Source: Komagataeibacter xylinus
GTDB lineage: Bacteria > Pseudomonadota > Alphaproteobacteria > Acetobacterales > Acetobacteraceae
DNA length: 64,000 bases
Reading direction: 5' to 3'
Assembly (NCBI RefSeq): GCF_004302915.1
Contig: NZ_QQBI01000008.1
Location: 61,576 to 125,575 of the forward strand
Positions within the stretch are counted from its first letter, which is position 1. Each line of letters begins with the position of its first letter. The position numbers and the translations under genes were made by a program. Shown here one piece after another: positions 1-64,000 of this stretch. The notes beneath the pieces were generated by a model. The model saw only the letters and a program-made list of their open reading frames with translations. It was not told the origin of the DNA and did not search any database.

Positions 1-246
1 GGTGCCATGCCAACGGCGACCACTGGTTCCGGCCGGGAAGGGAGATGATGTGCAATGACCCGCAAGTCAGGAGACCTGCCATTGTCCTTTAACGATATCG
101 CCGGGCGGGCATGACCGGAGATGGATATAAGACCATGCGCCCTCCGAGCTGACATCCCGTATGCCGTAGCAGCGACGGGCCTTTTCATTGGTCCGTCATC
201 TTCTGGCCCTTTGGTGCCAGACCCATCCTGACGGGATGTTTCCACC
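1..246. other. Region upstream of the porin gene, no gene seen
   Basis: No convincing coding sequence or RNA is visible. The stretch ends at the porin start codon and presumably carries its promoter, but I cannot place -35/-10 boxes with confidence. Confidence 0.4.
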
Positions 247-1866
247 ATGAAACTGCATATTCTCCCCGCACGCCGGCAGCCCCTGTCGCGCCTGCTGCTG
301 CTGTCGGGCGCCCTGGGCGGCGCATATTGCACCGCAGCCCATGCCCAGACCCAGATCGCGCTGGACCGCGCCCGCCTGGGCAACTCCACGCCACTGATCG
401 TGCAGATCGACCCCGCCACGGTGCGCGATTCAGAACGCGCCACCGCTGAAGCGGAGGAAAAAGCCGCGGGCGACGGTGACAGGCTCGACACCAGCGGCAA
501 CCTGCTGGGCAATATGTGGGGTGCACGGCCATGGCTGTACAAGCACGGCATCAGCTTCGACATTCAGGAAGTCGATGAAGTATGGGGCAACGGCACCGGC
601 GGCACGCCATCGGGCAATGATGGCGCCAGTGGCTCGGGCACCGGGCCTGCCTATGATGGTGTGACCATGCCCACGCTCACCGTCGATACCGAGAAGCTGT
701 TTGGGCTGAAGGGCGGCCTGTTCAATGTCAGCGCATTGCAGACACGCGGGCGCTCGATCTCGCAGGATCACCTGGCCAATTTCAACCCCGTCAGCGGGTT
801 CGAGGCCGACCGCTCCACCCGCCTGTTCGAGCTGTGGTACCAGCAGTCCTTCCTGAAAGGCAAGCTCGACGTCAAGATCGGCCAGCAGGATCTCGATACC
901 GAATTCCTGATCAGCGATTACGCCTCGCTTTACCTCAACGCCAATTTCGGCTGGCCCATGGCGCCCTCGGTCAACCTGTATGGCGGCGGGCCATCCTGGC
1001 CGCTGTCGTCTCCCGCCATCCGCATCCGCTACCGGCCCAGCGAGAAGTTCACCTTCATGTTTGCCGCAGCCGACGACAACCCGCCGGGCAACCGCTACAA
1101 TTCTACCCCCATCCAGCAGGCCACAGGTTCCACCAGCGGGTACAATTCCGATCCGACCAGCCAGACCTATAATGGATCTAACGGTACCAACTTCAATATG
1201 GGAACCGGCGCACTGCTGATCACCGAGCTGCAATACGCGCTCAACCCCCAGCCCGCCGACATGGCGCACGCGACCACGAACCCCGGCCTGCCGGGCGTGT
1301 ACAAGCTGGGCGGCTATTACGATACCGCGAAGTTTGCCGACTACCGCTACAACAATCTGGGCCAGGCGCTCGGCAGCCCGAATGACACCACCGGCATCCC
1401 GCGCTGGGACCGGGGTAACTGGATGGTGTATGGCATCATTGACCAGATGCTCTGGCGGCCTTCCATCACATCGGCCCGGTCGGTGGGCCTGTTCGTGCGC
1501 GCCACCGGCAATAGTGGCGACCGCAACCTGATCAGCTTCGCCATTGATGCGGGGCTGAACCTCAAGGCCCCGTTCAAGGGCCGCGACAATGACACGATCG
1601 GGCTGGGCTGGGGCATTGGGCGCGCCAGCTCGGGCGAGCGGCAGTTCGACCGCAACACGGCCCTGAGCGCCTATACCCCCGTGCAGGGCAATGAAAACCA
1701 CCTTGAACTGACCTATCAGGCGCAGGTCACACCATGGATGGTGATGCAGCCTGACTTCCAGTACGTGTGGAACCCCTCGGGCGGCGTACCGGATTATGGC
1801 GTGAGCTATAACCGCCGCGTGGGCAACGAGGCCATTTTTGGCCTGCACAGCAGCATTACGTTCTGA
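247..1866 (+). CDS. oprB: OprB-family carbohydrate-selective porin
   Basis: A 539-residue outer-membrane protein with an N-terminal signal peptide ending near AAHAQ. It then has the OprB-type opening: a helical/linker part followed by GARPWLYKHGISFDIQ around residue 91, where a long beta-barrel begins. It ends in Ser-Ile-Thr-Phe; a C-terminal Phe is typical of BAM-assembled barrels. Family members form passive sugar channels, and in acetic acid bacteria they admit sugars and polyols to periplasmic dehydrogenases. The neighbours do not specify a substrate. The stop codon overlaps the start of a small membrane-segment ORF. The family call is firm; the substrate is unknown. Confidence 0.93.
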   Translation: MKLHILPARRQPLSRLLLLSGALGGAYCTAAHAQTQIALDRARLGNSTPLIVQIDPATVRDSERATAEAEEKAAGDGDRLDTSGNLLGNMWGARPWLYKHGISFDIQEVDEVWGNGTGGTPSGNDGASGSGTGPAYDGVTMPTLTVDTEKLFGLKGGLFNVSALQTRGRSISQDHLANFNPVSGFEADRSTRLFELWYQQSFLKGKLDVKIGQQDLDTEFLISDYASLYLNANFGWPMAPSVNLYGGGPSWPLSSPAIRIRYRPSEKFTFMFAAADDNPPGNRYNSTPIQQATGSTSGYNSDPTSQTYNGSNGTNFNMGTGALLITELQYALNPQPADMAHATTNPGLPGVYKLGGYYDTAKFADYRYNNLGQALGSPNDTTGIPRWDRGNWMVYGIIDQMLWRPSITSARSVGLFVRATGNSGDRNLISFAIDAGLNLKAPFKGRDNDTIGLGWGIGRASSGERQFDRNTALSAYTPVQGNENHLELTYQAQVTPWMVMQPDFQYVWNPSGGVPDYGVSYNRRVGNEAIFGLHSSITF

Positions 1867-1991
1867 TGGGCGACCCCGCCACCCCGCGCACGCGGGGCTG
1901 GTCGGGCGCGATCGTGCTGCTGCTTATGGTGCTGCTTTTCGCGCCCGGACGGGCCAATGCCCCCAATCCCCGCAACGATACATCCCGGTAA
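1866..1991 (+). CDS. Possible 41-residue membrane/secreted peptide coupled to the porin
   Basis: The ATG overlaps the porin stop (TGATG), the arrangement used for translational coupling. The predicted peptide has a short polar N-terminus with two arginines, a hydrophobic run (AIVLLLMVLLFAP) and a small-residue site before a polar tail. It could be a signal peptide or a single transmembrane segment. There is no family match that I recognise and it may be chance. Conservation of the overlap in related strains would decide. Confidence 0.3.
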   Translation: MGDPATPRTRGWSGAIVLLLMVLLFAPGRANAPNPRNDTSR

Positions 1992-2074
1992 AGGCAAAAG
2001 CACAGGGCTACATTGAAAAATTTGTATTCTTGTTACGTCCTCCCCCCGCCCTATAAATAAAAGGGGAGGAATCC

Positions 2075-2641
2075 ATGTCCTACTACGACAGGTTTGATGA
2101 TGTCCGCACCATCATGCGCACGGTGGCAAACAACCGATGGCTGGAATGTTCCCCCCGCGCCCCCCAAGGCAGGACCACCTTCATCCTGCTCGACATCTGC
2201 AACATCATCCAGCTGAAGCTGGAATATGATGGCACGACCCTGTACCAGAACATCGGCGGTGCAGAACGCTATCCGCTCCATGCTTTTGATGATCCCATCC
2301 ATGAACTGGCGGGCAGGCTTGGCGTAAAGGCCATCACGCATATCATGCAGCCGGACTACATCGTGCTGCATGAGCTTGAGGATTATGAGGTTCTGGGCGC
2401 GGGCGCGCCTGCACGCGCCCAGCCGGCCCGGGCCTATAACGTGTGCAGCATGATCCATTGCGCGACATACGACCTGTATGCCCGCCCGCCCACGCCGGTG
2501 TGCATCGTCTATGACTATGCCAGCATTACCCTGCACTATAACCCGACCCTTGCACGCAGCCGGCCCCAACGGCGCAAGCGCCGTGGCTTACTCGGGCTGG
2601 TGAAATGGTTCTTCACACCGCCCAGGAAATACGCAACGTGA
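2075..2641 (+). CDS. Hypothetical protein (188 aa)
   Basis: The start is supported by a very strong Shine-Dalgarno sequence (AAGGGGAGGA, five bases upstream). The product is soluble with no signal peptide, and has a basic C-terminal tail (RSRPQRRKRRG, then a WFF-containing segment) that could contact membrane or nucleic acid. I recognise no domain. It stands alone between the porin and a lipoprotein gene, without operon spacing. Confidence 0.6.
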   Translation: MSYYDRFDDVRTIMRTVANNRWLECSPRAPQGRTTFILLDICNIIQLKLEYDGTTLYQNIGGAERYPLHAFDDPIHELAGRLGVKAITHIMQPDYIVLHELEDYEVLGAGAPARAQPARAYNVCSMIHCATYDLYARPPTPVCIVYDYASITLHYNPTLARSRPQRRKRRGLLGLVKWFFTPPRKYAT

Positions 2642-2767
2642 TGCGCCGCCTGCCGCACGGGATGCAGCTGCCTTAAAAAAACATCGCAGCCATCAGGCAA
2701 AAACAGTTTCACGCCTTCTTTTTGCATTATATGGAGCCTTGATGATCAGGCCCGAACAACCCGCCGC

Positions 2768-3439
2768 ATGACGGGTTTGCGCGCCCCGCCAAAAAGGAAA
2801 AAACCGTTGCGCCGTCTTGTTGCTTTATGTCTTCCGCTCGCCATGGCCGCCTGCGCGCAGCATGCACCCCGCCCCATGGTCAATTACTGCAGCCAGCCTG
2901 CCATTGGCGCGGCCATCGTGCGCACGGCAAACCAGGGCGCACCCAAAGCCTCGCCCGCCATCCGTTTCGAAGGGGGCACGGTCAAGAGTTCGGTCTATAA
3001 CGACCATGTTCAGGTGCTCGCCTGCCATGGCAGCCTCGTGCGGGGCGATGGCACGCGCGAGGATGGCGTGGCGATTGCCCGCCTGTCGCACATGCATACG
3101 GACTGGAAAGCCCTGTGGAGCACAACGGCTGCAACCCACCAGTGGATGTCGGATGCCGATATCGCGCGCAACCAGCAGGACCGTTACGCCAATTATTACG
3201 AACACACGCCGCAGGCCTGCAAGCCCTACGCGCATGACCTGTTCTATGGCACCCCGAAATCGGACAAGGAAACCGACCACCTGCGCGAGACGCTGTATGA
3301 CTGCCTTGCCGCGCATGACGTCAAGCCGCTGCGCCCCGTCTCGGGCGTGGAGCATACCTACAGCCCGTTTGGCCTGAATTTCTACATTCCCTACTACACC
3401 AACCTCAACGCGGATGATAACGGTCCCTTCCTGTACTGA
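2768..3439 (+). CDS. Putative lipoprotein of unknown function
   Basis: The N-terminus is basic, then hydrophobic, and ends in a lipobox-like LAMAAC, so the mature protein is probably a lipidated periplasmic or outer-membrane protein. The ATG lacks a clear ribosome site. A TTG at 2807 lies 8 bases after AAGGA and would give a compact lipoprotein signal (MRRLVALCLPLAMAAC), so the real start may be there. Several cysteines (YCSQP, LACHG, PQACKP, YDCLA) suggest disulfides. The next gene begins 18 bases after the stop, so the two may be co-transcribed. I do not recognise the family. Confidence 0.6.
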   Translation: MTGLRAPPKRKKPLRRLVALCLPLAMAACAQHAPRPMVNYCSQPAIGAAIVRTANQGAPKASPAIRFEGGTVKSSVYNDHVQVLACHGSLVRGDGTREDGVAIARLSHMHTDWKALWSTTAATHQWMSDADIARNQQDRYANYYEHTPQACKPYAHDLFYGTPKSDKETDHLRETLYDCLAAHDVKPLRPVSGVEHTYSPFGLNFYIPYYTNLNADDNGPFLY

Positions 3440-3457
3440 AGCCTGGGAACACCCGCC

Positions 3458-3955
3458 ATGGCCATCGTGCCGATCATCCGCTACCCGCATGCCTGCCTCG
3501 AACAGATCGCCCGCCCCGTTGACGCCACCAGCGCCGAAACGGCCCTTTTGGCCCACGACCTGCTCGATACCCTGCGCGCGGCACCGGGCCTGGGGATTAC
3601 CGCCAGCCACGTGGGCCAGCCCCTGCGGCTGGTGGTGATCGACCTGCATGATGGCGCGGGCGCGCATGTCTATGCCAACCCCGAGATCATCTGGCACTCG
3701 GATGATACCGCCACGATGGAGGAAGGCAGCCTGTCCATGCCGGGCATCCACGCGCCCGTCACCCGGCCTGCCCGCGTGCGGGTACGCTACGACCGCCCCG
3801 ACGGCACCGTGGCCGAAGACGAGGCCTGCGGCCTGCTGGGTGCGTGCCTGCAGCACGAGATCGACCAGACCAATGGCCTGTTCTGGACCCGGCGCCTGTC
3901 ACGCCTGCGGCGCGAGCGCGCGCTCAGGCGGTATGCCAAGCTGGAGCGGGGATAA
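3458..3955 (+). CDS. Peptide deformylase-like protein with degenerate active site
   Basis: The 165-residue protein has the length and fold signature of peptide deformylase, which removes formyl from nascent peptides with a Cys-His-His bound metal. All three motifs are altered. Motif 1 reads GLGITASHVG (usually GxGLAAPQxG). Motif 2 reads EGSLS with Ser91 in place of the metal-ligand Cys. Motif 3 reads HEIDQ, with His133 and Glu134 kept but the second ligand His replaced by Gln137. Normal deformylase activity is therefore doubtful. It may be a regulatory or binding paralogue beside a normal def gene elsewhere. It follows the lipoprotein gene by 18 bases. Confidence 0.8.
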   Translation: MAIVPIIRYPHACLEQIARPVDATSAETALLAHDLLDTLRAAPGLGITASHVGQPLRLVVIDLHDGAGAHVYANPEIIWHSDDTATMEEGSLSMPGIHAPVTRPARVRVRYDRPDGTVAEDEACGLLGACLQHEIDQTNGLFWTRRLSRLRRERALRRYAKLERG

Positions 3956-3978
3956 GCGTTTCCACGTGGCGTCTTTAC

Positions 3979-4024
3979 GAAGCTTTTTGAAAAAAGCTTC
4001 ACCAAAAACCTTTATCCGTTTTCT
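3979..4024. repeat. Dispersed hairpin repeat, copy 1
   Basis: A perfect inverted repeat with GAAGCTTTTT arms and a 2-base loop, followed by the family edge ACCAAAAACCTTTAT. It sits between convergent genes, where it could terminate transcription from both sides. Confidence 0.75.
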
Positions 4025-4753
4025 TCAGTCCGCCTGGCCGTCATCGAGCATGTAGCCGCTTGAGCGCACGGTGCGGATCAGGTCCGCCCCGCCCGTGGCG
4101 TTGAGTGCGAGGCGCAGGCGGCGGATATGCACATCCACCGTGCGTTCCTCCACATGGATGCGGTCATCCCACGCGGCCGCCAGAATTTCAGCGCGCGAAA
4201 ACACCCGGCGCGGATGGCGCATGAGATGCAGCAGGATGCGGTATTCGGTCGGCCCCAGCGCAATGGTGCTGCCCGCGCGCGACACGCGGCGGCCGCCATG
4301 GTCGATCGTGACATCGGCAAAGGTCAGGACATCCCCCTCCGCCACTGCGGCAGATGTTGCTCCCCGCCCGGCACTACGCCGCATCACCGCGCGCACGCGC
4401 GCATGCAGCACGTCCATGCCGCAGGGCTTGACGAGGTAGTCATCCGCCCCGGTATCGAGCGCGTGAATGGAATCCTGCTCCTCGCCGCGCGCGGTGAGCA
4501 TGATGATGGGCAGGTAGCGCGTGGCCGCCGCCATGCGCAGCCTGCGGCACAGATCGACCCCGGACAGGCCGGGCATCATCCAGTCCAGCAGCACGAGGTC
4601 GGGTTTCCAGCTTGTCACCCCGGTCAGGGCATCAAGCCCGTTATCGACCGGCATGACCGTATGCCCCGCCGCCTCGAGGTTGTAGGTGAGCATGACGGAC
4701 AGGGCGGCGTCGTCCTCCGCAACAAGGATGCGGAGCGGTTGATCAGCCTGCAC
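4025..4753 (-). CDS. phoB: Phosphate regulon response regulator PhoB
   Basis: An OmpR/PhoB-type regulator of 242 residues. The receiver domain (about 1-125) has the acidic pocket (AEDD), the phospho-acceptor Asp in LLLDWMMPG, a Thr in MLTAR and the Lys in LVKPC. The C-terminal winged helix (about 145-240) includes RVFSRAEILAAAW and the ERTVDVHIRRLR recognition region. It follows phoU after a 5-base gap on the same strand, so the pair is probably one transcript. No pst transporter genes or phoR are adjacent. Regulon targets were not seen. Confidence 0.93.
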   Translation of the reverse strand: MQADQPLRILVAEDDAALSVMLTYNLEAAGHTVMPVDNGLDALTGVTSWKPDLVLLDWMMPGLSGVDLCRRLRMAAATRYLPIIMLTARGEEQDSIHALDTGADDYLVKPCGMDVLHARVRAVMRRSAGRGATSAAVAEGDVLTFADVTIDHGGRRVSRAGSTIALGPTEYRILLHLMRHPRRVFSRAEILAAAWDDRIHVEERTVDVHIRRLRLALNATGGADLIRTVRSSGYMLDDGQAD

Positions 4754-4758
4754 GGGCC

Positions 4759-5466
4759 CTAGCTTCCCTGGCCCGAGAACCCGCCGCGTGGCCGCACCAC
4801 GGGCAGGATCTCGCCGGTGGCGGTGTAGTACACGCGCTCGGCAATGTTGGTGGCATGGTCACCGATGCGCTCAAGGTTCTTGGCAATGAACAAAAGGTGG
4901 GTGCATGGCCCGATATTGCGCGGGTCTTCCATCATGTAGGTCACGAGTTCGCGGAACATGGCGTTGTAGAGTTCATCCACCGCCGTGTCGGACTGCCACA
5001 CCTCGCGCGCGAGGTCGGGGTTGCGCTGGCTCATGGCGTCAATGGCGCGGCGCAGGTTGTCCTGCACCAGGCGGCCCATGCTGCGCAGGCCGCTGAGCGA
5101 GATGCGCGAGGCCACCAGTTCGGCCCGCAGCGAACGCCGGGCGATGGAGGCGGCGCAATCGCCAATGCGTTCCATGTCGCCGGTAATCTTGAGTGCCGAG
5201 ACCACCTCGCGCAGGTCACCCGCCACGGGCGAGCGCAGGGCGAGGATACGGATCACCATCGCCTCCACATCGCGCTCGAGCGCATCGACCTGCGGGTCGA
5301 GGTCGGCTGCGATGCCGGCGGCATTCTCGTCACGGTCGGCAATGGCGGCAACGGCCTGCGAGGTCTGGCGTTCCACCAATCCGCCCATGCGCGCCATCAT
5401 GGAGCGCAACTGCTCGAGTTCCTGCTCGTAACTGCGTACGATATGTGCTGATTCCTGTCCCACCAC
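4759..5466 (-). CDS. phoU: Phosphate transport regulator PhoU
   Basis: A 235-residue all-helical protein with the two-fold PhoU repeat. Metal-cluster-type motifs (ITGDMERIGDCAASIA and AKNLERIGDHATNIAE) occur once in each half, as in the family. PhoU damps PhoR signalling and Pst uptake. I chose a GTG start because AGAAGG lies 6 bases before it and the resulting length matches the family. An in-frame ATG further upstream (at 5532) adds about 22 unusual residues and has no ribosome site. Confidence 0.92.
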   Translation of the reverse strand: MVGQESAHIVRSYEQELEQLRSMMARMGGLVERQTSQAVAAIADRDENAAGIAADLDPQVDALERDVEAMVIRILALRSPVAGDLREVVSALKITGDMERIGDCAASIARRSLRAELVASRISLSGLRSMGRLVQDNLRRAIDAMSQRNPDLAREVWQSDTAVDELYNAMFRELVTYMMEDPRNIGPCTHLLFIAKNLERIGDHATNIAERVYYTATGEILPVVRPRGGFSGQGS

Positions 5467-5633
5467 CCGCAACCTTCTTGCCTGCCTGCCCGCGCCATTC
5501 CGCACGATAACGGGGCTTACGATGCCTTGCATGACTATACTATATCGGTCCCCGATTTGTTCAAGACGATGTCATATCCCACCCGGATGAGACAGAATAA
5601 TGAAATAAAAAGATATTTTTCAGGAACGCCCCC

Positions 5634-7964
5634 ATGCCGCGCCCGCCCTGCCGCCCCGTTGTGTTCCCCGCCACCTCCGCTGGCCGCCTGAATGTGCTCA
5701 CGGTCGCCCTCAGCACCCTGCTTGGCCTCGGGCCGGGCATGGCGGCGGCTGATGATACCACCGCCACCACGCCTGCTGCCACAAAACCGCCCCGCCCCCC
5801 TGCCACGGGCAAGGTGGAGCGGCTGACCGTGACCAGCCAGCGCGTGGTGGGCACCGAGCCCGGTGGCGGGCTGATCCGGGTGGAGGATGCGGCGAAATCG
5901 GTCAGCACCATCGGCACGGATTTCATGCGCAAGCAGGCGCCGAGCGCCACGGCGTTCGACATGGTCAGCCTGCTGCCGGGTGCCAATGTCTCCTCATCCG
6001 ACCCGCTGGGCTTTTCACCCCAGACCAATATCAGCGTGCGGGGCCTTGGCGGGGATTCGCTGGGCTATGTGCTCGAGGGCATGCCGCTCAACGATATCGC
6101 CTATTACAACGGCTATCCCGGCCAGTTTGCCGATACCGAGAATTACCAGAGCGTCTCGCTCGCGCAGGGCTCGGCGGATCTCGACTCCCCCGTGCTCAAC
6201 GCGGCGGGGGGGCTGATGAGCATGACCTTCCGCGATCCGTCCATGCGGGCGGGAGGGTATGCCGATGTATCCTACGGCTCCTACAACACCAACCGCCAGT
6301 TCCTGCGGCTTGAAACCGGGCAGATCGGGCATACCGGCCTGCGGGGCTTCGTGTCCTACTCGCATGGCTATACCGATAACTGGCGCGGGCCGGGCCATGA
6401 CGAGCGCCAGCATATCGACTTCAAGTTCCTGCGCGAGTGGGGTCAGGGCAACCGGGTCTCGCTGATCGGCACATGGAACACGATGGTAGCCAGCTACTAC
6501 CCGCCGGTCGACAAAACCGACTGGCAGGCCCAGGGCGTACATGGCGCAGCCAACAACCTCGCCGCCACCTACAACCCCAATAACGCAGCAGGCGGCACCG
6601 ATTACTGGGCGCTGTACCGCCAGCCCGAGCGCATTGCCTACCTTGCCGCCCCCGCGCGCTTCATGCTGGCGCGCGGGCTGCACCTCAAGGTCACGCCCTA
6701 TGCGCAGTGGAGCTACGGCAACGACCCCGGCGGCACGACGCTGGGCGATGCCGGGCTTTCAGGCGGGGCGGATGCGGCCACGGTGGTGCGCTCGAACTGG
6801 ACCCAGACCAGTTACCGCTCGGGCTTCAACGCAACCCTCGACTGGCAGCTTGGCAACCATGACCTCGTGTTCGGCTACTGGTACGACTACTCCGATGACA
6901 GCGAGCACCAGCCCTTCACCGCCGTGAACGCGCAAGGCTATGCGCCCGACATCTGGGTGGACCGCATCAGCCGCACCCTGCTCGATGCCAGCGGCCAGCA
7001 GGTCGACGCGGGCAGCTACCACATGATCTCCCAGACCAACGCGCTCTATATCGGCGATAGGATGCACTTCCTGCATAAGAAGCTGATGGTGGATGTGGGC
7101 TTCAAGGAAGTGATGCTCGACCGCACCGGCACCACCACATCAGGTGGCGTGCAGACGGCGGCGGGCAGCAACAGCGCCACACCCCTGCCGCGCATCGCCA
7201 TCCGCTACCAGATCACGCCGCGCCACATGGTGTTCTTCAACACCACCACCAATTTCCGCACGCCTGATGAAAGCGCGCTGTTTGGGGGCGTAACCGCAAG
7301 CGGCACCACAACACAACTTAAAAACGAATATTCCGTGTCGGAGGAACTGGGCTACCGCTACAATGGCGACCTGATCGTGGGCAGCCTGACGCTGTTCAAC
7401 TACAATTTCACCAACCGCGAAATCCAGACCCTGCTCAACGTGAACGGCGCACAGGTGGATTCCACCATCAATGGCGGCGGCCAGACCTCACGTGGGGTGG
7501 ATGTGGAGATCGGGCTCAGGCCGTGGCACCACTTCGCCCCCTACCTGTCGGGCGAATACCTGCATGCCACCATTGACAGCGACATCCCGTCCGCCACCGG
7601 CATGCTGGCCACGCGGGGCAAGATGGCGGTGGAAAGCCCGACGCTGCAGGCATCGGCGGGGCTGAGTTATGATGACGGGCATTTCTTCGGGCTGGCCTCG
7701 GTGCATTATACCGGGCGGCAGTATTCAACCTTCATGAATGACGAGCGCATGCCCGACCACACCACGGGCAACCTCGCCATCGGCTACCGCATGGATGACC
7801 ACGCGTTTTTCTCGCACCCCGAATTCCGCATGAACTTCATCAACATCACCAACCAGCATTACCTCTCTGGCGTGGCGACACCCACGCTGACCAAAGCCGA
7901 CGGGCCGCAATATTACGTGGGCGGCGGGCTTGCGGTGCTGTTTACCGCCGCCACGGGGTTCTGA
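5634..7964 (+). CDS. TonB-dependent outer-membrane receptor
   Basis: A 776-residue protein with a signal region ending near GMAAADD, then a plug domain (about 65-200; TDFMRKQAPSATAFDMVSLLPG, NISVRGLGGDS) and a long beta-barrel ending AATGF with a terminal Phe. A TonB box-like segment (VERLTVTSQR) precedes the plug. Such receptors import scarce ligands using TonB energy. The ligand cannot be told from sequence; the nearest neighbours are phosphate-response genes and a sugar-type MFS transporter. AGGA precedes the ATG. The 3' end overlaps the convergent transporter gene by 52 bases. Confidence 0.9.
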   Translation: MPRPPCRPVVFPATSAGRLNVLTVALSTLLGLGPGMAAADDTTATTPAATKPPRPPATGKVERLTVTSQRVVGTEPGGGLIRVEDAAKSVSTIGTDFMRKQAPSATAFDMVSLLPGANVSSSDPLGFSPQTNISVRGLGGDSLGYVLEGMPLNDIAYYNGYPGQFADTENYQSVSLAQGSADLDSPVLNAAGGLMSMTFRDPSMRAGGYADVSYGSYNTNRQFLRLETGQIGHTGLRGFVSYSHGYTDNWRGPGHDERQHIDFKFLREWGQGNRVSLIGTWNTMVASYYPPVDKTDWQAQGVHGAANNLAATYNPNNAAGGTDYWALYRQPERIAYLAAPARFMLARGLHLKVTPYAQWSYGNDPGGTTLGDAGLSGGADAATVVRSNWTQTSYRSGFNATLDWQLGNHDLVFGYWYDYSDDSEHQPFTAVNAQGYAPDIWVDRISRTLLDASGQQVDAGSYHMISQTNALYIGDRMHFLHKKLMVDVGFKEVMLDRTGTTTSGGVQTAAGSNSATPLPRIAIRYQITPRHMVFFNTTTNFRTPDESALFGGVTASGTTTQLKNEYSVSEELGYRYNGDLIVGSLTLFNYNFTNREIQTLLNVNGAQVDSTINGGGQTSRGVDVEIGLRPWHHFAPYLSGEYLHATIDSDIPSATGMLATRGKMAVESPTLQASAGLSYDDGHFFGLASVHYTGRQYSTFMNDERMPDHTTGNLAIGYRMDDHAFFSHPEFRMNFINITNQHYLSGVATPTLTKADGPQYYVGGGLAVLFTAATGF

Positions 7965-9286
7965 GCCGCAAGCCCGCGCAGCACCACCGTGCCCGCCAGC
8001 AGGTACAGCACGGCAGGCACCAGCAGGAAGCCCGCATGGATGCCCGCCTGCGCCTGCACTGTCTGGTGGCCCGCGCCGCTGGCCAGCCCCGCCGCCGCCA
8101 GCACGCCCGCCAGCAGGCTGCCACCAATGTCAAACGCCATTTTCGATGCCATGGAATTGAGCGCCCAGCCCAGCCCCACAGTGTGCAGGCCGTCCGCCCC
8201 GCCTTCGTGCCGCATGGCCTGCGCCAGCAGGGTAAAGCAGGCCGGGTTGCACACCCCCACGCACAGCCCGAACAGCGCCAGCCCCGCCCCGGTCAGGTCC
8301 AGCCGCGCAGGCAGCCCATAGGCCAGCAGCAGGATGCCCCCCGCCGCAACCGTGCCGCGGCGCATGACCATGCCTGTGCCCCACCGTGCGCACAGGGGCA
8401 GGGAAAGCCCGCACCCGGCCAGCACCATCAGGCTCATCATGCCCAGCAGCCAGCCCGCCATGTGGTCGCCCGCATGCAGCACGTAGCGCACGTCATAGAC
8501 CAGCGTGCCGAACAGGAAGGTGCTGCCCAGCATGGTCAGCAGCATGGCCCCGGTCAGCCGCCGCCACGTCCGGTTGGCCAGCAGTGATACAACGAGCTGC
8601 CGGGGAGCCACATCGCCCCCATCCGTCGCCACCCGTTCATGGCACAGCCGCGCGGGCAGCCACACCAGAAGCCCCACCACGCAGGCCACCACCATCATGA
8701 ACAGGGCAAAGCCCGCCTGCCGGTTGCCCTGGCCCAGAAAATCAACGGCAGGCAGGGTGGCCATGCTGACCGCAAGCCCGCCAAGTGTTGCCCCCACCAT
8801 GCGGCTCGTGGCCAGGCGCAGGCGGATGGCGGGATCGGATGAAATCAGGCTGGTCATGACCCCGTAGGCGGTATTGACCACCCCGTAGCTCACGCACAGC
8901 CCCATATAGGCCACGCCCGCGCACACCCCGCGCGCGGCGATGGGCCAGCCCCGGGGCAGCGGCACGAAGGTCAGCACCACCAGCACCATGAACGGCACGA
9001 GCCCGCCGCGCAGCAGCGGCAGGGCCTGATGGCCCGCGGGCCTGCGGTCGATCCACAATCCTACGACCGGATCGGTCACGAGGCTTGCCGCGCGCGCGGC
9101 AAGCAGCATGAACCCCACCATGCGGGCGGGGAAAAAGCAGATATCGGTATAGAAATACGCCAGGTAGCTGAGCATCAGCCCCCAGATGATGTTGAACCCC
9201 GCATCACCCGCGCCAAATGCCACGATCTCCTTCAGCCCCACGCGGAGGGCAGGAGGAGGCGGCACCGGCGCGGGCGGGCGCATCAT
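7913..9286 (-). CDS. MFS/GPH-type cation symporter family transporter
   Basis: A membrane protein of about 457 residues with roughly 12 hydrophobic segments. The N-terminal [30 protein letters not shown] pattern and the [11 protein letters not shown] loop are typical of the glycoside-pentoside-hexuronide:cation symporters (MFS_2, melibiose-carrier type). The ATG overlaps the panB stop (ATGATG), indicating translational coupling. An upstream in-frame start would lie inside panB. The substrate is unknown. Linkage to panB suggests expression with pantothenate synthesis but does not prove a role in it. Confidence 0.82.
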
Positions 9287-10122
9287 CCCGGCGTGACCGC
9301 GCGGCGGGTGCCAAAACATTCTTCCAGCCCCGGAAAGCGGCGGGTGCGCACATCCTCGGCATAGCGGGCCACCGCGCCGTCAATCACATCCCCCACATCG
9401 GCGTAACGGCGCACGAAGCGCGGGGTGTCCGTGCCGAACACGCCCAGCATGTCATCAACCACCAGCACCTGCCCATCGCACGCAGGCGAGGCCCCGATGC
9501 CGATCACCGGCACCGGCACGGCGGCCACGATCTCGCGCGATACGGATTCGACCGTGCCCTCGAGCACCACGGCAAAGGCGCCTGCGCCCGCAATGGCATG
9601 GGCATCATCACGCACCTTGCGTGCCTGCGCCTCGTCACGCCCCTGGGTGCGAAAGCCGCCCGTGGCGTTGACCGCCTGCGGCATCAGCCCCACATGCCCG
9701 CATACGGGAATGCAGCGCTCGGCCAGAAAGCGCACGGTTTCAGCCATTTCCACCCCGCCTTCAAGCTTGACCGCGCCACAGCCGGTCTCGGCCATGAGGC
9801 GGGCGGCGTTGCGAAAGGCCTGCTGCGGTGATTCCTGATAGGAGCCAAAGGGCATGTCCACCACCACCAGCGCGCGCTGCGAGGCACGCACCACGGCGGC
9901 GCCATGGGCAATCATCATGTCCATGCTCACGGCCAGCGTATCGGGCAGGCCATACACCACCATGCCCAGCGAATCCCCCACCAGCATCACATCGACATGC
10001 GCATCGAGCCTGCGGGCCATGGGCGCGGTATAGGCCGTGAGCCATACACCGGGCTCCCCGCCCTTGCGCACATCGCGGATGGTCCGCCGCCGGGGCTGTC
10101 CGCCCTTGCCCATGCCTGCCAT
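9283..10122 (-). CDS. panB: 3-methyl-2-oxobutanoate hydroxymethyltransferase
   Basis: Catalyses the first committed step of pantothenate synthesis, adding a hydroxymethyl group from methylene-tetrahydrofolate to ketoisovalerate to give ketopantoate. The 279-residue protein shows the TIM-barrel signatures [52 protein letters not shown] and [18 protein letters not shown]. These include the Mg-binding Asp/Glu residues and the catalytic Glu of VVLEGT. It is the first gene of a two-gene unit with the transporter. The start is preceded closely by AGGA; a second in-frame ATG lies 3 codons in. Confidence 0.95.
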
Positions 10123-10540
10123 TTTCCTGCCATATCCATTGCGTTACGATGATATCTGGATATTGCAGGCCATCGGTCTTGGCAAATCCCCTGCCAGCCT
10201 GAATGGGCATGCGCACCCAGTTCAGGCGGAACTCCAGCACGCGCCGCGCCGTTGGCTTACAGAACTGAAAGGGACCTATCCATCCGGCCGGGGAGAAACC
10301 TGTCCTGGATTTAATATGATATTAATTACTATTATCACATAATATGCCTATGATATACATCAATAGGGCACTCAACGACCCTCCATGCAAGCCTCACCCC
10401 CATAACAAGGCGCATGCCCTGCCACCCATGTGACCCGCCCCCATCCCTGTGGCGCATGGTTCCGTGCGATGCAGGGCCTCCCTGCCCGCTCCACCACCAG
10501 TACCAACCGTTCTGGCCACAGATACTTCAAGGACCGCCCG
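10123..10540. promoter_or_regulatory. Divergent intergenic region with AT-rich stretch
   Basis: 418 bases between panB and the unknown rightward gene. Most is GC-rich, but about 10308-10365 is strongly AT-rich (TTTAATATGATATTAATTAC and beyond), a likely promoter or protein-binding region for the gene at 10541. No coding sequence or RNA is recognised. Confidence 0.4.
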
Positions 10541-11536
10541 ATGCGTGAAACACGTACCGCCCTGTCTGCCTGGCATCTGCAGCATTCCCGCCCCGAATGC
10601 CTGGTAAGCTATTTCGACCCCTGGCAGCCCGTAGCCCGGCAGCTCGACCTGCTTGCCAACCGCTTCGGGGCCGTGAAAGCCCTGTGCGATGCCGCGCGCG
10701 ACAGCCTCGCCGCCGAGGATGAGGCGCTGGCGCAGCTGCGTGATTCGCTGGCCTTTCACCTGGTCAAGGCCTGCGTGTGGTGGCAGGTCGATTTCTCGCC
10801 CCGCGCCATAACGGGGCTGTCGGCGCCGCATTTCATGGAGCACGCCCACCGCCACACCGCGCGGCACGTGGATGATGACACGCTGCTCGATGTCATGACA
10901 TGGCAGCACTACATGCACCGCGCCGATAGCGGCCACATCATGGTGGCCGGCACCGACCCGCTCTATCGCGGCAACACCACCATCGTGTACGGCATTGACG
11001 GGCATCGGGGCTTCCGCTTCGCCATGCAGCGCCCCGGCCAGCCCTTGGCGTGGAATGACATCACCCACGCGGATTTCGTCGCCGCCAGCCTCAACGCCCG
11101 CGCGCTGCACTGCCTGATCGAGACGGAATGCGCCGCCATTGGCGAATGGGATCAGGCGCGTGAGGAGCACATCCAGGCCGCCCGCCATCATGCCCGGCAC
11201 TTCCACATCGTGGGGCAGGCCGATCCCGTGGTGCGCTATGCCGCGGCCCTTGAGCAGTTCAGCCGGTGCCAGTCGCGTTTCGGGCGCTTTGCGTTCGAGA
11301 ACATCGTCAACCACATGGCCTTTGCCGTGGCCCATGCAGCCCATGAGCAGGGGGTAAGCCTTGCCGATCTCCTGCGCCAGGGCGACGGGCACCCGGTCAG
11401 CCCCAACATGGTCGACAGCCTGAAGCGGCGCGCGCACGCCCATGTCACCACCGGCACCGACCCGCTGCGCCAGGCCGAACTCACGGCCATGCTCAACCGG
11501 GTTGAAACCGGTTTCGCCCTCTCGGACGGGCGATAA
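10541..11536 (+). CDS. Hypothetical protein (331 aa) upstream of the AAA+ ATPase
   Basis: No known domain is recognised. The start used has AAGGA 7 bases upstream. A longer reading begins 37 codons earlier but with low-complexity residues. The protein is soluble, rich in His and Trp (HFMEHAHRHTARHVDDD, MTWQHYMHRADSGH, ARHHARHFHIVG) and mostly helical in appearance. A strong hairpin and a 100-base gap separate it from the double AAA+ ATPase on the same strand, which suggests linked but separately tuned expression. Function unknown. Confidence 0.7.
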   Translation: MRETRTALSAWHLQHSRPECLVSYFDPWQPVARQLDLLANRFGAVKALCDAARDSLAAEDEALAQLRDSLAFHLVKACVWWQVDFSPRAITGLSAPHFMEHAHRHTARHVDDDTLLDVMTWQHYMHRADSGHIMVAGTDPLYRGNTTIVYGIDGHRGFRFAMQRPGQPLAWNDITHADFVAASLNARALHCLIETECAAIGEWDQAREEHIQAARHHARHFHIVGQADPVVRYAAALEQFSRCQSRFGRFAFENIVNHMAFAVAHAAHEQGVSLADLLRQGDGHPVSPNMVDSLKRRAHAHVTTGTDPLRQAELTAMLNRVETGFALSDGR

Positions 11537-11550
11537 GAGGCGACAGGACA

Positions 11551-11580
11551 GGGGGAGGAGAAAACATATTCTCCTCCCCC
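11551..11580 (+). terminator. Perfect 12-bp hairpin between two rightward genes
   Basis: GGGGGAGGAGAA is followed by a 6-base loop and its exact reverse complement. No T-run follows, so it may be an RNA-stabilising or attenuating hairpin rather than a standard intrinsic terminator. Confidence 0.6.
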
Positions 11581-11637
11581 CACGACATCCGGGCCTGCAC
11601 TCCCTATATTCAGCAGGAATAGCAGGAGACCCGATAT

Positions 11638-13728
11638 ATGGCATTGGCCAAAAGCAGACGACCGGCACCCCGCCGCAGGACGGTACAGCCCCGCTCGCCG
11701 CGCGTACGCGGCGAGACGCGCCGCCTGCTGGAAATGCTGTGCGTGCTGCATGGGTCGATCCATCGTGGATCGCGTGATGCCGGCGCCCTCGTGCGCTGCG
11801 TTGTGCAGGCCCAGCCCGACCTTGGCCTGCCCGACAAGGACCTGCCCGCCGCCCCCCGCCATGATGGCGAGAACCCGCCCACCGCCACGGAATGGAAGCG
11901 CCTGGGCCATGCACTGGAGGAAATCCGTCTCCAGCACATGAACGACCGGGGCTACGTGGATGCCTGGCTTGACGAACTCAGCCACGCCACCGGCCTTGGC
12001 AGTGTGGCCAGCGAGGTGCTGGGCCTTGCCATGTGCTACCGCCTGAACGGGCATTTCGAGCAGTTATGGGATGATCTGTGCGAGAACCGCTCGCGCGGGC
12101 CGTTCCTGTGCGAGGACATTCCGCTGCTGCACCTGCTGCTCGGCCAGGAGGAGGACGCGATTGCCACCGCCCTCGCCCCCGATGGCCAGCTGCGCATGAG
12201 CGGGCTGATGACCGTGGACGAGGATGGCGACATCACGCTCCTGCCCCGGCTGATGGCGCTGATGAACCGCCGCGCCAGCGTGGTGGGCGATATCCGCTCC
12301 ATGCTGCTCGGCCAGCCGCGCACCGCCACCCTGCCGTGGGAAGCCTTCGCCCATCTGGGCCAGCAGGCCGAGATTGCGGCAAGGCTGCTCAGGGCGGCGG
12401 TCGCCACCCATGCCAGCGGCATCAACATCCTGCTTTACGGGCCGCCGGGCACCGGCAAGACCGAGTTTGCCGCCACCCTTGCGCGGCATATCGGGGCCAC
12501 GCTGTACCCCGTGGGCGAGGCCGACAGCGCGGGCGATGAACCCTCGCGCCATGAGCGCCTGGCCGACCTGCGGTGCAGCACGCGCCTGCTGCGCAACACC
12601 GAGTCCATCCTTTTGTTCGATGAGGCGGAGGACCTGTTCACCTCCAGCCTGTTCGACGCGCCGCAATCCTACAGCCGCGTGTTCTTCCACCGCCTGCTCG
12701 AGCAGGGGGGCACACCGGTGATCTGGACCGCCAACGACCTCGATACCCTCGGCCCCGCCATTGCCCGGCGCATGGCGCTGTGCATCGAGGTGCGCCAGCC
12801 CGGCATCGGCGTGCGCACACGGCTGTGGCAGGACATGGCGCGCGAGGAAAAAGTGGCCCTCGCCCCGCAGGATGCGGCCGACCTTGCGCGCACCATACCG
12901 GCAGCCCCTGGCATCTTTCGCAACGCCCTGCGCTCCACCCACCTTGCAGGCGGCGATTCGGCCATGGCCAGCCTGATCGCCACCGGCATTGCACGCGCCG
13001 CCGCGGGCGGGCAGATGCCCATGCCCTCACAGCCCGACGTGACGGATTATGACGCAACCCTCATCAACGCCGATTGCGACCTGCAGGCGCTGACAAAACG
13101 CCTTGCCCGCCCCGGCGCGCCCCGTGCGGTCTCGCTGCTGCTGTCCGGGCCGCCGGGTTCGGGCAAGAGTGCCTATGCCCGCCACCTTGCCGCCGAGATG
13201 GACATGCCGGTGCTGCAAAAGCGCGCCTCCGACCTGCTGGACAAATATGTGGGCCAGAGCGAGCAGCAGATTGCCGCAGCCTTTGCCGAGGCGTGTGACA
13301 GCGGGGCCTTCCTGATCATTGACGAGGCCGACAGCCTGCTGGGCGACCGCCGCTCCGCCGAGCGGTCATGGGAGATCAGCCAGGTCAACGAGATGCTGAC
13401 CTGGATGGAGCAGCACCCGCTGCCATTCGCCTGCACCACCAACCTTGTGGAGAAGCTGGACCCGGCCAGCATGCGGCGTTTCCTGTTCCGCGCGCGTTTT
13501 GGCTACCTGAACGCGGTACAGGCGGCGCATGCGTTCTCGCGCTTTTTCGGGCAGGAGGCGCCCGCTGCCCTGCGGCATCTGCACACGCTTGTGCCCTCCG
13601 ACTTCGCGCTGGTGCTGCGCCGGGCGCGGCTGCTGGATGAAAACCCCACGCCCGCCGAACTGCTCGAGCGCCTGCGCGCGGAAACCGCGGGCCGCGAGGG
13701 CAACCGCAAAATCGGTTTCCTTTCCTGA
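11638..13728 (+). CDS. Double AAA+ ATPase (Cdc48/p97-like architecture)
   Basis: A 696-residue protein with a helical N-terminal part (about 1-240) and two AAA modules. Module 1 has Walker A GPPGTGKT near residue 268 and Walker B LLFDEAED near 325. Module 2 has Walker A GPPGSGKS near residue 504 and Walker B LIIDEADS near 560, a pore-loop-like KYVG and arginine-rich SMRRFLFRAR. Both sites look intact. Such proteins unfold or remodel protein complexes as hexamers. The N-domain is not one I recognise, so the client is unknown. AGGAG precedes the ATG. The unknown gene upstream is the best candidate partner. Confidence 0.85.
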   Translation: MALAKSRRPAPRRRTVQPRSPRVRGETRRLLEMLCVLHGSIHRGSRDAGALVRCVVQAQPDLGLPDKDLPAAPRHDGENPPTATEWKRLGHALEEIRLQHMNDRGYVDAWLDELSHATGLGSVASEVLGLAMCYRLNGHFEQLWDDLCENRSRGPFLCEDIPLLHLLLGQEEDAIATALAPDGQLRMSGLMTVDEDGDITLLPRLMALMNRRASVVGDIRSMLLGQPRTATLPWEAFAHLGQQAEIAARLLRAAVATHASGINILLYGPPGTGKTEFAATLARHIGATLYPVGEADSAGDEPSRHERLADLRCSTRLLRNTESILLFDEAEDLFTSSLFDAPQSYSRVFFHRLLEQGGTPVIWTANDLDTLGPAIARRMALCIEVRQPGIGVRTRLWQDMAREEKVALAPQDAADLARTIPAAPGIFRNALRSTHLAGGDSAMASLIATGIARAAAGGQMPMPSQPDVTDYDATLINADCDLQALTKRLARPGAPRAVSLLLSGPPGSGKSAYARHLAAEMDMPVLQKRASDLLDKYVGQSEQQIAAAFAEACDSGAFLIIDEADSLLGDRRSAERSWEISQVNEMLTWMEQHPLPFACTTNLVEKLDPASMRRFLFRARFGYLNAVQAAHAFSRFFGQEAPAALRHLHTLVPSDFALVLRRARLLDENPTPAELLERLRAETAGREGNRKIGFLS

Positions 13729-13768
13729 AAAAAGGCGGCGTCCAAAAACTTTTATCGTTTTTTATCGA
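13729..13768. repeat. Dispersed hairpin repeat, copy 2 (half element)
   Basis: Only the right half is present: AAAAAAGGCGGCGTCC then AAAAACTTTTATCG and T-rich sequence directly after the ATPase stop. It shares the flank TTTTCAAACAGTCTC (13777 on) with copy 5. Confidence 0.6.
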
Positions 13769-14036
13769 TGAGTGATTTTCAAACAGTCTCCAACCCATGG
13801 CCCGGAACCAAACCGTGACACATCCCGTATCGCCTGCAACATGGCGGTGCCGTTTTTCGTTGCGGGTGCACCTCCCTCACAAAGAGTTGGATTCCGGTTC
13901 CCCGCGCATGGGTCGAGACTGCATGCCCGTTACATGGCGGGCGGGGGCGGCATCGGGGCAACCGGCCGATGCGTCGCGGTCCCGCCATACGTGCCCATCC
14001 GCGACATCGCGCCTCCGTCGAAAAGGAAATCCATCC
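13769..14036. other. Intergenic region before sodC, no gene seen
   Basis: An open frame runs upstream of sodC through here, but it lacks a ribosome site and the signal peptide only begins at the sodC start chosen here. I read this stretch as untranslated leader and promoter. Confidence 0.4.
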
Positions 14037-14597
14037 ATGCCCACACGACGTCTCCGCCTTTCTGGCCTGCTTTCCCTCGGCCTGCTTTCCCTTGCCAGCG
14101 GCTACGCCGCGTTCGCCACCCCCGCCCGGGCAGCCGATACGGCATCAGGCGCCCTGATGGGCACGGACGGCACGGCGCGGGGGTCGATCCATGTGACGGC
14201 GGCGCCGAAGGGGGTGCTGCTGCGTATCGAGGCCACCGGGCTGATCCCTGGCTGGCACGGCGTGCATTTCCATGAAAAAGGCATCTGCGGCCCGCCGAAA
14301 TTCACCGATGCGGGCGCGCATGTCCATGCCGCGACGCCGGTGGTCCATGGCCTGCTGAACGCCAATGCGAACGATGCGGGAGACCTGCCCAACATCTTCG
14401 TTGGACAGGACGGCAACGCGACGGTCGAACTGTATTCGACGCTGGTGACCCTTAACGGCACGGACGGCCACCCGGGGCTGCTCGATTCCGATGGGTCCGC
14501 CCTTGTCATCCACGCCAACCCCGACGATTACCGCACGCAGCCGATTGGCGGGGCGGGCGACCGCGTGGCCTGCGCCGTCATTCATCAGGGCGGGTAG
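14037..14597 (+). CDS. sodC: Periplasmic Cu/Zn superoxide dismutase family protein
   Basis: 186 residues with a signal peptide (residues 1 to about 33, ending ARAAD). The copper-site motif GWHGVHFHEKG (His77, His79), bridging and zinc-side histidines in GAHVHAATPVVHG, a late copper His in LVIHANPDDY and the GDRVACAVI closing motif are present, so the metal site looks largely intact. It dismutates superoxide in the periplasm. AAGGA precedes the ATG, and this start gives a clean signal peptide. It is convergent with the acid phosphatase relative across a repeat hairpin. Confidence 0.88.
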   Translation: MPTRRLRLSGLLSLGLLSLASGYAAFATPARAADTASGALMGTDGTARGSIHVTAAPKGVLLRIEATGLIPGWHGVHFHEKGICGPPKFTDAGAHVHAATPVVHGLLNANANDAGDLPNIFVGQDGNATVELYSTLVTLNGTDGHPGLLDSDGSALVIHANPDDYRTQPIGGAGDRVACAVIHQGG

Positions 14598-14651
14598 CCA
14601 ATCAGGCCCTGTTGGGGCGCAGCCCACCATAATGAGGCAATGAACACTTCC

Positions 14652-14690
14652 GGGTGCCGCATCCTTTCAAAAAGGCGGCACCCAAAGACT
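14652..14690. repeat. Dispersed hairpin repeat, copy 3
   Basis: GGGTGCCGC and GCGGCACCC arms enclose a TTTCAAAAA core, followed by CAAAGACTT. It lies between convergent genes (sodC and the phosphatase relative). Confidence 0.7.
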
Positions 14691-14695
14691 TCCGG

Positions 14696-15547
14696 TCACT
14701 GGGGCGGATGGGCTGCGGCATCGGCCTCGATGCCACATTCGGCAGCCGGGGGGGCGGCCATGGTGGCATGCAGCGCCACGACCTCCGCCCGCGCGGCATC
14801 CATTTCCTGCCTGAAGCCATCATCCTGCTCCATGGCCGAATACAGCACTCCGCCATTGAGCCAACCCGCCGCGACATCACTCTGCCACTGCACGCCACAC
14901 ACCACGCGGCTCTCACCAAACACGCGGGCACGCTGCATGATCGCAGCCGTGCGATCAGGCAGGATATCGGACAGGATCAGCCCCGTTACCCAGCCCAGCG
15001 TTGCATGGAGCGAGGGATAAGACGGATCACGCTTGAGGTCGGCGCGGAGCGGAATACAGGTGGGAAGTTCAGCCTCGGTAAAGGGGCGGGGGCGGTTCCA
15101 CAGCGCTTTCTCGGTATTGACGGCTGGTGTGAGGCGCTTTTCGATCCGCGCCACAAGACCCACGAGTTCGGGCAACTGCTCGGGCGGCAGGGTAAAGCCC
15201 GCCGCACACGAAAAGGCCGAGACCATATGCGCGGGCGTATCACGGTTATCGGCCTGCGCGAGTTTCCACCGCGGCGTGCCTTCAAGGGCGCGGGTCGCGG
15301 CAAAGATGGAGGCATCGGCCGCGCGCTGCGCCGTGTCCGGCCCGGGCGGCGGCGGCAGGAACACCTGCCCGTCAGGCAAAGGCGGGCCTGCGGGTACATC
15401 GGCCTGCGCGGCCGGGTGGTGGTGAACAGGGGCGGCATGATGAGGGGCGTGTGGATGCGCCCGGGCCGCCACAGGCGGCATGGCCAGCAGCCCCATTGCG
15501 GCACAGGCGGCCAGCCCGCGCGCCATGGCAGAACGATCGAGACGCAT
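14696..15547 (-). CDS. Class A acid phosphatase (PAP2) family protein, nucleophile His replaced
   Basis: A 283-residue protein with a signal peptide and then a His/Pro-rich stretch (HPHAPHHAAPVHHHP). The PAP2 signature K-x6-RP is present (Lys147, Arg154-Pro155). The second motif is PSLH (178-181, usually PSGH). The third reads SRVVCGVQWQSD, with Gln220 where the family has the phosphate-attacking histidine. Related enzymes hydrolyse phosphomonoesters in the periplasm. With Gln here, activity is doubtful and a binding or altered role is possible. The codon is CAG, one base from a His codon. Confidence 0.85.
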   Translation of the reverse strand: MRLDRSAMARGLAACAAMGLLAMPPVAARAHPHAPHHAAPVHHHPAAQADVPAGPPLPDGQVFLPPPPGPDTAQRAADASIFAATRALEGTPRWKLAQADNRDTPAHMVSAFSCAAGFTLPPEQLPELVGLVARIEKRLTPAVNTEKALWNRPRPFTEAELPTCIPLRADLKRDPSYPSLHATLGWVTGLILSDILPDRTAAIMQRARVFGESRVVCGVQWQSDVAAGWLNGGVLYSAMEQDDGFRQEMDAARAEVVALHATMAAPPAAECGIEADAAAHPPQ

Positions 15548-15713
15548 CTTGTTCCTGTCAGTTCACCTTTTGCCGCAGGCCACGGCGACACCCTGCCCAT
15601 AGCATGAGGCGCAGAAGGGGCAAATGCCGCAACGGCCCCGTACGGGCCGGAGGCATCTTCTGCCCCGGCGGGTTTTATGGCATGCTGCGCCAATAAGCTG
15701 GAGGCATGCCCCG

Positions 15714-15923
15714 ATGAACCGCAGAAACCCGATATGGCCCACCACCGTCAGCCCCGTGCGGATCGGGCTGTGCGTGATCGGGCTGACGCTGGTGCTCGTC
15801 CAGTTCATTCACGGGCTGAACATCAGCCCCGATGCCATGCCGGGTCAGGTCATGTTCCATATCGCCATGCTGGCCCTTGGCGCCATCTTGTTCGTGGCAG
15901 GCATGTGGGGGCCATCACTTTAA
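15714..15923 (+). CDS. Small two-segment membrane protein (69 aa)
   Basis: Two hydrophobic segments (GLCVIGLTLVLVQFIHG and a second, MFHIAMLALGAILFVAGMW) are joined by a short loop (NISPDAMPGQ), so an inner-membrane hairpin is likely. GGAGG precedes the ATG at a loose distance. I recognise no family. The 3' side carries a repeat hairpin shared with the convergent SDR gene. Confidence 0.6.
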   Translation: MNRRNPIWPTTVSPVRIGLCVIGLTLVLVQFIHGLNISPDAMPGQVMFHIAMLALGAILFVAGMWGPSL

Positions 15924-15943
15924 AATAAGTTATTGAAAAGTAA

Positions 15944-16020
15944 TAAAAGTTTTTGGTGAAGCTTTTTTCAAAAAGCTTCGGCAGACGCCGCCTTTGCTGA
16001 AATAAAGGCGACGCCCATAA
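15944..16020. repeat. Dispersed hairpin repeat, copy 4
   Basis: ATAAAAGTTTTTGGTG edge, then the palindrome GAAGCTTTTTTC/AAAAAGCTTC (15958-15979), then a degenerate GCCGCCTTT...AAAGGCG second palindrome. It lies between convergent genes. Confidence 0.75.
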
Positions 16021-16032
16021 GCCCTTATCGCT

Positions 16033-16797
16033 TCACCGGCCGCCCGATACCGTCATGACGCTACCGGTCATGTACGATGATGCGGGCGAAAGCAGGAACG
16101 CCACCGCCTGCGCAATCTCGTCCACATGGCCCACGCGGCCCATGGGCACCACGGTTTCGGCCAGTTTCGCGGTCTCGGGGGGGACCATGTCGGTCGCGGT
16201 CAGGCCGGGGGCCACCGCATTGACGCGAATACCCTCGCGCGCGACCTCATTGGCCAGGCCGCGCGTAAAGGTCTCGACCGCCGCCTTGGTGGCGGCATAG
16301 GGCACCAGCCCCGGCAGCCCGCCCAGCCGCGCCGCAACGGAAGACAGGTTCACGATCACGCCACCCCTGCCGCCATGGCGGGTGGACATGCGGCGCACCG
16401 CCTCGCCCGCCGCCAGCATGGTGGCGCGGATATTGATGTTGAACAGCGCATCGAGCGTCTCGGCGGTCTGTTCATCCACCCGCACCTTGGTGCCGGTCAC
16501 ACCCGCGTTGTTGACCAGCCCCCATAGCGGCCCCAGTTCATGCGCGCGCGTGAACAGGGTGCGGATCTCGCCCGGTCGGGAAAGATCGGCCCTGATGGCC
16601 ATCGCACGGCCACCGCGTTCGGTAATGGCGCGGGCCAGCGCCTCGGCCGGGGCGGCGTTGGTGGCGTAATTGATGGCTACCGCATGCCCCTCACGCGCCA
16701 GCAGGGTGCTGATGGCATGGCCAATGCCCCGGCTGCCCCCCGTTACGATCACGACGCCGGGGGTCTGGGCCGGGGCGGGGGAATGGGCACTGTTCAT
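16033..16797 (-). CDS. SDR-family NAD(P)-dependent oxidoreductase
   Basis: A classical short-chain dehydrogenase of 254 residues. The Rossmann motif TGGSRGIG, the NNAG motif, catalytic Ser in NLSSVAARLGG, YAATK (Tyr-x3-Lys) and the VNAVAPGLTATDM loop are all present. The fold resembles FabG-like 3-oxoacyl or sugar dehydrogenases, but the substrate cannot be assigned. The start chosen has AGGA about 9 bases upstream; the longer frame adds a non-conserved 22-residue leader. Confidence 0.88.
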   Translation of the reverse strand: MNSAHSPAPAQTPGVVIVTGGSRGIGHAISTLLAREGHAVAINYATNAAPAEALARAITERGGRAMAIRADLSRPGEIRTLFTRAHELGPLWGLVNNAGVTGTKVRVDEQTAETLDALFNINIRATMLAAGEAVRRMSTRHGGRGGVIVNLSSVAARLGGLPGLVPYAATKAAVETFTRGLANEVAREGIRVNAVAPGLTATDMVPPETAKLAETVVPMGRVGHVDEIAQAVAFLLSPASSYMTGSVMTVSGGR

Positions 16798-16901
16798 GGA
16801 ATCATCCTGCCTGCTGTGGGGTGTCCGATACCAGGGATCATAGGCCCCTGCCCCCGCCTGCAAACAGGAAAACGTGCCCGTTTGCAGGCGGGCGGCGTAT
16901 A

Positions 16902-17258
16902 TCAGCCATCCAGTCGCGCAAGGTGGGGCAGCAGGTCGCCCAGCCCCTTGATGGTAGCAAGGCGTGACAGCCCCGTTTCATCCGAGAACCGGCCAATGAC
17001 AGGCTCGGGGATCAGGGTTGTCACCACGCTTTCATCAACCGATGTGTTGGTGGGGTGGTTTTCCCAGTGGGTGACCTGGTCTTCCAGCCCGGCCTTGCGG
17101 GCGCGGGCATGCAGGTCCTTGCGGCCAGGGCTGTTGGCATTGCCCATATAGGCAATGACCGCGCTCATCAGGCCCGATGTATCGGTGCGGGCACCGGTCA
17201 GCACATCAGCAACCTTGCCTGCGGCCTGTCCGATCTGGTCAGTACGGGTGGTAGCCAT
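16902..17258 (-). CDS. YidB-like (DUF937) family protein
   Basis: A 118-residue protein with GLEDQVTHWENHPTNTSVDESVV and a late LATIKGLGDLLPHLARLDG. This is the pattern of the YidB family, whose function is unclear. AAAGGAG lies just before the chosen ATG. It has no signal peptide and no close neighbour on the strand. The family call rests on motif resemblance only. Confidence 0.65.
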   Translation of the reverse strand: MATTRTDQIGQAAGKVADVLTGARTDTSGLMSAVIAYMGNANSPGRKDLHARARKAGLEDQVTHWENHPTNTSVDESVVTTLIPEPVIGRFSDETGLSRLATIKGLGDLLPHLARLDG

Positions 17259-17487
17259 GGTGTATGCTCCTTTGTGGTCTGATGGTGTGGTTATGACAGG
17301 CCAACGAAGGCAGGGCGGCATTCGTGCCATCACGGATTTATGAAGACTGCCGTGTATTTTTCAGGGAACTTCCGGAGCGTGCCCTTCCCGATCCTGTTAT
17401 GACAAAAAGGGTTGACAGTTGTAGCAAACTGCAATGCGCTGTGATGCAGCAAGGCCACGCGACCTTAAACACAAAGGAGAAAATGCA

Positions 17488-17805
17488 ATGCGACGCCTGC
17501 CCGATGCCCGGCGCTCCACCACGCATGGGCTGCTTGCCCTGGTCTGTGTTGCCACGGGTGTTGCCTGCGCCATGTCGTCCGCCCATGCGGCCGAGCGCGG
17601 CGACCAGGCCAGCGCATGCAAGGGCGATGTGTTCAGGCTCTGCTTTCTCGACATTCCGAACGAAAAGCTGATGACGGAATGCCTGGAAAGCAAGCTTGAC
17701 CAGCTCTCGCCCAAATGCCGCGCCATGTTCGAGGACGATGGTCCATCCGGGCCCACGGGCACGCCCGCGCAGCCCCCGCCGCCCACACCCCCTGCCCCAC
17801 GCTGA
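17488..17805 (+). CDS. Secreted cysteine-rich-repeat protein
   Basis: 105 residues with a signal peptide ending near SAHAAE. One copy of the bacterial cysteine-rich repeat pattern follows (ACKGDVFRLCFLD, then ECLESKLDQLSPKCRAMF), and a Pro-rich tail ends the protein. The paired cysteines probably form periplasmic disulfides. AAAGGAG precedes the ATG. The role is unknown. The photolyase gene follows 93 bases downstream, too far for coupling. Confidence 0.65.
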   Translation: MRRLPDARRSTTHGLLALVCVATGVACAMSSAHAAERGDQASACKGDVFRLCFLDIPNEKLMTECLESKLDQLSPKCRAMFEDDGPSGPTGTPAQPPPPTPPAPR

Positions 17806-17898
17806 AAGCAGGGCCGGTAGCGGCGATCGGGTGGTTATTTGACAGCCTGCCATTTGTACCCCACACAAACAGCCGGTATTTTCTGGAACGGGGTCGTC

Positions 17899-19311
17899 AT
17901 GGCTGATTATGCTCCCACCATCATGTGGTTTCGTGATGACCTGCGGCTGGCAGATAACCCGGCCCTGTCTGCCGCCGTGGCGGCGGGGCCGGTGGTGTGC
18001 GTGTATATCCATGACCCCGCGCTGAAGCTGGGCGGGGCCGAGAAATGGTGGCTGCATGGGGCACTTGAGGCCCTTGATGCCGACCTGCGCACGCAAGGCG
18101 GGCAGTTATGCCTCATGGCGGGGCCGGAACAGGAAAGCCTTTTGTGGCTTGCGCGGGCTCTGGGCGCACGTGGCGTGGAATGGAACCGCCGTTACGCAGG
18201 CCCTGCCCGCACGCGTGATGCCGAGATCAAGACCGCGCTGAAAGCCGGGGGCCTGATGGCCCGGAGCCATCCCGGCAACATGCTACATGAGCCATGGCAG
18301 GTGCGCACGAAGCAGGGCGGCCCCTTTCGCGTTTTCACGCCATGGTGGCGGGCTGTGCAGGCCATGGGGCCGCCGCTGCCGCCGCTGCCCGTGCCACAGG
18401 GCCTGAATACCGCCCTGGCCGCCGCCCCGGTGCCAGATGCCGTGGCCAGCCGGCTCGTGAAGCTGGCCGCCCTGTCGCTGCGCCCCACCACGCCCGACTG
18501 GGCGGCGGGCCTGCGCGCCACATGGCAACCCGGCGAGGCAGCGGCCCACGAGCGGCTTGATACATTTCTGGCGGAACGCCTGCCCGGCTATGCCGCCGCG
18601 CGTGACCTGCCCGCCCAACCCGCCACGTCGGGCCTTTCGCCATGCCTGCGCTTTGGCCATGTCTCGCCCCGGCAGGTCTGGCACGCGGTTGACGCACGCG
18701 GCGCGGGCGACCGCGACAGCGCGAGCTTCCTGAGCGAGCTGGGGTGGCGTGATTTCGCCCATTCCACCCTGTTCGACTTTCCCGACATGGCCACGCGCAG
18801 CCTGCGGCCCGAATTCGACGCCATGCCCTGGCGCACCGACCCCGCCGGGCTGCGGGCCTGGCAGCGCGGGCGCACCGGCTACCCCATCATCGACGCGGGC
18901 ATGCGCGAATTGTGGCACACGGGCTGCATGCATAACCGCGTGCGCATGATCGTGGCGTCTTTCCTGACCAAGCACCTGCTGCTGAACTGGCGGGTGGGCG
19001 AACAATGGTTTGCCGATACGCTGGTGGATGCCGATGCGGCGAGCAACCCGTTCAACTGGCAGTGGGTGGCCGGGTGCGGGCTGGATGCGGCCCCGTATTT
19101 CCGTATTTTCAACCCGGTGCTGCAAGGCGAGAAATTCGACCCCGAAGGCACGTATGTGCGGCGCTGGGTGCCCGAACTCGCGCGCCTGCCGGGCCGCGCC
19201 ATCCACACGCCATGGAAAGCCGACCTGCCAGCAGGCACGCGCTACCCCACCCCCGTGGTGGATCTGGCCGGTGGGCGGGCCCGCGCGCTGGCCGCATGGA
19301 AAGCGCTCTAG
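17899..19311 (+). CDS. phrB: Deoxyribodipyrimidine photolyase
   Basis: Uses FAD and blue light to split cyclobutane pyrimidine dimers. The 470-residue protein has the N-terminal antenna Rossmann domain (TIMWFRDDLRLADNPAL) and the helical FAD domain. Characteristic segments include FLSELGWRDFAHS, the signature HNRVRMIVASFLTKHLLLNWRVGEQWF, and DADAASNPFNWQWVAGCGLDAAPYFRIFNP, which carries DNA- and FAD-contacting and electron-chain residues. It looks like an intact class I CPD photolyase. The start was chosen at MADYAP by family length; the upstream in-frame codons have no ribosome site. A terminator follows. Confidence 0.93.
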   Translation: MADYAPTIMWFRDDLRLADNPALSAAVAAGPVVCVYIHDPALKLGGAEKWWLHGALEALDADLRTQGGQLCLMAGPEQESLLWLARALGARGVEWNRRYAGPARTRDAEIKTALKAGGLMARSHPGNMLHEPWQVRTKQGGPFRVFTPWWRAVQAMGPPLPPLPVPQGLNTALAAAPVPDAVASRLVKLAALSLRPTTPDWAAGLRATWQPGEAAAHERLDTFLAERLPGYAAARDLPAQPATSGLSPCLRFGHVSPRQVWHAVDARGAGDRDSASFLSELGWRDFAHSTLFDFPDMATRSLRPEFDAMPWRTDPAGLRAWQRGRTGYPIIDAGMRELWHTGCMHNRVRMIVASFLTKHLLLNWRVGEQWFADTLVDADAASNPFNWQWVAGCGLDAAPYFRIFNPVLQGEKFDPEGTYVRRWVPELARLPGRAIHTPWKADLPAGTRYPTPVVDLAGGRARALAAWKAL

Positions 19312-19420
19312 CCCATATTATTGACCAATTGACCTATAATTGGACAGCCGCTTCATATGGTGCTAGGGATACCCCCCAACGGTAACAGATATTATGTATT
19401 AATTATTATATGAAACTGAT

Positions 19421-19448
19421 TTCCGCCATTTCCCGAGCGGAATTTTTT
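19421..19448 (+). terminator. Intrinsic terminator after photolyase
   Basis: A TTCCGC/GCGGAA stem with a 10-base loop is followed immediately by six T residues, about 110 bases after the photolyase stop. Confidence 0.65.
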
Positions 19449-19542
19449 CAGCTGACAGCCATCAAGATCTCAAAAAACGGCAATATTTTAATCATGTCTC
19501 CAGTGCTGGCGACATGCAGGTAGCATCTGGAGGCAGGATTTC

Positions 19543-20187
19543 ATGGGTAGCAGGAACTGGCATGGCTCCGTACAGGCGGTGTCCTGTGAACACGGGCAAC
19601 TGGCCCTTGTATCCGGTCATTTCGATATGGATTCGCTCCACCAGACCATGACCCAGTGCCGCAGGGAGGGCCGCATATCCGCCAGCCGGGGCAATGAATG
19701 CCCCATCGTGGCGCGTAGCGGCGCGTGGCTGAGCACGACCCTGACCGAACTCGCCGGCTGGAACGCAGGCATCCTGAACCTCGATGGGGGCACGATCATC
19801 GTGGCCCATGCCCAGGGCACGAGCGTGACCATGCTGCCGGTGAACATACGGGCAGGCGGCGGCACCCTGATGTTTGACAGGGGCATGAAAAATGGTGGCA
19901 GCCTGCTTGTTGACCTCAAGCGCATGTGCGACTCCCACGCCACGCTGAAGCTGGTCTTTGAAGGCCATGAGCGGCAGTTTGCCGCCTACGACCCCATGAT
20001 GGACATGACCCTTGTCGGGCTGGCGCCCGCCAGCGACACCATCGAGGGCTGGGTTGCCCTGCGGCTTGATGGCAACCCGTGGCACATCGCCTGCCCCACG
20101 GCCATGAAAGGCACGCCCATGCCCCAGCTGCGCCGCGAATGGCAGGCCAACGGGCAGCCGCATGTGACCCTGCACCTGCCGGGCTGA
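19543..20187 (+). CDS. Hypothetical protein (214 aa)
   Basis: GGAGG lies about 10 bases before the ATG. The protein is soluble without a signal peptide and has alternating beta-like segments (GTIIVAHAQGTSVTMLPVNIRAGGGTLMF, TLVGLAPASDTIEGWVALRLDGNPWHIACP). I recognise no domain. The long AT-rich upstream region suggests its own promoter. Confidence 0.6.
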   Translation: MGSRNWHGSVQAVSCEHGQLALVSGHFDMDSLHQTMTQCRREGRISASRGNECPIVARSGAWLSTTLTELAGWNAGILNLDGGTIIVAHAQGTSVTMLPVNIRAGGGTLMFDRGMKNGGSLLVDLKRMCDSHATLKLVFEGHERQFAAYDPMMDMTLVGLAPASDTIEGWVALRLDGNPWHIACPTAMKGTPMPQLRREWQANGQPHVTLHLPG

Positions 20188-20463
20188 AAAAGGGCGCCAG
20201 AACAAATCACGAAAAAAGGAGGACTCTGCATTCCGGTGCCTGATCTCCGCAAGCGTCAACAGACTTATCCACAGGGCTGCGTGAAAGATTCCATCTTGCG
20301 AATCCTGTTTCATGTTGCGGCAAAGCGACAATAAATGGCTATTTACCGCCATAATCAGGATTCTTTTTGCACCCTTCTTTACGCCAGCGCTTTCCTGTGC
20401 AGGGGACTCGGGCGGATTCCAGTAAAAAAAATCCACACCTGACCGGCCCGTCCTGTCAGGGAC

Positions 20464-20673
20464 TCAGCCATTCAGTCCTGCTTCATCATCATGTTCCCCA
20501 AGGGCGGGTGCCACAGGGTCGGGCCGGGCGAAGTGAACCAGAATTTCATGGGGCAGGTCTTCGGTACAGACCCGGTCGAATCGCGCATGCAGCGACCGAC
20601 GCACCCAGACCTCGAATGGCGTGCCGCCGCCCCGCCTGACGGGGAGGAGCGGCGTATCGTGAAATGCTGGCAT
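20464..20673 (-). CDS. NepR-like anti-sigma factor candidate (69 aa)
   Basis: The helix-rich stretch VRRSLHARFDRVCTEDLP with HEILVHF following resembles the core of NepR proteins (short pattern: basic helix, FD/YD, E-x-x-P, then a hydrophobic helix). NepR sequesters the EcfG sigma factor in the alphaproteobacterial general stress response. GGGAGGG lies 6-7 bases before the ATG. No phyR or ecfG gene is in view, so the assignment is tentative. It follows the glutaredoxin gene on the same strand by about 117 bases. Confidence 0.5.
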   Translation of the reverse strand: MPAFHDTPLLPVRRGGGTPFEVWVRRSLHARFDRVCTEDLPHEILVHFARPDPVAPALGEHDDEAGLNG

Positions 20674-20790
20674 GGTATCCCTCCCTGTGATGCCGGGCGT
20701 GTCCTGCACGGAAAACGGCCAGGCCAGGCTGACAGTTTCCTGCATCCGCGCCCCGGCGGGGCTGCCATGCGCTTGCGCCGCAATCCCGGC

Positions 20791-21435
20791 TCAGGCCGCC
20801 ATGGAGTCGAGCAGGGGGATGCCGGTAGCCTGCGCCATGTGCGTGGCATAGGCCCGCACCGGCGCAGGCCATACAATGCCCGCCACCAGCGTCAGGTTGC
20901 GCAGGAAGGGAAAAAGATGGATGTCATCGGTTGAAAGCTGGCCGTTTACTGCGCCAGGGCTACGGATCAGCCCGGCCAGGCGGGGGAGCGCCGCGTTGAT
21001 GCGGGCGATCAGGGCCGGGCTTTCGGCCAGGCGCTGACAGAACGGGCCGACCATCTCCTCCTTGTTGCGGATGAAATACAGCCGCGCCGCCGTAGTCGCG
21101 AATTCCGGCAGGGGCGTTGCCGCCGTGCGCGGCAAGGTCAGGTTCAGATAGGGTTCGTGCATCTCCTTCATCCACGCGGTGATTTCGGGGCGCGTGGGGC
21201 CGGTCAGCAGGGGTTTGCCATCCATGGCATCGACATGGGCGACAATATCCATGCTTTCCCCCATGAAATGGCCGTCCTGTTCCAGAATCGGCACCATCTT
21301 GCGGCCAATCATGCGGGTGGGGGTCTGCACGTCATCATTGAGCAGCACGATATCGGTCACCGCGATGTGCTTGAGGCCAAAAATCATGCGTGGCTTCACG
21401 CAGAAGGGGCAGTGGTCGTATATATAGAGCTTCAT
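20791..21435 (-). CDS. grxB: Glutaredoxin 2 (GrxB)
   Basis: 214 residues with an N-terminal thioredoxin-like domain whose active site is YDHCPFCVKPRM (Cys9-Pro-Phe-Cys12), the VPILEQDG cis-Pro region and an ES motif (FMGESMDIV). A glutathione-transferase-like helical C-terminal domain follows. This matches the atypical large glutaredoxin GrxB, a GSH-dependent disulfide reductase in the cytoplasm. It lies 10 bases downstream of the YqaE-like gene on the same strand. Confidence 0.92.
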   Translation of the reverse strand: MKLYIYDHCPFCVKPRMIFGLKHIAVTDIVLLNDDVQTPTRMIGRKMVPILEQDGHFMGESMDIVAHVDAMDGKPLLTGPTRPEITAWMKEMHEPYLNLTLPRTAATPLPEFATTAARLYFIRNKEEMVGPFCQRLAESPALIARINAALPRLAGLIRSPGAVNGQLSTDDIHLFPFLRNLTLVAGIVWPAPVRAYATHMAQATGIPLLDSMAA

Positions 21436-21445
21436 GCCGGTCCCG

Positions 21446-21631
21446 TCAGCGTTTCATGGCCGCGATCTTGCGATCGGTGGTGTACTGGCTCAGCGCATAG
21501 ACCGACCAGATGGCGGCGGGAATCCAGCCAATGACGGTAACCTGCAATATCAGGCACACAATGCCCGCAAAGGGCCGCCCGATGGTGAAAAACTGTAACC
21601 AGGGCAGCAGGAGGGCCAGGATCAGGCGCAT
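21446..21631 (-). CDS. YqaE/Pmp3-family membrane peptide
   Basis: A 61-residue protein with two transmembrane segments, the first containing [23 protein letters not shown] and the second [17 protein letters not shown]. This is the usual length and layout of the YqaE/PMP3 (UPF0057) stress-linked membrane peptides. AAAGG lies before the ATG; an in-frame TTG two codons upstream is less likely. It leads the glutaredoxin gene by 10 bases. Confidence 0.85.
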
Positions 21632-21786
21632 GGACAATACCTTTCATGAGGGTCTGGCGGGGCAGCGGGCCTGACACCGCGCACGGATGGACCGCCATCA
21701 CATTCCTGCCTGTCGGGCGCGACTTGGGCAAGATGGCGCATGCGTGCTGTATCCTCTTCCTTTTGGCGGGGGAGCGCAGTAAAAAC

Positions 21787-22428
21787 ATGATGATGGAAAA
21801 CGCGTCGGACATACAACCCGCCCCGGGGGGGCGCCGGAATTTCCTCGGGCTTGTGACCACTGCCACGGCTGTTGCGGGGGCAGGGGCATGCCTGTGGCCC
21901 TTCCTGCAAAGTCTCGCGCCGCGTGACAGTGCCGCCGCCCACCTGCCGGTGGACGTGGACATATCCGCCCTGCCGCCGGGGCAGCAGATTGTCGTGACCT
22001 GGCAGGGCAAGCCGGTATTCATCACCCACCGCACGCCCGAGGCGCTGGCCGTGCTGCAGGATGCAGCCCAGACCGCCCGCCTGCGCGATGGGCCATCGCA
22101 CGACACCCAGCAGCCGCCCTATGCCACGAACTGGCACCGCTCGCTTGACCCGCGCTACGGCGTAGTGGTGGGCATCTGCACCCATCTGGGCTGCGTGCCT
22201 GCCTACAAGCCGCTGCCCGAAGGCAAGGGCGAGGCCAGCTGGCCCGGCGGCTATGCCTGCCCGTGCCATGGCTCCAAATTCGACCTTGCGGGGCGTGTGT
22301 TCCGTGGCGCACCCGCGCCCTACAACCTGCCCGTGCCGCCGTACAGCATGCCCTCGCCGACCGTTATCCGGCTGGGCGAGAACCCGGTGGGGCAGGATTT
22401 TGACTTCTCGAGCATTCTCCAGCTCTGA
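21787..22428 (+). CDS. petA: Ubiquinol-cytochrome c reductase Rieske subunit, solitary
   Basis: About 213 residues with a Tat-like N-terminus ([19 protein letters not shown]) forming a membrane anchor. The soluble Rieske domain follows, with CTHLGC (about 131) and CPCHGS (about 158) supplying two Cys and two His ligands to the 2Fe-2S cluster. In the bc1 complex this subunit passes electrons from ubiquinol to cytochrome c1. Three ATGs in a row mark the start. No cytochrome b or c1 gene is adjacent; a repeat and then an opposite-strand gene follow. The partners must be elsewhere or absent. Confidence 0.92.
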
Positions 22429-22463
22429 AAAACCAGTAAACGGCTGTCTGGAAACAGCTCATT

Positions 22464-22600
22464 GATAAAAGTTTTTGGGTGCCGCCTTTTTTCAAAAAGG
22501 CGGCGTTCTTCTAAGCTTTCTGAAAAAAGCTCCACCAAAGACTTCTTTATGATTTCTGGATGTTTGCGGATCGAACTTTTCAAACAGTCTCTAAGGTTCC
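22464..22600. repeat. Dispersed hairpin repeat, copy 5
   Basis: GATAAAAGTTTTTGGGT edge, then the perfect palindrome GCCGCCTTTTTTC/AAAAAGGCGGC (22481-22504), then a degenerate AAGCTTTC...AAAAAGCTCC hairpin and the flank TTTTCAAACAGTCTC. It lies between convergent genes. Confidence 0.8.
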
Positions 22601-22624
22601 TGGTAAAGCGTTTATCACATGGCC

Positions 22625-23752
22625 CTAGCGCACCGGTTTGAGGTGCAGGTCCATGGTGTAGATCGCAACCGGCAGGCGCAGGCGTGATTTTCCATCAGGC
22701 TGGAAGCTGGCGGTGCGGTTGAGCTGGACGGCGGGAATCCACAACGTGCCATGGCTGTCGATCCACATGGCATCGGCCCAGACCAGCCGCCTGTCGCGCA
22801 CCAGCGTGGTGGCCCTGCCCTGCGGGGTCAGGCGCAGGATACGCAGCCGGTTCACATCCGATACATACAGGTTGCCATCGCCATCGATGGCCGTGCCGCC
22901 GGTGGTGGGCGTGTTGTAGAACAGCCGCACAGACCGGGCGAGATCGGGCGCGGGCAGGTCCGGATTCTCCAGCGCGGCGGTTGGAGCGACCCAGAGCGGG
23001 CCTGAACTGGGCTGGAAATAGAGTTTCGACCCATCTGGCGAGACCTCGAGCTGGTCGGCATGCACGCGGGCGGGGTGGCCGCCGGTGGTCAGCAGCCGGC
23101 CCTCGGCATACATCGGGCGTTCATCGGTGGTGGAACGGTCATGGGCCAGCACGCGGCGCTGCCGGCCGGTGCGCTGGCTGACCACGATGAGGGCGGGATC
23201 GCCCGCATCGGTGACGAAAATCGTGTCGTTATGAAAGCGGATGTCATCAATATAACTGTGCGGCGTGCTGCTGGCGCGCAACGAGATGATGTGCACGGGC
23301 TGGCCGGTCGTGATGTCAAAGGCGAGCAGCCGCGCAGGCGCTCCCCCCATGGGGTTGGGCGGACCGCCGACATTGGCATCGCCCGAATCCACGACCCACA
23401 GCAGTCCGTCCGGCCCGATGCGCAGGGCATTGATGCGCACGAAGGGCTGCATGTCGCCTTTCGTGCCATCGGCATGGTTCCAGCGCGCATCGGGGAAGGC
23501 ATGGGGCACGCCCTGCGCATCGACCTCGGCCACACTCGGGCCACCGCCGCCACCACCCCAATACGGAAACGAGACGAACATGCGCCCGTTATCGGCCACG
23601 GCCACGGCATTGGGCACGCGCTGCGAGGTCCAGGCCGTATGCAGCGCCGCACGCGCGCAAGCCTGCCCCGACGGGCTGGCAAGCCCAAGGGTGAACACAA
23701 TGCCCGCCACGGCCATGCCGCGCAGGGTCAGGGAGAAACCGGGAAAGCGCAT
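22625..23752 (-). CDS. Major royal jelly/Yellow-family secreted beta-propeller
   Basis: 375 residues with a signal peptide (to about 34, CARAAL). Repeated propeller-like strands follow, including the family segment QPFVRINALRIGPDGLLWVVDSG, plus IDDIRFHND, GTAIDGDGNLYVSDVN and TLWIPAVQLNR. Bacterial members of the MRJP/Yellow family are periplasmic and of unclear function. The fold would bind a small ligand at its centre. No operon partner is seen; a convergent repeat follows on its 3' side. Confidence 0.78.
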   Translation of the reverse strand: MRFPGFSLTLRGMAVAGIVFTLGLASPSGQACARAALHTAWTSQRVPNAVAVADNGRMFVSFPYWGGGGGGPSVAEVDAQGVPHAFPDARWNHADGTKGDMQPFVRINALRIGPDGLLWVVDSGDANVGGPPNPMGGAPARLLAFDITTGQPVHIISLRASSTPHSYIDDIRFHNDTIFVTDAGDPALIVVSQRTGRQRRVLAHDRSTTDERPMYAEGRLLTTGGHPARVHADQLEVSPDGSKLYFQPSSGPLWVAPTAALENPDLPAPDLARSVRLFYNTPTTGGTAIDGDGNLYVSDVNRLRILRLTPQGRATTLVRDRRLVWADAMWIDSHGTLWIPAVQLNRTASFQPDGKSRLRLPVAIYTMDLHLKPVR

Positions 23753-23898
23753 GCCCCTACCCTATCACCCCGCGCCGCGCGGATGGTTCACGGCTGCGTG
23801 TGAAACAGGGCGTGGATAACCGGGTTGGCATGACCCGAAAATAAACTTCTGATGGCGCTGTTCCCCGCAGGCGCCAAGGCCATACGGGGAACAGATCT

Positions 23899-24435
23899 TC
23901 AGGCGGCAGGGGCGGCTGCGGCCATCTGGCCGAGGGCTGCGCGCAGCTTGCTTTCATTGGCGGGCGAAAGCGAGGTCTGGAGCACGCGGGCATGGCCCTT
24001 GAACTGGCTCAGGTCAGCCAGCACCTTGTCGGGCTGCGACTTGCGCACCAGCACGAACAGGGCGGACGTATTGGCGGGAATGGTCGAGCCGAGCGACTTG
24101 ATGAAATTGTCATCAATGCCGTAATCGGACATCTTGCCCGCAAGGGCACCGGCACCTGCACCCACGATGCTGCCAGCGACAAAACCCGCCAGCGGGTTCA
24201 GGCACAGGAGGCCGACCAGCGCCCCCCAGAACCCGCCCGAGAACAGGCCATAGGAGGCACCGACCTTTTCAAGGTTGATGCTCTGCTGCAGGTGCAGCTT
24301 GCCATCCGCCCCACGGACCACGACAACCGCGTCCTCGAGGTCAAGCAGGTATTCCTTTTCCAGCTTCTTGCATTCGGTCAGCGCGGCCGTGGCTTCGTCC
24401 TGGCTGTCAAAGCCGATAACGATCAGATCGGACAT
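23899..24435 (-). CDS. DUF1269 membrane protein
   Basis: A 178-residue protein with a ferredoxin-like N-terminal half (SDLIVIGFDSQDEATAAL...LEDAVVVVRGADGKLHL). A central glycine-rich hydrophobic segment (LFSGGFWGALVGLLCLNPLAGFVAGSIVGAGAGALAG) follows, then ALFVLVRKSQPDKVLADL. This is the DUF1269 layout, of unknown function, probably membrane-associated with a domain on each side. It is monocistronic. Confidence 0.82.
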   Translation of the reverse strand: MSDLIVIGFDSQDEATAALTECKKLEKEYLLDLEDAVVVVRGADGKLHLQQSINLEKVGASYGLFSGGFWGALVGLLCLNPLAGFVAGSIVGAGAGALAGKMSDYGIDDNFIKSLGSTIPANTSALFVLVRKSQPDKVLADLSQFKGHARVLQTSLSPANESKLRAALGQMAAAAPAA

Positions 24436-24566
24436 GGGATACTCCGTTGCATGCTACCACCACGATGGTGGCGGATCAGGGTTCTGATATTACATGCAAG
24501 CCACCCATCTGCCGTGGTGGTTTTGGGCATGGCCGCCGCCTGCACGATGCAGGTCTATGTCCAGAG

Positions 24567-24614
24567 TTCTAGGGTTCTAGGGTTCTAGGGTTCTAGGGTT
24601 CTAGGGTTCTAGGG
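24567..24614. repeat. Six perfect tandem copies of TTCTAGGG
   Basis: An 8-bp unit is repeated six times without a mismatch, running into the stop codon of the VirB1-like gene, whose TAG lies inside the last unit. Such arrays expand and contract by slippage. Because the unit is not a multiple of three, changes in the coding part would shift the frame, but here only the stop and 3' end are involved. Confidence 0.95.
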
Positions 24615-25322
24615 TGGGGTGAACACATCGCGCGGCGCATGCGTAAAGGCGTCCTGCACCGGCGCGCCATCGCCCTGCGGGTCATGGCCGGGCGGGTCTG
24701 CGGGGGGTGGTGCCTGTGGCGGCGGTGCGCCACCGGGCGGCGCGGGCGGGGCCTCGAGCGCCGGGATCATCAGCGTTTCCGGGGCGGCGGGCCGGGCCGC
24801 GCGGGCCAGGAGGCCATCAACATAGCCGTTGCGCAGGCCCCGCGTGGGGCTGCCGGTATTGTAGCAGCTCAGCGCATGGCGCAGCGCAGCCTGGGGGCTG
24901 GCCGCACCGGGCAGGGCGGCGCGGTAGCATTCATGCAGGATCAGGCTGGCCACGCGCAGGTTGCGGCATGGCTCGAGCAGGGCTGTGGGGTCCAGCCCCA
25001 GCCGCGTGGCGTTGCGGCTGTTGACCTGAAGCAGTCCCGTATCAAAATCATGCCCGTGGGCGGCCAGCCAGCGCACGGTGGCGGTGGCCTCGGCCAGACT
25101 CGCGGGTGGGCGGGGCAGGCGGTACGGACCATTGACATGAATGGCCCACGGCATGCCCGCTGATTCCTGGGCGGCCAGCAGCATGAGCGTGCGGGGCGCG
25201 GTATCGGGCGCGCAGCTTTGCGCAAGCGTAGCAAGTGGCACAGCGGGCACGCCTGCCCCCGCCGGGTCGATCAGGCCACATGAAAGCCACGCCAGAAGCG
25301 CGAGAAGGAACGGGCGCTGCAT
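24609..25322 (-). CDS. virB1: VirB1-like lytic transglycosylase
   Basis: 237 residues with a signal peptide and a lysozyme-like domain. The catalytic Glu is in LLAAQESAG. FDTGLLQVNSRNATRLGL and HALSCYNTGSPTRG are the typical SLT motifs, and a Pro-rich C-terminal tail follows. VirB1 proteins open gaps in peptidoglycan for type IV secretion machinery. It diverges from a virB7-virB9-virB10 operon 140 bases away, which supports the assignment. The stop codon lies within the tandem TTCTAGGG array. Confidence 0.85.
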   Translation of the reverse strand: MQRPFLLALLAWLSCGLIDPAGAGVPAVPLATLAQSCAPDTAPRTLMLLAAQESAGMPWAIHVNGPYRLPRPPASLAEATATVRWLAAHGHDFDTGLLQVNSRNATRLGLDPTALLEPCRNLRVASLILHECYRAALPGAASPQAALRHALSCYNTGSPTRGLRNGYVDGLLARAARPAAPETLMIPALEAPPAPPGGAPPPQAPPPADPPGHDPQGDGAPVQDAFTHAPRDVFTPP

Positions 25323-25462
25323 TTCTTCCTTCCCGGACTTGCCAATAACAGGGGGCTTTTTTATCCTTTTCGCATGCGAACGGTGTCAAGAGACGGATTT
25401 GAGCAATCGGTAGCGGTCCGGTTCAGGGTCGGGCTGCCCGGCCTGTGAGCAGGGCCGTCCGT

Positions 25463-25669
25463 ATGTTTTCACGCCTGTGGCCTGTGGGCGCGCAACTTGG
25501 CATCGTGGCGACGGGCCTGCTGCTGGCGGGCTGCACGTCCCGGCCGGGCCATGTCACGCAGCCCAGCATGTGGCACCTGGTGCCGGTCAACCGCACCCCG
25601 CCGCCTGAACTCTCGGGCCGCGCCATGACCCCCGCGGCAGACTCCTCCACACAGGAAGCCCGCCCATGA
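25463..25669 (+). CDS. virB7: VirB7-like small lipoprotein
   Basis: A 68-residue precursor with a clear lipobox (ATGLLLAGC), then a short Pro-rich polar segment. Size, lipidation and position directly before virB9 are those of VirB7, the lipoprotein that anchors VirB9 to the outer membrane. AGGG lies before the ATG; a GTG six codons upstream is an alternative start. The stop overlaps the VirB9 start as ATGA. Confidence 0.7.
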   Translation: MFSRLWPVGAQLGIVATGLLLAGCTSRPGHVTQPSMWHLVPVNRTPPPELSGRAMTPAADSSTQEARP

Positions 25670-26559
25670 CCCGCACCCCATGGCGCATGGCAATGGTGGC
25701 AGCCCTCATGGCACCGGTCGTGTGCCCCCCGCCTGCCGGGGCAACGGGGCGCAAGAGCGCATCACCCTATGACTACCGCATCAAGTCGGTCATCTATAAC
25801 CCGCGTGATACGGTGGAAGTCGACGGCGTGGTGGGGATCGCGACCGACATCACCCTTGCCCCCGACGAGCATTACGTCACCCACGCCTTTGGCGAGGAAG
25901 GCGGCTGGTCCTTCGCCTGCCGCGAGAACCACTGCTTCATCCGCCCCAAGGCGCAGGAGAGCGACACCAACCTCACCATCGTGACCGACCGCCGCACCTA
26001 CCATATCCTGCTGCATTACGTGGGCGGCCGGCAGGAAAAGGGGGCGGATGGCCACATGCGCACCGTCTTCGCCCCCACGCCGTGGGCGCTGGCGCAGGCC
26101 ACGGTGGAGCTGACCTATGTCTACCCCGATGAGGACGGCGGCAAAAAGGCCGCCGCCACGCGCGCACGCCACATCGAGGCCGCACTGGCCGACCCCTATG
26201 GCGACGGGCCGCACAATACCGCCTATCGCCGCTCGGATGGCACGCAGGACCGTGCCATAGCCCCCCTGAACGTGTGGGATGACTACCGCTTCACCTATTT
26301 CCGCTTCCCTGAAAACGGGGTGCTGCCCACGCTGTATGTCATGAACGAAAGCGGGCAGGAAACGGTGGTCAACGCCGTGGTGCTGGGGCGTGACCACAAT
26401 ATCCTCGCCGCCCAGATGACCGCCCGGCAATGGCGCATCCGCTACGGCAGCCTCGTGATTGGCGTGGTCAATGACGGGTTCAATCCCTCGCTGGGCAGTG
26501 CGCCGGGCGGCACCATCTCGCCCATGGTGCGCCGGGTCGTGCGCGACGGGGCATCATGA
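25666..26559 (+). CDS. virB9: VirB9-family type IV secretion core protein
   Basis: 297 residues with a signal peptide. The N-terminal domain has IKSVIYNPRDTVEVDGVVGIATDITLAPDEHY and the SFACRENHCFIRPK and TNLTIVTDRRTYHILL segments. The C-terminal VirB7/VirB10-binding domain has NVWDDYRFTYFRFPENGVLPTLYVMN. In type IV systems it forms the outer-membrane ring with VirB7 and VirB10. Start and stop overlap both neighbours by four bases, so the three genes are translationally coupled. Confidence 0.92.
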   Translation: MTRTPWRMAMVAALMAPVVCPPPAGATGRKSASPYDYRIKSVIYNPRDTVEVDGVVGIATDITLAPDEHYVTHAFGEEGGWSFACRENHCFIRPKAQESDTNLTIVTDRRTYHILLHYVGGRQEKGADGHMRTVFAPTPWALAQATVELTYVYPDEDGGKKAAATRARHIEAALADPYGDGPHNTAYRRSDGTQDRAIAPLNVWDDYRFTYFRFPENGVLPTLYVMNESGQETVVNAVVLGRDHNILAAQMTARQWRIRYGSLVIGVVNDGFNPSLGSAPGGTISPMVRRVVRDGAS

Positions 26560-27527
26560 GGCGCGTGGCCGCCACCTGTGCGCTGGCATTCTGCGCACTC
26601 GCCTGCCCCGCCCACGCGCAGGATTCAGCCCACCTTACCCTGAAATGCCCCGGCAGCACCGTCATGGTCGATGGGCAGGGACAGGCTTCCTGCCCGCCCG
26701 GCACGGCGCCTGCCCCCGTGGCAGCGCCCGCGGCAACGGTAGAAAGCGTGGAAGACGCCGCCATGAAGCGCAGGCTGGGCCATGATTTCACCTTCGCCAC
26801 CCCGGTAGCCGATACCACCGCGCCACCGGCAGCAACACCCGCTGCGGCCACGGCGGCAGCCAAGACCGATAACCCGCTCCTGACCCGCCTGCAGCCCGAG
26901 GGCACGCCCACCACCCATGCCAGCCTGATGCATGGCCAGAACCTGATCGTGGGCAAGGGCACGCTGATCCCGTGCGGCACGATCAACGAGATCAACACCA
27001 CCCTGCCCGGGCTGGTCACCTGCCGGGTCAGCCATGATGTCTATTCCATCAACGGCAAGGTGCGCCTGATCGACAAGGGGGCGGTGGCGGAAGGCGAGGT
27101 GACATCCGCCCTGCAATATGGCCAGAAGCGTATTTTCGTGAACTGGCTGCGCCTGCGCAACCCCGAGGGCGTGAGCATCGACCTGCTCAGCCCCGGCACC
27201 ACGCCGCTAGGCGGCAGCGGGGTCAAGGGCAAGGTCGACACGCATTTCTGGGCGCGCTTTGGCGATGCGATCATGGTCTCGATCATCACCAATGTGGGGC
27301 AGATGATGGTGCAGGCCATCACCAACCTCGCCTCCAAGCCGGGCACCACCAGCATCACCACCAGCAGCGACAACACCAATTCCGTTGTGAGCGAGGTGGA
27401 AAAGGTCATCCTTGCCCAGACCAGCAACGTGCCGCCCAGCCTGTATGTGCAGCAGGGCAACATGGTGCAGATCTATGTGGCGCGCGATCTCGACTTCAGC
27501 AGCGTCTATACCCTGGCCGAGCAGTAG
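26556..27527 (+). CDS. virB10: VirB10-family protein lacking the usual inner-membrane anchor
   Basis: The C-terminal TrbI/VirB10 barrel domain (about residues 130-320) is complete, including LIVGKGTLIPCGTINEINTTLPGLVTCRV, VYSINGKVRLIDKGAVAEGE and FWARFGDAIMVSIITNVGQM (antenna region). Normal VirB10 begins in the cytoplasm and crosses the inner membrane. This protein starts with an apparent cleavable signal peptide (CALACPAHAQ) and a Cys-containing linker (LKCPGSTVMVDGQGQASCPPG), so it is probably wholly periplasmic/outer-membrane. Its 323 residues are short for VirB10. No VirB4, VirB11, VirD4, VirB6 or VirB8 gene is near. Confidence 0.88.
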   Translation: MRRVAATCALAFCALACPAHAQDSAHLTLKCPGSTVMVDGQGQASCPPGTAPAPVAAPAATVESVEDAAMKRRLGHDFTFATPVADTTAPPAATPAAATAAAKTDNPLLTRLQPEGTPTTHASLMHGQNLIVGKGTLIPCGTINEINTTLPGLVTCRVSHDVYSINGKVRLIDKGAVAEGEVTSALQYGQKRIFVNWLRLRNPEGVSIDLLSPGTTPLGGSGVKGKVDTHFWARFGDAIMVSIITNVGQMMVQAITNLASKPGTTSITTSSDNTNSVVSEVEKVILAQTSNVPPSLYVQQGNMVQIYVARDLDFSSVYTLAEQ

Positions 27528-27619
27528 CCATGCAGGCCGGGGTGAACCATGACCCCGCCCCGCGTGTTGTCTGCCCATGGGCCACGCGCGGCCCGTAACA
27601 CGACAGGAAAGGCAGGCCC

Positions 27620-27958
27620 ATGCCACGCTCGATGAATGATGATGACCGCCCTGGTGATGACGGCGGGAACAAGCACGCTACCGCCCGCCATCTGGCCGAG
27701 GCGGGCCTGCGCGCCGAACGCGCGGGCGACCAAGCCCGCGCCGACGAGCTGTTTGATGAAGCCGAACGCACCGACCCCGAGGCGCTCGCCACCGTGCTGA
27801 TGGAAAACCCCGCCCCCCGCCGCCGCGTCGCGGCCAAGGGGTTTGGCGATGATGCCGGTGTTGCCCGCATGAGCCGGACGGTGGCACCGGGCTCGGACGC
27901 GCCCTCACGCGCGGGCATTACCGATGAGGGCAGCGGCGCGGATTCAGAACGGCGCTGA
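27620..27958 (+). CDS. Small hydrophilic protein of unknown function (112 aa)
   Basis: AGGAAAGG lies before the ATG. The sequence is very polar and charged (DDDRPGDDGGNKH, RAERAGDQARADELFDEAERTDPEA), probably partly disordered with one helical repeat-like segment. It follows the virB10 gene by 92 bases and could be part of the same transcript. I recognise no domain. Confidence 0.55.
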   Translation: MPRSMNDDDRPGDDGGNKHATARHLAEAGLRAERAGDQARADELFDEAERTDPEALATVLMENPAPRRRVAAKGFGDDAGVARMSRTVAPGSDAPSRAGITDEGSGADSERR

Positions 27959-28043
27959 AAGGCCGCCCTGGCCCGGGTGGCAGGGCAGGCTGCAGGTGTT
28001 CGATATCCCCTCACCTGATCCGCTGCGCATGGTGCGCCCTTAC

Positions 28044-28147
28044 GGCTGCTTTTTGCGAAAAGCCTCGAAAAATGCCGCCTTGTTGAAAAAAGGCGGTACC
28101 CAAAAACTTTTATCAGTTTTTTATCAAGGATTTATTTTCAGGCTCTG
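28044..28147. repeat. Dispersed hairpin repeat, copy 6
   Basis: A degenerate GGCTGCTTTTTGCGAAAAGCC hairpin, then GCCGCCTTG...AAAAGGCGG, then TACCCAAAAACTTTTATC and T-rich sequence. It lies between two rightward genes, so it would separate transcripts. Confidence 0.7.
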
Positions 28148-28269
28148 CCGCACCATGCCCTGCAAGGCGGGTGAAAAGGCGCGCGCCATGCGTTACCCTG
28201 CCCCTACGGCGCACCCGCCAGCCGGGGCGCAGGCAGGCTTTCAGAATAGCTTTTGAGGAGAAGCCAGAC

Positions 28270-28584
28270 ATGTACATCGCCATGAACCGTTTCCGTATCC
28301 CGCCCGAGAACGAGGCCGAATTCCGTGAGCGCTGGCTGGGCCGCGAGGTGCATCTGCGCACCGTGCCCGGTTTTGTCAGCTTCCAGTTTCTCAAGGGCCC
28401 CGCGCATGAGGATTACATCCTCTATGCCTCGCACACGGTATGGGAATCCTATGAGGCCTTTGTGGGCTGGACCCAGTCCGAGCAGTTCCGCGCGGCACAC
28501 GCGCATGCAGGCAACCGCAAGCCGCTCATGGCGGGGCCGCCGGTGTTCGAGGGCTTTGAAGTGCTTCAGGATATCACGAACTGA
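28270..28584 (+). CDS. IsdG/HmuQ-type heme-degrading monooxygenase
   Basis: A 104-residue ferredoxin-like protein of the antibiotic-biosynthesis-monooxygenase superfamily. The residues needed in IsdG enzymes are at the expected positions: Asn6 (MNRFR), Trp67 (VGWTQ) and His77 (RAAHAHAG). The HTVWESYEAFVGWTQSEQFRAAH segment is typical of rhizobial HmuQ/HmuD-like heme oxygenases. It probably opens the heme ring to release iron in the cytoplasm. AGGAG precedes the ATG. No heme uptake genes are adjacent. Confidence 0.83.
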   Translation: MYIAMNRFRIPPENEAEFRERWLGREVHLRTVPGFVSFQFLKGPAHEDYILYASHTVWESYEAFVGWTQSEQFRAAHAHAGNRKPLMAGPPVFEGFEVLQDITN

Positions 28585-28628
28585 AAGCCGTCTTTTTTAA
28601 AAAAACTTCGCCATAAACTTTCAGGATC
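28585..28628. repeat. Degenerate dispersed repeat, possible copy 7
   Basis: GCCGTCTTTTTTAAAAAAACTTCGCC followed by ATAAACTTTCAGG resembles the repeat family, but with several mismatches and no perfect palindrome. Confidence 0.35.
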
Positions 28629-28647
28629 AACACTCATCCGGCGTTAT

Positions 28648-28668
28648 CCGGCCCCTTCAGGGGGCCGG
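28648..28668. terminator. GC-rich hairpin between monooxygenase and SMP-30 gene
   Basis: CCGGCCCC and GGGGCCGG form an 8-bp perfect stem with a 5-base loop. No U-run follows, so strength as an intrinsic terminator is uncertain. Confidence 0.55.
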
Positions 28669-28709
28669 GTTGTCCTGTCGTGATCCATCATCATCAAAGG
28701 GAGGCCGCC

Positions 28710-29921
28710 ATGCCGCCAGTCATCCATCCGTTCAATCCTGGCCGACGGGCCATGCTTGCCGGAGGGCTGGCCGCAGGCGGATTATGGACCATCGGCCAAC
28801 GCGCCCGGGCCGCCAGCCCCGATAGCCTGCCCCAGCCGCCCAGCGTGGTCTCGAACCCGCCGCGGCAATGGGGCGCTGATGCGCCGGTCACGCCCCTGCC
28901 CGACCCCGATATCCTGGTGCTCGACCCCAGCTTTGGCAATCTGGCCTATGCCAATGCCGGGCTGAAACTGGCATGGCGCGGCGGCGGCTGGCTGGAAGGC
29001 CCGGCCTGGTGCAGCGAAGGGCGCTTCCTGCTATTGAGTGATACGATCCGCGCCGTGCAGTACCGCTATCTGTGGGAGAACGGGGCCGTCTCCCTTTTCC
29101 GCAGCCCGTCCTATCACAGCAACGGCAACATCTTTGACAATGAAGGCCGCCTGGTCAGTTGCGAGCACGGCCTGCGCCGCGTGGTGCGCTGGGAGCATGA
29201 CGGCTCATGCCGCGTGCTGGCCGACCACTACAATAACGCCCCGCTCAACTCGCCCAACGACCTTGCCGTCCACCCTGATGGCAGCATCTGGTTTACCGAT
29301 CCCGGCTATGGCGACACGATCGTGGAAGGCCACCCCGATGCGCCGGGCAACCCCGCCAACCGCGCGGGCGTGGAACGCTGGAACCTTGATGGCGAGGTCA
29401 TGACCGAGTTTGGCGGCAGCCGGCGGCAGGAGGACCATGTCTTCCGCATCGACCCGGCCACGGGCGAGGTCAAGGCGGTGCTGACCGAAAAGCAGTTGCC
29501 CGACCCCAACGGCATTGCGTTCTCGCCCGATGGCAAGATCGTCTATGTCATCTCCGACGGGCCGGGACCGGGGCAGGACGGCCATGGTGGCGACGGGCGC
29601 ATCCATGCCGCCGACGTGGCAGGCGGCGAGGTGCGCAACCTCCGCCCGTTTGCCGACATGATGCTGAACGGGCACGCGATGATTCCCGATGGCATGCGCA
29701 CCGACATTTTCGGCAACCTGTGGTGCGGGGCCAACGGGCCGCTGGGGCTGTGCGGCGTGGTGGTGTACAACCCCCACGGCCACATGATCGGGCGCATCCG
29801 CCTGCCACGCGGGGTGTCGAACCTGACCTTCGGCGGCCCCAAGCGCGATGTGGTGTTCATGTGCGCGGGCGATACGCTGTTCACGCTGCAGGTCAACACG
29901 CAGGGCGCTGCGCCTTCGTAA
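28710..29921 (+). CDS. Periplasmic SMP-30/gluconolactonase-family protein
   Basis: 403 residues. The N-terminus has a Tat-type pattern (NPGRRAMLAGGLAAGG, ending ARAAS), implying folded export. The mature part is a six-bladed propeller with the metal-site features of the family: LEGPAWC (Glu), NSPNDLAVHPDGSIWFTDPGYG (Asn and Asp) and LPDPNGIAFSPDG. Family members hydrolyse sugar lactones, which fits the periplasmic sugar oxidation of acetic acid bacteria. The exact substrate is inferred only. GGGAGG precedes the ATG. Confidence 0.85.
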   Translation: MPPVIHPFNPGRRAMLAGGLAAGGLWTIGQRARAASPDSLPQPPSVVSNPPRQWGADAPVTPLPDPDILVLDPSFGNLAYANAGLKLAWRGGGWLEGPAWCSEGRFLLLSDTIRAVQYRYLWENGAVSLFRSPSYHSNGNIFDNEGRLVSCEHGLRRVVRWEHDGSCRVLADHYNNAPLNSPNDLAVHPDGSIWFTDPGYGDTIVEGHPDAPGNPANRAGVERWNLDGEVMTEFGGSRRQEDHVFRIDPATGEVKAVLTEKQLPDPNGIAFSPDGKIVYVISDGPGPGQDGHGGDGRIHAADVAGGEVRNLRPFADMMLNGHAMIPDGMRTDIFGNLWCGANGPLGLCGVVVYNPHGHMIGRIRLPRGVSNLTFGGPKRDVVFMCAGDTLFTLQVNTQGAAPS

Positions 29922-29930
29922 ATGATAAAG

Positions 29931-29958
29931 GTTAATCCCCACGTGTGCGGGGAAGACT
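29931..29958. repeat. Solitary type I-E CRISPR-like repeat
   Basis: GGTTAATCCCCACGTGTGCG followed by GGGAAGAC matches the usual layout of type I-E repeats (CCCC...GGGG stem and GGTT/GAAC-like ends). No second copy at about 61-base spacing and no cas genes are visible. It could equally be a terminator-like hairpin behind the SMP-30 gene. Confidence 0.45.
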
Positions 29959-30040
29959 CTTCGCGTAACCTGTTGATTTCACAGCCTTATTTTACTGTCA
30001 AAGAAACTACCAACCAAAGCGCAGGCAGGCAGGCATCATC

Positions 30041-30115
30041 CGGGTGCAGCTTTTTTCAACAGACTTCGAAGAATACCTCCTTTTTGAAAAAGGCGGCACC
30101 CGGAAACTTTTATCT
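30041..30115. repeat. Dispersed hairpin repeat, copy 8
   Basis: GTGCAGCTTTTTTCAACAGACTTC (degenerate first palindrome), then CCTCCTTTTTGAAAAAGGCGG and CACCCGGAAACTTTTATC. It lies between the convergent SMP-30 and fumC genes. Confidence 0.7.
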
Positions 30116-30117
30116 TG

Positions 30118-31572
30118 TCAGGCCCCGCCCACGCCCTTGCCCACCATGTCGAGCGGGCGGACGAGGCGGTCGAAAGTGGCCTCATCGACAAAGCCGGAGG
30201 CCAGGGCCGCCTCGCGCAGGCTGATGTCGTGCTCCATGGCCTGATGGGCGATGGCCGATGCCCGGTCGTAACCGATCTCGGGGCTGAGGGCTGTGACCAG
30301 CATGACCGAGCCCGCCACGTAAGCATCAATGCGCTTGCGGTTGAGCGTCGTGCCCTCTACCGAAAACACACGGAAGTTGTGGCAGCCATCGGCCAGGATG
30401 CGGATGGCATGCAGCACATTGGCCACGATCACCGGGCGCATCACGTTCAGGTCAAGCTGGCCCTGGCTGCCCGCAAACGCCACCGTGGCGTCATTGCCAA
30501 GCACCTGCGTGCAGATCATCACCATCGCCTCGCACTGGGTCGGGTTGACCTTGCCGGGCATGATGGAGGAGCCGGGTTCGTTTTCCGGCAGGTGCAGCTC
30601 ACCCAGCCCGCAGCGCGGGCCGGAGCCGAGCAGGCGCATGTCATTGGCAATCTTGAGCAGGGTCACGGCCACCCCGCGCAGGCCCGCCGAGGCCCGCACC
30701 ATGGCATCCAGCCCGCCAAGGGCCGCGAATTTGTTGGGTGCAGTGACAAAGGGCTTGCCCGTCAGCGCGGCAATGCGCCCTGCAATGGCCCGGCTGAAGC
30801 CCGGCGGGGCGTTCAGCCCGGTGCCCACCGCCGTGCCGCCCGCCGCAAGCTGCAACAGGCCCGGGCGCGCGGCCTCGACCGCCTCAAGCGCATCTTCCAA
30901 CTGCTGGGCCCAGCCCGACCATTCCTGCCCTACCGTAAGCGGCACGGCATCCTGCAGGTGGGTGCGGCCGATCTTGACCACCTGCATCCATTCCTCCGCC
31001 TTGCTGCGCAGGCTCTCGATCAGCTCCCGCACGCGCGGCAGCAGGAGGCTGTCGATTTCAAGCACGGTGGCAACATGCATGGCGGTGGGAAACGAGTCAT
31101 TGCTCGACTGGCCCATGTTCACGTCATCATTGGGGTGAACGGGGCTTTTTGAGCCAACCACCCCACCAAGGCACTGGATGGCGCGGTTGGCGATGACTTC
31201 GTTCACGTTCATGTTCGTCTGGGTGCCCGAGCCGGTCTGCCAGACAAAGAGCGGGAATTCGGAATCGAGTCTGCCCGCGATCACCTCATCAGCCACGCGG
31301 CATATCGCGTCGGCCTTCCATTGCGGCATGCGCCCATCGGCGGCGTTGACCTGGGCCGCCGCCTTTTTCACGATGCTATAGGCACGGCAGACTTCGATGG
31401 GCATATGGTCGCGCCCGATCGAGAAATGCACGAGGCTGCGCTGCGTCTGGGCACCCCAGTAATGGCTGGCGGGCACATCGATCGCGCCCATCGAGTCCTT
31501 CTCGCGCCGGGTGCCGGTGGCATCGAGCCCGATGGGGCAGGCCTTGAATGTCGGGGTCGTGGGTTCGGTCAT
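30118..31572 (-). CDS. fumC: Class II fumarate hydratase
   Basis: Interconverts fumarate and malate in the TCA cycle. The 484-residue protein carries the fumarase/aspartase signature GSSIMPGKVNPTQCE. The substrate-site segments SGSGTQTNMNVNEVIANRA, SSNDSFPTAMHVA, GRTHLQDAVPLTVGQE and GGTAVGTGLN are also present. It resembles the heat-stable, iron-free FumC class. The start is supported by GGAAGGA; the longer frame runs into a repeat. Repeat hairpins flank it on both sides. Confidence 0.95.
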   Translation of the reverse strand: MTEPTTPTFKACPIGLDATGTRREKDSMGAIDVPASHYWGAQTQRSLVHFSIGRDHMPIEVCRAYSIVKKAAAQVNAADGRMPQWKADAICRVADEVIAGRLDSEFPLFVWQTGSGTQTNMNVNEVIANRAIQCLGGVVGSKSPVHPNDDVNMGQSSNDSFPTAMHVATVLEIDSLLLPRVRELIESLRSKAEEWMQVVKIGRTHLQDAVPLTVGQEWSGWAQQLEDALEAVEAARPGLLQLAAGGTAVGTGLNAPPGFSRAIAGRIAALTGKPFVTAPNKFAALGGLDAMVRASAGLRGVAVTLLKIANDMRLLGSGPRCGLGELHLPENEPGSSIMPGKVNPTQCEAMVMICTQVLGNDATVAFAGSQGQLDLNVMRPVIVANVLHAIRILADGCHNFRVFSVEGTTLNRKRIDAYVAGSVMLVTALSPEIGYDRASAIAHQAMEHDISLREAALASGFVDEATFDRLVRPLDMVGKGVGGA

Positions 31573-31659
31573 GGTGGCGTTCCTTCCCTTATGGCTGAAG
31601 GGAATATGGGCACACCACCCGCCTTTCGCGCCCCTGCCCGCCATCACAAGCGGGTGCGC

Positions 31660-31737
31660 GGCACTTTGTAAAAAGAATGCCGCCTTTTTGAAAAAAGGCG
31701 GCACCCGGAAACTTTTACTGTTTTTTGAACGATGTTT
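31660..31737. repeat. Dispersed hairpin repeat, copy 9
   Basis: Perfect palindrome with GCCGCCTTTTT / AAAAAGGCGGC arms (31679-31702), then CACCCGGAAACTTTTACTG and a T-run. It sits between two leftward genes. Confidence 0.8.
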
Positions 31738-34083
31738 TCAGAAGTCGGCTTCCAGCGTGAAGTGGAAGGCGCGCGGCATGCCGGCATAGGCGGCGCTGCC
31801 ACTGTTGAGCGAGGTGGCCGTGGCATCCTTGGTCGTGACACCGGCACTCGACACCGTGCCATTATAGACCGAGGACCAGTACCGCTCATTGGCCACATTC
31901 GTCACGCCAAAGCGGGCCATCCACGGGTGCTTTGCCGCACGGAACGGATAACGCACGCCCAGATCAAGGGTTACGTAGGAGCCGGCATAGGTCGAATTCG
32001 TAATATCCGCAGCCCGGCGGCCCGTATAATGCACGTTGGCATTGACCGCCAGGCCATTGAGCGCAAAGCCACGCGGGAACGGAATGCGGTAATCCATCAG
32101 CGCATTGGCCTGCAGCGGGGCCACACCCACAACTTCCTTGTTGTTGAGAGCGGCAAAGGCTGCGTGCGTCACCTCGGCATCGATCCACGTCATGCCGCCG
32201 ATAACCGACAGGCGGGGCGTGATGTGGCCCATGGCCTGGAACTCCACGCCATAATTGCGCTGCGTGCCGAAATTGCCATACAGCGTGTTGCTGCCTTCAT
32301 AGAAGGCATAGCTGCGCGTGGCGCGGAAACCCGCCACGTTGAACTGCATCTGGCGCCACTGCATCTTGTAGCCCACCTCATATTCCTCGCTATGCACGGG
32401 AGATGTGAGGCCATTGGCATTGAGCGCATCGGCCGGGGCGGTCGTGCCCGCCTGCAGCGAGCGGCCATAGGTGAAATAGGCGGTCTGGTTGTCGGTCGGC
32501 TTGTAGACCAGGCTGGCCATGGGGCTGAAGGCCGCATTGGCGCGGCTGTTGGTGGTGGCACCCTTGGCCAGATGGGTGGTGGTGACGGTATAGCCGTTCT
32601 CGATGCTCGTGGTGTTCTTGGCCGCCGTCGTGGTGCTCGTGGCGTCCTGATCCAGCCAGCTCCATGCCAGCGTGCCCATGACCGACCAGTGCTTGTTGAA
32701 ATGCACCGTGTCACCCAGAATCATCGACTGGTAGCGCACGTACTGCGATTCATACTTGCCACTGTAATAGGGCTGCGGGCCATTGGCCGCCACGGTGGGG
32801 TTATTCAGCGAACCCGACTTGATATCGGTATAGCTCTGCCCGCTCAGGGGGTTGTAACCGCCTTCCATGTAGCCATTGGTGCCAATGACCAGGTCATGCC
32901 TGATGAAGCCGGTGCGCACATGGCCGTTGATATAGGCCATGTTACTGCCGACCTTGAAGTCATTGACCGTGGTGGCGGCCGAGAGGGACTGTGTATAGCC
33001 ACCGGAATTGTTGATCAGCGAGTCAGCTGATTCAAACACCTGCCGCCCGGAATCCTGGTACAGCCCGCCGATGACGAAGCTCCAGTTATCATTGATCCGG
33101 TGCTTGAGCTTGGCGAGGAAGACGTTGTTCTCGGAATTGTAGCCCGAATAGTCCTGCCCCATATGGGGTTTGCTCAGGTCAGGGGCCGCGGGCAGGTTAT
33201 AGCCCTTGAGGTTGACGCCCGCGGGCATGCCGCGCTCATCGAAGGTATAATGGCTGGCATCGAGTTCCAGCACGGTATCGCGGTCGAAATGGATATCGAA
33301 ATCGGCGCTGACCATGTTACGGCGCACCCAGCTGTCCTGCACATAGGACGTGCCATCGCCATGCAGCAGGTTGATGCGGTAGCCAAACCAGCCATTCTTG
33401 CCCGCGCGGCCCGATGCATCGACGTTTTCCATCAGCGTGCCAACGGAATCCACACCCACCACAAGGCGGTTGATGCGTTCGTCGGTCGGGCGCTTGAGGC
33501 CGTATTCAAACGTGCCCGCCGGGTTCTGGGGTCCATACATGGCGCCTGCAAGGCCGTTGAGCACCTGCACGTTATCGAACTGCTCGGCGGCATATGGCGT
33601 GACCGTAAAGGCGTTCAGCCCGTCGATGCGGCTGTTGGAGATCACATCCGCCTCGAACCCGCGCGACTGCGGGCGGCTGGTGCCGGGGTCGGCGCGCGTT
33701 TCAAGCTGCACCGAGGGGATGTACTGCATCAGGTCGTTGATGTTGCGCGCCTGCTGGTTGACGATCACGTCATGCGGCACGGTCATGATCGACATGGGCG
33801 TATCAAGCGTGCGGCGCGTGCCCAGCGGGCCAAGATTGGCCATCTTCTTGTTATAGTTGGCCGCGGCACCCGCCACCATGCGGTGGTGGCCGATCACGGT
33901 CATTTCCTCCGCATTGGCGGAGCCTACGGCGTCATCGGCGGCGGGGGTGGTTTTTGCGGTAGAGAGGGCTTTTCTGCCCTTGTCCGCATCCGTGCCGGTG
34001 CCCTGTGCGTAAGCGGAGGGGATGAGCAGTGCGCCAAGACTGGCCGAAAGCATCCACGCCATACCTGCGGTCATTCTGGCCAT
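31738..34083 (-). CDS. TonB-dependent siderophore receptor
   Basis: 781 residues with a signal peptide. The plug domain begins near residue 80 (TRRTLDTPMSIMTVPHDVIVNQQARNINDLMQYIPSVQLE, SRPQSRGFEADVISNSRIDGLNAF) and a 22-strand-type barrel ends LEADF with a terminal Phe. The DTPMSIMTVP and RGFE elements are typical of ferric-siderophore receptors (FhuA/FpvA type). The siderophore cannot be named. A palindrome lies 21-33 bases upstream of the ATG and may be an operator. Repeats bound it on both sides. Confidence 0.92.
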   Translation of the reverse strand: MARMTAGMAWMLSASLGALLIPSAYAQGTGTDADKGRKALSTAKTTPAADDAVGSANAEEMTVIGHHRMVAGAAANYNKKMANLGPLGTRRTLDTPMSIMTVPHDVIVNQQARNINDLMQYIPSVQLETRADPGTSRPQSRGFEADVISNSRIDGLNAFTVTPYAAEQFDNVQVLNGLAGAMYGPQNPAGTFEYGLKRPTDERINRLVVGVDSVGTLMENVDASGRAGKNGWFGYRINLLHGDGTSYVQDSWVRRNMVSADFDIHFDRDTVLELDASHYTFDERGMPAGVNLKGYNLPAAPDLSKPHMGQDYSGYNSENNVFLAKLKHRINDNWSFVIGGLYQDSGRQVFESADSLINNSGGYTQSLSAATTVNDFKVGSNMAYINGHVRTGFIRHDLVIGTNGYMEGGYNPLSGQSYTDIKSGSLNNPTVAANGPQPYYSGKYESQYVRYQSMILGDTVHFNKHWSVMGTLAWSWLDQDATSTTTAAKNTTSIENGYTVTTTHLAKGATTNSRANAAFSPMASLVYKPTDNQTAYFTYGRSLQAGTTAPADALNANGLTSPVHSEEYEVGYKMQWRQMQFNVAGFRATRSYAFYEGSNTLYGNFGTQRNYGVEFQAMGHITPRLSVIGGMTWIDAEVTHAAFAALNNKEVVGVAPLQANALMDYRIPFPRGFALNGLAVNANVHYTGRRAADITNSTYAGSYVTLDLGVRYPFRAAKHPWMARFGVTNVANERYWSSVYNGTVSSAGVTTKDATATSLNSGSAAYAGMPRAFHFTLEADF

Positions 34084-34103
34084 GCTGATTCCATTTCGTT
34101 AGC

Positions 34104-34116
34104 CATGTTGAACATG
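34104..34116. promoter_or_regulatory. Palindrome upstream of siderophore receptor
   Basis: CATGTT-G-AACATG is a perfect 13-bp palindrome just upstream of the receptor start. An iron-responsive repressor site is plausible by position, but the sequence is not a recognised Fur box. Confidence 0.4.
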
Positions 34117-34465
34117 CATGGGCGTATATAACCCGCCTGCCACAGCGTCTATATCAGCATAAATATATTAATCACGTAATCGTCACATAGTGCATGACTG
34201 TGTCCTTATAGATACAGATGTCTATATATTCCTGTATATAGATATACCTACTTTACCAACCGCACTGATAACCCGGCTTTTGCAGCCAGCCCGGCGCGAT
34301 ACGGCACAACTATATGGAATTGATACTGAAAAACACGTGCCGCCCGTGACGTTTGCAGCGGCCCGCACCGCAATACCGCACGCCGGCGGAACGGGTGCCC
34401 CATTTCCGGCCACCATGCCCCTTTGGGCGCAGGCCATGCCCATCCGCCCCAGACACCATCAGCCA
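34117..34465. other. AT-rich intergenic region, no gene seen
   Basis: The part at 34140-34260 is strikingly AT-rich and contains the inverted repeat CTATATA-N6-TATATAG (34222-34241). Probably promoter/operator DNA for the receptor gene. No ORF has a ribosome site or recognisable product. Confidence 0.4.
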
Positions 34466-34550
34466 GAAAGTTTTTGGTGAAGCTTTTTTTAAAAACTCTT
34501 GAAAGGACAATGATCTTTTGAAAAAAGGCGGTACCCGGAAACTCTTATTC
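34466..34550. repeat. Dispersed hairpin repeat, copy 10
   Basis: GAAAGTTTTTGGTGAAGCTTTTTTTAAAAACTCTTG, then TTTTGAAAAAAGGCGG and TACCCGGAAACTCTTATTC. Both modules are present but worn. It lies between two leftward genes. Confidence 0.65.
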
Positions 34551-34575
34551 CACAAGCTGTTTGACAACAGGTTTC

Positions 34576-35223
34576 CTAGACGCGCGCCAGCAGCAGCATG
34601 GCCCCGAACCCCATGAACACCAGTCCGGTCACGATGCCAAACACCCGCCGCACCACCGGCGTACACAGCCAGGCCGACAGCATGCGCCCGCCGCCCGCGT
34701 AAACCAGGTACCAGAACGCCTCCACAAACACGAAGGTGGTCACGAGCAGGACATATTGCGGCATGTGCGGGGCGGCGGGATTGACGAACTGCGGCAGGAA
34801 GGCTGCAGCAAACAGCAGCAGCTTGGGGTTGCTGATACCGGTCAGGAATCCATCACGGAACAGCTCACGCCATGGGGCGGCCGGGCACGCATCCGCCGCG
34901 TGCGCGCCCTCGCCTTCACTGTCGCGCGCCATCCACACGCGCACGCCCAGAAACACCAGATAGGCCGCCCCCACCACGCGCAGCACCGCAAACAGCCGGG
35001 GCGACGTTGCCAGCACGCCCGCCATGCCCGCAAGGGAGGCGCACACCACCAGCACGATGGCCAGCATGCACCCCGCCATGACCCCCGTGCTGCGCAACAG
35101 GCCATGGCGCACGCTGATGGACATGACATGCATCATGTTCGGCCCCGGCATGGCCGAGAGCACGAAGGCGGTGGCGGCAAACAGCAGCCATGTATGAAAG
35201 CTCACCCGTTCCACCCCGCTCAT
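34576..35223 (-). CDS. LysE-family amino-acid/metabolite exporter
   Basis: 215 residues with about six hydrophobic segments. The opening FAATAFVLSAMPGPNMMHVMS is the conserved LysE/RhtB PGP motif, and GFLTGISNPKLLLFAAAFLPQFV is the second family hallmark. It exports an amino acid or related compound; the specificity is unknown. I chose the ATG at MSGVERV, since the longer version begins at TTG. It diverges from the zinc uptake operon. Confidence 0.85.
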   Translation of the reverse strand: MSGVERVSFHTWLLFAATAFVLSAMPGPNMMHVMSISVRHGLLRSTGVMAGCMLAIVLVVCASLAGMAGVLATSPRLFAVLRVVGAAYLVFLGVRVWMARDSEGEGAHAADACPAAPWRELFRDGFLTGISNPKLLLFAAAFLPQFVNPAAPHMPQYVLLVTTFVFVEAFWYLVYAGGGRMLSAWLCTPVVRRVFGIVTGLVFMGFGAMLLLARV

Positions 35224-35288
35224 GCCATGCGCATGGCGTAACAATGCAGCCTTCGCTTGACGGATGGCAAGCCTGTGCTGTAAACGAA

Positions 35289-35303
35289 TGTTATATTATA
35301 ACA
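35289..35303. promoter_or_regulatory. Zur-box-like palindrome
   Basis: TGTTATA-T-TATAACA is a perfect 15-bp palindrome, matching the core of known proteobacterial Zur sites (GTTATA...TATAAC). It sits 15 bases before the first gene of a zinc-type ABC operon and so probably represses it when zinc is ample. Confidence 0.8.
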
Positions 35304-35317
35304 CTTTGGGCGTTCCC

Positions 35318-35515
35318 ATGCCATTCCCGTCCCCCTCAGCCGCCCGCCACGCCCCGCAGGACAGCAACACGCCAATGCCCCACCCTGCCCCAAAGGCGGC
35401 AACACCCCTGCCGCTTACATGGATGGCCCGCGCGGGGTGGCAGCGTCTGGTGTGCATGGCGCTGCCCTGTGGCCTGTTATGGGGGCTGGTGGCCTGGGCC
35501 GTGGCCCAGCCATGA
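35318..35515 (+). CDS. Small membrane protein leading the zinc uptake operon (65 aa)
   Basis: A polar Pro/Ala-rich N-terminal half is followed by one transmembrane segment (LVCMALPCGLLWGLVAWAV). The stop overlaps the ABC ATPase start as ATGA, so it is likely translated and coupled. The start is placed after the Zur-like palindrome. There is no good ribosome site, so translation may be leaderless or begin elsewhere. The family is not recognised. The position suggests an accessory to zinc import. Confidence 0.5.
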   Translation: MPFPSPSAARHAPQDSNTPMPHPAPKAATPLPLTWMARAGWQRLVCMALPCGLLWGLVAWAVAQP

Positions 35516-36243
35516 GCCATGGCGCCATCGGGCTGGATGATGCGGGGGTGACGCTGCACGGCACGCCGGTGTGGCAGCATGTGACCGGCAGTTTCGCGCC
35601 GGGCAGCATGACGGCCATCGCCGGGGCCAATGGCGCGGGCAAGTCCACCCTGCTGCGCGCCATACTGGGCGAGGTGCCGCTGGCCACGGGCAGGATTACG
35701 CTCGGGGGCCTGCGCGCGCAGGATTTTGGCTACCTGCCGCAGGCCCGCATCATTGACCGTGCCTTTCCCATCAGCGTAACCGACATGGTGCTCGGTGGCG
35801 CATGGCGCCAGACCGGGGCCTTTGGCGCGGCCAGCCGGGCCGTACGCCAGCGCGCGGCCGATGCGCTGTGCCGCGTGGGGCTGGAGAAGCAGGCCGGGCG
35901 CATGATCGATGCGCTCTCGGCAGGGCAGTTCCAGCGCCTCCTGTTCGCGCGCCTGCTCATGACCGATGCCTCCGTCATCATGCTCGATGAACCGTTCACC
36001 GCACTTGATGCCCCCACCACGCAGGACCTGCTGGCACTGGTGCGCGAATGGCACGCGCAGGGCCGCACCATCATCGCCGTGCTGCATGACATGCACCAGA
36101 TCCGCACCTGCTTCCCCCATGTGGTGCTGCTCTCGGGCGGGCAGGCCATCTGGGGCGAGACCGCGCGCATCCTTACGCCGGGCACGCTGCAACGTGCGTA
36201 TGACACGCCGCAGGCCACCCCGTGGGCAGGTGGCCCGGCATGA
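35512..36243 (+). CDS. znuC: Zinc ABC transporter ATP-binding protein
   Basis: 243 residues. Walker A GANGAGKS (38-45), the Q-loop region, the signature ALSAGQFQRLLFARLL (LSAGQ for LSGGQ), Walker B VIMLDEPF and the H-loop His in VLHDMH are all intact. It powers the metal-chelate ABC importer with the permease and binding protein that follow. Four-base overlaps with both neighbours indicate coupling. Zinc rather than manganese is inferred from the upstream Zur-like site. Confidence 0.88.
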   Translation: MSHGAIGLDDAGVTLHGTPVWQHVTGSFAPGSMTAIAGANGAGKSTLLRAILGEVPLATGRITLGGLRAQDFGYLPQARIIDRAFPISVTDMVLGGAWRQTGAFGAASRAVRQRAADALCRVGLEKQAGRMIDALSAGQFQRLLFARLLMTDASVIMLDEPFTALDAPTTQDLLALVREWHAQGRTIIAVLHDMHQIRTCFPHVVLLSGGQAIWGETARILTPGTLQRAYDTPQATPWAGGPA

Positions 36244-37112
36244 GCATGCTGGCCGGGTTATGGGAGCCGTTCGCCACCTTTGGCTTCATGCGCCGCGCGC
36301 TGGTCGCCTCCATCACGCTGGGCATGGGCGCGGGGCCGGTGGGCGTGCTGCTGCAACTGCGCCGCATGAGCCTGATTGGCGATGCGATGAGCCACGCCAT
36401 CCTGCCCGGTGCCGCCATAGGCTTCCTGGCGGCGGGCGGGCTGTCGCTTACGGCCATGGGGCTGGGCGGCATTGCTGCGGGGCTGGGGGTGGCGCTGCTG
36501 GCGGGGCTGGTGAGCCGCCGCACGCACCTGGCGGAAGATGCGAGCTTTGCCAGTTTCTACCTCACCTCACTGGCGCTGGGCGTGCTGATCGTCTCGGCGC
36601 GGGGGTCCAACATCGACCTGCTGCACGTGCTGTTCGGCACCATCCTCGCCATTGACGGGCCTGCCCTGTACCTGATGGCGGGCATCACCACGCTCAGCGT
36701 GTGCCTGCTGTCCTTCATCTGGCGGCCACTGGTCATGGAATGCGTCGATCCCGGCTTCATGCGCATGACCGGCAGCCGGGGCGCGCTGTACCACATGGTG
36801 TTCCTGTTCCTTGTGGTCATCAACCTCGTGGCCGGGTTTGAAGCCCTGGGCACGCTCATGTCGGTGGGCATGATGATGGTGCCCGCCGCCACTGCCCGGC
36901 TGTGGACGCGGCGCCTCGTGCCGATGATGGCGCTCTCGGCCACGGTGGGCATGCTGGCGGGCTATACGGGGCTGCTCGTGTCCTACCATTTCCGGCTGGC
37001 GGCGGGGCCGTGCATCATCCTCACCTGCTCGGCGGCCTACCTGTTCTCCCTTATCACCTCCCCCGCCGGCATCCGCGCGGGGGGTGGTTCATCCCCTTTC
37101 CGGAGTCACTGA
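36240..37112 (+). CDS. znuB: Zinc ABC transporter permease
   Basis: 290 residues with about eight hydrophobic segments. The ABC-3 family pattern is present: LLQLRRMSLIGDAMSHAILPGAAIGFL (coupling region), DASFASFYLTSLALGVLIVS and LGTLMSVGMMMVPAATARL. It forms the inner-membrane channel for the metal delivered by the binding protein. The start overlaps the ATPase stop (ATGA), and the binding-protein gene starts just after its stop. Confidence 0.9.
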   Translation: MSMLAGLWEPFATFGFMRRALVASITLGMGAGPVGVLLQLRRMSLIGDAMSHAILPGAAIGFLAAGGLSLTAMGLGGIAAGLGVALLAGLVSRRTHLAEDASFASFYLTSLALGVLIVSARGSNIDLLHVLFGTILAIDGPALYLMAGITTLSVCLLSFIWRPLVMECVDPGFMRMTGSRGALYHMVFLFLVVINLVAGFEALGTLMSVGMMMVPAATARLWTRRLVPMMALSATVGMLAGYTGLLVSYHFRLAAGPCIILTCSAAYLFSLITSPAGIRAGGGSSPFRSH

Positions 37113-37113
37113 C

Positions 37114-38010
37114 ATGCGCCGCCTCACCTGCCTTCTGGGCTTCTGCGGTTTCCTGTCCATCCTGCCTGCCCGTGCCGCCCCCGCGCCGCATGTGGTGCAT
37201 GCCGTTGCCAGCTTTACCGTGCTGGCCGATGTGGTGTCGCATGTAGGCGGCGCGCATGTCGCGGTCACATCACTGGTGCCGCCCGATGGCGACCCGCATG
37301 AATTCGAACCCGCCCCCGATGATGCCCGCGCCCTGCGGCAGGCCGATGTCGTGTTCATGAGTGGCGAAGGGCTGGAAAGCTGGTTTGCCCGCCTGGCCCA
37401 CGCGGCGGGCTATCAGGGCAAACCCGTCATCGTCTCGAACGGGATCGACATCCATACCGAACACGATGGCCAGCAGGTGGAAACCGACCCGCATGTGTGG
37501 AACAGCGTGCCCAACGTGATTGTATGGACCAACAACATCCGTGATGCGCTGATTGCCGCCGACCCGGCGGATGCCGATGATTTCCGCGCCTCGGCCGCGG
37601 CCTATACCACGCAGCTCCAGGCCCTTGACCATGACATCCGCACCGCGATCGACACCATCCCGCCCGCGCGGCGGCGCGTGCTGACCAGCCATGATGCCTT
37701 TGGCTATTTTGGCCGCGCCTATGGCGTGACCTTCATGGCGCCGCAGGGCCTCTCGACCGAGACCGAAGCCTCCGCCGCCGATGTGGGCAGGCTGATCGCG
37801 CAGATCCGCGAAAGCGGCATGACCACCTATTTCCTTGAAAACGCGACCGACCCGCGCCTTGTGCAGCAGGTCGCCCACGCCACCGGGGCACAGCCCGGCG
37901 GCGAGCTTTATGCCGAGGCGCTCTCCACCGCGGGCGGCCCCGCACCCGATTACATCAGCATGATGCGGCATAATACCGAGCTGATGGTCAGGGCGATGCG
38001 CCCGCACTGA
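37114..38010 (+). CDS. znuA: Zinc ABC transporter substrate-binding protein
   Basis: 298 residues with a signal peptide (ARAAP). The cluster A-I metal-binding histidines are in DPHEFEP, TDPHVWNS and TSHDAFGYF. The fourth position, normally Asp, appears as Glu in ELYAEALS. The His-rich loop of many ZnuA proteins is reduced to HTEHDG. It captures Zn (possibly Mn) in the periplasm and delivers it to the permease. GGAG precedes the ATG. The 3' end overlaps the convergent exporter gene by 23 bases. Confidence 0.88.
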   Translation: MRRLTCLLGFCGFLSILPARAAPAPHVVHAVASFTVLADVVSHVGGAHVAVTSLVPPDGDPHEFEPAPDDARALRQADVVFMSGEGLESWFARLAHAAGYQGKPVIVSNGIDIHTEHDGQQVETDPHVWNSVPNVIVWTNNIRDALIAADPADADDFRASAAAYTTQLQALDHDIRTAIDTIPPARRRVLTSHDAFGYFGRAYGVTFMAPQGLSTETEASAADVGRLIAQIRESGMTTYFLENATDPRLVQQVAHATGAQPGGELYAEALSTAGGPAPDYISMMRHNTELMVRAMRPH

Positions 38011-39751
38011 CCACGGCAGTCGCACCCACGGCAAAGGGGGTGAGGTCAATGGCATTTTCATGCATGCCCACCACCGACTGCCGGTGCGTGATCGACACCA
38101 CCGTCATGCCCGGGCAGGCCTGAGCCAGCAGGGCGTAAAGGGCGGCCTCGGACGCGGCATCAAGGTTCGAGGTCGATTCATCCAAAAAGACCCAGCCCGG
38201 CCGCGCCAGCACGATGCGCGCAAAGGCCAGGCGCTGGAGTTCGCCGGGCGAGAGGATCTGCCCCCACGGCTCCTCGTTTTCAAGGCGCGGCACCAGCGCG
38301 CCAAGGCCGACCTGCTGCAGCACCTGCGCCACCTGCGTTGCGGCATAGGCCGTGCTGTCCGCCGGGTAGGCCACGGCCCGGCGCAGCGTGCCGGTCGGCA
38401 TGTAGGGGCGCTGGGGCACGAACATCATCGGCGCGTCAGGGCGCGTGATCGTGCCTTTGGCAAACGGCCAGATGCCCGCCAGCACCCGGAACAGCGTGGA
38501 CTTGCCGGTGCCCGACGGGCCGGTCACCACCGTCATCTGCCCATGCGGCAGCGTAAAGTTCACCCCCCTGAGCAGCGCCGTGCCATCGGGGCGGAACACG
38601 TCCAGCCCGCTGACCTGCATGGCCGCCCCGGCGGGGGCGGCAACGAGGCTGACCTCGCTCTTCATGGCCTGCGCGCGGTCCATCACGCGCTGGAAGGTGG
38701 CCAGACGCGCCACCTCGGCATGCCATGTGGTCAGCGCGGCATAGGAGTTGGACAGCCAGCCCAATGCCCCCTGCACGCGCGAGAACGCCATGACCAACTG
38801 CATGAGCGTGCCGAAGCTCATCTTGCCCGCGAAATAGCGGATCGAGCCGATCAGCAGCGCAAAGTTGCCCGACACCACATCAAGCCCGGTGGTGAGCAGG
38901 CCCAGCCATTTGGTGCGGCGCATGATGGACAGGAAATTGCCATAGACGGAGGCGAATGACCGGTCGAGCCCGGCCTGTTCCTCCGCCTCGCCCCGATAGA
39001 GCGCGATGCCCTCGGCATTGTTGCGCACATGAACGAGGCTGTAGCGGAAATCCGCCTCGGCGCGCTGCTGGAAGAACTGCAGCCCCGCCAGTTTATGACC
39101 GGCAAGATGCGTGACCCACGTCGCCACCACGGAATAGATCAGCGCGGCCCAGAAGAAGTAGCCCGGTATGGACATGCCCCATATTTCCAGCGGCCCGGAC
39201 AGCACCCACAAAAGCCCGACATAGCTGAACAGCGTCACGATATTGGACAGCAGGTTGATGAACTGCGTCAGCGTATCGGTCACGAAGCTGTTCAGGTCCT
39301 CCTGTATGCGCTGGTCGGGGTTGTCGGCCCCGGCCTCGAGGCCCGACGTGGTGATGGCGATGCGGAAATAGGTCTGGTTTTCCATCCACTGCCGCGTCAT
39401 GCGCGCGGTCAGCCACCGCCGCCAGCGCAGGCCCAGCATCTGCTGCAGGTAGGTGGCATAGACACTGAACAGGATGGCCGGGATGGTGATGATGAAGAAG
39501 CCGGGCACGTACCCGCTCTCGTTATGCACATACCAGAACAGCCCGCGCAGGAAGGTCGTGGCATCACGCTGCTGCAGCGCCGTGTAATACACATTGCGCG
39601 AGAAGGACTGGAGCAGGTCCATCCCCACAATGGAGAAGGTCAGCACCAGAACGGCCACGAGCAGGCCCCAGGCCCATTTTTTGTCCTCCGACACGAAATA
39701 GGGGCGGGTCAGGTACCAGACATCTTTCAGGAGAAGGCGCAAATGCTGCAT
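37988..39751 (-). CDS. SbmA/BacA-like (YddA-type) ABC transporter, fused permease-ATPase
   Basis: 587 residues. The N-terminal transmembrane domain has about six segments and the ABC_membrane_2/SbmA-BacA pattern (YLTRPYFVSEDKKWAWGLL, YTALQQRDATTFLRGLFWY, NPDQRIQEDLNSF). The ATPase domain has Walker A GPSGTGKS, signature LSPGELQRLAFARI, Walker B WVFLDEST and switch His in ITHRQS. Relatives move peptides or very-long-chain lipid precursors. An in-frame ATG 24 codons upstream gives a longer form. Confidence 0.85.
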   Translation of the reverse strand: MQHLRLLLKDVWYLTRPYFVSEDKKWAWGLLVAVLVLTFSIVGMDLLQSFSRNVYYTALQQRDATTFLRGLFWYVHNESGYVPGFFIITIPAILFSVYATYLQQMLGLRWRRWLTARMTRQWMENQTYFRIAITTSGLEAGADNPDQRIQEDLNSFVTDTLTQFINLLSNIVTLFSYVGLLWVLSGPLEIWGMSIPGYFFWAALIYSVVATWVTHLAGHKLAGLQFFQQRAEADFRYSLVHVRNNAEGIALYRGEAEEQAGLDRSFASVYGNFLSIMRRTKWLGLLTTGLDVVSGNFALLIGSIRYFAGKMSFGTLMQLVMAFSRVQGALGWLSNSYAALTTWHAEVARLATFQRVMDRAQAMKSEVSLVAAPAGAAMQVSGLDVFRPDGTALLRGVNFTLPHGQMTVVTGPSGTGKSTLFRVLAGIWPFAKGTITRPDAPMMFVPQRPYMPTGTLRRAVAYPADSTAYAATQVAQVLQQVGLGALVPRLENEEPWGQILSPGELQRLAFARIVLARPGWVFLDESTSNLDAASEAALYALLAQACPGMTVVSITHRQSVVGMHENAIDLTPFAVGATAVVSAGASP

Positions 39752-40120
39752 GTTGATCCCGTGCAGTGGGGTGAAAGGCAGGAACCCACAGCATTCCCAC
39801 GAAGTGGGGGCGGACTCAATCATGATTGCGCCGCAGGCCCGTTTTGCGCGAAAAAAGCCGGGGTATTAAGCATTATCACAACTTATTGACCACACGCGCC
39901 ATTTGCGCGCGTCCGGCACCCGGCAGGCAATACCGGCTGACAACAGGGGTTTATGGCGCACAAAGCGCATGACAAGGGCGCCATATATCGAAAAGACGAA
40001 TGCCTGACATATCCGCCGCAGGGGTGTGGCGCGCGCGCATCGTGATATGCCTGACACATAGATTCACAATTGAGTGGGCCCTGATGGACCCGCCAGATGA
40101 ACATGCAAGGAATAATGAAT
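39752..40120. other. Divergent promoter region, no gene seen
   Basis: Between the ABC exporter and the DUF2501 gene. It probably holds both promoters. No RNA, repeat or coding signal stands out. Confidence 0.4.
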
Positions 40121-40570
40121 ATGGTGTCGTTCGGTCGCGTCCTGTCCGCCAGTGCCTTCGCAACCCTGCTGGCCGCAGCACCGCTTGCGGCCCATGCCGC
40201 TGAAGTCTCGCCGCCCACGGGCGCAGGTGTTGCCAACCAGGTCGAGCAGATCAAGCCGGGCTCGCTCTCGGCCGATACGGTGTATTCCGCCGTCGCCTCC
40301 GCCAAGCCCGCTGATCTGGGCGGCATCATGAACTACTGCATCCAGTCCAACTACCTGACCGCGTCTGAAGCCTGGCCGGTGCTGGCCGCCTTCAACAAGA
40401 AGACCAACGACGTACCGTCCAACCAGAAGGGCAACATGTCCTACGCCGATGGCTCGACCGGCCTGCTGAAGGTGGGCGGCAAGGCCCCCATCTCGCTCGA
40501 GGACGCTTCGGCCGACATCCGCAAGCAGGCCTGCGCCAAGGTGGAAGCCCGCGCGAAGTCCATGCTCTGA
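40121..40570 (+). CDS. DUF2501 secreted protein
   Basis: 149 residues with a signal peptide ending PLAAHAAE. The DUF2501 signature DLGGIMNYCIQSNYLTASEAWPVL follows, and a late Cys (RKQACAKV) probably pairs with the first. Members are periplasmic with unknown function. AAGGAA lies 8 bases before this ATG; two in-frame ATGs upstream are worse placed. A strong terminator follows. Confidence 0.82.
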   Translation: MVSFGRVLSASAFATLLAAAPLAAHAAEVSPPTGAGVANQVEQIKPGSLSADTVYSAVASAKPADLGGIMNYCIQSNYLTASEAWPVLAAFNKKTNDVPSNQKGNMSYADGSTGLLKVGGKAPISLEDASADIRKQACAKVEARAKSML

Positions 40571-40600
40571 TCAACGCGGCCTATCGCCCCGTTCTACAGG

Positions 40601-40626
40601 CCCCGCCGGTTATCCGGCGGGGTTTT
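40601..40626 (+). terminator. Intrinsic terminator after DUF2501 gene
   Basis: A CCCCGCCGG/CCGGCGGGG stem with a 4-base loop, followed by TTTT. Confidence 0.85.
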
Positions 40627-40671
40627 GTATTTAAGAACACCCACCCGCCCCGCATCGGGGAATGGTCAAAG

Positions 40672-40757
40672 ACGTTTTTGGTGAGGCTTTTTCAAAAAGC
40701 TTCATAAGGAACGCCGCCTTTTTTGAAAAAAGGCGGCACCCAAAAACTTTTATTATT
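40672..40757. repeat. Dispersed hairpin repeat, copy 11 (most complete)
   Basis: Edge ACGTTTTTGGTGAGGC, a GCTTTTTC/AAAAAGC palindrome, then a perfect 12-bp arm palindrome GCCGCCTTTTTT-G-AAAAAAGGCGGC (40713-40737) and CACCCAAAAACTTTTATTA. It lies between convergent genes. Confidence 0.85.
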
Positions 40758-40759
40758 TT

Positions 40760-42448
40760 CTACTGCACCCACACACGTGAAAAGGCCATGTGATACAGGC
40801 TGGTCACAAAATAATGGCCCAGCCGGGGCGAGACGAGATCGACATACCGCGTGCTAATCATGGGGGCGGCGGGGGCGAGACGGGTGATGCGGTCATCGAC
40901 CTGCCCCCACAGTGCCAGGGCTGCCTGCGGGTCAGGTTCGCTACGGATGCGCGCCACAAGCGCCTGCACCACCGGGTCGCACAGGCCGGACATGTTGATG
41001 GAACTGTCAGAACCGGGATGGAAGTTCTCGCAGCCAAACAATGTATCGAGAAAATTGGAGGGCGAGGCGTAATCCGCATACCACCCCAGCAGGCTGATCT
41101 GCACATGGTTGGTGGTGTTGGCGGCGTAATTGCCCTCCATGGCGGGCGAGAGCGGGTGCAGCCGCGCGTGGTAGCCGATCGCCTCAAGCATGTCGCGCAG
41201 ATAGGTGCCCATGCTCACATACATGGCGGTGGCGGGCACGATCAGGGTCACGTCCATGCCCTCCGTGCCGCTTTCATGCACAAGCTGGCGGGCGCGTTGC
41301 AGGTCCGGGTGTGCCCAAGGCGTGGCCGGATGGTCGGGGTCGGCGCCAAGCGTCCAGGCACAGGCGCCATCGCCGGGCAGCAGCCCCGGCGGCACCATGC
41401 GGCACAGCGGGGTTGCAATGCCCGACCCGCCATACAGGATGGTCATGGCGCGCCGGTCAAGCGCGTAGTTTACGGCCTCGCGCGCCTTGGGCTGGTCAAA
41501 GGGCGGGATGTTGACGTTCATCGGCAGGAAGATCAGGCCATAGAGTGGCGATACATGCACCTGCGCCGTGTAGCGGCTGCCAATCTCGCCCAGCCGGTCA
41601 AGCGGCTTGAGGCCCGCCATCCAGTCATACTGCCCGCGCTCGACGGCGGTGACCGCATCTTCTTCCGACAGGCCGAAATCATAAACGATGCGGTCCACAT
41701 ACCCATCGGGCTGGGCCGTCTCGCTCCATTCATGAAAATAGGGGTTGCGCTCGAGTACCAGCCCGCGCTCGGGGTCGGATGACACGATATGGTATGGCCC
41801 GGTGCCGGGGGCGGCCACATTGCCCAGATCATGCGCGGGCGTGGAAGCGGGCAGGATGGCGGCATGGCCGAAGGCGAGTTTTTGCGGGAATTCGGAGTCA
41901 GGCTGGGTCAGGCGGATGGTGATGCGGCGGGTGGCGGGGTCGGTCTCCACGCCGCCTTGCAGCGTGCAGTGCGCACTATTACGCAGGCAGGCATCCGCCC
42001 CCACTATGGTACCGTAAAACGAACCTGCCGTGGGCGTGCCCACCTTGAAGATGCGCCGCAGGGATGCGGCCACGTCCTCCACCGTAACCGGCGTGCCATC
42101 TGAAAAGCGGATGCCATCGCGCAGGGTAAACACCCATGTGCGCCCGTCATCACGCAGCTCGGGCATGGCCTCGGCCAGGTCAGGCACCACCTGGTTGCCT
42201 GCCGGCCCCTCCAGCTTGGGATAGGTGAGCAGCCCGTCATAGATGACGGTGGCAAGCTGCATGTACTGGCTGGTGTAGCTGATCTGCGGGTCGAGCGTGC
42301 CGGAAGCACTCGCCGCCGTCAGCCGCAGGGTGCCGCCGCGATGGGGATTGCCCTGCGTGCCTTGTGCACAGCCTGTGGCTGGCAGCGCATGCAGCAGGCC
42401 GCCAAGCATGAGCGCGACCATGCCCAGCCGCTGGCCTGATGCCCGCAT
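40760..42448 (-). CDS. ABC transporter periplasmic peptide-binding protein (SBP family 5)
   Basis: 562 residues with a signal peptide. The family-5 pattern is clear: GGTLRLTAASASGTLDPQISYTSQYMQLATVIYDGLLTY, WVFTLRDGIRFSDGTPVTVEDVAASL, and late KAREAVNYALDRRAM. DppA/OppA-type proteins bind oligopeptides or similar ligands for import. No permease or ATPase gene is adjacent, so it must serve a transporter encoded elsewhere. It is 18 bases downstream of the SCO gene on the same strand. Confidence 0.88.
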   Translation of the reverse strand: MRASGQRLGMVALMLGGLLHALPATGCAQGTQGNPHRGGTLRLTAASASGTLDPQISYTSQYMQLATVIYDGLLTYPKLEGPAGNQVVPDLAEAMPELRDDGRTWVFTLRDGIRFSDGTPVTVEDVAASLRRIFKVGTPTAGSFYGTIVGADACLRNSAHCTLQGGVETDPATRRITIRLTQPDSEFPQKLAFGHAAILPASTPAHDLGNVAAPGTGPYHIVSSDPERGLVLERNPYFHEWSETAQPDGYVDRIVYDFGLSEEDAVTAVERGQYDWMAGLKPLDRLGEIGSRYTAQVHVSPLYGLIFLPMNVNIPPFDQPKAREAVNYALDRRAMTILYGGSGIATPLCRMVPPGLLPGDGACAWTLGADPDHPATPWAHPDLQRARQLVHESGTEGMDVTLIVPATAMYVSMGTYLRDMLEAIGYHARLHPLSPAMEGNYAANTTNHVQISLLGWYADYASPSNFLDTLFGCENFHPGSDSSINMSGLCDPVVQALVARIRSEPDPQAALALWGQVDDRITRLAPAAPMISTRYVDLVSPRLGHYFVTSLYHMAFSRVWVQ

Positions 42449-42465
42449 GCGCTGGCCCGCCCGGT

Positions 42466-43092
42466 TCAGTTATGCGCCGCAGGCGACATGAGTTCGGTCA
42501 TGCGGGCCGTGATGTCGGCTGCCGTGGCGGTGGCGGGCAGGCTGCCCTCATAGCGCCCGGTGGGCGACATGATCACGATCTGGCTGGCAGGCTCCATGCT
42601 GTAATCGCCATTCGCACCATCACGCCGCACGTAAGGGGCATGGTACTCCTTGGCCACGGCCTGGATCATCTTGGGCGAGCCGGTCATGACCGTGACATGC
42701 GAGCCATAGCGCAGGGCATAGGTACGCAGCACGTCGGAGTTGTCGCGCATGGGGTCGAGCGTGATGAAGATGGGCACCGCAAGCCGCGCGCGGTCGTGGC
42801 CCAGCGCCTCCACGCCCTCGGCCATGGCCTTGACGGTGGCGCCGCATACATCATCGGGGCAGTGGGTATCGCCAAAATAGATCAGCATCCACCGGCCCCT
42901 GAAGTCGGTGTCGAGCACCGAGCCATCCGCCCCGTTGATCAGCCTGAACGACCCGCCAACCGGGTTGCCATAGGTGGTCAGCGGCACGGGCGCGCTGTCG
43001 GAATAACGGTAGCCGAAATACCCCGCAATCGAGGAGACCACCAGTATGGCAAACCCGACCAGCACGAAAAACCGGTCCCGTTCATTTCGCAT
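42466..43092 (-). CDS. SCO1/SenC-family protein with altered copper motif
   Basis: 208 residues with an N-terminal membrane anchor and a thioredoxin-like domain (MLIYFGDTHCPDDVCGATV). SCO proteins bind copper with CxxxC plus a distal His to help assemble cytochrome oxidase. Here the cysteines are Cys78 and Cys83 (CxxxxC, one residue longer), and the usual distal His region reads DYSMEPASQIVIMSP, without His. Copper binding may be changed or lost. The ATG lies just after the polA stop, so the genes are probably co-transcribed. Confidence 0.8.
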   Translation of the reverse strand: MRNERDRFFVLVGFAILVVSSIAGYFGYRYSDSAPVPLTTYGNPVGGSFRLINGADGSVLDTDFRGRWMLIYFGDTHCPDDVCGATVKAMAEGVEALGHDRARLAVPIFITLDPMRDNSDVLRTYALRYGSHVTVMTGSPKMIQAVAKEYHAPYVRRDGANGDYSMEPASQIVIMSPTGRYEGSLPATATAADITARMTELMSPAAHN

Positions 43093-43094
43093 TA

Positions 43095-45863
43095 TCAATG
43101 TGCATCCGCCCAGTTCGTTCCGGTCCCGGTTTCCACGACCAGGGGCACTGACAGGGCCGCCGCGGATTCCATGACCTGTTTGACGAGGGCTGCCAGACGA
43201 TCGGCATCATCCTTGCGCACCTCGAACACAAGTTCGTCATGGACCTGAAGGAGCATGCGTCCGTCAAGCCCCGCATCGGACAGGGCAGCCGGAATTCGCA
43301 CCATGGCGCGCTTGATGATGTCGGCCGCACCGCCCTGCAGCGGCGCGTTGATGGCCTGCCGCTCGGCATAGTTGCGGCGCACGGCACTCTTCTCAGCAAT
43401 GCCCGGCACAAAGCAGCGGCGGCCAAAGGGTGTTGTGACATAGCCGTTCTTGCGCGCCTCCGCCTTCACCCGCTCCATATAGTCGCGGATGCCGGGATAG
43501 CGGGCGAAATAGGCGTCGATGTAACCCCTTGCCTCACCGGGGGAGATGCCAAGCTGGCGACTCAGGCCAAAGGCGCTGATGCCGTAGATGATGCCAAAAT
43601 TGATGGCCTTGGCGCGCCTGCGCGTGAGCGGGTCCATGCCCTCAAGCGGGATGCCGAACACCTCGGAGGCCGTGCGGGCGTGGATGTCCTGCCGCAGTTC
43701 GAACGCCTCACGCAATGCGGGAATATCCGCCACATCGGCCAGAAGCCGCAGCTCGATCTGTGAATAATCCGCCGAGACCAGCACATGACCCGGTTCCGCC
43801 ACAAAGGCGCGGCGGATGCGCCCGCCCTCTTCCGTGCGGATGGGGATGTTCTGCAGGTTGGGGTCGTTCGATGACAGGCGGCCCGTTGTCGTCACCGCCA
43901 TCTGGAAGGACGTGTGCACGCGGCCCGTAGCGGGGTTGATCTGGTTGAGCAGCGCATCGGCATAGGTGCTCTTGAGCTTGGCGAGCTGCCGCCAGGCCAG
44001 GATCCGCGCAGGCAGGTCGTGGCCCTGGTCGGCCAGGTCCTGCAACACCGCCGAATCCGTGCCCCATGCGCCCGCCTTGGTGCGCTTGCCGCCGGGCAGG
44101 CCCATCTCGTCAAACAGGATCTCGCCCAGCTGCTTGGGGGAGCCGACATTGAAGTCACGCCCGGCCAGCGTGTGAATCTCGGCCTCGATCACCCCCATAC
44201 GCTGCGCGAACTCGGTGGACATGGCGCGCAGGTCATTGGCATCAACCCTGATGCCCGCCCGCTCCATATCCGCCAGGATGGGCACCAGCGGGCGCTCCAT
44301 TTCCTCATACAGCGCCAGTGCCTTATTGGTGCGCAGCTGGGGTTTGAGCACCTGCCACAGGCGCAGGGTCACATCCGCATCTTCCGCCGCATACGGCGTG
44401 GCGCGGTCAATCGCCACCTGCGAGAACACGACCCGCTTGCGGCCCGTGCCGGTCACTTCATCATAGGGGATGGGCGTATGGTCGAGTGTGAGGCGCGAAA
44501 GCTCGTCCATCCCCTGCCCGTGCTGCCCCGCGGACTGCGCGTAAGAGATCAGCATGGTGTCATCGATCGGGGCAGGCTGCACGCTGCCCGCCTGTGTCAG
44601 CACCAGCAGGTCGAACTTGGCGTTCTGGAAGACCTTGAGCACGGACGGGTCGGCAAAAAGCGGCTCGAGGATTTCCAGCGCGGTCTGCGCCTTCATCTGG
44701 GGCGTGCCCGCGCTGTCCATCAGGTCAACCTGATGGCCCAGCGGAATGTAGCATGCCCGCCCGCAGCGTGGCGCAAGCGAGATGCCGACCAGCGGGGCCG
44801 TGAGCGGGTCCAGCCCGTCGGTTTCGGTATCGACCGCGCACATGCCGCTCGTGCGGGCCTCACTGACCCATTCCCGCAACACCTCGGGGTCGGTTACGGT
44901 GATGTAGGGGCCATAAGGCTCGGCCGGAAAGGGCGGGCGCTGGGCCACCGGGGCCGCGGCCAGCGTGTCATGCGCCGAGATGCGCGGGCGCGGCTTTACC
45001 TTGATGCCCATGCGCTGCAGCAGCGATGAAAATCCCATATCCGACAGCCATGCGCCAAGCCGCTCCATGTCCACATCGCAGCAGCCCAGATCGGCCAGCT
45101 TCTCGGGGCAGGGCGCGTCCTCGCACAGCGTGACGAGTTTGTAGGACAGGCGGGCCATGTCGGCATGGGCCAGCAGGTTCTCGCGCCGCTTGGAAGGCTT
45201 CATGCCCTCCGCACCCGCCAGGATGGCATCGAGCGAGCCATATTCCGCCATCAGGGCCGATGCGGTCTTGGGGCCAATTCCGGGCACGCCGGGCACGTTG
45301 TCCACCGGGTCGCCGATCAGGGCCTGCACCTGCGCCACACGGTCCGGGGCTACGCCAAATTTTGCCTCGACTTCCTTCGGTCCGATCGGCCGGTTCTTGA
45401 TCGGGTCCATCATCATCACGCCGGGGCGGATGAGCTGCATCAGGTCCTTGTCGGATGAATAGATGGTGCACTGGCCGCCCGCATCGGTGGCCTTGCGGGC
45501 GTAGGCTGCGATCAGGTCATCGGCTTCCCAGCCCGCCTGCTCGATGGCGGGCACGCCAAAGGCTGCCGTGGCGTCGCGCACGAGGCTGAACTGCGGGCGC
45601 AGCTCCTCGGGCGGTTCGGGGCGGTGGGCCTTGTATTCGCCATACAGGTCATTGCGGAAGGTATGGCGCCCCGCATCGAATATGACGGCCAGATGCGTGC
45701 CCGCATGCTCGCGCAAAAGCCGCGAGAGCATGTTGGTGAAACCATAGACCGCGTTGACGGGCGTGCCATCGGGGCTGGTCATGGGCGGCAGGGCGTGGAA
45801 GGCGCGGAAGATGTACCCCGAGCCATCCACCAGGATCAGGTGAAGCGGCGTGTCGCTGGACAT
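43095..45863 (-). CDS. polA: DNA polymerase I
   Basis: 922 residues with all three domains: the 5' nuclease (about 1-290), a 3'-5' exonuclease with its acidic motifs intact (CAVDTETDGLD, FQNAKFDLLV, YAAEDADVTLRLW), and the polymerase (motif A VSADYSQIELRLLADV, O-helix RRRAKAINFGIIYG, motif C LLQVHDELVFEV). It fills gaps in repair and removes Okazaki primers. It is the first gene of a polA-SCO-SBP run with short gaps. Confidence 0.96.
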   Translation of the reverse strand: MSSDTPLHLILVDGSGYIFRAFHALPPMTSPDGTPVNAVYGFTNMLSRLLREHAGTHLAVIFDAGRHTFRNDLYGEYKAHRPEPPEELRPQFSLVRDATAAFGVPAIEQAGWEADDLIAAYARKATDAGGQCTIYSSDKDLMQLIRPGVMMMDPIKNRPIGPKEVEAKFGVAPDRVAQVQALIGDPVDNVPGVPGIGPKTASALMAEYGSLDAILAGAEGMKPSKRRENLLAHADMARLSYKLVTLCEDAPCPEKLADLGCCDVDMERLGAWLSDMGFSSLLQRMGIKVKPRPRISAHDTLAAAPVAQRPPFPAEPYGPYITVTDPEVLREWVSEARTSGMCAVDTETDGLDPLTAPLVGISLAPRCGRACYIPLGHQVDLMDSAGTPQMKAQTALEILEPLFADPSVLKVFQNAKFDLLVLTQAGSVQPAPIDDTMLISYAQSAGQHGQGMDELSRLTLDHTPIPYDEVTGTGRKRVVFSQVAIDRATPYAAEDADVTLRLWQVLKPQLRTNKALALYEEMERPLVPILADMERAGIRVDANDLRAMSTEFAQRMGVIEAEIHTLAGRDFNVGSPKQLGEILFDEMGLPGGKRTKAGAWGTDSAVLQDLADQGHDLPARILAWRQLAKLKSTYADALLNQINPATGRVHTSFQMAVTTTGRLSSNDPNLQNIPIRTEEGGRIRRAFVAEPGHVLVSADYSQIELRLLADVADIPALREAFELRQDIHARTASEVFGIPLEGMDPLTRRRAKAINFGIIYGISAFGLSRQLGISPGEARGYIDAYFARYPGIRDYMERVKAEARKNGYVTTPFGRRCFVPGIAEKSAVRRNYAERQAINAPLQGGAADIIKRAMVRIPAALSDAGLDGRMLLQVHDELVFEVRKDDADRLAALVKQVMESAAALSVPLVVETGTGTNWADAH

Positions 45864-45877
45864 GGATGTAGAGGCTG

Positions 45878-46093
45878 TCAGTGCGCGTCACCCACCGGTG
45901 CATCGGGGTTGAGCACGAACAGGCGGGAGCAGTAGGGGCAGAAGGTCTGGTGATGGGCGATACGCAGGAACACGCGCGGGTGGCCAAGCGCGCCGAGGCC
46001 GCCATCACAGGACAGGGTGCGCGAATCGACCACAATGGTTTCAATCGTGCCCAGGCGGGGGTGCGGTGCGGGATCGTGGGACAGGGCTTGCAT
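45878..46093 (-). CDS. CHCC-type zinc-finger protein
   Basis: 71 residues. The segment VDSRTLSCDGGLGALGHPRVFLRI followed by CPYCSRLFVL gives Cys-His-Cys-Cys zinc ligands, the zf-CHCC family (related to the mitochondrial complex I subunit NDUFS6/accessory proteins). Its role in bacteria is unclear. The start is chosen by the domain; the ribosome site is weak, so a leaderless transcript is possible. It precedes polA by 14 bases on the same strand. Confidence 0.78.
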   Translation of the reverse strand: MQALSHDPAPHPRLGTIETIVVDSRTLSCDGGLGALGHPRVFLRIAHHQTFCPYCSRLFVLNPDAPVGDAH

Positions 46094-46166
46094 TCTGATC
46101 GGCCTCGGGTTGTTGTCCGGCTTGGATTTGCATGGCGCGCCCGATGGGTGGACCATGCGCTGGCCC

Positions 46167-47252
46167 ATGATGATACGCAGGATTGCCGTGCTTTCAAACA
46201 TTCGCCTGTCACGCCTGCTTTATCCAGCGCTTTTTGTGATGTTGACCGCCTGCGCCACCCACGAGGCCCCAGCCCCCACGCCGCCCGCGCGGCATGCCGA
46301 ACTCGCCCGCCTCATACCGCCTGACCGCGTGGTGGATATTGCGGGCGTGGGTGCCGTGCCCCTGCGCATCTGGCCCGCCCATGGGCCGGAACGCGCGGTG
46401 ATCCTGGCGCTGCACGGCTTCAATGACAGCCGCGATGCATGGGAGCGCCCGGCACCCGCGCTCAATGCCGCCGGGCTGGGCGTGGTCGCCCCCGACCTGC
46501 CCGGCTTTGGCCAGACACAGGCACGCGGAGGCTGGGTGGGCACGGATGCGCTGCGCCGCACGGTCAGCACCCTGATCACCACCATTGGCCGTGAACACCC
46601 CGGCGTGCCGCTCTACATCATGGGCGAGAGCATGGGCGGCGCACTGGCCGCCGTAATGGCGGCGCGGCCTGACGCCCTGCCGGTAGCAGGCACGATCCTG
46701 CTCGCCCCCGCGCTGTGGGACCTGGACGCAGGCGCGCGCCTGACCACCCACCTGATGGCGGCCATGGCCCCGCGCTGGCGGCTGAGCGGGCGCGAACTGC
46801 CCGTGCACGTGACCGCAGCCGATGACCAGATGGCCCTTGCCCGCCTGTATTACGACCCGCTGACCCTGCGCGACACATCCACCACAGCACTCGCCGGGCT
46901 GACCGACCTCATGCATCAGGCCGCCCATGCCAGTGCCCGCATGCATGGCCCCGTGCTGGTGTTGTATGGCGGGCGCGACCAGATCGTGCCCGCCGCCGCC
47001 ATGGCGCGGGCGTGGCGGCACATGCCCACGGGCACAAGGCTGGATTACATACCCAACGGCTACCACCTGCTGACCCGCGGGCGGGCGGGCGGCAAGGTGA
47101 CGGCAGACATGACCAGCTGGATCCTGCACCCCGAGCGCTTCCTGCCCTCGGGCGGGGATGCGGCGACGGCGGCATGGATGGCCGAACCCGCAGGCCACGA
47201 CGCCCCGCTGCCCATCCTGCCCGGACGGATGGACGCAATCGCGCCGCGATGA
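46167..47252 (+). CDS. Alpha/beta hydrolase lipoprotein (monoacylglycerol lipase-like)
   Basis: 361 residues. The N-terminus ends in a lipobox (LFVMLTAC). The hydrolase core has the oxyanion strand ILALHGFNDSRDAW, nucleophile elbow GESMGG, Asp in VLYGGRDQIVPA and late His in GYHLLTRG, so the triad is intact. It resembles PldB/monoglyceride lipases acting on lysolipids or acylglycerols in the periplasm. An in-frame reading extends upstream, but the lipoprotein signal sets the start. Confidence 0.83.
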   Translation: MMIRRIAVLSNIRLSRLLYPALFVMLTACATHEAPAPTPPARHAELARLIPPDRVVDIAGVGAVPLRIWPAHGPERAVILALHGFNDSRDAWERPAPALNAAGLGVVAPDLPGFGQTQARGGWVGTDALRRTVSTLITTIGREHPGVPLYIMGESMGGALAAVMAARPDALPVAGTILLAPALWDLDAGARLTTHLMAAMAPRWRLSGRELPVHVTAADDQMALARLYYDPLTLRDTSTTALAGLTDLMHQAAHASARMHGPVLVLYGGRDQIVPAAAMARAWRHMPTGTRLDYIPNGYHLLTRGRAGGKVTADMTSWILHPERFLPSGGDAATAAWMAEPAGHDAPLPILPGRMDAIAPR

Positions 47253-47307
47253 TTTTTCCCGATTGGGGCTGGCGTTCCGGCCTGTGGCGATGTATGCAGG
47301 CGTGAGT

Positions 47308-47384
47308 GGACTCGTAGCTCAGCTGGATAGAGCGTCGCCCTCCGAAGGCGAAGGTCGAAGGTTCGAATCCTTTCGAGTCCGCCA
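47308..47384 (+). tRNA. tRNA-Arg (CCG anticodon)
   Basis: A 77-nt cloverleaf. The acceptor stem is GGACTCG with CGAGTCC, the D-arm is GCTC/GAGC, the anticodon stem is TCGCC/GGCGA with loop CTCCGAA (anticodon CCG at 47342-47344), the T-loop is TTCGAAT, and the terminal CCA is encoded. Its 3' end is the likely attachment site of the accessory region that follows. Confidence 0.97.
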
Positions 47385-47677
47385 TCATCCCCTAAAATTA
47401 TCAATAAAATCAGTCTTTTGTGGCGTCACGTCTGGGTTTCATCCACGATTAAACCCATGATGAGCGATGCGCTTTCCGGGGACGTTCTGACACGTCCAGA
47501 CCGGTTTTGAACGCGGTTTGGCCCTGTTCCAAACCCTCATAATCACTCCCCATCATTTCACATCCCAAGTGGTCCTGCCTGCGGTCACCAGCCTACAGGC
47601 GGCAGCTCCCTTGCTCTGGTTGAAAATTGTAAGGAAGCCTTGCTGTGGATGACTGCGCCCTGGTGCATGGGGCCTAA
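47385..47677. other. Region between tRNA and recombinase, no gene seen
   Basis: No ORF with a ribosome site and no copy of the tRNA 3' end was found by eye. It marks the probable left edge of the accessory region. Confidence 0.4.
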
Positions 47678-48226
47678 TCAGCCAGCCACTTTCCCCAGGC
47701 ACCGATAGACAGACGTGCGACCAATTCCCAGCCGCCGGGCGATCTCGGTCGGGCTGATCCCCTCCGCATTCATGGCATGGATCTGGTCGCGGTCGATGGA
47801 TGGTCTGCGCCCCTTATAGACACCGCGCTCCTTGGCCGCCGCGATCCCTTCCATCTGGCGCTCCTTGCGGAGGTTGGTCTCGAACTCCGCGAACACCCCC
47901 AGCATATCGAGGAACGCCTTGCCGGCTGCCGTGCCGGTATCGACGGGCTGCTCCGTGCATTGCAGTTGCGCGCCCTTGGCCTTCACCTCCGCGATGATGG
48001 TTTGCAGGTCAGCTATGGAACGGGCCAGCCGGTCTATGCGCGTCACCACCAGAACATCACCCTCCCGGAGGAAGGCCAGCAGCGTTTCCAGTTCGGACCG
48101 CCCTTCCCTGCTCGTGCCGGATTTCTTCTCGACGCGGATCATGTCGCACCCGGCGTTGGTGAGTGCTTCCTCCTGCGTGGCAGCGTTCTGATCGATGGTC
48201 GAGACGCGGGCATATCCGTATCGCAT
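47678..48226 (-). CDS. Serine recombinase (resolvase/invertase family)
   Basis: 182 residues, complete. The catalytic N-terminus YGYARVSTIDQN holds the nucleophile Ser. TRIDRLARSIADL and LGVFAEFETNLRKERQMEGI are the resolvase core motifs. A C-terminal helix-turn-helix (SPTEIARRLGIGRTSVYRCL) follows. It would resolve, invert or mobilise DNA at short crossover sites. Inverted GTGTTCC-type motifs lie in its upstream region and may be its or another protein's sites. Confidence 0.92.
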   Translation of the reverse strand: MRYGYARVSTIDQNAATQEEALTNAGCDMIRVEKKSGTSREGRSELETLLAFLREGDVLVVTRIDRLARSIADLQTIIAEVKAKGAQLQCTEQPVDTGTAAGKAFLDMLGVFAEFETNLRKERQMEGIAAAKERGVYKGRRPSIDRDQIHAMNAEGISPTEIARRLGIGRTSVYRCLGKVAG

Positions 48227-48242
48227 GGCGTGATCCCTAAAA

Positions 48243-48373
48243 GTGTTCCGTTTGGGTCTAGACCCTCACCCATAATGTTCCATTTGCAATTAGACAACCC
48301 TAATGGAACACGGAAAGCCGCCATTCGGGTGTTCCGCTCCGTTGCACCGTATCGGTATACCCTTCTGGAACAC
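48243..48373. repeat. Cluster of GTGTTCC(G/A) motifs upstream of recombinase
   Basis: GTGTTCCG (48243 and 48329) and TGGAACAC (48304 and 48366) occur in both orientations. TGTTCCATT (48276) and AATGGAACA (48302) form a 9-bp inverted repeat. The same core makes up the iteron array at 56.05-56.29 kb. Confidence 0.75.
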
Positions 48374-48527
48374 GCAGACGCACCGGGAAACACCGGGACA
48401 TATCATCCGGGTTTCATGCTCGTTCAGGACAGTACCGATCACCCCATGGCAACCAACCAAAGCATTTGCGCTTTCTGATTATGAGATGCCCTGTCCCCCC
48501 TCTTCGATCAGAGCCTAAGGACTTCAT

Positions 48528-49106
48528 ATGCCTGTCATCCGCATAACGGTTACGGACGAGCAGAAAGCGGCCATTGAAAGCGCAGGTTCTGCTGACCTTG
48601 CGGCATATATCCATGCTGCGGTGCTCAGGCAGATCGCTTACGATCAATCCCAAGACCAAATGACAGATATGTTGCAGAGGGTTGAACTTGCTCTCGCGCG
48701 CCTGGAGCAGACCTTAGAAAGGGCTGAATCTGCGCCGATTACCCCCACCGCGGCCGTGAGGGAGACAGGACACAGAGGCAAACTTACCTCCCGTGCAGAA
48801 CTTGCCCGACGGCTTGGCCGATCAGAACGAACGCTCAGGCGATATCTTCCCGCTGTGCCCGGCCTTTCGGGCGTAAAGATCGGTCGCACGGTCTACTTCA
48901 CCAATGCAGATATCGAACGAATTCAAGACTCCTTCCGTTGCCCTTATCCCGCGGCAAGAGAGGTTTCTGATGCTTCCGGCACACTTCGCTCCGTATCGAC
49001 CGTAAACCTATCACGGTCAAAAAGCACGGCGCGCGATGCATTGGTCGCACGCATGAAAAAGTTGCTGGATGAGCAGAAAAAGGGAAGATCCAAAAAGCAG
49101 CCATAA
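48528..49106 (+). CDS. Ribbon-helix-helix plus helix-turn-helix DNA-binding protein
   Basis: 192 residues. The N-terminal MPVIRITVTDEQKAAIESAG segment and following helices look like a ribbon-helix-helix domain. A coiled segment (LQRVELALARLEQTLERAE) joins it to a helix-turn-helix (SRAELARRLGRSERTLRRYL). A basic tail ends the protein. The N-terminus is related to that of the 120-residue protein nearby. Roles in plasmid/island partition or transfer are possible. AAGGA precedes the ATG. Confidence 0.65.
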   Translation: MPVIRITVTDEQKAAIESAGSADLAAYIHAAVLRQIAYDQSQDQMTDMLQRVELALARLEQTLERAESAPITPTAAVRETGHRGKLTSRAELARRLGRSERTLRRYLPAVPGLSGVKIGRTVYFTNADIERIQDSFRCPYPAAREVSDASGTLRSVSTVNLSRSKSTARDALVARMKKLLDEQKKGRSKKQP

Positions 49107-49223
49107 CGGATTGTGGAGAGCATCACCCGGAGTGCGTGGCTTGATGCCAGCAGCGCGAGGTCAATTCTTTAGCCGCCCGCAATTTTTTCACTCCCTAAAA
49201 ACGCGCGCGCGAGGCTGCCCCAT

Positions 49224-49502
49224 CTACTTAGGGGGTGCAGCGTCCTTGTGGCCCAATAGCCGGTCCACGGCCTGCTGATCCTTCTGAATCATCGCCAGCA
49301 AGGTGCGGGCTGCAGGATCAGGCTTCCGGCGTCCTTGCTCCCAGTCGGCCATAGCAGAAGCGGTAAAGCCATACCGCCTGGCAAATGCGGCCTGTGACAT
49401 TGGGTAGTACCGGCTTTGAGGGTTCCGTGCCCCTTGCCTGATGCTGAACACGTCCACCACCTCCGGCGGTGTCCATTCGGATATGGGTTTGGTGCCTGCC
49501 AT
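49224..49502 (-). CDS. XRE-family regulator (HigA/NadS antitoxin-like)
   Basis: 92 residues. MSQAAFARRYGFTASAMADWEQGRRKPDPAARTLLAMIQKD is the helix-turn-helix pattern of single-domain antitoxin-type regulators. No toxin gene is recognisable next to it, so it may act as a stand-alone repressor. Three inverted-repeat motifs lie further upstream. Confidence 0.8.
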   Translation of the reverse strand: MAGTKPISEWTPPEVVDVFSIRQGARNPQSRYYPMSQAAFARRYGFTASAMADWEQGRRKPDPAARTLLAMIQKDQQAVDRLLGHKDAAPPK

Positions 49503-50060
49503 GCCGCATCATATTACGGGCTGACCTACCCCGGCAATGCCGGGATTAATAGCACAGTACGCGCGCGCGCACGCGAGGGAGCATGTTATTTTTGGCTGTA
49601 TTCCGCCATTTCCGTGCAAAGTGCCTGCTGGTCAATGCTGGTATTGAGACGCTGGAATCCGTCACTCGGGAAATAGCCCGACTGGGGGCATTGAGCGATG
49701 GCTGTGATACACATGAGACAGGTCCACACGCGCGCAATAGCGCTACAGGACCATGACCCGCTGACCGCCTTCACTACGAGATACGCGCACGCGCGCGAGA
49801 GGATTGGTTCGCCAGTTCCGGCGGATCAAAATTACCAGACCGACGATTTGTGCGTCCGAATTTCATTCGCACAGAGCCTCCAAAAACCAGAAACGCAAGC
49901 GTCCGCAATTCGGACGGATGCAGCCCCGTGTGGCGACGAAATCCGCGGGCACTGATCGTCCGAAATACGGACGAACCATGAGCGAGCTGCACACGCGCAA
50001 GGGCGTGCCTGGATGGCCAAATCAGCCACCCAGATCCCCGGCAGCGCGGATCGGTTGCTC
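49503..50060. other. Long intergenic region with CG-alternating tracts and inverted repeats
   Basis: No convincing gene. It contains ACGCGCGCGCGCACGCGAGG (49559 on) and a similar tract near 49786, both alternating purine-pyrimidine, and the three operator-like repeats listed separately. Confidence 0.5.
49853..49973. promoter_or_regulatory. Three CGTCCG-N5-CGGACG operator-like inverted repeats
   Basis: Two perfect copies (49900-49916 and 49957-49973) and one with a mismatched right arm (49853-49869) occur 47 and 57 bases apart. The palindrome and its repetition suggest binding sites for a dimeric regulator, perhaps the XRE or ribbon-helix-helix protein nearby. Confidence 0.65.
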
Positions 50061-50423
50061 TTACCGGATACTCAGCGGAGGCCAGCCCGCCTGCTTCACA
50101 CTCGCTATGGCGGAGGTCGTCTTGCCCGGCTGTATGATGCCACGCAACTGCAGCACCACCTCGGCCAGCATCCCCATAACCTCCGGCGACACGTCTGCCT
50201 TCACGGGTGCGTCCGGCTTGGCATGGGCCCTATCCAGCCTATCCGCCAGACGCCCGACAGTGCGCTCAAGGTCAAACAGCCGGTATTCGATCCTGTCCAA
50301 TCGCTCACTCTGTTCCACCTGCCTGAACACCGCGTCACGAATGTATTGGGACTGGTTCACCCCACACACCGCATCGAGGTCCATTTTCTGCTGTTCGGTC
50401 ACTTTGAAGGTGATGATTGGCAT
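50061..50423 (-). CDS. Ribbon-helix-helix-type protein (120 aa)
   Basis: The N-terminus MPIITFKVTEQQKMDLDAV with SQYIRDAVFRQVEQSERLDR resembles a ribbon-helix-helix DNA-binding dimer followed by a coiled segment. It resembles the N-terminal half of the 192-residue protein at 48.5 kb, so the two are probably paralogues. Such proteins act as partition or relaxosome accessory factors on plasmids. The role here is unproved. Confidence 0.6.
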   Translation of the reverse strand: MPIITFKVTEQQKMDLDAVCGVNQSQYIRDAVFRQVEQSERLDRIEYRLFDLERTVGRLADRLDRAHAKPDAPVKADVSPEVMGMLAEVVLQLRGIIQPGKTTSAIASVKQAGWPPLSIR

Positions 50424-50709
50424 GGGAAATCCTTGTTCTCGACCTGCCTAAAAGGACGGGTCAAAATTTATTACCCGCGTTGGCGGTTTCCCAAGGAAAA
50501 ATGCCGGTCTGGTATTAAACTTTTTTCCGTTTCTGAGCGGCTCTGATTTTTTATCATAGATTTTTCAATGCCTTACAGTCCATCAGGACTGCGTATTGTG
50601 TATAGACCAGATTAAGGACACAAAACGGAGACATATTTGAAAAGGCACCCGCCACCCAGCACAATGGCCTGAAACATAGTCCCCATCCCCTGAGCGGAGC
50701 GACCTGCCC
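50424..50709. promoter_or_regulatory. AT-rich divergent region with palindrome
   Basis: CAGTCC-N4-GGACTG (50576-50591) is a perfect palindrome in an AT-rich promoter-like stretch between divergent genes. No gene is seen. Confidence 0.45.
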
Positions 50710-51168
50710 ATGCCGATCAAGCGAAAAGCCGTCGCCGTGATGCGCAAGCGACTGCCGTGGATCGAGCGCAAGATGCAGGATGGATACAGCCGGAAAGCCG
50801 TCTGGGAGATGCTCAGGACACAGGAGCGGCTATCCCTCACGTTCAGCTCATTCATCACTACCCTGGCCCGCGTCCGGCAAGAGCATGAACTGACCCGGCC
50901 GAAGCGACAGGTCATTCATCGCAAGCGCGCCACGGTGGCATGGAAAACCACTCCTCCCGCACAGAACGATCAGGGCACTGAAGCCCCGCCAACCGAAATG
51001 CCGATGACTGGTGATGAGGGAACCGCCATGACGGAGGTGCCCCCGAGCAGCGAACATCCCCTGCCGGACCATTCGACGGTGCCTGATGCGCCCGAAGCTG
51101 ACGAGGCCACAGACGAGAACAGAGAAGGCAAACGGAAGGGATTTTTCAGCCGCTTGTTTGGTGCATAG
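50710..51168 (+). CDS. TraK/DUF5338-like plasmid-type protein (tentative)
   Basis: 152 residues. The N-terminal part (about 10-60; RLPWIERKMQDGYSRKAVWEMLRTQERLSLTFSSFITTLARVR) resembles the small DNA-binding domain of TraK-type conjugation accessory proteins. The rest is acidic and Pro-rich, ending in the amphipathic motif GFFSRLFGA. The call is tentative. It leads the HTH, tape-measure and TerS genes on the same strand. Confidence 0.5.
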   Translation: MPIKRKAVAVMRKRLPWIERKMQDGYSRKAVWEMLRTQERLSLTFSSFITTLARVRQEHELTRPKRQVIHRKRATVAWKTTPPAQNDQGTEAPPTEMPMTGDEGTAMTEVPPSSEHPLPDHSTVPDAPEADEATDENREGKRKGFFSRLFGA

Positions 51169-51180
51169 GGAGACGCGACA

Positions 51181-51453
51181 ATGGATGGTGCATTACCGCG
51201 CTGGCTAGATCGAAAGGCACTGGCTCATTACCTTTCAATCAGTCCCAATCGCGTTCGTTATCTTCAGCAAGCAGGAAAACTGCCACAGACGAATTATCAC
51301 CTCGGCCCACGCTCACCGCGCTGGGACAGGCATGAAGTTGATAAAAAAATGCTTGAAGGCAGCGATACAGCGAAAAAAAAGCAAGACATGGACGCTATTG
51401 TTGCCAAGATTTGTGAAGAAAACCGCAATTATAGACACCGGCGCAAAAAGTGA
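51181..51453 (+). CDS. Excisionase/AlpA-like helix-turn-helix protein (90 aa)
   Basis: LDRKALAHYLSISPNRVRYLQQAGKLP followed by RWDRHEVDK is the winged-helix pattern of small MerR/excisionase-type DNA-binding proteins. The C-terminal half is strongly basic. It starts 12 bases after the previous gene. A regulator or recombination directionality factor is possible. Confidence 0.55.
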   Translation: MDGALPRWLDRKALAHYLSISPNRVRYLQQAGKLPQTNYHLGPRSPRWDRHEVDKKMLEGSDTAKKKQDMDAIVAKICEENRNYRHRRKK

Positions 51454-51622
51454 TGGAAATCTGCTAACAATCATTGATACGGGCTAAATGCTTTCCTGCA
51501 AACACCAGAAACGCCGATAAAGTAGACACTTACTCCTTCAGGAAACTGTACTTCTTCCACATGAATTGATAAAATTCTCACGCTGTTTTCTGCCCATCCT
51601 GCGACCCGTGAGAAATATCTCC

Positions 51623-53605
51623 ATGTCTGATGACTTCCTGTTCGGCCTAAAATTCAATTTTGATCCAACTGACTTCCTGCGTGGCTCTGCCGAGGCGCAG
51701 GACGAACTGGAGCGCATGGTGGCCGGCATGGCGCATGCGCGGCGCCGGTCGGAGGAAAATGTAGAAGGTCTAGCTCGGTCTCTTTCCCTGAGCACGACTG
51801 AGGTCCGGGCCGCCCTGAAGGAAATTGAGCACGCCGAGCGCGATCATGCCAGAGAGAGCGCGCGCATCAACCGGGACGCCGAACGCGACCGAGCGCAGCA
51901 GGAACAGATTGCAGCACGGCGGCGCGTTGAGCGCGAGCGGGCGGAAATGACCTCCATCCGCGAGCGAACGCAGGCCGTAGCGCAGCTGAGGGATACACTG
52001 CTTTCCGTGGCCGCCATCACCCTTGGCGAGAAAGGAGTGGCAGGTCTCAACAACCTGCTACAGGAGACTTCGGCACGAGGTGTTGATGAGCAGAACTTTG
52101 CGCAGCGCACCAACACAAGCATACGGGCCAATGTTGCGGAAGAAGAGGGTGCCTATCTCTCGGGGAGGTCAAGCCGCGAAGAGGCGCGGCAGAGCATTGG
52201 CGCATATTCAAACGCACAGGTGGAATATCGGCGCACCGGACAGTCTGAACTGACAAACGCCCTTCTGCGTTCTGGCGTTCAGCTTTCTCCGGAACAATTG
52301 CGCATGAACCATGCCGCCTTCGTCCAGTATGTGGTTGGGCAGTTACGCGGTCTTGGATATGACGATCAGGTTTCGGCCTCCATTCTCGACCAGTCAGGCC
52401 TGACTTCGGGCGGATATACGAACCTGGCCCTTCATCCCGACGAGATGCGCCGGTTTAACGCGGAAGGGGACCGCCGCGCCCAAAGCATCGCGGGAAACAC
52501 CGATCGGGACCTTGAGTTTCAAAGATCGTGGCGCAACCTCATGGAGGATGTTGGGACATTCCGGACAGATATCGCCCACGACCTGGAACCATGGGTAGAC
52601 CAACTAGACGGATGGGTAAAGAAATGGGATCAGTTCTGCAAAGATCATCCCGACAAAGTAAGTGAGATCACGACCGCCACAGCCGTTGCCGTTGCCCTTG
52701 GAGGCCTATTTTCCGCCATAGCACCTATAGTCGGCACGCTCATTGGCATGCGTGGCCTTCTCAAAGGAGCCGGATTACTGAAGGATGGCGCAACGCTGAT
52801 TGGCCGTGGAGGTGCAGCGACCGTACGGGGCGGGGCTGCCGTCATTGCTGATAACCCCATCGTGGCCGCGGCAACGGTTGCCGGCGCGGCAGGATACGCG
52901 GCCTACAAAGAAATCAGCTATGACCGATCCGATGCAGGGCGGATTGCCAATAACCTGAAGGCGATGCGCGATCCTCATTATGGGGCAAATCGTTATAGCG
53001 CCCTTGAGAAGAACCAGCGCGAATATGAGCTGACGCAGTATCTGATGAAATCGCGTGGCTACACCCCCGAGCAGGCAGCGGCTGTGGCCGCCATGGCGCG
53101 ATCGGAAGGTGGATTCAACACGGAAGCCATCGGCGATAGCGGGTACGCTGAGGGCATGTTCCAGTGGCATGCACCCCGGCGCAAGGCCATCGAGGCCCAT
53201 TTCGGGATGCGCCTGTCGCGCATGACTATGGAACAGCAAGCCGATGCCTTAGATTGGGAAATGCATAATGTTGATGGCGTAAAATCGGCAGGCAGGCGAC
53301 TGTTCGGGTCAGGCCATGATCTCCATGCTGCCGTTCGTGGCGCGCTTGATGCTGAATTGCCCAAGGAATACATAAAAAACGGCGTCAGGGGGCGAGAATA
53401 TGCCGATAGATTTGCCATGTCTGCCGCTGCCTTGCGCCGAATATCAACGCCAACACCTCAAGTTGCTTCGGGCAACACAACTCAGATCCACATGCAGAAC
53501 GTGACGGTGAAGGCCAATAATCCGCAGCAGCTTGTCGACCAGACGCGGAAAATGGCGCTCACGCCGCACGATTACGCATCCAGTGCAAACTCAGGACAGT
53601 TCTGA
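51623..53605 (+). CDS. Phage tail tape-measure-like protein with tail lysozyme domain
   Basis: 660 residues. The N-terminal third is coiled-coil rich (EEIEHAERDHARESARINRDAERDRAQQEQ type). A glycine-rich hydrophobic region follows (about 350-430). A phage tail lysozyme domain (about 470-590) then has SRGYTPEQAAAVAAMARSEGGFN, with the likely catalytic Glu, and GYAEGMFQWHAPRR. Tape measures set tail length and help DNA entry; the lysozyme domain would open peptidoglycan. No capsid, portal, tube or baseplate gene accompanies it. The terS gene follows after one base. Confidence 0.75.
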   Translation: MSDDFLFGLKFNFDPTDFLRGSAEAQDELERMVAGMAHARRRSEENVEGLARSLSLSTTEVRAALKEIEHAERDHARESARINRDAERDRAQQEQIAARRRVERERAEMTSIRERTQAVAQLRDTLLSVAAITLGEKGVAGLNNLLQETSARGVDEQNFAQRTNTSIRANVAEEEGAYLSGRSSREEARQSIGAYSNAQVEYRRTGQSELTNALLRSGVQLSPEQLRMNHAAFVQYVVGQLRGLGYDDQVSASILDQSGLTSGGYTNLALHPDEMRRFNAEGDRRAQSIAGNTDRDLEFQRSWRNLMEDVGTFRTDIAHDLEPWVDQLDGWVKKWDQFCKDHPDKVSEITTATAVAVALGGLFSAIAPIVGTLIGMRGLLKGAGLLKDGATLIGRGGAATVRGGAAVIADNPIVAAATVAGAAGYAAYKEISYDRSDAGRIANNLKAMRDPHYGANRYSALEKNQREYELTQYLMKSRGYTPEQAAAVAAMARSEGGFNTEAIGDSGYAEGMFQWHAPRRKAIEAHFGMRLSRMTMEQQADALDWEMHNVDGVKSAGRRLFGSGHDLHAAVRGALDAELPKEYIKNGVRGREYADRFAMSAAALRRISTPTPQVASGNTTQIHMQNVTVKANNPQQLVDQTRKMALTPHDYASSANSGQF

Positions 53606-53606
53606 G

Positions 53607-54107
53607 GTGCAAACCCTGACGCCCAAGCAGGCGCGTTTCGTTCAGGAATACCTCATAGACCTAAACGCAACGCAGGCGGCCATCCGGGCTGGATATAGCT
53701 CGAAAGCTGCCAACCGAGAAGGTGCGCGCCTGCTGGCAAATGTAGACATTGAAAGCGCTGTTCAGAACGCAATGGCCGCCCGAGCCACCCGCACATTGGT
53801 TTCGCAGGATCTCATCATCAGGGAACTTGCCCGGATAGCCTTTTCTGACATCCGGGGGCTGCTCGATGACGAGGGGAAGATGCTTCCCGTGAGCGAATGG
53901 CCTGCTGATTTAGCGGCCTGCGTCTCGTCTCTGAAAGACGGGGATGCCGGACGTGAGGTCAAAATGTGGGACAAGATGTCTGCACTCGAAAAGCTCATGA
54001 AGCACATGGGCATGTTTGAGACAGATAATACCCAGGCATCTGCTGCCCCGAGCAAGATCAACGTGACATTCGTAAATTCAGGAAGCCGGGCACGGCAAGG
54101 CGAATAA
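53607..54107 (+). CDS. terS: Terminase small subunit
   Basis: 166 residues from a GTG start just after the tape-measure stop. LTPKQARFVQEYLIDLNATQAAIRAGYSSKAANREGARLLANVDIESAVQNAM is the conserved DNA-binding segment of the Terminase_2 small-subunit family, followed by an oligomerisation region. TerS recognises the packaging site and directs the large terminase to it. No large subunit is encoded nearby. A longer ATG start at 53532 would overlap the upstream gene. Confidence 0.88.
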   Translation: MQTLTPKQARFVQEYLIDLNATQAAIRAGYSSKAANREGARLLANVDIESAVQNAMAARATRTLVSQDLIIRELARIAFSDIRGLLDDEGKMLPVSEWPADLAACVSSLKDGDAGREVKMWDKMSALEKLMKHMGMFETDNTQASAAPSKINVTFVNSGSRARQGE

Positions 54108-54118
54108 GTCGCTCCGGG

Positions 54119-54640
54119 TCAGGCATGTCCAACATTATGGCGGATGCTGATACCCAGCTTTTGCCAGCGCCGCGCAGCAGCCTGTGCAATGCGACTGGCA
54201 TAGCTTTTTGCAAAATCAGTGCAAATATCGTTCTCCGCGGCTTCGCATACCATCTGAACAGACATATCCATCAACAGGGCGGCGAAATCTTGACCCGTCT
54301 TGCCCGCCCCTAATGCCTGTTCTGCTATACGCTGCCCCATAAACTCCGCTGTCAGATTGGCAGGCGTGCAGACAGAACCAGCAGAATACAATTCGGTCAG
54401 CCGATCCGCTGCTCCCTGTCGAACTTTTGCCATGGCAGCCTCAATTTCTTCCACTGGGGCCGTCTGCTTCTTGGTCATGGTGTATCGGATATGTTCGCAC
54501 ATGTAGGCGATTTCCGCCTGAGCCTCGAGCATCCCGTTGGCATGCGCATGAGCACTGTTAGCGAAGACCGCGCCCAGGTCGTTTTCCAACTTATCGTCAT
54601 CCCCTGCCACTGCAGACGGAGTGTTCTGTTTCTGGCTCAC
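54119..54640 (-). CDS. Hypothetical protein (173 aa)
   Basis: A mostly helical soluble protein (EAQAEIAYMCEHIRYTMTKKQTAPVEEIEAAMAKVRQGAADRL, FAKSYASRIAQAAARRWQKLG). No family recognised. It is the last gene of the leftward operon and converges on terS with an 11-base gap. Confidence 0.55.
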   Translation of the reverse strand: MSQKQNTPSAVAGDDDKLENDLGAVFANSAHAHANGMLEAQAEIAYMCEHIRYTMTKKQTAPVEEIEAAMAKVRQGAADRLTELYSAGSVCTPANLTAEFMGQRIAEQALGAGKTGQDFAALLMDMSVQMVCEAAENDICTDFAKSYASRIAQAAARRWQKLGISIRHNVGHA

Positions 54641-54712
54641 CGGGCCATCCTTTCCTATGAATTGTGATGGTGCATAAACGACGCGGACATCATCCTCCCG
54701 TCGGGTGCATGG

Positions 54713-55324
54713 TCAGACCTGTTCCCTGTCATCAATGCTATCGGCACCAGGGTCGTCGCCATTGTCTTCATCATCTGGCGTGAAGAACTTCTGCAGGTAG
54801 TCCATAGCGGCCCAGAAACTCTGGTGCCGGATCTCGTTCCTCAGCCGGGCGTCCGTGATGCCCTCCGCCCATCGGGAGAGGTATCGGAACGTGTTTTCTA
54901 TCGCCTGGGTGTTATCGAGGTTGTGGGTGTAGGCCATATGGGCGGCGACCCTCTCGCCCATAACCTCCCCACCATAAACACCGGGCATGCGCTTCCAGAG
55001 CCGGTCCTCATTGGTGACAGAGGGCCCTGCCGGATAAGGTCGGGACGTATCCATCACCGTCACGTCATGGATGGCGGCCATGCGCAGGGCAAACCGGCGC
55101 TGGTCGGACAATGGCCCTGCGCTGGCGATCTGTCCCACGCTCATATCCTGAAACCAGCAATACAGGTGCCAGCGATCGGGTACCGGCTTTTCATCCGTTC
55201 CCATGACCGGCTCGATCGTCAGATAGCGCACGGAAGGCCAGTGGATCATATCGGGCAACACGATCGCCCTTGTGGTGCGCCCCTTCACGCTGCGAATCAG
55301 GCGCGTTTCATTCTTGTTGCTCAT
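54713..55324 (-). CDS. Hypothetical protein (203 aa)
   Basis: A soluble protein with a Trp-rich middle and a very acidic C-terminus (DDEDNGDDPGADSIDDRE). Its ATG overlaps the stop of the zinc-ribbon gene (ATGA), so it belongs to the primase operon. No domain recognised. Confidence 0.55.
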   Translation of the reverse strand: MSNKNETRLIRSVKGRTTRAIVLPDMIHWPSVRYLTIEPVMGTDEKPVPDRWHLYCWFQDMSVGQIASAGPLSDQRRFALRMAAIHDVTVMDTSRPYPAGPSVTNEDRLWKRMPGVYGGEVMGERVAAHMAYTHNLDNTQAIENTFRYLSRWAEGITDARLRNEIRHQSFWAAMDYLQKFFTPDDEDNGDDPGADSIDDREQV

Positions 55325-56013
55325 GATGCAATCCTTGCCGGTGCGCCGTCCGCCCCTTCACGGGTATCCTGTTCGGTGACCGGCACAGACCCGATCGGTG
55401 GGTGGCAGGTCCGGCAGCGCCATCCTTGCGGACGCATCATCTCGCGCCACCACAGCGTGCCGCGACAGCACTGGCAGACCGATCCCTCCGGCACCGGCTT
55501 ACCCTCCGTATCGACCCATGACGCGGGCCTACGATTGGCTGGGGCATCCACGACGTAGGGTTCAACATCAGCCGTCACTGCCCGTCGTGGCGGGGTAATG
55601 CGATATTCGGTGTATTCTTCATCCCATTCCACGGACCATCCACGTGCCAGGCTATCAGCGGCAATCACCACCGCCCGGCGGCTTTCACCCAGGCGATGCA
55701 GGAAACGGGTTTCAGTGGCTTCGGGTGGCAGCTTGCCGGACAGGCGGGGATGACCGCACCGCACGACGACCGACACGCCGTAATGCCGGGCCTCCCCCAG
55801 CAGCGCCATGGCGGAACCGGTCAGCGCCGCCCTGCGCTCGGCATGGGTGACACTGGACAGGTCGATCCCCTCCGCCGGAGGTGACGGCATGACGGGAACC
55901 ACCTCGACCGGCTGGGGATCATTGGCAGGCGGCATTGCCATTTCTGGCACCTGCTCCGGTGCCAGTTGGGGCAGCAGATCGGACACCCAGTCCGACAGGT
56001 TACGGCTCACCAT
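55321..56013 (-). CDS. Zinc-ribbon protein next to the iteron array (230 aa)
   Basis: The C-terminal part has CQCCRGTLWWREMMRPQGWRCRTCHPP, a Cys4 zinc-ribbon-like module. The middle has a TerL/GTPase-unlike alpha/beta region of no known family. I start it at MVSRNLS because the open frame upstream runs only through the iterons and encodes repeats (WNT/FHV type) that are not protein-like. It lies immediately beyond the origin candidate and could act in replication. Confidence 0.55.
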   Translation of the reverse strand: MVSRNLSDWVSDLLPQLAPEQVPEMAMPPANDPQPVEVVPVMPSPPAEGIDLSSVTHAERRAALTGSAMALLGEARHYGVSVVVRCGHPRLSGKLPPEATETRFLHRLGESRRAVVIAADSLARGWSVEWDEEYTEYRITPPRRAVTADVEPYVVDAPANRRPASWVDTEGKPVPEGSVCQCCRGTLWWREMMRPQGWRCRTCHPPIGSVPVTEQDTREGADGAPARIAS

Positions 56014-56047
56014 ATGTCGTGTTCCGGCCCGACACATGAAAAATGCG

Positions 56048-56292
56048 GTGTTCCACGTGTTCCCGGTGTTCCATGCCGATTTAATGGCGGTAAACAGCCA
56101 TATTTTCCGCTTCGCGCTGGAACACGTAAGCAGATGCCAACGTGTTCCATGTGTTCCACCACCCCGGTTTTTGCCGCATCTGGAACACGTGGAACACCGG
56201 CGAAATTGCGCGGTGTTCCACCCTGAACATGTGATAAATGGCAGTTTTGTGCGGGTTCCAGAGAGATGGAACACGTGGAACACATGGAACAC
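56048..56292. repeat. Iteron array, candidate replication origin
   Basis: Twelve copies of GTGTTCC(A/C) or its complement occur in 245 bases. Three forward copies lie at 9-base spacing (56048, 56057, 56066), one reverse at 56118, two forward (56142, 56151), two reverse (56181, 56190), one forward (56213) and three reverse at 9-base spacing (56267, 56276, 56285). Two AT-rich spacers lie inside. It starts 36 bases from the stop of the primase-helicase. Confidence 0.85.
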
Positions 56293-56328
56293 CGCAAAAA
56301 CACTGACCCGGAGCCGGACGGGGGAATG

Positions 56329-58923
56329 TCACGCATCGTCATCCCCCATGATCGCGCTGCTGACGACATAGACGCGCGACCGGCCCACGTCAGGGATGCG
56401 CACGGACTGCGACATGCGCCCCGATGGATCTGGCAGCAGGTAGCCCGCATCACACAGCGCACGGGCCGCCCGCTTGGCGTCCAGCCCCTTGCACACCTCC
56501 TTGCGGAACATCTCGGGCAGCAGCAGGTATTGCCACTGGTCGCCCTCCGGCGTGCCAACACGCCGTTTGAACCCGGCACGGTAATTGGTGCGGATGTTCT
56601 CGTTGGCGACCACCTCGCCATCGGTGTCACGGCTGAGGTTGGTGAAGCGGCTTTCCCCATGCTCCTCGATAAAGGCCCGCACCTGTTCGATGGCCTGCTG
56701 GTCCTCGCTGGCCCCTGCCCCGCCACGTTCGGCCAGCCATGACTGGAAGCACGCACCCGCCGCGCGGAAGGCCTCACCACCCTGCCAGGGCAGCACGCCA
56801 TATCCGGCCGCCAGTTCACCGCCTGCCGCGATCAGGGAAAAGCGGGCCGACACGCTGCGCACCTGACCATCAGCCCCTTCGGGCAGGAAGGCATCGTCAA
56901 AGCGGGCACGGATGGCCTTGATGGCCTCAAGCAGCCCATCCGCATCATTGCCGCGGTCCTGAGCCAGACGCGACAGGAAGGCCCGCGACGCCGTGCCATA
57001 CCAGGTGCGCGAAGCCACACGCAGGTGGTCGGACAGCGCACCGCCGGATTCCATATCGTGCAGGTTCTCGAATGCGCCCATCCCGGCCCCGGCATCGGCG
57101 GAGATGTTCACGAGGCGCACCTCCTGCCCGGCCATCGTGCGCTTGCCTGCCTCGCCCATCTTGGCGGCCAGGGTGACCTCGCCGGTCGAGAGGAAGAACA
57201 CCCGCCATGTCTTGCGGGTGCGGGCATTGCCGCTGCGCCCGGCGCGCATCTTCCCGGTGTTGTTGGCCAGCATGTAGATGATGTCCCCGACCTCGCGGCT
57301 GTCGGCCTGCCCCATCTCATCAAGGATCAGGACGGTATCGGAGGTTTCGGACGCCACGCCTTCCAGCCCGTTGGCCGTGCCGCGCCATGCACGAATCTGG
57401 CCATCACGATCGCCACGCCCCCACACGCTGCCTGCAATATAGGCGGAGGTGGACTTACCGGACTGGGACTTGCCGACCAGATGGATGCCGCCGGACTGCT
57501 CACCGGCAATGTCCAGCAGCGGTCCGGCAAAGGCTGCGGACAGGAACAGGGCAAGACGGCTGTTACCCACGGCATAGGCCGCTACTTCGCGCTGCCATTC
57601 GGCCAGGGTGCCAGCCGTGGCGAACTCCTGCCCGATGGCGGCACGGGTGGACTGGAACACCACGGCGCGCGCACCGCTGCCCATCGTAACCCCGCCGGGC
57701 AAGATAAAGGCTGGCCCGCTGCTGGTGGCATGCCATCCGGCCCGGTCCACGCAGCGCAGGCGGGTGCGGGTCTTCACGCTGGCGATGAACTGGCGGAGGT
57801 GGCGCGTGGCGGAAATGGAGCAGTTCAGCCCGGCATCTTCCAACTCACCCGCGATCTCCTTGCCTTCGCCATGCACCAGCTTCTTGGGGATGGCCCACTG
57901 GTGTGGGCGGTGGTCGCGGTCTGCCCAGCGGATCAGAAGGCCCCATGCCTGCCCGGTGCCGTCGTTGGTTTCAGCCACCACATCGAAGGGCGCTGCAATC
58001 CAGACAGGGGATGGTGGCAGGTCGCCTGTGGCCTCGGGCATGAAGTTCAGGCCGAAGCGGTTCATGTAATAGCCGTGGGGCATTTCCACGTTGGGCGCGG
58101 CCAGCGGGGCCTTGTCCAGCAGCGGGCGCAGGATCTCCATATCCGGCACGTCGCCGCCCTGTGTCATGTCGAACGGCAGGTCGTCTGCCAGATCCCACCC
58201 CGGCGGCAGGCCGGTCGGCAGTTCGACCTTGCGCGTGATCCCTCCCCCTACTTCGCGCAGCAAACGGATCACATCATCTGCCCAGGACTGACCCGCATCG
58301 TCATTGTCCGGCCAGATGGTGACGCTCCGCCCGGCCAGGGGCGACCAGTCATTGTTGGCCGCCGCCTTACTGCCACCCTGCGAGGTCATGACCACGAAAT
58401 CGGGAAACAGGCGGCCGGCCGCCTCCGCTGTCTTTTCACCTTCCACCAGCAGCACGGGCGCATCCCCAAAGGCGGCAAGCTGGTCCAGCCCATAGAGCGG
58501 TAGCGGCTTTGCGCCCTGCTTCCAGTGCCAGCCCGTCGCATCGTGGCGGTTGCCGCGGCTATCGGTCCAGACCCGGTGGCCATAAGACAGTGGCAACACC
58601 ACCTTGCCACCAGCACCGTCATCCTTGCGGAAACGGGCACAGAGCGGCTGGCCGTCCGCATCGCGGTAGACCCACATGGCGGAGGCGCCACGCGGCATGT
58701 CTGGCGCGCACGGAGCGGGGCTGACAGGTTCCCATATCTCGCGCCCATCATCTGCGGGGGCTGTTCCCTGCCGTTCGACCTCCGACAGCGGGGCAAAGGC
58801 GGTTTCGATGCCGGGTGTAAGGTCCATGACATTGCCGAAATTATCGACGGAGGTGGCAGGCACGGCGATATGCGGATCAGGTGCAGGATCGGTGTAGTCG
58901 ATGGGCATGTCGGTTTCGTTCAT
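56329..58923 (-). CDS. TOPRIM-DUF927 primase-helicase (pri-rep type)
   Basis: 864 residues. A TOPRIM-like primase region has LLVEGEKTAEAA (about 157) and SVTIWPDNDDAGQSWADDV (about 205). The DUF927 helicase-like part has Walker A GKSQSGKS (about 484) and Walker B VLILDEMGQ. A winged-helix-like C-terminus follows. Proteins of this layout initiate and unwind replication of phage satellites and some plasmids. It is fed by the zinc-domain gene upstream (ATGA overlap), and an iteron array lies just beyond its 3' end. Confidence 0.85.
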   Translation of the reverse strand: MNETDMPIDYTDPAPDPHIAVPATSVDNFGNVMDLTPGIETAFAPLSEVERQGTAPADDGREIWEPVSPAPCAPDMPRGASAMWVYRDADGQPLCARFRKDDGAGGKVVLPLSYGHRVWTDSRGNRHDATGWHWKQGAKPLPLYGLDQLAAFGDAPVLLVEGEKTAEAAGRLFPDFVVMTSQGGSKAAANNDWSPLAGRSVTIWPDNDDAGQSWADDVIRLLREVGGGITRKVELPTGLPPGWDLADDLPFDMTQGGDVPDMEILRPLLDKAPLAAPNVEMPHGYYMNRFGLNFMPEATGDLPPSPVWIAAPFDVVAETNDGTGQAWGLLIRWADRDHRPHQWAIPKKLVHGEGKEIAGELEDAGLNCSISATRHLRQFIASVKTRTRLRCVDRAGWHATSSGPAFILPGGVTMGSGARAVVFQSTRAAIGQEFATAGTLAEWQREVAAYAVGNSRLALFLSAAFAGPLLDIAGEQSGGIHLVGKSQSGKSTSAYIAGSVWGRGDRDGQIRAWRGTANGLEGVASETSDTVLILDEMGQADSREVGDIIYMLANNTGKMRAGRSGNARTRKTWRVFFLSTGEVTLAAKMGEAGKRTMAGQEVRLVNISADAGAGMGAFENLHDMESGGALSDHLRVASRTWYGTASRAFLSRLAQDRGNDADGLLEAIKAIRARFDDAFLPEGADGQVRSVSARFSLIAAGGELAAGYGVLPWQGGEAFRAAGACFQSWLAERGGAGASEDQQAIEQVRAFIEEHGESRFTNLSRDTDGEVVANENIRTNYRAGFKRRVGTPEGDQWQYLLLPEMFRKEVCKGLDAKRAARALCDAGYLLPDPSGRMSQSVRIPDVGRSRVYVVSSAIMGDDDA

Positions 58924-59228
58924 GCGTCACCTCCCAGCCCCAGCATGGTCGCCAGACGGGCTGCGGCCTCGCCCTGGCGGATATTGAACAGGTAGGCGGC
59001 CAGCGATACGGGATCACCGCCCCGGTCGCCCGTGGCAAAGTCAGACCAGCGGCAGGTATTCATGTTCACCTTGAAAGAGCCCGGTTCGCGGTCGCCGCGC
59101 CGGGGATTGCGAGCCACCCATTCGTGGCCTTCACGCTTGCCGTCCGGCAGCCAGCGCCCCAGCAGGGCAGGCAATGCGACCAGGGCGGCACGATTGATAC
59201 GCTCGAAGTCGATACGGTGCTGGGTCAT
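58920..59228 (-). CDS. Primase zinc-domain-like small protein (102 aa)
   Basis: EWVARNPRRGDREPGSFKVNMNTCRWSDFATGDRGGDPVSLAAYL is the pattern found in N-terminal zinc/DNA-binding domains of DnaG-like and satellite primases, here as a separate protein. It probably helps template recognition by the primase-helicase. Its stop overlaps the primase-helicase start, and its start overlaps the upstream gene, both as ATGA. Confidence 0.7.
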   Translation of the reverse strand: MTQHRIDFERINRAALVALPALLGRWLPDGKREGHEWVARNPRRGDREPGSFKVNMNTCRWSDFATGDRGGDPVSLAAYLFNIRQGEAAARLATMLGLGGDA

Positions 59229-59497
59229 GGCTGCAGCTCCCGCCCCAGCGCCACATCGCGCATGATGGTCGCCGCGCCGACCAGCACCTCAAGGGCCTGT
59301 GGTCCGGCACGCTCCAGTTCCAGCCCCAGAAGGTGGCTCATGGCGGAGAACGCCGCGCACTGGGCAATGCTGCGCCCCTCACCCAAGGGGGGCGGGTCCT
59401 GTGCGATGCAGCGTTCCAGCTGATCGAGGTAGTCGCGCGTCATGGCCCGCACCATCTGCTGGCGCGTGGCGGCGTCAAAAGCAGTGGTTTGGCTCAT
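59225..59497 (-). CDS. Hypothetical protein (90 aa)
   Basis: A helical soluble protein (RQQMVRAMTRDYLDQLERCIAQD, AQCAAFSAMSHLLGLELERAGPQALEVL). No domain recognised. It is coupled by ATGA overlap to the primase zinc-domain gene. Confidence 0.6.
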   Translation of the reverse strand: MSQTTAFDAATRQQMVRAMTRDYLDQLERCIAQDPPPLGEGRSIAQCAAFSAMSHLLGLELERAGPQALEVLVGAATIMRDVALGRELQP

Positions 59498-59722
59498 GCG
59501 CGCACCTCCGGCCAGACGGCCAGAAGGAGGGAATTTCCCGGATTCTGTACGGACTCCGGGTGTCCGCGCTTTTCAAGGCTCGGCATCGGCACTTTCCTAT
59601 GTGCCAGCCACGAATTTAGGTGGACGAATCGACCCGGCAGTCCCTACAAACGCTGTGCAATCATTGTTTGTGTGGTGTTTCCGGGTCGCCGGTCCGCTTA
59701 TCGTGGGCTGGCGATTTCCATT

Positions 59723-59920
59723 TCAGGCATTGTCGGGCTGCGTCAGCGAGGCGATCCATGCGGCGTAGCTGTCTGCCGTAATCCGCGTGGCCCGCCCGAT
59801 CTTCACCCGGACCAGTGTCCCTGCAGCCATCAGGCGATGGACGGTGGAGCGACTGGCTCCTGTCTCTCGCATGACATCATCGATCCGCAAGAGGACACGG
59901 TCGGTCAAGGCAATCGGCAT
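59723..59920 (-). CDS. alpA: AlpA-family transcriptional regulator/excisionase
   Basis: 65 residues. LLRIDDVMRETGASRSTVHRLMAAGTLVRVKIGRATRITADSYAAWI is the classic AlpA/phage-regulatory helix-turn-helix. In phage satellites AlpA turns on the replication/packaging operon or excision. GGAG precedes this ATG; the upstream in-frame start is less likely. It lies upstream of the pri-rep genes on the same strand. Confidence 0.85.
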   Translation of the reverse strand: MPIALTDRVLLRIDDVMRETGASRSTVHRLMAAGTLVRVKIGRATRITADSYAAWIASLTQPDNA

Positions 59921-60031
59921 GTGTGGGAATCTCCATATCCATTGCGACACGTCCTGACGTGTCATGGATTCTGAAATATTCCCATTATCATGCAGGTTTC
60001 CAGACAGAAGGACGGCCCGACGTTTCGTCCC

Positions 60032-60712
60032 TTAGAGATTTTTGTAGGGATCTATTTTCATACGCCGACATAGATAAAGAAACCTGCCCTGGTCGTAATC
60101 CTCCCAGAACAGACCACGATTTCTGAAACGCCGCCCTTCCCTGATACGCCTGCGACGCCTGGAATGATCCATTTCCCCCAATTCACGAGACAAGGCGTCC
60201 AAAGCCTCCCGTGAACTCAATCCATTTGTGAGCAGGCAATCATATAATGCGGCCTCATAGGCCTTCTGACGCATTGAGGCCAGCTGAGCGAAAGCATTGT
60301 AGCCTCGACGCGTAAAATTTAAGGCCTGTGGCAATAACGCGATGGCTTCTTTTGGCAAAACTGGGCCCGGATTTCGATCCAAGTCCGTCTCATATTTCTC
60401 CATGACCTCGCCCGTAACGCGCGCGCCGCGTGCAAGATAAGCAATCGCGTCCGCTGTTTCCAAGAAGAAGTCCGCCATTTCTGGCATAATGAATATATCT
60501 GAGACTGAAGTTCCCTCCCGCTCAGGATCTTCGTCAAAAATACAACTTCTTTTCAGATACTCTTGTATTTTCGTCCACATCAAAACTGGATTATCCAATT
60601 CATAGGCCAGTCTCATGGTGTCTCTGAGCTTCTGTCGATATTCCTCATTAGGGGTAAGACCATAGCCATAACCGGAACCAATCACCCCCAGTTCTTCATC
60701 ATCGTCAGCCAT
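60032..60712 (-). CDS. Hypothetical protein (226 aa)
   Basis: Lower GC than its neighbours and charged/helical. The acidic N-terminus (DDDEELGVIG) contrasts with a basic C-terminal part (SRRRRRIREGRRFRNRG). No domain recognised. It is separated from the genes on either side by over 100 bases, so it is probably transcribed from its own promoter. Confidence 0.6.
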   Translation of the reverse strand: MADDDEELGVIGSGYGYGLTPNEEYRQKLRDTMRLAYELDNPVLMWTKIQEYLKRSCIFDEDPEREGTSVSDIFIMPEMADFFLETADAIAYLARGARVTGEVMEKYETDLDRNPGPVLPKEAIALLPQALNFTRRGYNAFAQLASMRQKAYEAALYDCLLTNGLSSREALDALSRELGEMDHSRRRRRIREGRRFRNRGLFWEDYDQGRFLYLCRRMKIDPYKNL

Positions 60713-60844
60713 GAATAAGCCTCCTGTTCCAAACAGCCGTTACCCAAAGTTCATGTTTGTGAGTATTGCATGACATTCCCAGACACGCCGGGACACAATC
60801 TGGTTTATGGACCGCCCGCATAAGCAATCGGTGAATGGCTGTTT

Positions 60845-61174
60845 TCATGACAGGCAGTCCTCAATGGCGTGGGCATATCGACCGATCCCATCGGCCAGCC
60901 ATGCCAGTTCAGTGCCGGTCTGTTTGTCCCCCTCCGCCATGCGGGCCAGTATCCCGGCCATGACACTGATTTCCGTGGTGGCAGCCTGTATGGCCGCCAG
61001 CCGGTCGGGCGTTGCCAGGCTGGGCGGCGCTGTATGCGCGCGCCATGCCCGGTGGCAGGACGCAGAACTGCTGCCCATCGCCTCGCCTACCTCGCGCCAT
61101 GACAGGCCCTCTTTGCGGAGGTGTTCAATCCGGCGCAGGTCGCGGGCAGACCAGGTGCGTGCGGGGCGGCTCAT
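60845..61174 (-). CDS. Helix-turn-helix protein (109 aa)
   Basis: WSARDLRRIEHLRKEGLSWREVGEAMGSSSASCHRAWRAH resembles a homeodomain/Myb-like or phage-type helix-turn-helix. The C-terminal part is helical. It is coupled to the upstream gene by ATGA overlap. Confidence 0.55.
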   Translation of the reverse strand: MSRPARTWSARDLRRIEHLRKEGLSWREVGEAMGSSSASCHRAWRAHTAPPSLATPDRLAAIQAATTEISVMAGILARMAEGDKQTGTELAWLADGIGRYAHAIEDCLS

Positions 61175-61470
61175 GCCCGGCCCTCCGGATCTGCGGACAG
61201 GAAAGCGATGAAAGCCGGATCCATCGTTAGTTCGACCCAACGGGCTTTCCCCGCCTGGGCGATGGTCTCGACCACGTAATGCATCTGCTCACGGGACGCA
61301 CCGCCTTCCTTCCAGATGGAAAAGCCAATGGCATAGGCCGCGCCCTGCAGGTAATCGAGCAGCTTTGCCGCCCCTTCCCCGTCTGAGAACGTCTGTTCGG
61401 CTATCTGCCAGCCTATGAACTGCAGGTCCGGCACGATCGGCGTGACCGGGGCTTCCGGGCTCTTGCTCAT
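61171..61470 (-). CDS. Hypothetical protein (99 aa)
   Basis: A soluble protein with LQFIGWQIAEQTFSDGEGAAKLLDYLQGAAYAIGFSIWKEGG. No domain recognised. Four-base overlaps with both neighbours place it in the leftward operon. Confidence 0.55.
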   Translation of the reverse strand: MSKSPEAPVTPIVPDLQFIGWQIAEQTFSDGEGAAKLLDYLQGAAYAIGFSIWKEGGASREQMHYVVETIAQAGKARWVELTMDPAFIAFLSADPEGRA

Positions 61471-61589
61471 GGCTTTACCTCCGCCCACAGGCGCATCGTC
61501 AGGATACCCAGCGCGTTGCCAGCCCGGATCGTCCAGGCCGATAGCGGGATGAGAAACCACAGGGCTGCGTGGATCAGGATGCGTTTCAT
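61467..61589 (-). CDS. 40-residue membrane peptide
   Basis: A short gene with a perfect GGAGGG ribosome site 5 bases before the ATG and ATGA overlaps on both sides, which argues that it is real. The product has one hydrophobic segment (ILIHAALWFLIPLSAW) and a basic N-terminus. Function unknown. Confidence 0.55.
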   Translation of the reverse strand: MKRILIHAALWFLIPLSAWTIRAGNALGILTMRLWAEVKP

Positions 61590-61933
61590 GATTGCCCTCC
61601 TGCGATCAGACGGCCGAGGATGTAGACCTGCCGATATTCCTTCACACCGGGCGCATTGCGGCCACTGTGATAGGGCGTGCGGCCATAACGGAGGCTACGC
61701 GGACCACAGGCAGGACGTGCCTTGTCCTTCCATACCGGTGCGATTTCCGGGGATTTATTGAAGACAGCGACCGCCAGTTCCCCGTTGTCCACGTTGGGGT
61801 CGTTGGCATCGAACAGGCAGAGACGCCCATCAATCATGATAATGCCCATGCCATCGCGGATCTGGAGCGGCGGAACGGTGGAAGCCGGTGCCGGTGCGCC
61901 ACGGCGGCGCATCCAATGAGGAATAAGGTTCAT
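61586..61933 (-). CDS. Hypothetical protein (115 aa)
   Basis: Contains LQIRDGMGIIMIDGRLCLFDANDPNVDNG and YGRTPYHSGRNAPGVKEYRQVYILGR. No domain recognised. It is coupled by ATGA overlap to the small membrane peptide downstream. Confidence 0.5.
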   Translation of the reverse strand: MNLIPHWMRRRGAPAPASTVPPLQIRDGMGIIMIDGRLCLFDANDPNVDNGELAVAVFNKSPEIAPVWKDKARPACGPRSLRYGRTPYHSGRNAPGVKEYRQVYILGRLIAGGQS

Positions 61934-61934
61934 G

Positions 61935-62156
61935 TCACACACGCTCCGCAATGGCCGCGCATCGGCGCTCTATCTCTTGGGCCGCCCATTCCACGGCCAT
62001 TCCGAAGCCCTGTAGGGCAATATCTGGATGCGGTTCATCTCTGGTGGTCATGGATCGACCTGCGAGGATCAAAAGGCGCGCAAGCTGGTCAATGTCGTGG
62101 CGCGCATCGTGGACTGCCATGATCGCGCTTTTCTCAAACTGGTAGAGATCGCTCAC
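61935..62156 (-). CDS. Hypothetical protein (73 aa)
   Basis: A helical soluble protein (QFEKSAIMAVHDARHDIDQLARLLILAG, EWAAQEIERRCAAIAERV). ATGA overlap with the upstream gene. No domain recognised. Confidence 0.5.
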   Translation of the reverse strand: MSDLYQFEKSAIMAVHDARHDIDQLARLLILAGRSMTTRDEPHPDIALQGFGMAVEWAAQEIERRCAAIAERV

Positions 62157-62413
62157 TTCGCCTCTCCCTTCATCGCCAGAATGTCGCGCGCCAGGCTGGC
62201 CTCAATCTGCTTGGGGTCTGGGTCGAACAGCATCACCAGCCGGGCCTTGTCCTGTAGGTCGGCAAAGGATCGGGCCGGGGTCTGGACCACCTTGCAATAG
62301 GCGGCCCGGAAACGGTCTGACTGGGCCTGCGCATTGGCCGTGGCCGGTTCTTTGCAGCAGCGGCGATCGGCGCCAAGAGCGGCCAGCGTGGCCTTACGGA
62401 TGGGGCTGGTCAT
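62153..62413 (-). CDS. Hypothetical protein (86 aa)
   Basis: A basic N-terminus and helical C-terminus (LQDKARLVMLFDPDPKQIEASLARDILAMKGEAK). Coupled at both ends. No domain recognised. Confidence 0.5.
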   Translation of the reverse strand: MTSPIRKATLAALGADRRCCKEPATANAQAQSDRFRAAYCKVVQTPARSFADLQDKARLVMLFDPDPKQIEASLARDILAMKGEAK

Positions 62414-62604
62414 TCTGCCTGCCCTCCATCTGTAGGAAGCCCCAGCCATGCCCGATCCAGCTCGCCATATATCCGCTTCACCCAACCGGCCAGAAACTCC
62501 AGCGGAGGCGGTTCTGATGCAGCAATCAGGCCATCCAGTATGGTGTGCAGGCAGCCAAGGTCACAGACGACCGCATGCACGCGATCTCTCGGTGTCTCGC
62601 TCAT
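62410..62604 (-). CDS. Hypothetical protein (64 aa)
   Basis: A short helical protein (RVHAVVCDLGCLHTILDGLIAASE, FLAGWVKRIYGELDRAWLGL). ATGA overlaps on both sides; the longer frame upstream overlaps the previous gene and was not used. Confidence 0.5.
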   Translation of the reverse strand: MSETPRDRVHAVVCDLGCLHTILDGLIAASEPPPLEFLAGWVKRIYGELDRAWLGLPTDGGQAE

Positions 62605-62864
62605 CGGGCCACCTCCGCCAGCGCGATCACTGTGGGGTGGGGTTTCAGGCCGCCGTGGCGCAGAACCTCCGGCTGGGCGAACCCGGCCAGAGCGAGCAGG
62701 AGCAGCGCAGGGAAGATCAGCCCGGCCGCCAGATGCTCGGATGTGAGTAAGAGGGTTTTCCCAACTTTGGGAAAAAGGGAGCCGAGTACGCTTGTACCCA
62801 GCCGAGAGCATGCCCATGTGTGTCTGGGCGTGCTATAGGCACGGTTAGCCATTGCCGAATTCAT
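62601..62864 (-). CDS. Possible first gene of the leftward operon, small membrane protein
   Basis: A hydrophobic segment (GLIFPALLLLALAGFA) with flanking polar residues. Its stop overlaps the next start (ATGA). The start is uncertain: a 20-bp palindrome lies inside the 5' part of the open frame, so translation may begin downstream at a non-ATG codon or the 5' part may be leader. Confidence 0.35.
   Translation of the reverse strand: MNSAMANRAYSTPRHTWACSRLGTSVLGSLFPKVGKTLLLTSEHLAAGLIFPALLLLALAGFAQPEVLRHGGLKPHPTVIALAEVAR
62756..62775. promoter_or_regulatory. Perfect palindrome TTTTCCCAA-N2-TTGGGAAAA
   Basis: 9-bp perfect arms with a 2-base centre near the start of the leftward operon. Position and symmetry suggest an operator for that operon. 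Confidence 0.6.
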
Positions 62865-62937
62865 CCTTCGGTTGTGGTTAGGCCGGGCGCGGGAGCTTCC
62901 ACCTTCCCGTCCGGCTGCCTTGCCAAAGAGCGCAAGG

Positions 62938-62997
62938 TCGCTACACTGTCCACAAGTTTCACCCCTTGGTCAACCCAAGATCGACACAGTGTAGCGA
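62938..62997. promoter_or_regulatory. Inverted repeat TCGCTACACTGT before the XRE gene
   Basis: 12-bp perfect arms (62938-62949 and 62986-62997) separated by 36 bases, directly upstream of the rightward repressor gene. Two half-operators at helical spacing would suit a looping or divergent-switch repressor. Confidence 0.7.
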
Positions 62998-63004
62998 AGT
63001 TTAT

Positions 63005-63238
63005 ATGACCCCAGAACAGTGCAGGATGGCCCGAGCGGGTCTTAACCTAGGCGTGCGGGAATTGGCCGAGCTTGCTCAGGTCTCCACCAACACGATTACC
63101 CGCCTTGAGCGTGGAGAATCGCTTTATCCCCGTACGGTCGAAGCCATCCGCGCCGCCCTGGAGGCGGCTGGGGTCGAGTTCATCGCTGAGAATGGTGGTG
63201 GGGCTGGCGTGCGGTTGAGGAAATTACAGCACTATTGA
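63005..63238 (+). CDS. XRE-family repressor candidate (77 aa)
   Basis: MARAGLNLGVRELAELAQVSTNTITRLERGESLYPRTVEAIRAALEAAGVEFI is a compact helix-turn-helix domain of the Cro/CI type. It diverges from the leftward operon across the two palindromes, the arrangement of a phage or satellite master switch. It is the most likely repressor of the leftward operon. Confidence 0.82.
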   Translation: MTPEQCRMARAGLNLGVRELAELAQVSTNTITRLERGESLYPRTVEAIRAALEAAGVEFIAENGGGAGVRLRKLQHY

Positions 63239-63350
63239 CGATTTCAAGATAAAAGCTCAATAAACCAGCGGCAATTAATTTTATGGGATAGGTTATGATC
63301 CATAAATAATATTGCTAATTTTGAAACTTTTCCGTAAAGGTTGATGCGAT

Positions 63351-63536
63351 ATGTCAGAAAATTCAGGAATTAGCATGCTAAATTTTCAAGGATTTATTGG
63401 AAATGGAGTCGTGTATAATTCATCAACAAATATGGTTACTATCTATTTTTCGGCAGAGAACCAGAAATGGGACGTCACTTTGACAAAAGATCAAGCTCAG
63501 TCACTGCTCACGAAGCTACAAGACGCCATTAAATAA
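63351..63536 (+). CDS. Small low-GC hypothetical protein (61 aa)
   Basis: AAAGG lies before the ATG. The protein is polar with no signal peptide (FQGFIGNGVVYNSSTNMVTIYFSAENQKWDVTLTKDQAQSLLTKLQDAIK), possibly a small beta-rich domain. Base composition is far more AT-rich than the rest of the window. Function unknown. Confidence 0.5.
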   Translation: MSENSGISMLNFQGFIGNGVVYNSSTNMVTIYFSAENQKWDVTLTKDQAQSLLTKLQDAIK

Positions 63537-64000
63537 AGGCATGCTGGCTGCGTCCATCAGGCGCTGCCAGCAAAAAAACGACTTCCCCTCCGCACGCCCC
63601 ACTATCCCCTTTTTTATGGACTCAAGAAATTCAGAGACTACACTTGCTGGCCACATTCAAACCTTTGATTGTTTTTCAAACGATGGCTGTTCTCTGCCAA
63701 TTTTAGCGCGATTAAATCAAAGCGAGAAGGTTAGGCCCGCCACCGCCTCAGCGTCTTCACCGTGTTGGCCCAAAGCAATTCCAGAAACGATCCACTTTCA
63801 GCCGCCATTGAGCAATGCAGAACCGTAGGTGGCTTGCCCGTAGACCATCATCCTTAACATCGTGCTCCTTGAGCAGCTGATTCGCCAGACTCGCCGAGGA
63901 TATGGGAAGTTGCGTTCTATCTAACTGTCTGAATCAAAAAGCGACCTGATTGATTTTCCGCAGCACTCTGCGGATATGAGCGATCATAAGCCAAGCTTCA
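63537..64000. other. Window end, no gene identified
   Basis: Moderate-GC sequence with short open frames only. No complete transposase, RNA gene or attachment-site duplicate is recognised. The accessory region probably continues beyond the window. Confidence 0.4.

Follow-up and report, generated by a model that had tools for sequence, protein, structure and literature searches.

Island boundaries and integration

The right end of the 64,000-nt stretch of Komagataeibacter xylinus DNA analysed here (the window) is occupied by an island that combines a tRNA edge, a primase-helicase, a terminase small subunit and a tape-measure gene, and the question is what kind of mobile element carries such a set. 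The original prediction was a satellite resembling phage-inducible chromosomal islands (PICIs), bounded by a tRNA-Arg gene and using a serine recombinase where a tyrosine integrase would be usual. The features that define its edges are as follows.

47308..47384, +, tRNA-Arg(CCG), called by ARAGORN; start of the island
from 47371, attL, the tRNA-Arg(CCG) 3' end TTTCGAGTCCGCCAT, placed from att repeats and empty sites
47678..48226, -, small serine recombinase, 182 aa (Resolvase 3e-40)
63924..64000, no strand, terminus of an IS5-type element reaching the contig end, where the assembly breaks inside the island

The tRNA lies at the edge where it was predicted, and the expected duplicate of its 3' end was found outside the window as a second, 15-bp copy of TTTCGAGTCCGCCAT at C36:3295 (attR, the right island end). 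The window ends where its contig ends, and the integrase is carried by a different contig, C36, on which the gene starts 201 bp from attR and encodes a 398-aa tyrosine integrase with Arm-DNA-bind_3, Phage_int_M and Phage_integrase domains. Empty sites were found in five of 19 genus genomes, the island's own genome counted among them; at these loci (L147-L151) the left flank of the window and the tRNA (92-95%) come before sequence that matches C36 right of attR at 85-92%; the match begins at the first base in three cases and beyond an unmatched 120 or 167 bases in two. Because an att copy lies beside the integrase and the empty sites join the window's left flank to the right flank on C36, the island integrase is of the tyrosine type, and the element has the specific att site, direct repeats and self-encoded tyrosine integrase of a PICI. 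The serine recombinase gene is real, with copies at 98% in the related G311 and G307 islands and 53% in that of G281, but the claim that it replaces a tyrosine integrase was wrong: at resolvase/invertase size it was rejected as the integrase, and it is a small accessory resolvase/invertase.

An assembly gap lies inside the island, between the IS5 element (end of C90) and an IS21 element (start of C36), and because this stretch is unsequenced it may hold further phage genes, which counts against a satellite. The sequenced parts (the window part and C36:1-3310) contain no capsid, portal or terL gene and no tail operon, the genes of a prophage or cf-PICI.

Replication module

56018..56294, no strand, predicted replication origin formed by an iteron array, with GTGTTCC 13 times (both orientations), often at 9-bp steps
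56329..58923, -, TOPRIM-DUF927 primase-helicase of the Pri-Rep type (DUF927 8e-76)
58920..59228, -, 102-aa protein, its gene adjoining DUF927 at 22 of 29 related loci

The primase-helicase is as predicted, its N-terminal part being TOPRIM/DnaG-like (DUF6371 9e-8, DnaG matches in Foldseek). So is the adjacent array, which lies directly 3' of the gene as in PICIs and is a predicted origin: GTGTTCCA occurs 15 times in the window against 1.14 expected, a count that none of 100 shuffles reached, and 11 of the 15 fall inside 56048-56292. The small gene beyond the helicase, said to encode a zinc-domain protein, exists, but its zinc domain is weaker than claimed (CHC2 E 0.073, a single cysteine).

The structural model of the DUF927 protein matches SCCmec Cch (E 4e-23) and SaPIbov1 Rep (8e-19) and shares the helicase fold of Rep (PDB 8tch) and Cch (PDB 5dgk) over about 610 alignment columns, at 15-16% identity in the structural alignment. 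Sequence similarity to both is also detectable, and unlike them the island helicase is fused to the TOPRIM primase-like part. Eight elements carry a second, distal iteron array towards the integrase, with two separated arrays in G000, G281, G189, G222, G247, K. xylinus and G142; around four more integrases, three of them in G277 and the fourth in G307, no distal array was found out to 1.5 kb, at loci that are short. Among pairs with a helicase core identity of 90% or more, identity in the C-terminal domain is 91-100% for the two pairs that share an iteron and 66-79% for the five whose iterons differ.

Regulators and the leftward operon

48528..49106, +, HTH protein, excisionase/regulator-like (PHROG 66/1840, E 7e-10/2e-9)
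49224..49502, -, XRE-like regulator, identity 93-100% in the islands of G189, G222 and G307
50061..50423, -, 120-aa protein of no known family
50710..51168, +, StbA/DUF5338-like protein of the plasmid-stability type, both matches below cut-off
51181..51453, +, HTH/excisionase-like protein, 90 aa, just upstream of the tape-measure gene
54119..54640, -, 173-aa protein, no family above cut-off
54713..55324, -, 203-aa protein, distant matches in the G277 and G247 elements
55321..55995, -, 224-aa protein, relatives of which adjoin the helicase gene in several related elements
59225..59497, -, 90-aa protein, 76% in G281 and 100% in K. xylinus (G311)
59723..59965, -, AlpA-like HTH regulator (HTH_17 above cut-off)
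60032..60712, -, 226-aa protein of no known function
60845..62817, -, leader of the leftward operon; its six small genes lie at 60845, 61171, 61586, 61935, 62153 and 62410
62966..63238, +, XRE regulator, predicted immunity switch, divergent from the leftward operon

The long leftward operon stands, while the ATGA coupling attributed to it applies to just four of 12 junctions examined, where 4-bp overlaps of this type occur. PICIs are transcribed in one direction; here the integrase, main operon and resolvase are transcribed in the same direction, and the XRE gene, some accessory genes and the tape-measure and terS pair in the opposite one. The gene at 62966 does face away from the operon, as foreseen, and its role as a switch is predicted. 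AlpA, the type of regulator (AlpA or MerR) found in Gram-negative PICIs, is present as an AlpA-like HTH protein (PHROG excisionase/regulator 1e-10), PF05930 itself being below cut-off (E 0.0023); it is 99% conserved in K. xylinus. Several leader genes are common to the G189, G222, G281 and K. xylinus islands, and a 33% match links residues 1-76 of the protein at 48528 to the K. xylinus counterpart of the 50061..50423 gene.

Related islands

Four closed relatives share att repeats, an integrase at the far end and a primase-helicase with iterons. Three lie at the same tRNA-Arg with att repeats of 16-17 bp (G281, 13.4 kb; G189, 13.9 kb; G222, 15.4 kb), and that of K. xylinus CGMCC 21569 (17.9 kb) lies at a tRNA-Asn with 31-bp repeats; two of the four carry restriction-type genes. 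A PHROG scan of these islands covered 162/227 ORFs of at least 85 aa. No capsid, portal, tail or terminase annotation appeared in the full PHROG list for the 75 ORFs of two of them, nor among the 25 of 39 PHROG families listed for the 87 ORFs of the other two. The original prediction called for a search for the same gene order without phage structural genes; these four relatives share its general plan, with no such gene annotated in the families listed. In a further relative, the G307 island (in a K. swingsii-like Komagataeibacter, at tRNA-Asn), no replication module was detected on the contig.

The tape-measure gene and terS

51626..53605, +, tape-measure protein (TMP), 659 aa (PHROG TMP 1e-26; PF18013 1e-13)
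53532..54107, +, terminase small subunit TerS (Terminase_2 8e-42)

Both unusual genes of the prediction hold up. The TMP contains a phage tail lysozyme domain (residues 469-557), belongs to a list of 22 homologues that includes itself, and has an intact copy at 86% in the G307 island; dN/dS between these two copies is 0.24 across 659 codons, and the gene is under purifying selection. Its N-terminal and C-terminal parts and the lysozyme domain are conserved, and its middle (about residues 150-350) is closer to P0003 than to P0002, otherwise its closest relative. Its two closest prophage relatives, with their starts as called here, are longer by 77-85 aa. The terS gene occurs without terL in the parts sequenced; the database version of TerS has 166 aa, and its start would be a GTG at 53607, just past the tape-measure stop. 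Each of the two genes has a single match in its own genome, the island copy.

Conservation of the pair is uneven. In both closest relatives terS is broken, residues 62-102 alone still matching in K. xylinus and 1-31 alone in G307, and the K. xylinus island has also lost the TMP gene. TMP, terS and the AlpA-like protein have no match in the closed islands G281, G189 and G222. None of the 20 window proteins scanned could be assigned to a tail assembly chaperone or hub family.

A probable satellite that would reprogram packaging and tails

The closed relatives of 13.4-17.9 kb, with their att repeats, integrase, Pri-Rep helicase and iterons and no structural or terminase family among those listed, together with the empty sites, support the PICI-like reading once its integrase claim is corrected. 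The tRNA-Arg island is likely a PICI-type satellite whose TerS would direct a helper's packaging motor to the island's DNA and whose TMP would be incorporated into helper tails. On helper infection or induction, the XRE repressor would be relieved and AlpA would switch on excision. The C-terminal domain of the TOPRIM-DUF927 protein would then bind the iterons to replicate the excised circle, and island TerS would pair with helper TerL to package it. The short TMP would replace that of the helper, giving chimeric and probably shorter tails as in the Vibrio PLE satellites. C19, the only resident prophage examined, could not be recognised as the helper, since its terminase is of the GpA type and its TMP shows no detectable similarity to that of the island.

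The Gram-negative PICIs EcCICFT073 and PmCI172 (PMC6092414) likewise have att integration, int at one end, AlpA, a pri-rep gene directly followed on its 3' side by an iteron origin, accessory genes and, as an option, terS, and the size of the closed relatives is a further likeness. The island differs in its alphaproteobacterial host family, TMP gene and additional small serine recombinase, in having another iteron array on the integrase side, and in that TMP and terS lie on the other strand from the main operon. According to PMC12987554 (2026), Vibrio PLEs build their own TMP into chimeric tails, as shown for PLE11, where the satellite and helper TMPs differ by 95 aa and tails are about 10 nm shorter; deleting tmp in three PLEs lowered transduction by 96-99.9%. 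PLE1, PLE4 and PLE11 of Vibrio cholerae share with the island an alternative TMP on a satellite, and the island TMP would enter tails in a similar way. A tail assembly chaperone gene accompanies the TMP in PLEs, and PLE11 has one for a baseplate hub as well (PMC12987554); of the PLE hallmark of TMP plus chaperone, the TMP alone was recognised in the island, which is further set apart from PLEs by terS and an AlpA/DUF927 backbone. Putative tmp genes in cf-PICIs (Extended Data Fig. 10 legend, PMC12987554) provide another tmp-bearing satellite outside the Vibrionaceae, although cf-PICIs form their own capsids.

Alternative explanations

The purpose of the TMP may be different: the short protein could act mainly against the helper as a dominant negative that spoils its tails, and less as a component of the particles that the satellite makes. 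Defence by satellites and prophages is known to strike at tail assembly (Tai, Tab, Rta; PMC11364771, PMC10884400 and PMC12987554), and related islands carry restriction-type genes. However, the conserved terminal parts and lysozyme domain are not obviously needed for interference alone, and PLE tmp is required for efficient transduction (PMC12987554), so that this reading is doubtful.

It is also unlikely that terS and TMP are functionless remnants from the merger of a since-lost phage with an unrelated tRNA island. Truncation of terS in both closest relatives, deletion of TMP in one, the lack of a recognised chaperone or other tail gene, and the three closed islands without matches to either gene are what such decay would leave. 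A full-length TMP in two islands at a low dN/dS is not, and neither are the single matches in the genome or the closer match of the TMP middle to P0003, a pattern to be expected if recombination within the gene pool is still going on.

An integrated or mobilisable plasmid would account for the tRNA-targeting integrase, the StbA/DUF5338-like stability gene and the small resolvase, and K. nataicola plasmids share about 0.7 kb at 92%. Against this improbable origin stand terS, TMP and the SaPI/SCC-type helicase, and relaxase and conjugation families are absent among the 20 window and three C36 proteins scanned. A P4-type satellite rather than a PICI is very improbable, even though the island has AlpA and an integrase architecture like that of P4, and the distal array of the elements with two arrays is like the P4 crr, because the helicase is of the DUF927/SaPI Rep/Cch type and no psu, sid or delta family was seen in the PHROG families listed for the 20 window proteins and the closed islands.

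Implications

Returning to the PICI-type satellite, a more specific and tentative proposal is that acetic acid bacteria harbor a satellite lineage, independent of the Vibrio PLEs, that may reprogram both packaging, through TerS, and tails, through a shorter lysozyme-domain TMP, to yield particles with chimeric tails. It would do so with a lone TMP, without chaperone, hub or capsid, and with a two-array iteron origin whose recognition domain is swapped alongside the iterons. The joint change of iterons and helicase C-terminal domain provides natural data on how the origins of different satellites are kept distinct. Since Komagataeibacter are culturable vinegar and cellulose bacteria, the idea of tail reprogramming is directly testable. 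Satellite tail reprogramming was demonstrated in 2026 for one Vibrio family (PMC12987554); if the proposal is true, a lone, conserved TMP beside terS on a PICI-type island of a far-removed host would mean that the trick is general and that one swapped protein can be enough.

Integration site and borders

The right end of the island is not visible in the window (G000:C90:61576-125575) because the window stops at the exact end of contig C90 of its own genome (G000). It was found on another contig of that genome, C36, where the last bases of tRNA-Arg(CCG), TTTCGAGTCCGCCAT, are repeated at C36:3295. This is the duplicate of the tRNA-Arg 3' end that the original prediction had placed beyond the 64 kb. 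The same prediction held that a serine recombinase takes the place of a tyrosine integrase, which is ruled out by the tyrosine integrase gene adjoining attR on C36. The features to which the text refers are as follows (window coordinates unless a contig is named).

47308-47384, tRNA-Arg(CCG), left border of the island
51626..53605 (+), gene for the tape-measure protein (TMP)
53532..54107 (+), terS
56329..58923 (-), gene for the TOPRIM-DUF927 primase-helicase (helicase)
60845..62817, small genes in the leader part of the leftward operon, among them 62153 (see 62153-type genes below)
C36:1898-3094, tyrosine integrase gene (398 aa), with the att copy at C36:3295 just past it
C36, XRE and Peptidase_M78 (ImmA/IrrE-type) gene pair, accessory genes of the island

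The left flank of the site is present in 19 of 19 genus genomes searched, G000 included, and comparison of the best site locus from each identified five of the empty-site type (L147-L151). In these, a left flank 92-95% identical to the window's is followed by the tRNA and then by a stretch that matches C36 right of the att repeat at 85-92% identity. The match begins at the first base right of the repeat in L147, L148, and L151, and after unmatched stretches of 120 bases in L150 and 167 in L149. Because these five genomes join the left flank and tRNA to the C36 right flank, the site is demonstrated in its occupied and its empty form, as are the two att copies.

The known part of the island comprises 16.6 kb on C90 and 3.3 kb on C36. 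C90 terminates in an IS5-type end and C36 begins in an IS21-type end, and a search through these ends for an overlap between the two contigs gave no unique link. The middle of the island is not closed, because such ends recur on several contigs (4 places on 4 contigs for the IS5-end query, 21 places for the IS21-end query). A full prophage beyond the window edge finds no support on C36:1-3310 or in the gene families seen in closed relatives. The family and PHROG scans of the window took in 20 of 25 candidate genes, the five left out being of 61-135 aa.

Related islands

Four related islands are closed, and a fifth, in G307, has the same left end and right end, which lie on two contigs.

Related islands and their integration sites
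G281, 13.4 kb, closed; tRNA-Arg as in the window; 16-17-bp repeats; integrase at the far end
G189, 13.9 kb, closed; tRNA-Arg as in the window; 16-17-bp repeats; integrase at the far end
G222, 15.4 kb, closed; tRNA-Arg as in the window; 16-17-bp repeats; integrase at the far end; accessory HSDR_N protein
K. xylinus CGMCC 21569 (L097/L138), 17.9 kb, closed; tRNA-Asn; 31-bp repeat; accessory C-5 methylase and NgoMIV-type enzyme
G307, two contigs; tRNA-Asn; 32-bp repeat; accessory Mrr-type protein
G142; accessory SmaI-type enzyme and methylase

The K. xylinus CGMCC 21569 island has the backbone closest to the window's, with 95-96% DNA identity in the three longest matching blocks and 77-96% in the others. 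It also carries a 99% match to the AlpA-like protein, for which no match was found in G281, G189, or G222. In G281 and G189, where 75 ORFs were scanned, the PHROG families matched were those of integrases, regulators, primases, an invertase, an antitoxin, DNA-binding proteins, and unknowns, none of them with a structural or terminase annotation. For G222 and K. xylinus (87 ORFs), such an annotation is likewise absent from the 25 families listed, of 39. These scans took ORFs of at least 85 aa that passed a GC3 filter or exceeded 200 aa, left out those crossing a stretch border, and, with one ORF added by hand, covered 162 of the 227 ORFs of at least 85 aa.

An HSDR_N-type gene lying amid prophage genes in G309 (L108:14274-15416) and one in the G222 island (L044:14911-16053) encode proteins identical at 363 of 380 residues. 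Because the same gene is found in both settings, prophages and islands appear, from these sequences, to swap cargo.

Two further stretches resemble parts of the island. In the window's own genome, 231 bp at G000:C35:63663-63892 (L005, ~13664-13893), 57 bp past a tRNA-Asn, match the left end of the island (window 47454-47684) at 91% identity, and no island protein had a match in the surrounding 20 kb; the copy is likely a scar of a former island at a second target site. The K. nataicola plasmids pKNA06 (L076, NZ_CP019881.1) and unnamed5 (L077, NZ_CP134887.1) share ~0.7 kb with the island operon at 92%. Both have genes for VapE, ParA, and a resolvase-family recombinase as well as a DUF2213 gene, and the arrangement is partly duplicated. 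They are possible plasmid-form satellite or phage-plasmid relatives.

Primase-helicase and iteron arrays

The 864-aa helicase contains a DUF927 domain (8e-76), and its structural model (mean pLDDT 82) best matches SCCmec Cch and SaPIbov1 Rep, with DnaG primase cores among the next matches. Of 299 family genomes sampled, 86, G000 included, encode DUF927 helicase relatives with E values of 1e-20 or lower. This was the first of three family samples (299, 299, and 397 genomes), and scoring in each was confined to the few top candidates from every genome.

Directly 3' of the helicase gene lie 13 copies of GTGTTCC in ~280 bp, and the window contains 15 occurrences of the 8-mer GTGTTCCA versus 1.14 expected. 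Seven copies at C36:160-352 form a second array, whose arrangement is that of the first array's right part. Such a distal array, towards the integrase, is present in eight elements (G000, G281, G189, G222, G247, K. xylinus, G307, and G142, the last with 4 copies). The 1.5 kb next to four further integrases (three in G277, one in G307), on short loci, showed none. In 20 of the 29 loci of relatives, the 510 bases at the helicase stop contain, by raw count, an 8-mer repeated at least four times, and the iteron words vary between lineages. Elsewhere in the window, at 24376-24825, the 8-mer AGAACCCT forms an unrelated cluster of 6 copies in 250 bp.

The C-terminal domain of the helicase was compared among nine hand-chosen close sequences (36 pairs; duplicate loci L010, L040, and L046 removed). 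Seven pairs share a helicase core with an identity of 90% or more. Over the final ~90 residues, the two of these pairs with the same iteron are 91-100% identical, and the five whose iteron words differ are 66-79% identical. This coupling is clear among close pairs only, because the window and L047 share an iteron yet have C-terminal domains just 56% identical, and the window's domain is 49-57% identical to those of L048, L009, and L011, which have other iterons. Origin and distal arrays agree in six elements where both were read (G000, G189, G222, G247, K. xylinus, and G142), and are mismatched in G281 (GTCGGGCA at the origin, L038 19326-19850, versus GGAACACC in the distal array, L039 8176-8525). 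We infer that the C-terminal domain may be the iteron reader, exchanged together with its array; the reading is tentative because the G281 arrays do not match and more distant pairs with the same iteron show little extra similarity.

Tape-measure and terS genes

The 659-aa TMP matches a tape-measure profile and includes a tail lysozyme domain. When 5.8 billion proteins were searched, the list came to 22 members, one of them the protein encoded in the window; 21 have lengths of 623-724 aa. Its closest prophage relatives among the genomes searched, in G158 and G201, are 744 and 736 aa when starts are taken as the first ATG, GTG, or TTG, the island protein being 77-85 aa shorter by those start choices. 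They align from residue 5 to 409 or 372, plus the C-terminus, at 31-40%, and the G158 prophage encodes a DUF3383 protein and a Terminase_6 TerL. Single-protein scans of viral contigs with TMP and DUF927 found no relatives; a TMP alignment against IMG/VR returned two loci, whose prophages are of the G158 and G201 types found above. Among phage records, TMP had one weak match, covering 11% of it, and terS matched 289, none reaching 60% identity.

Relative to G307, dN/dS is 0.24 over the 659 codons of TMP, and most of the divergence falls within codons 111-330 (dS 1.0-1.8 versus 0.08-0.27 elsewhere), where the window copy is nearer to the homologue P0003 than to P0002, a K. swingsii record. On these grounds, the gene appears to be recombining and selected rather than a corpse.

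The terS product belongs to the Terminase_2 family, and no second terS copy was found in G000 at E 0.001. In the K. xylinus island TMP is gone and the terS match is limited to residues 62-102. In G307 TMP is intact, the terS match ends at residue 31, terS adjoins 62153-type genes, and the contig carrying TMP and terS showed no helicase gene. Both islands look like deletion derivatives of an ancestor with both TMP and terS.

The only prophage checked as a resident helper, on contig C19 of G000 (L058, L176), has a lambda-family portal and, at the tape-measure position, a 664-aa SLT-domain protein; it was rejected on its GpA-type large terminase and on a TMP without detectable similarity to the island's.

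A probable PICI-type satellite with a tape-measure gene

In PMC6092414, phage-inducible chromosomal islands (PICIs) are characterised by their specific att sites, their PICI genes, an iteron origin located 3' of pri-rep, and an optional terS, as well as by phage-dependent induction and packaging. The main anatomical features examined are present in the island, known here from its genes, with unidirectional transcription seen only partly. The best reading of the element is as a PICI-type satellite of an acetic-acid bacterium, the original prediction holding in this respect once its integrase is corrected to a tyrosine enzyme. In the open-access literature searched, no paper joining satellite, prophage, and Komagataeibacter was found, and PMC12987554 was the relevant paper on satellites with a tape measure, tail length, or tail.

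According to that paper, PLE11 particles contain PLE11's own TMP in place of the helper's, the two TMPs differ by 95 aa, with tails of PLE11 ~10 nm shorter, and deletion of tmp lowered transduction by 96-99.9% in the three PLEs tested. By analogy, the island TMP would enter the tails of particles carrying island DNA. Because no chaperone or hub gene was found among the island genes scanned, TMP alone would have to suffice if this model holds, working with the helper's chaperone. Alternatively, TMP may act purely by interfering with the helper. For a satellite of the PICI type, it is the TMP gene beside terS that sets this element apart from one more island.
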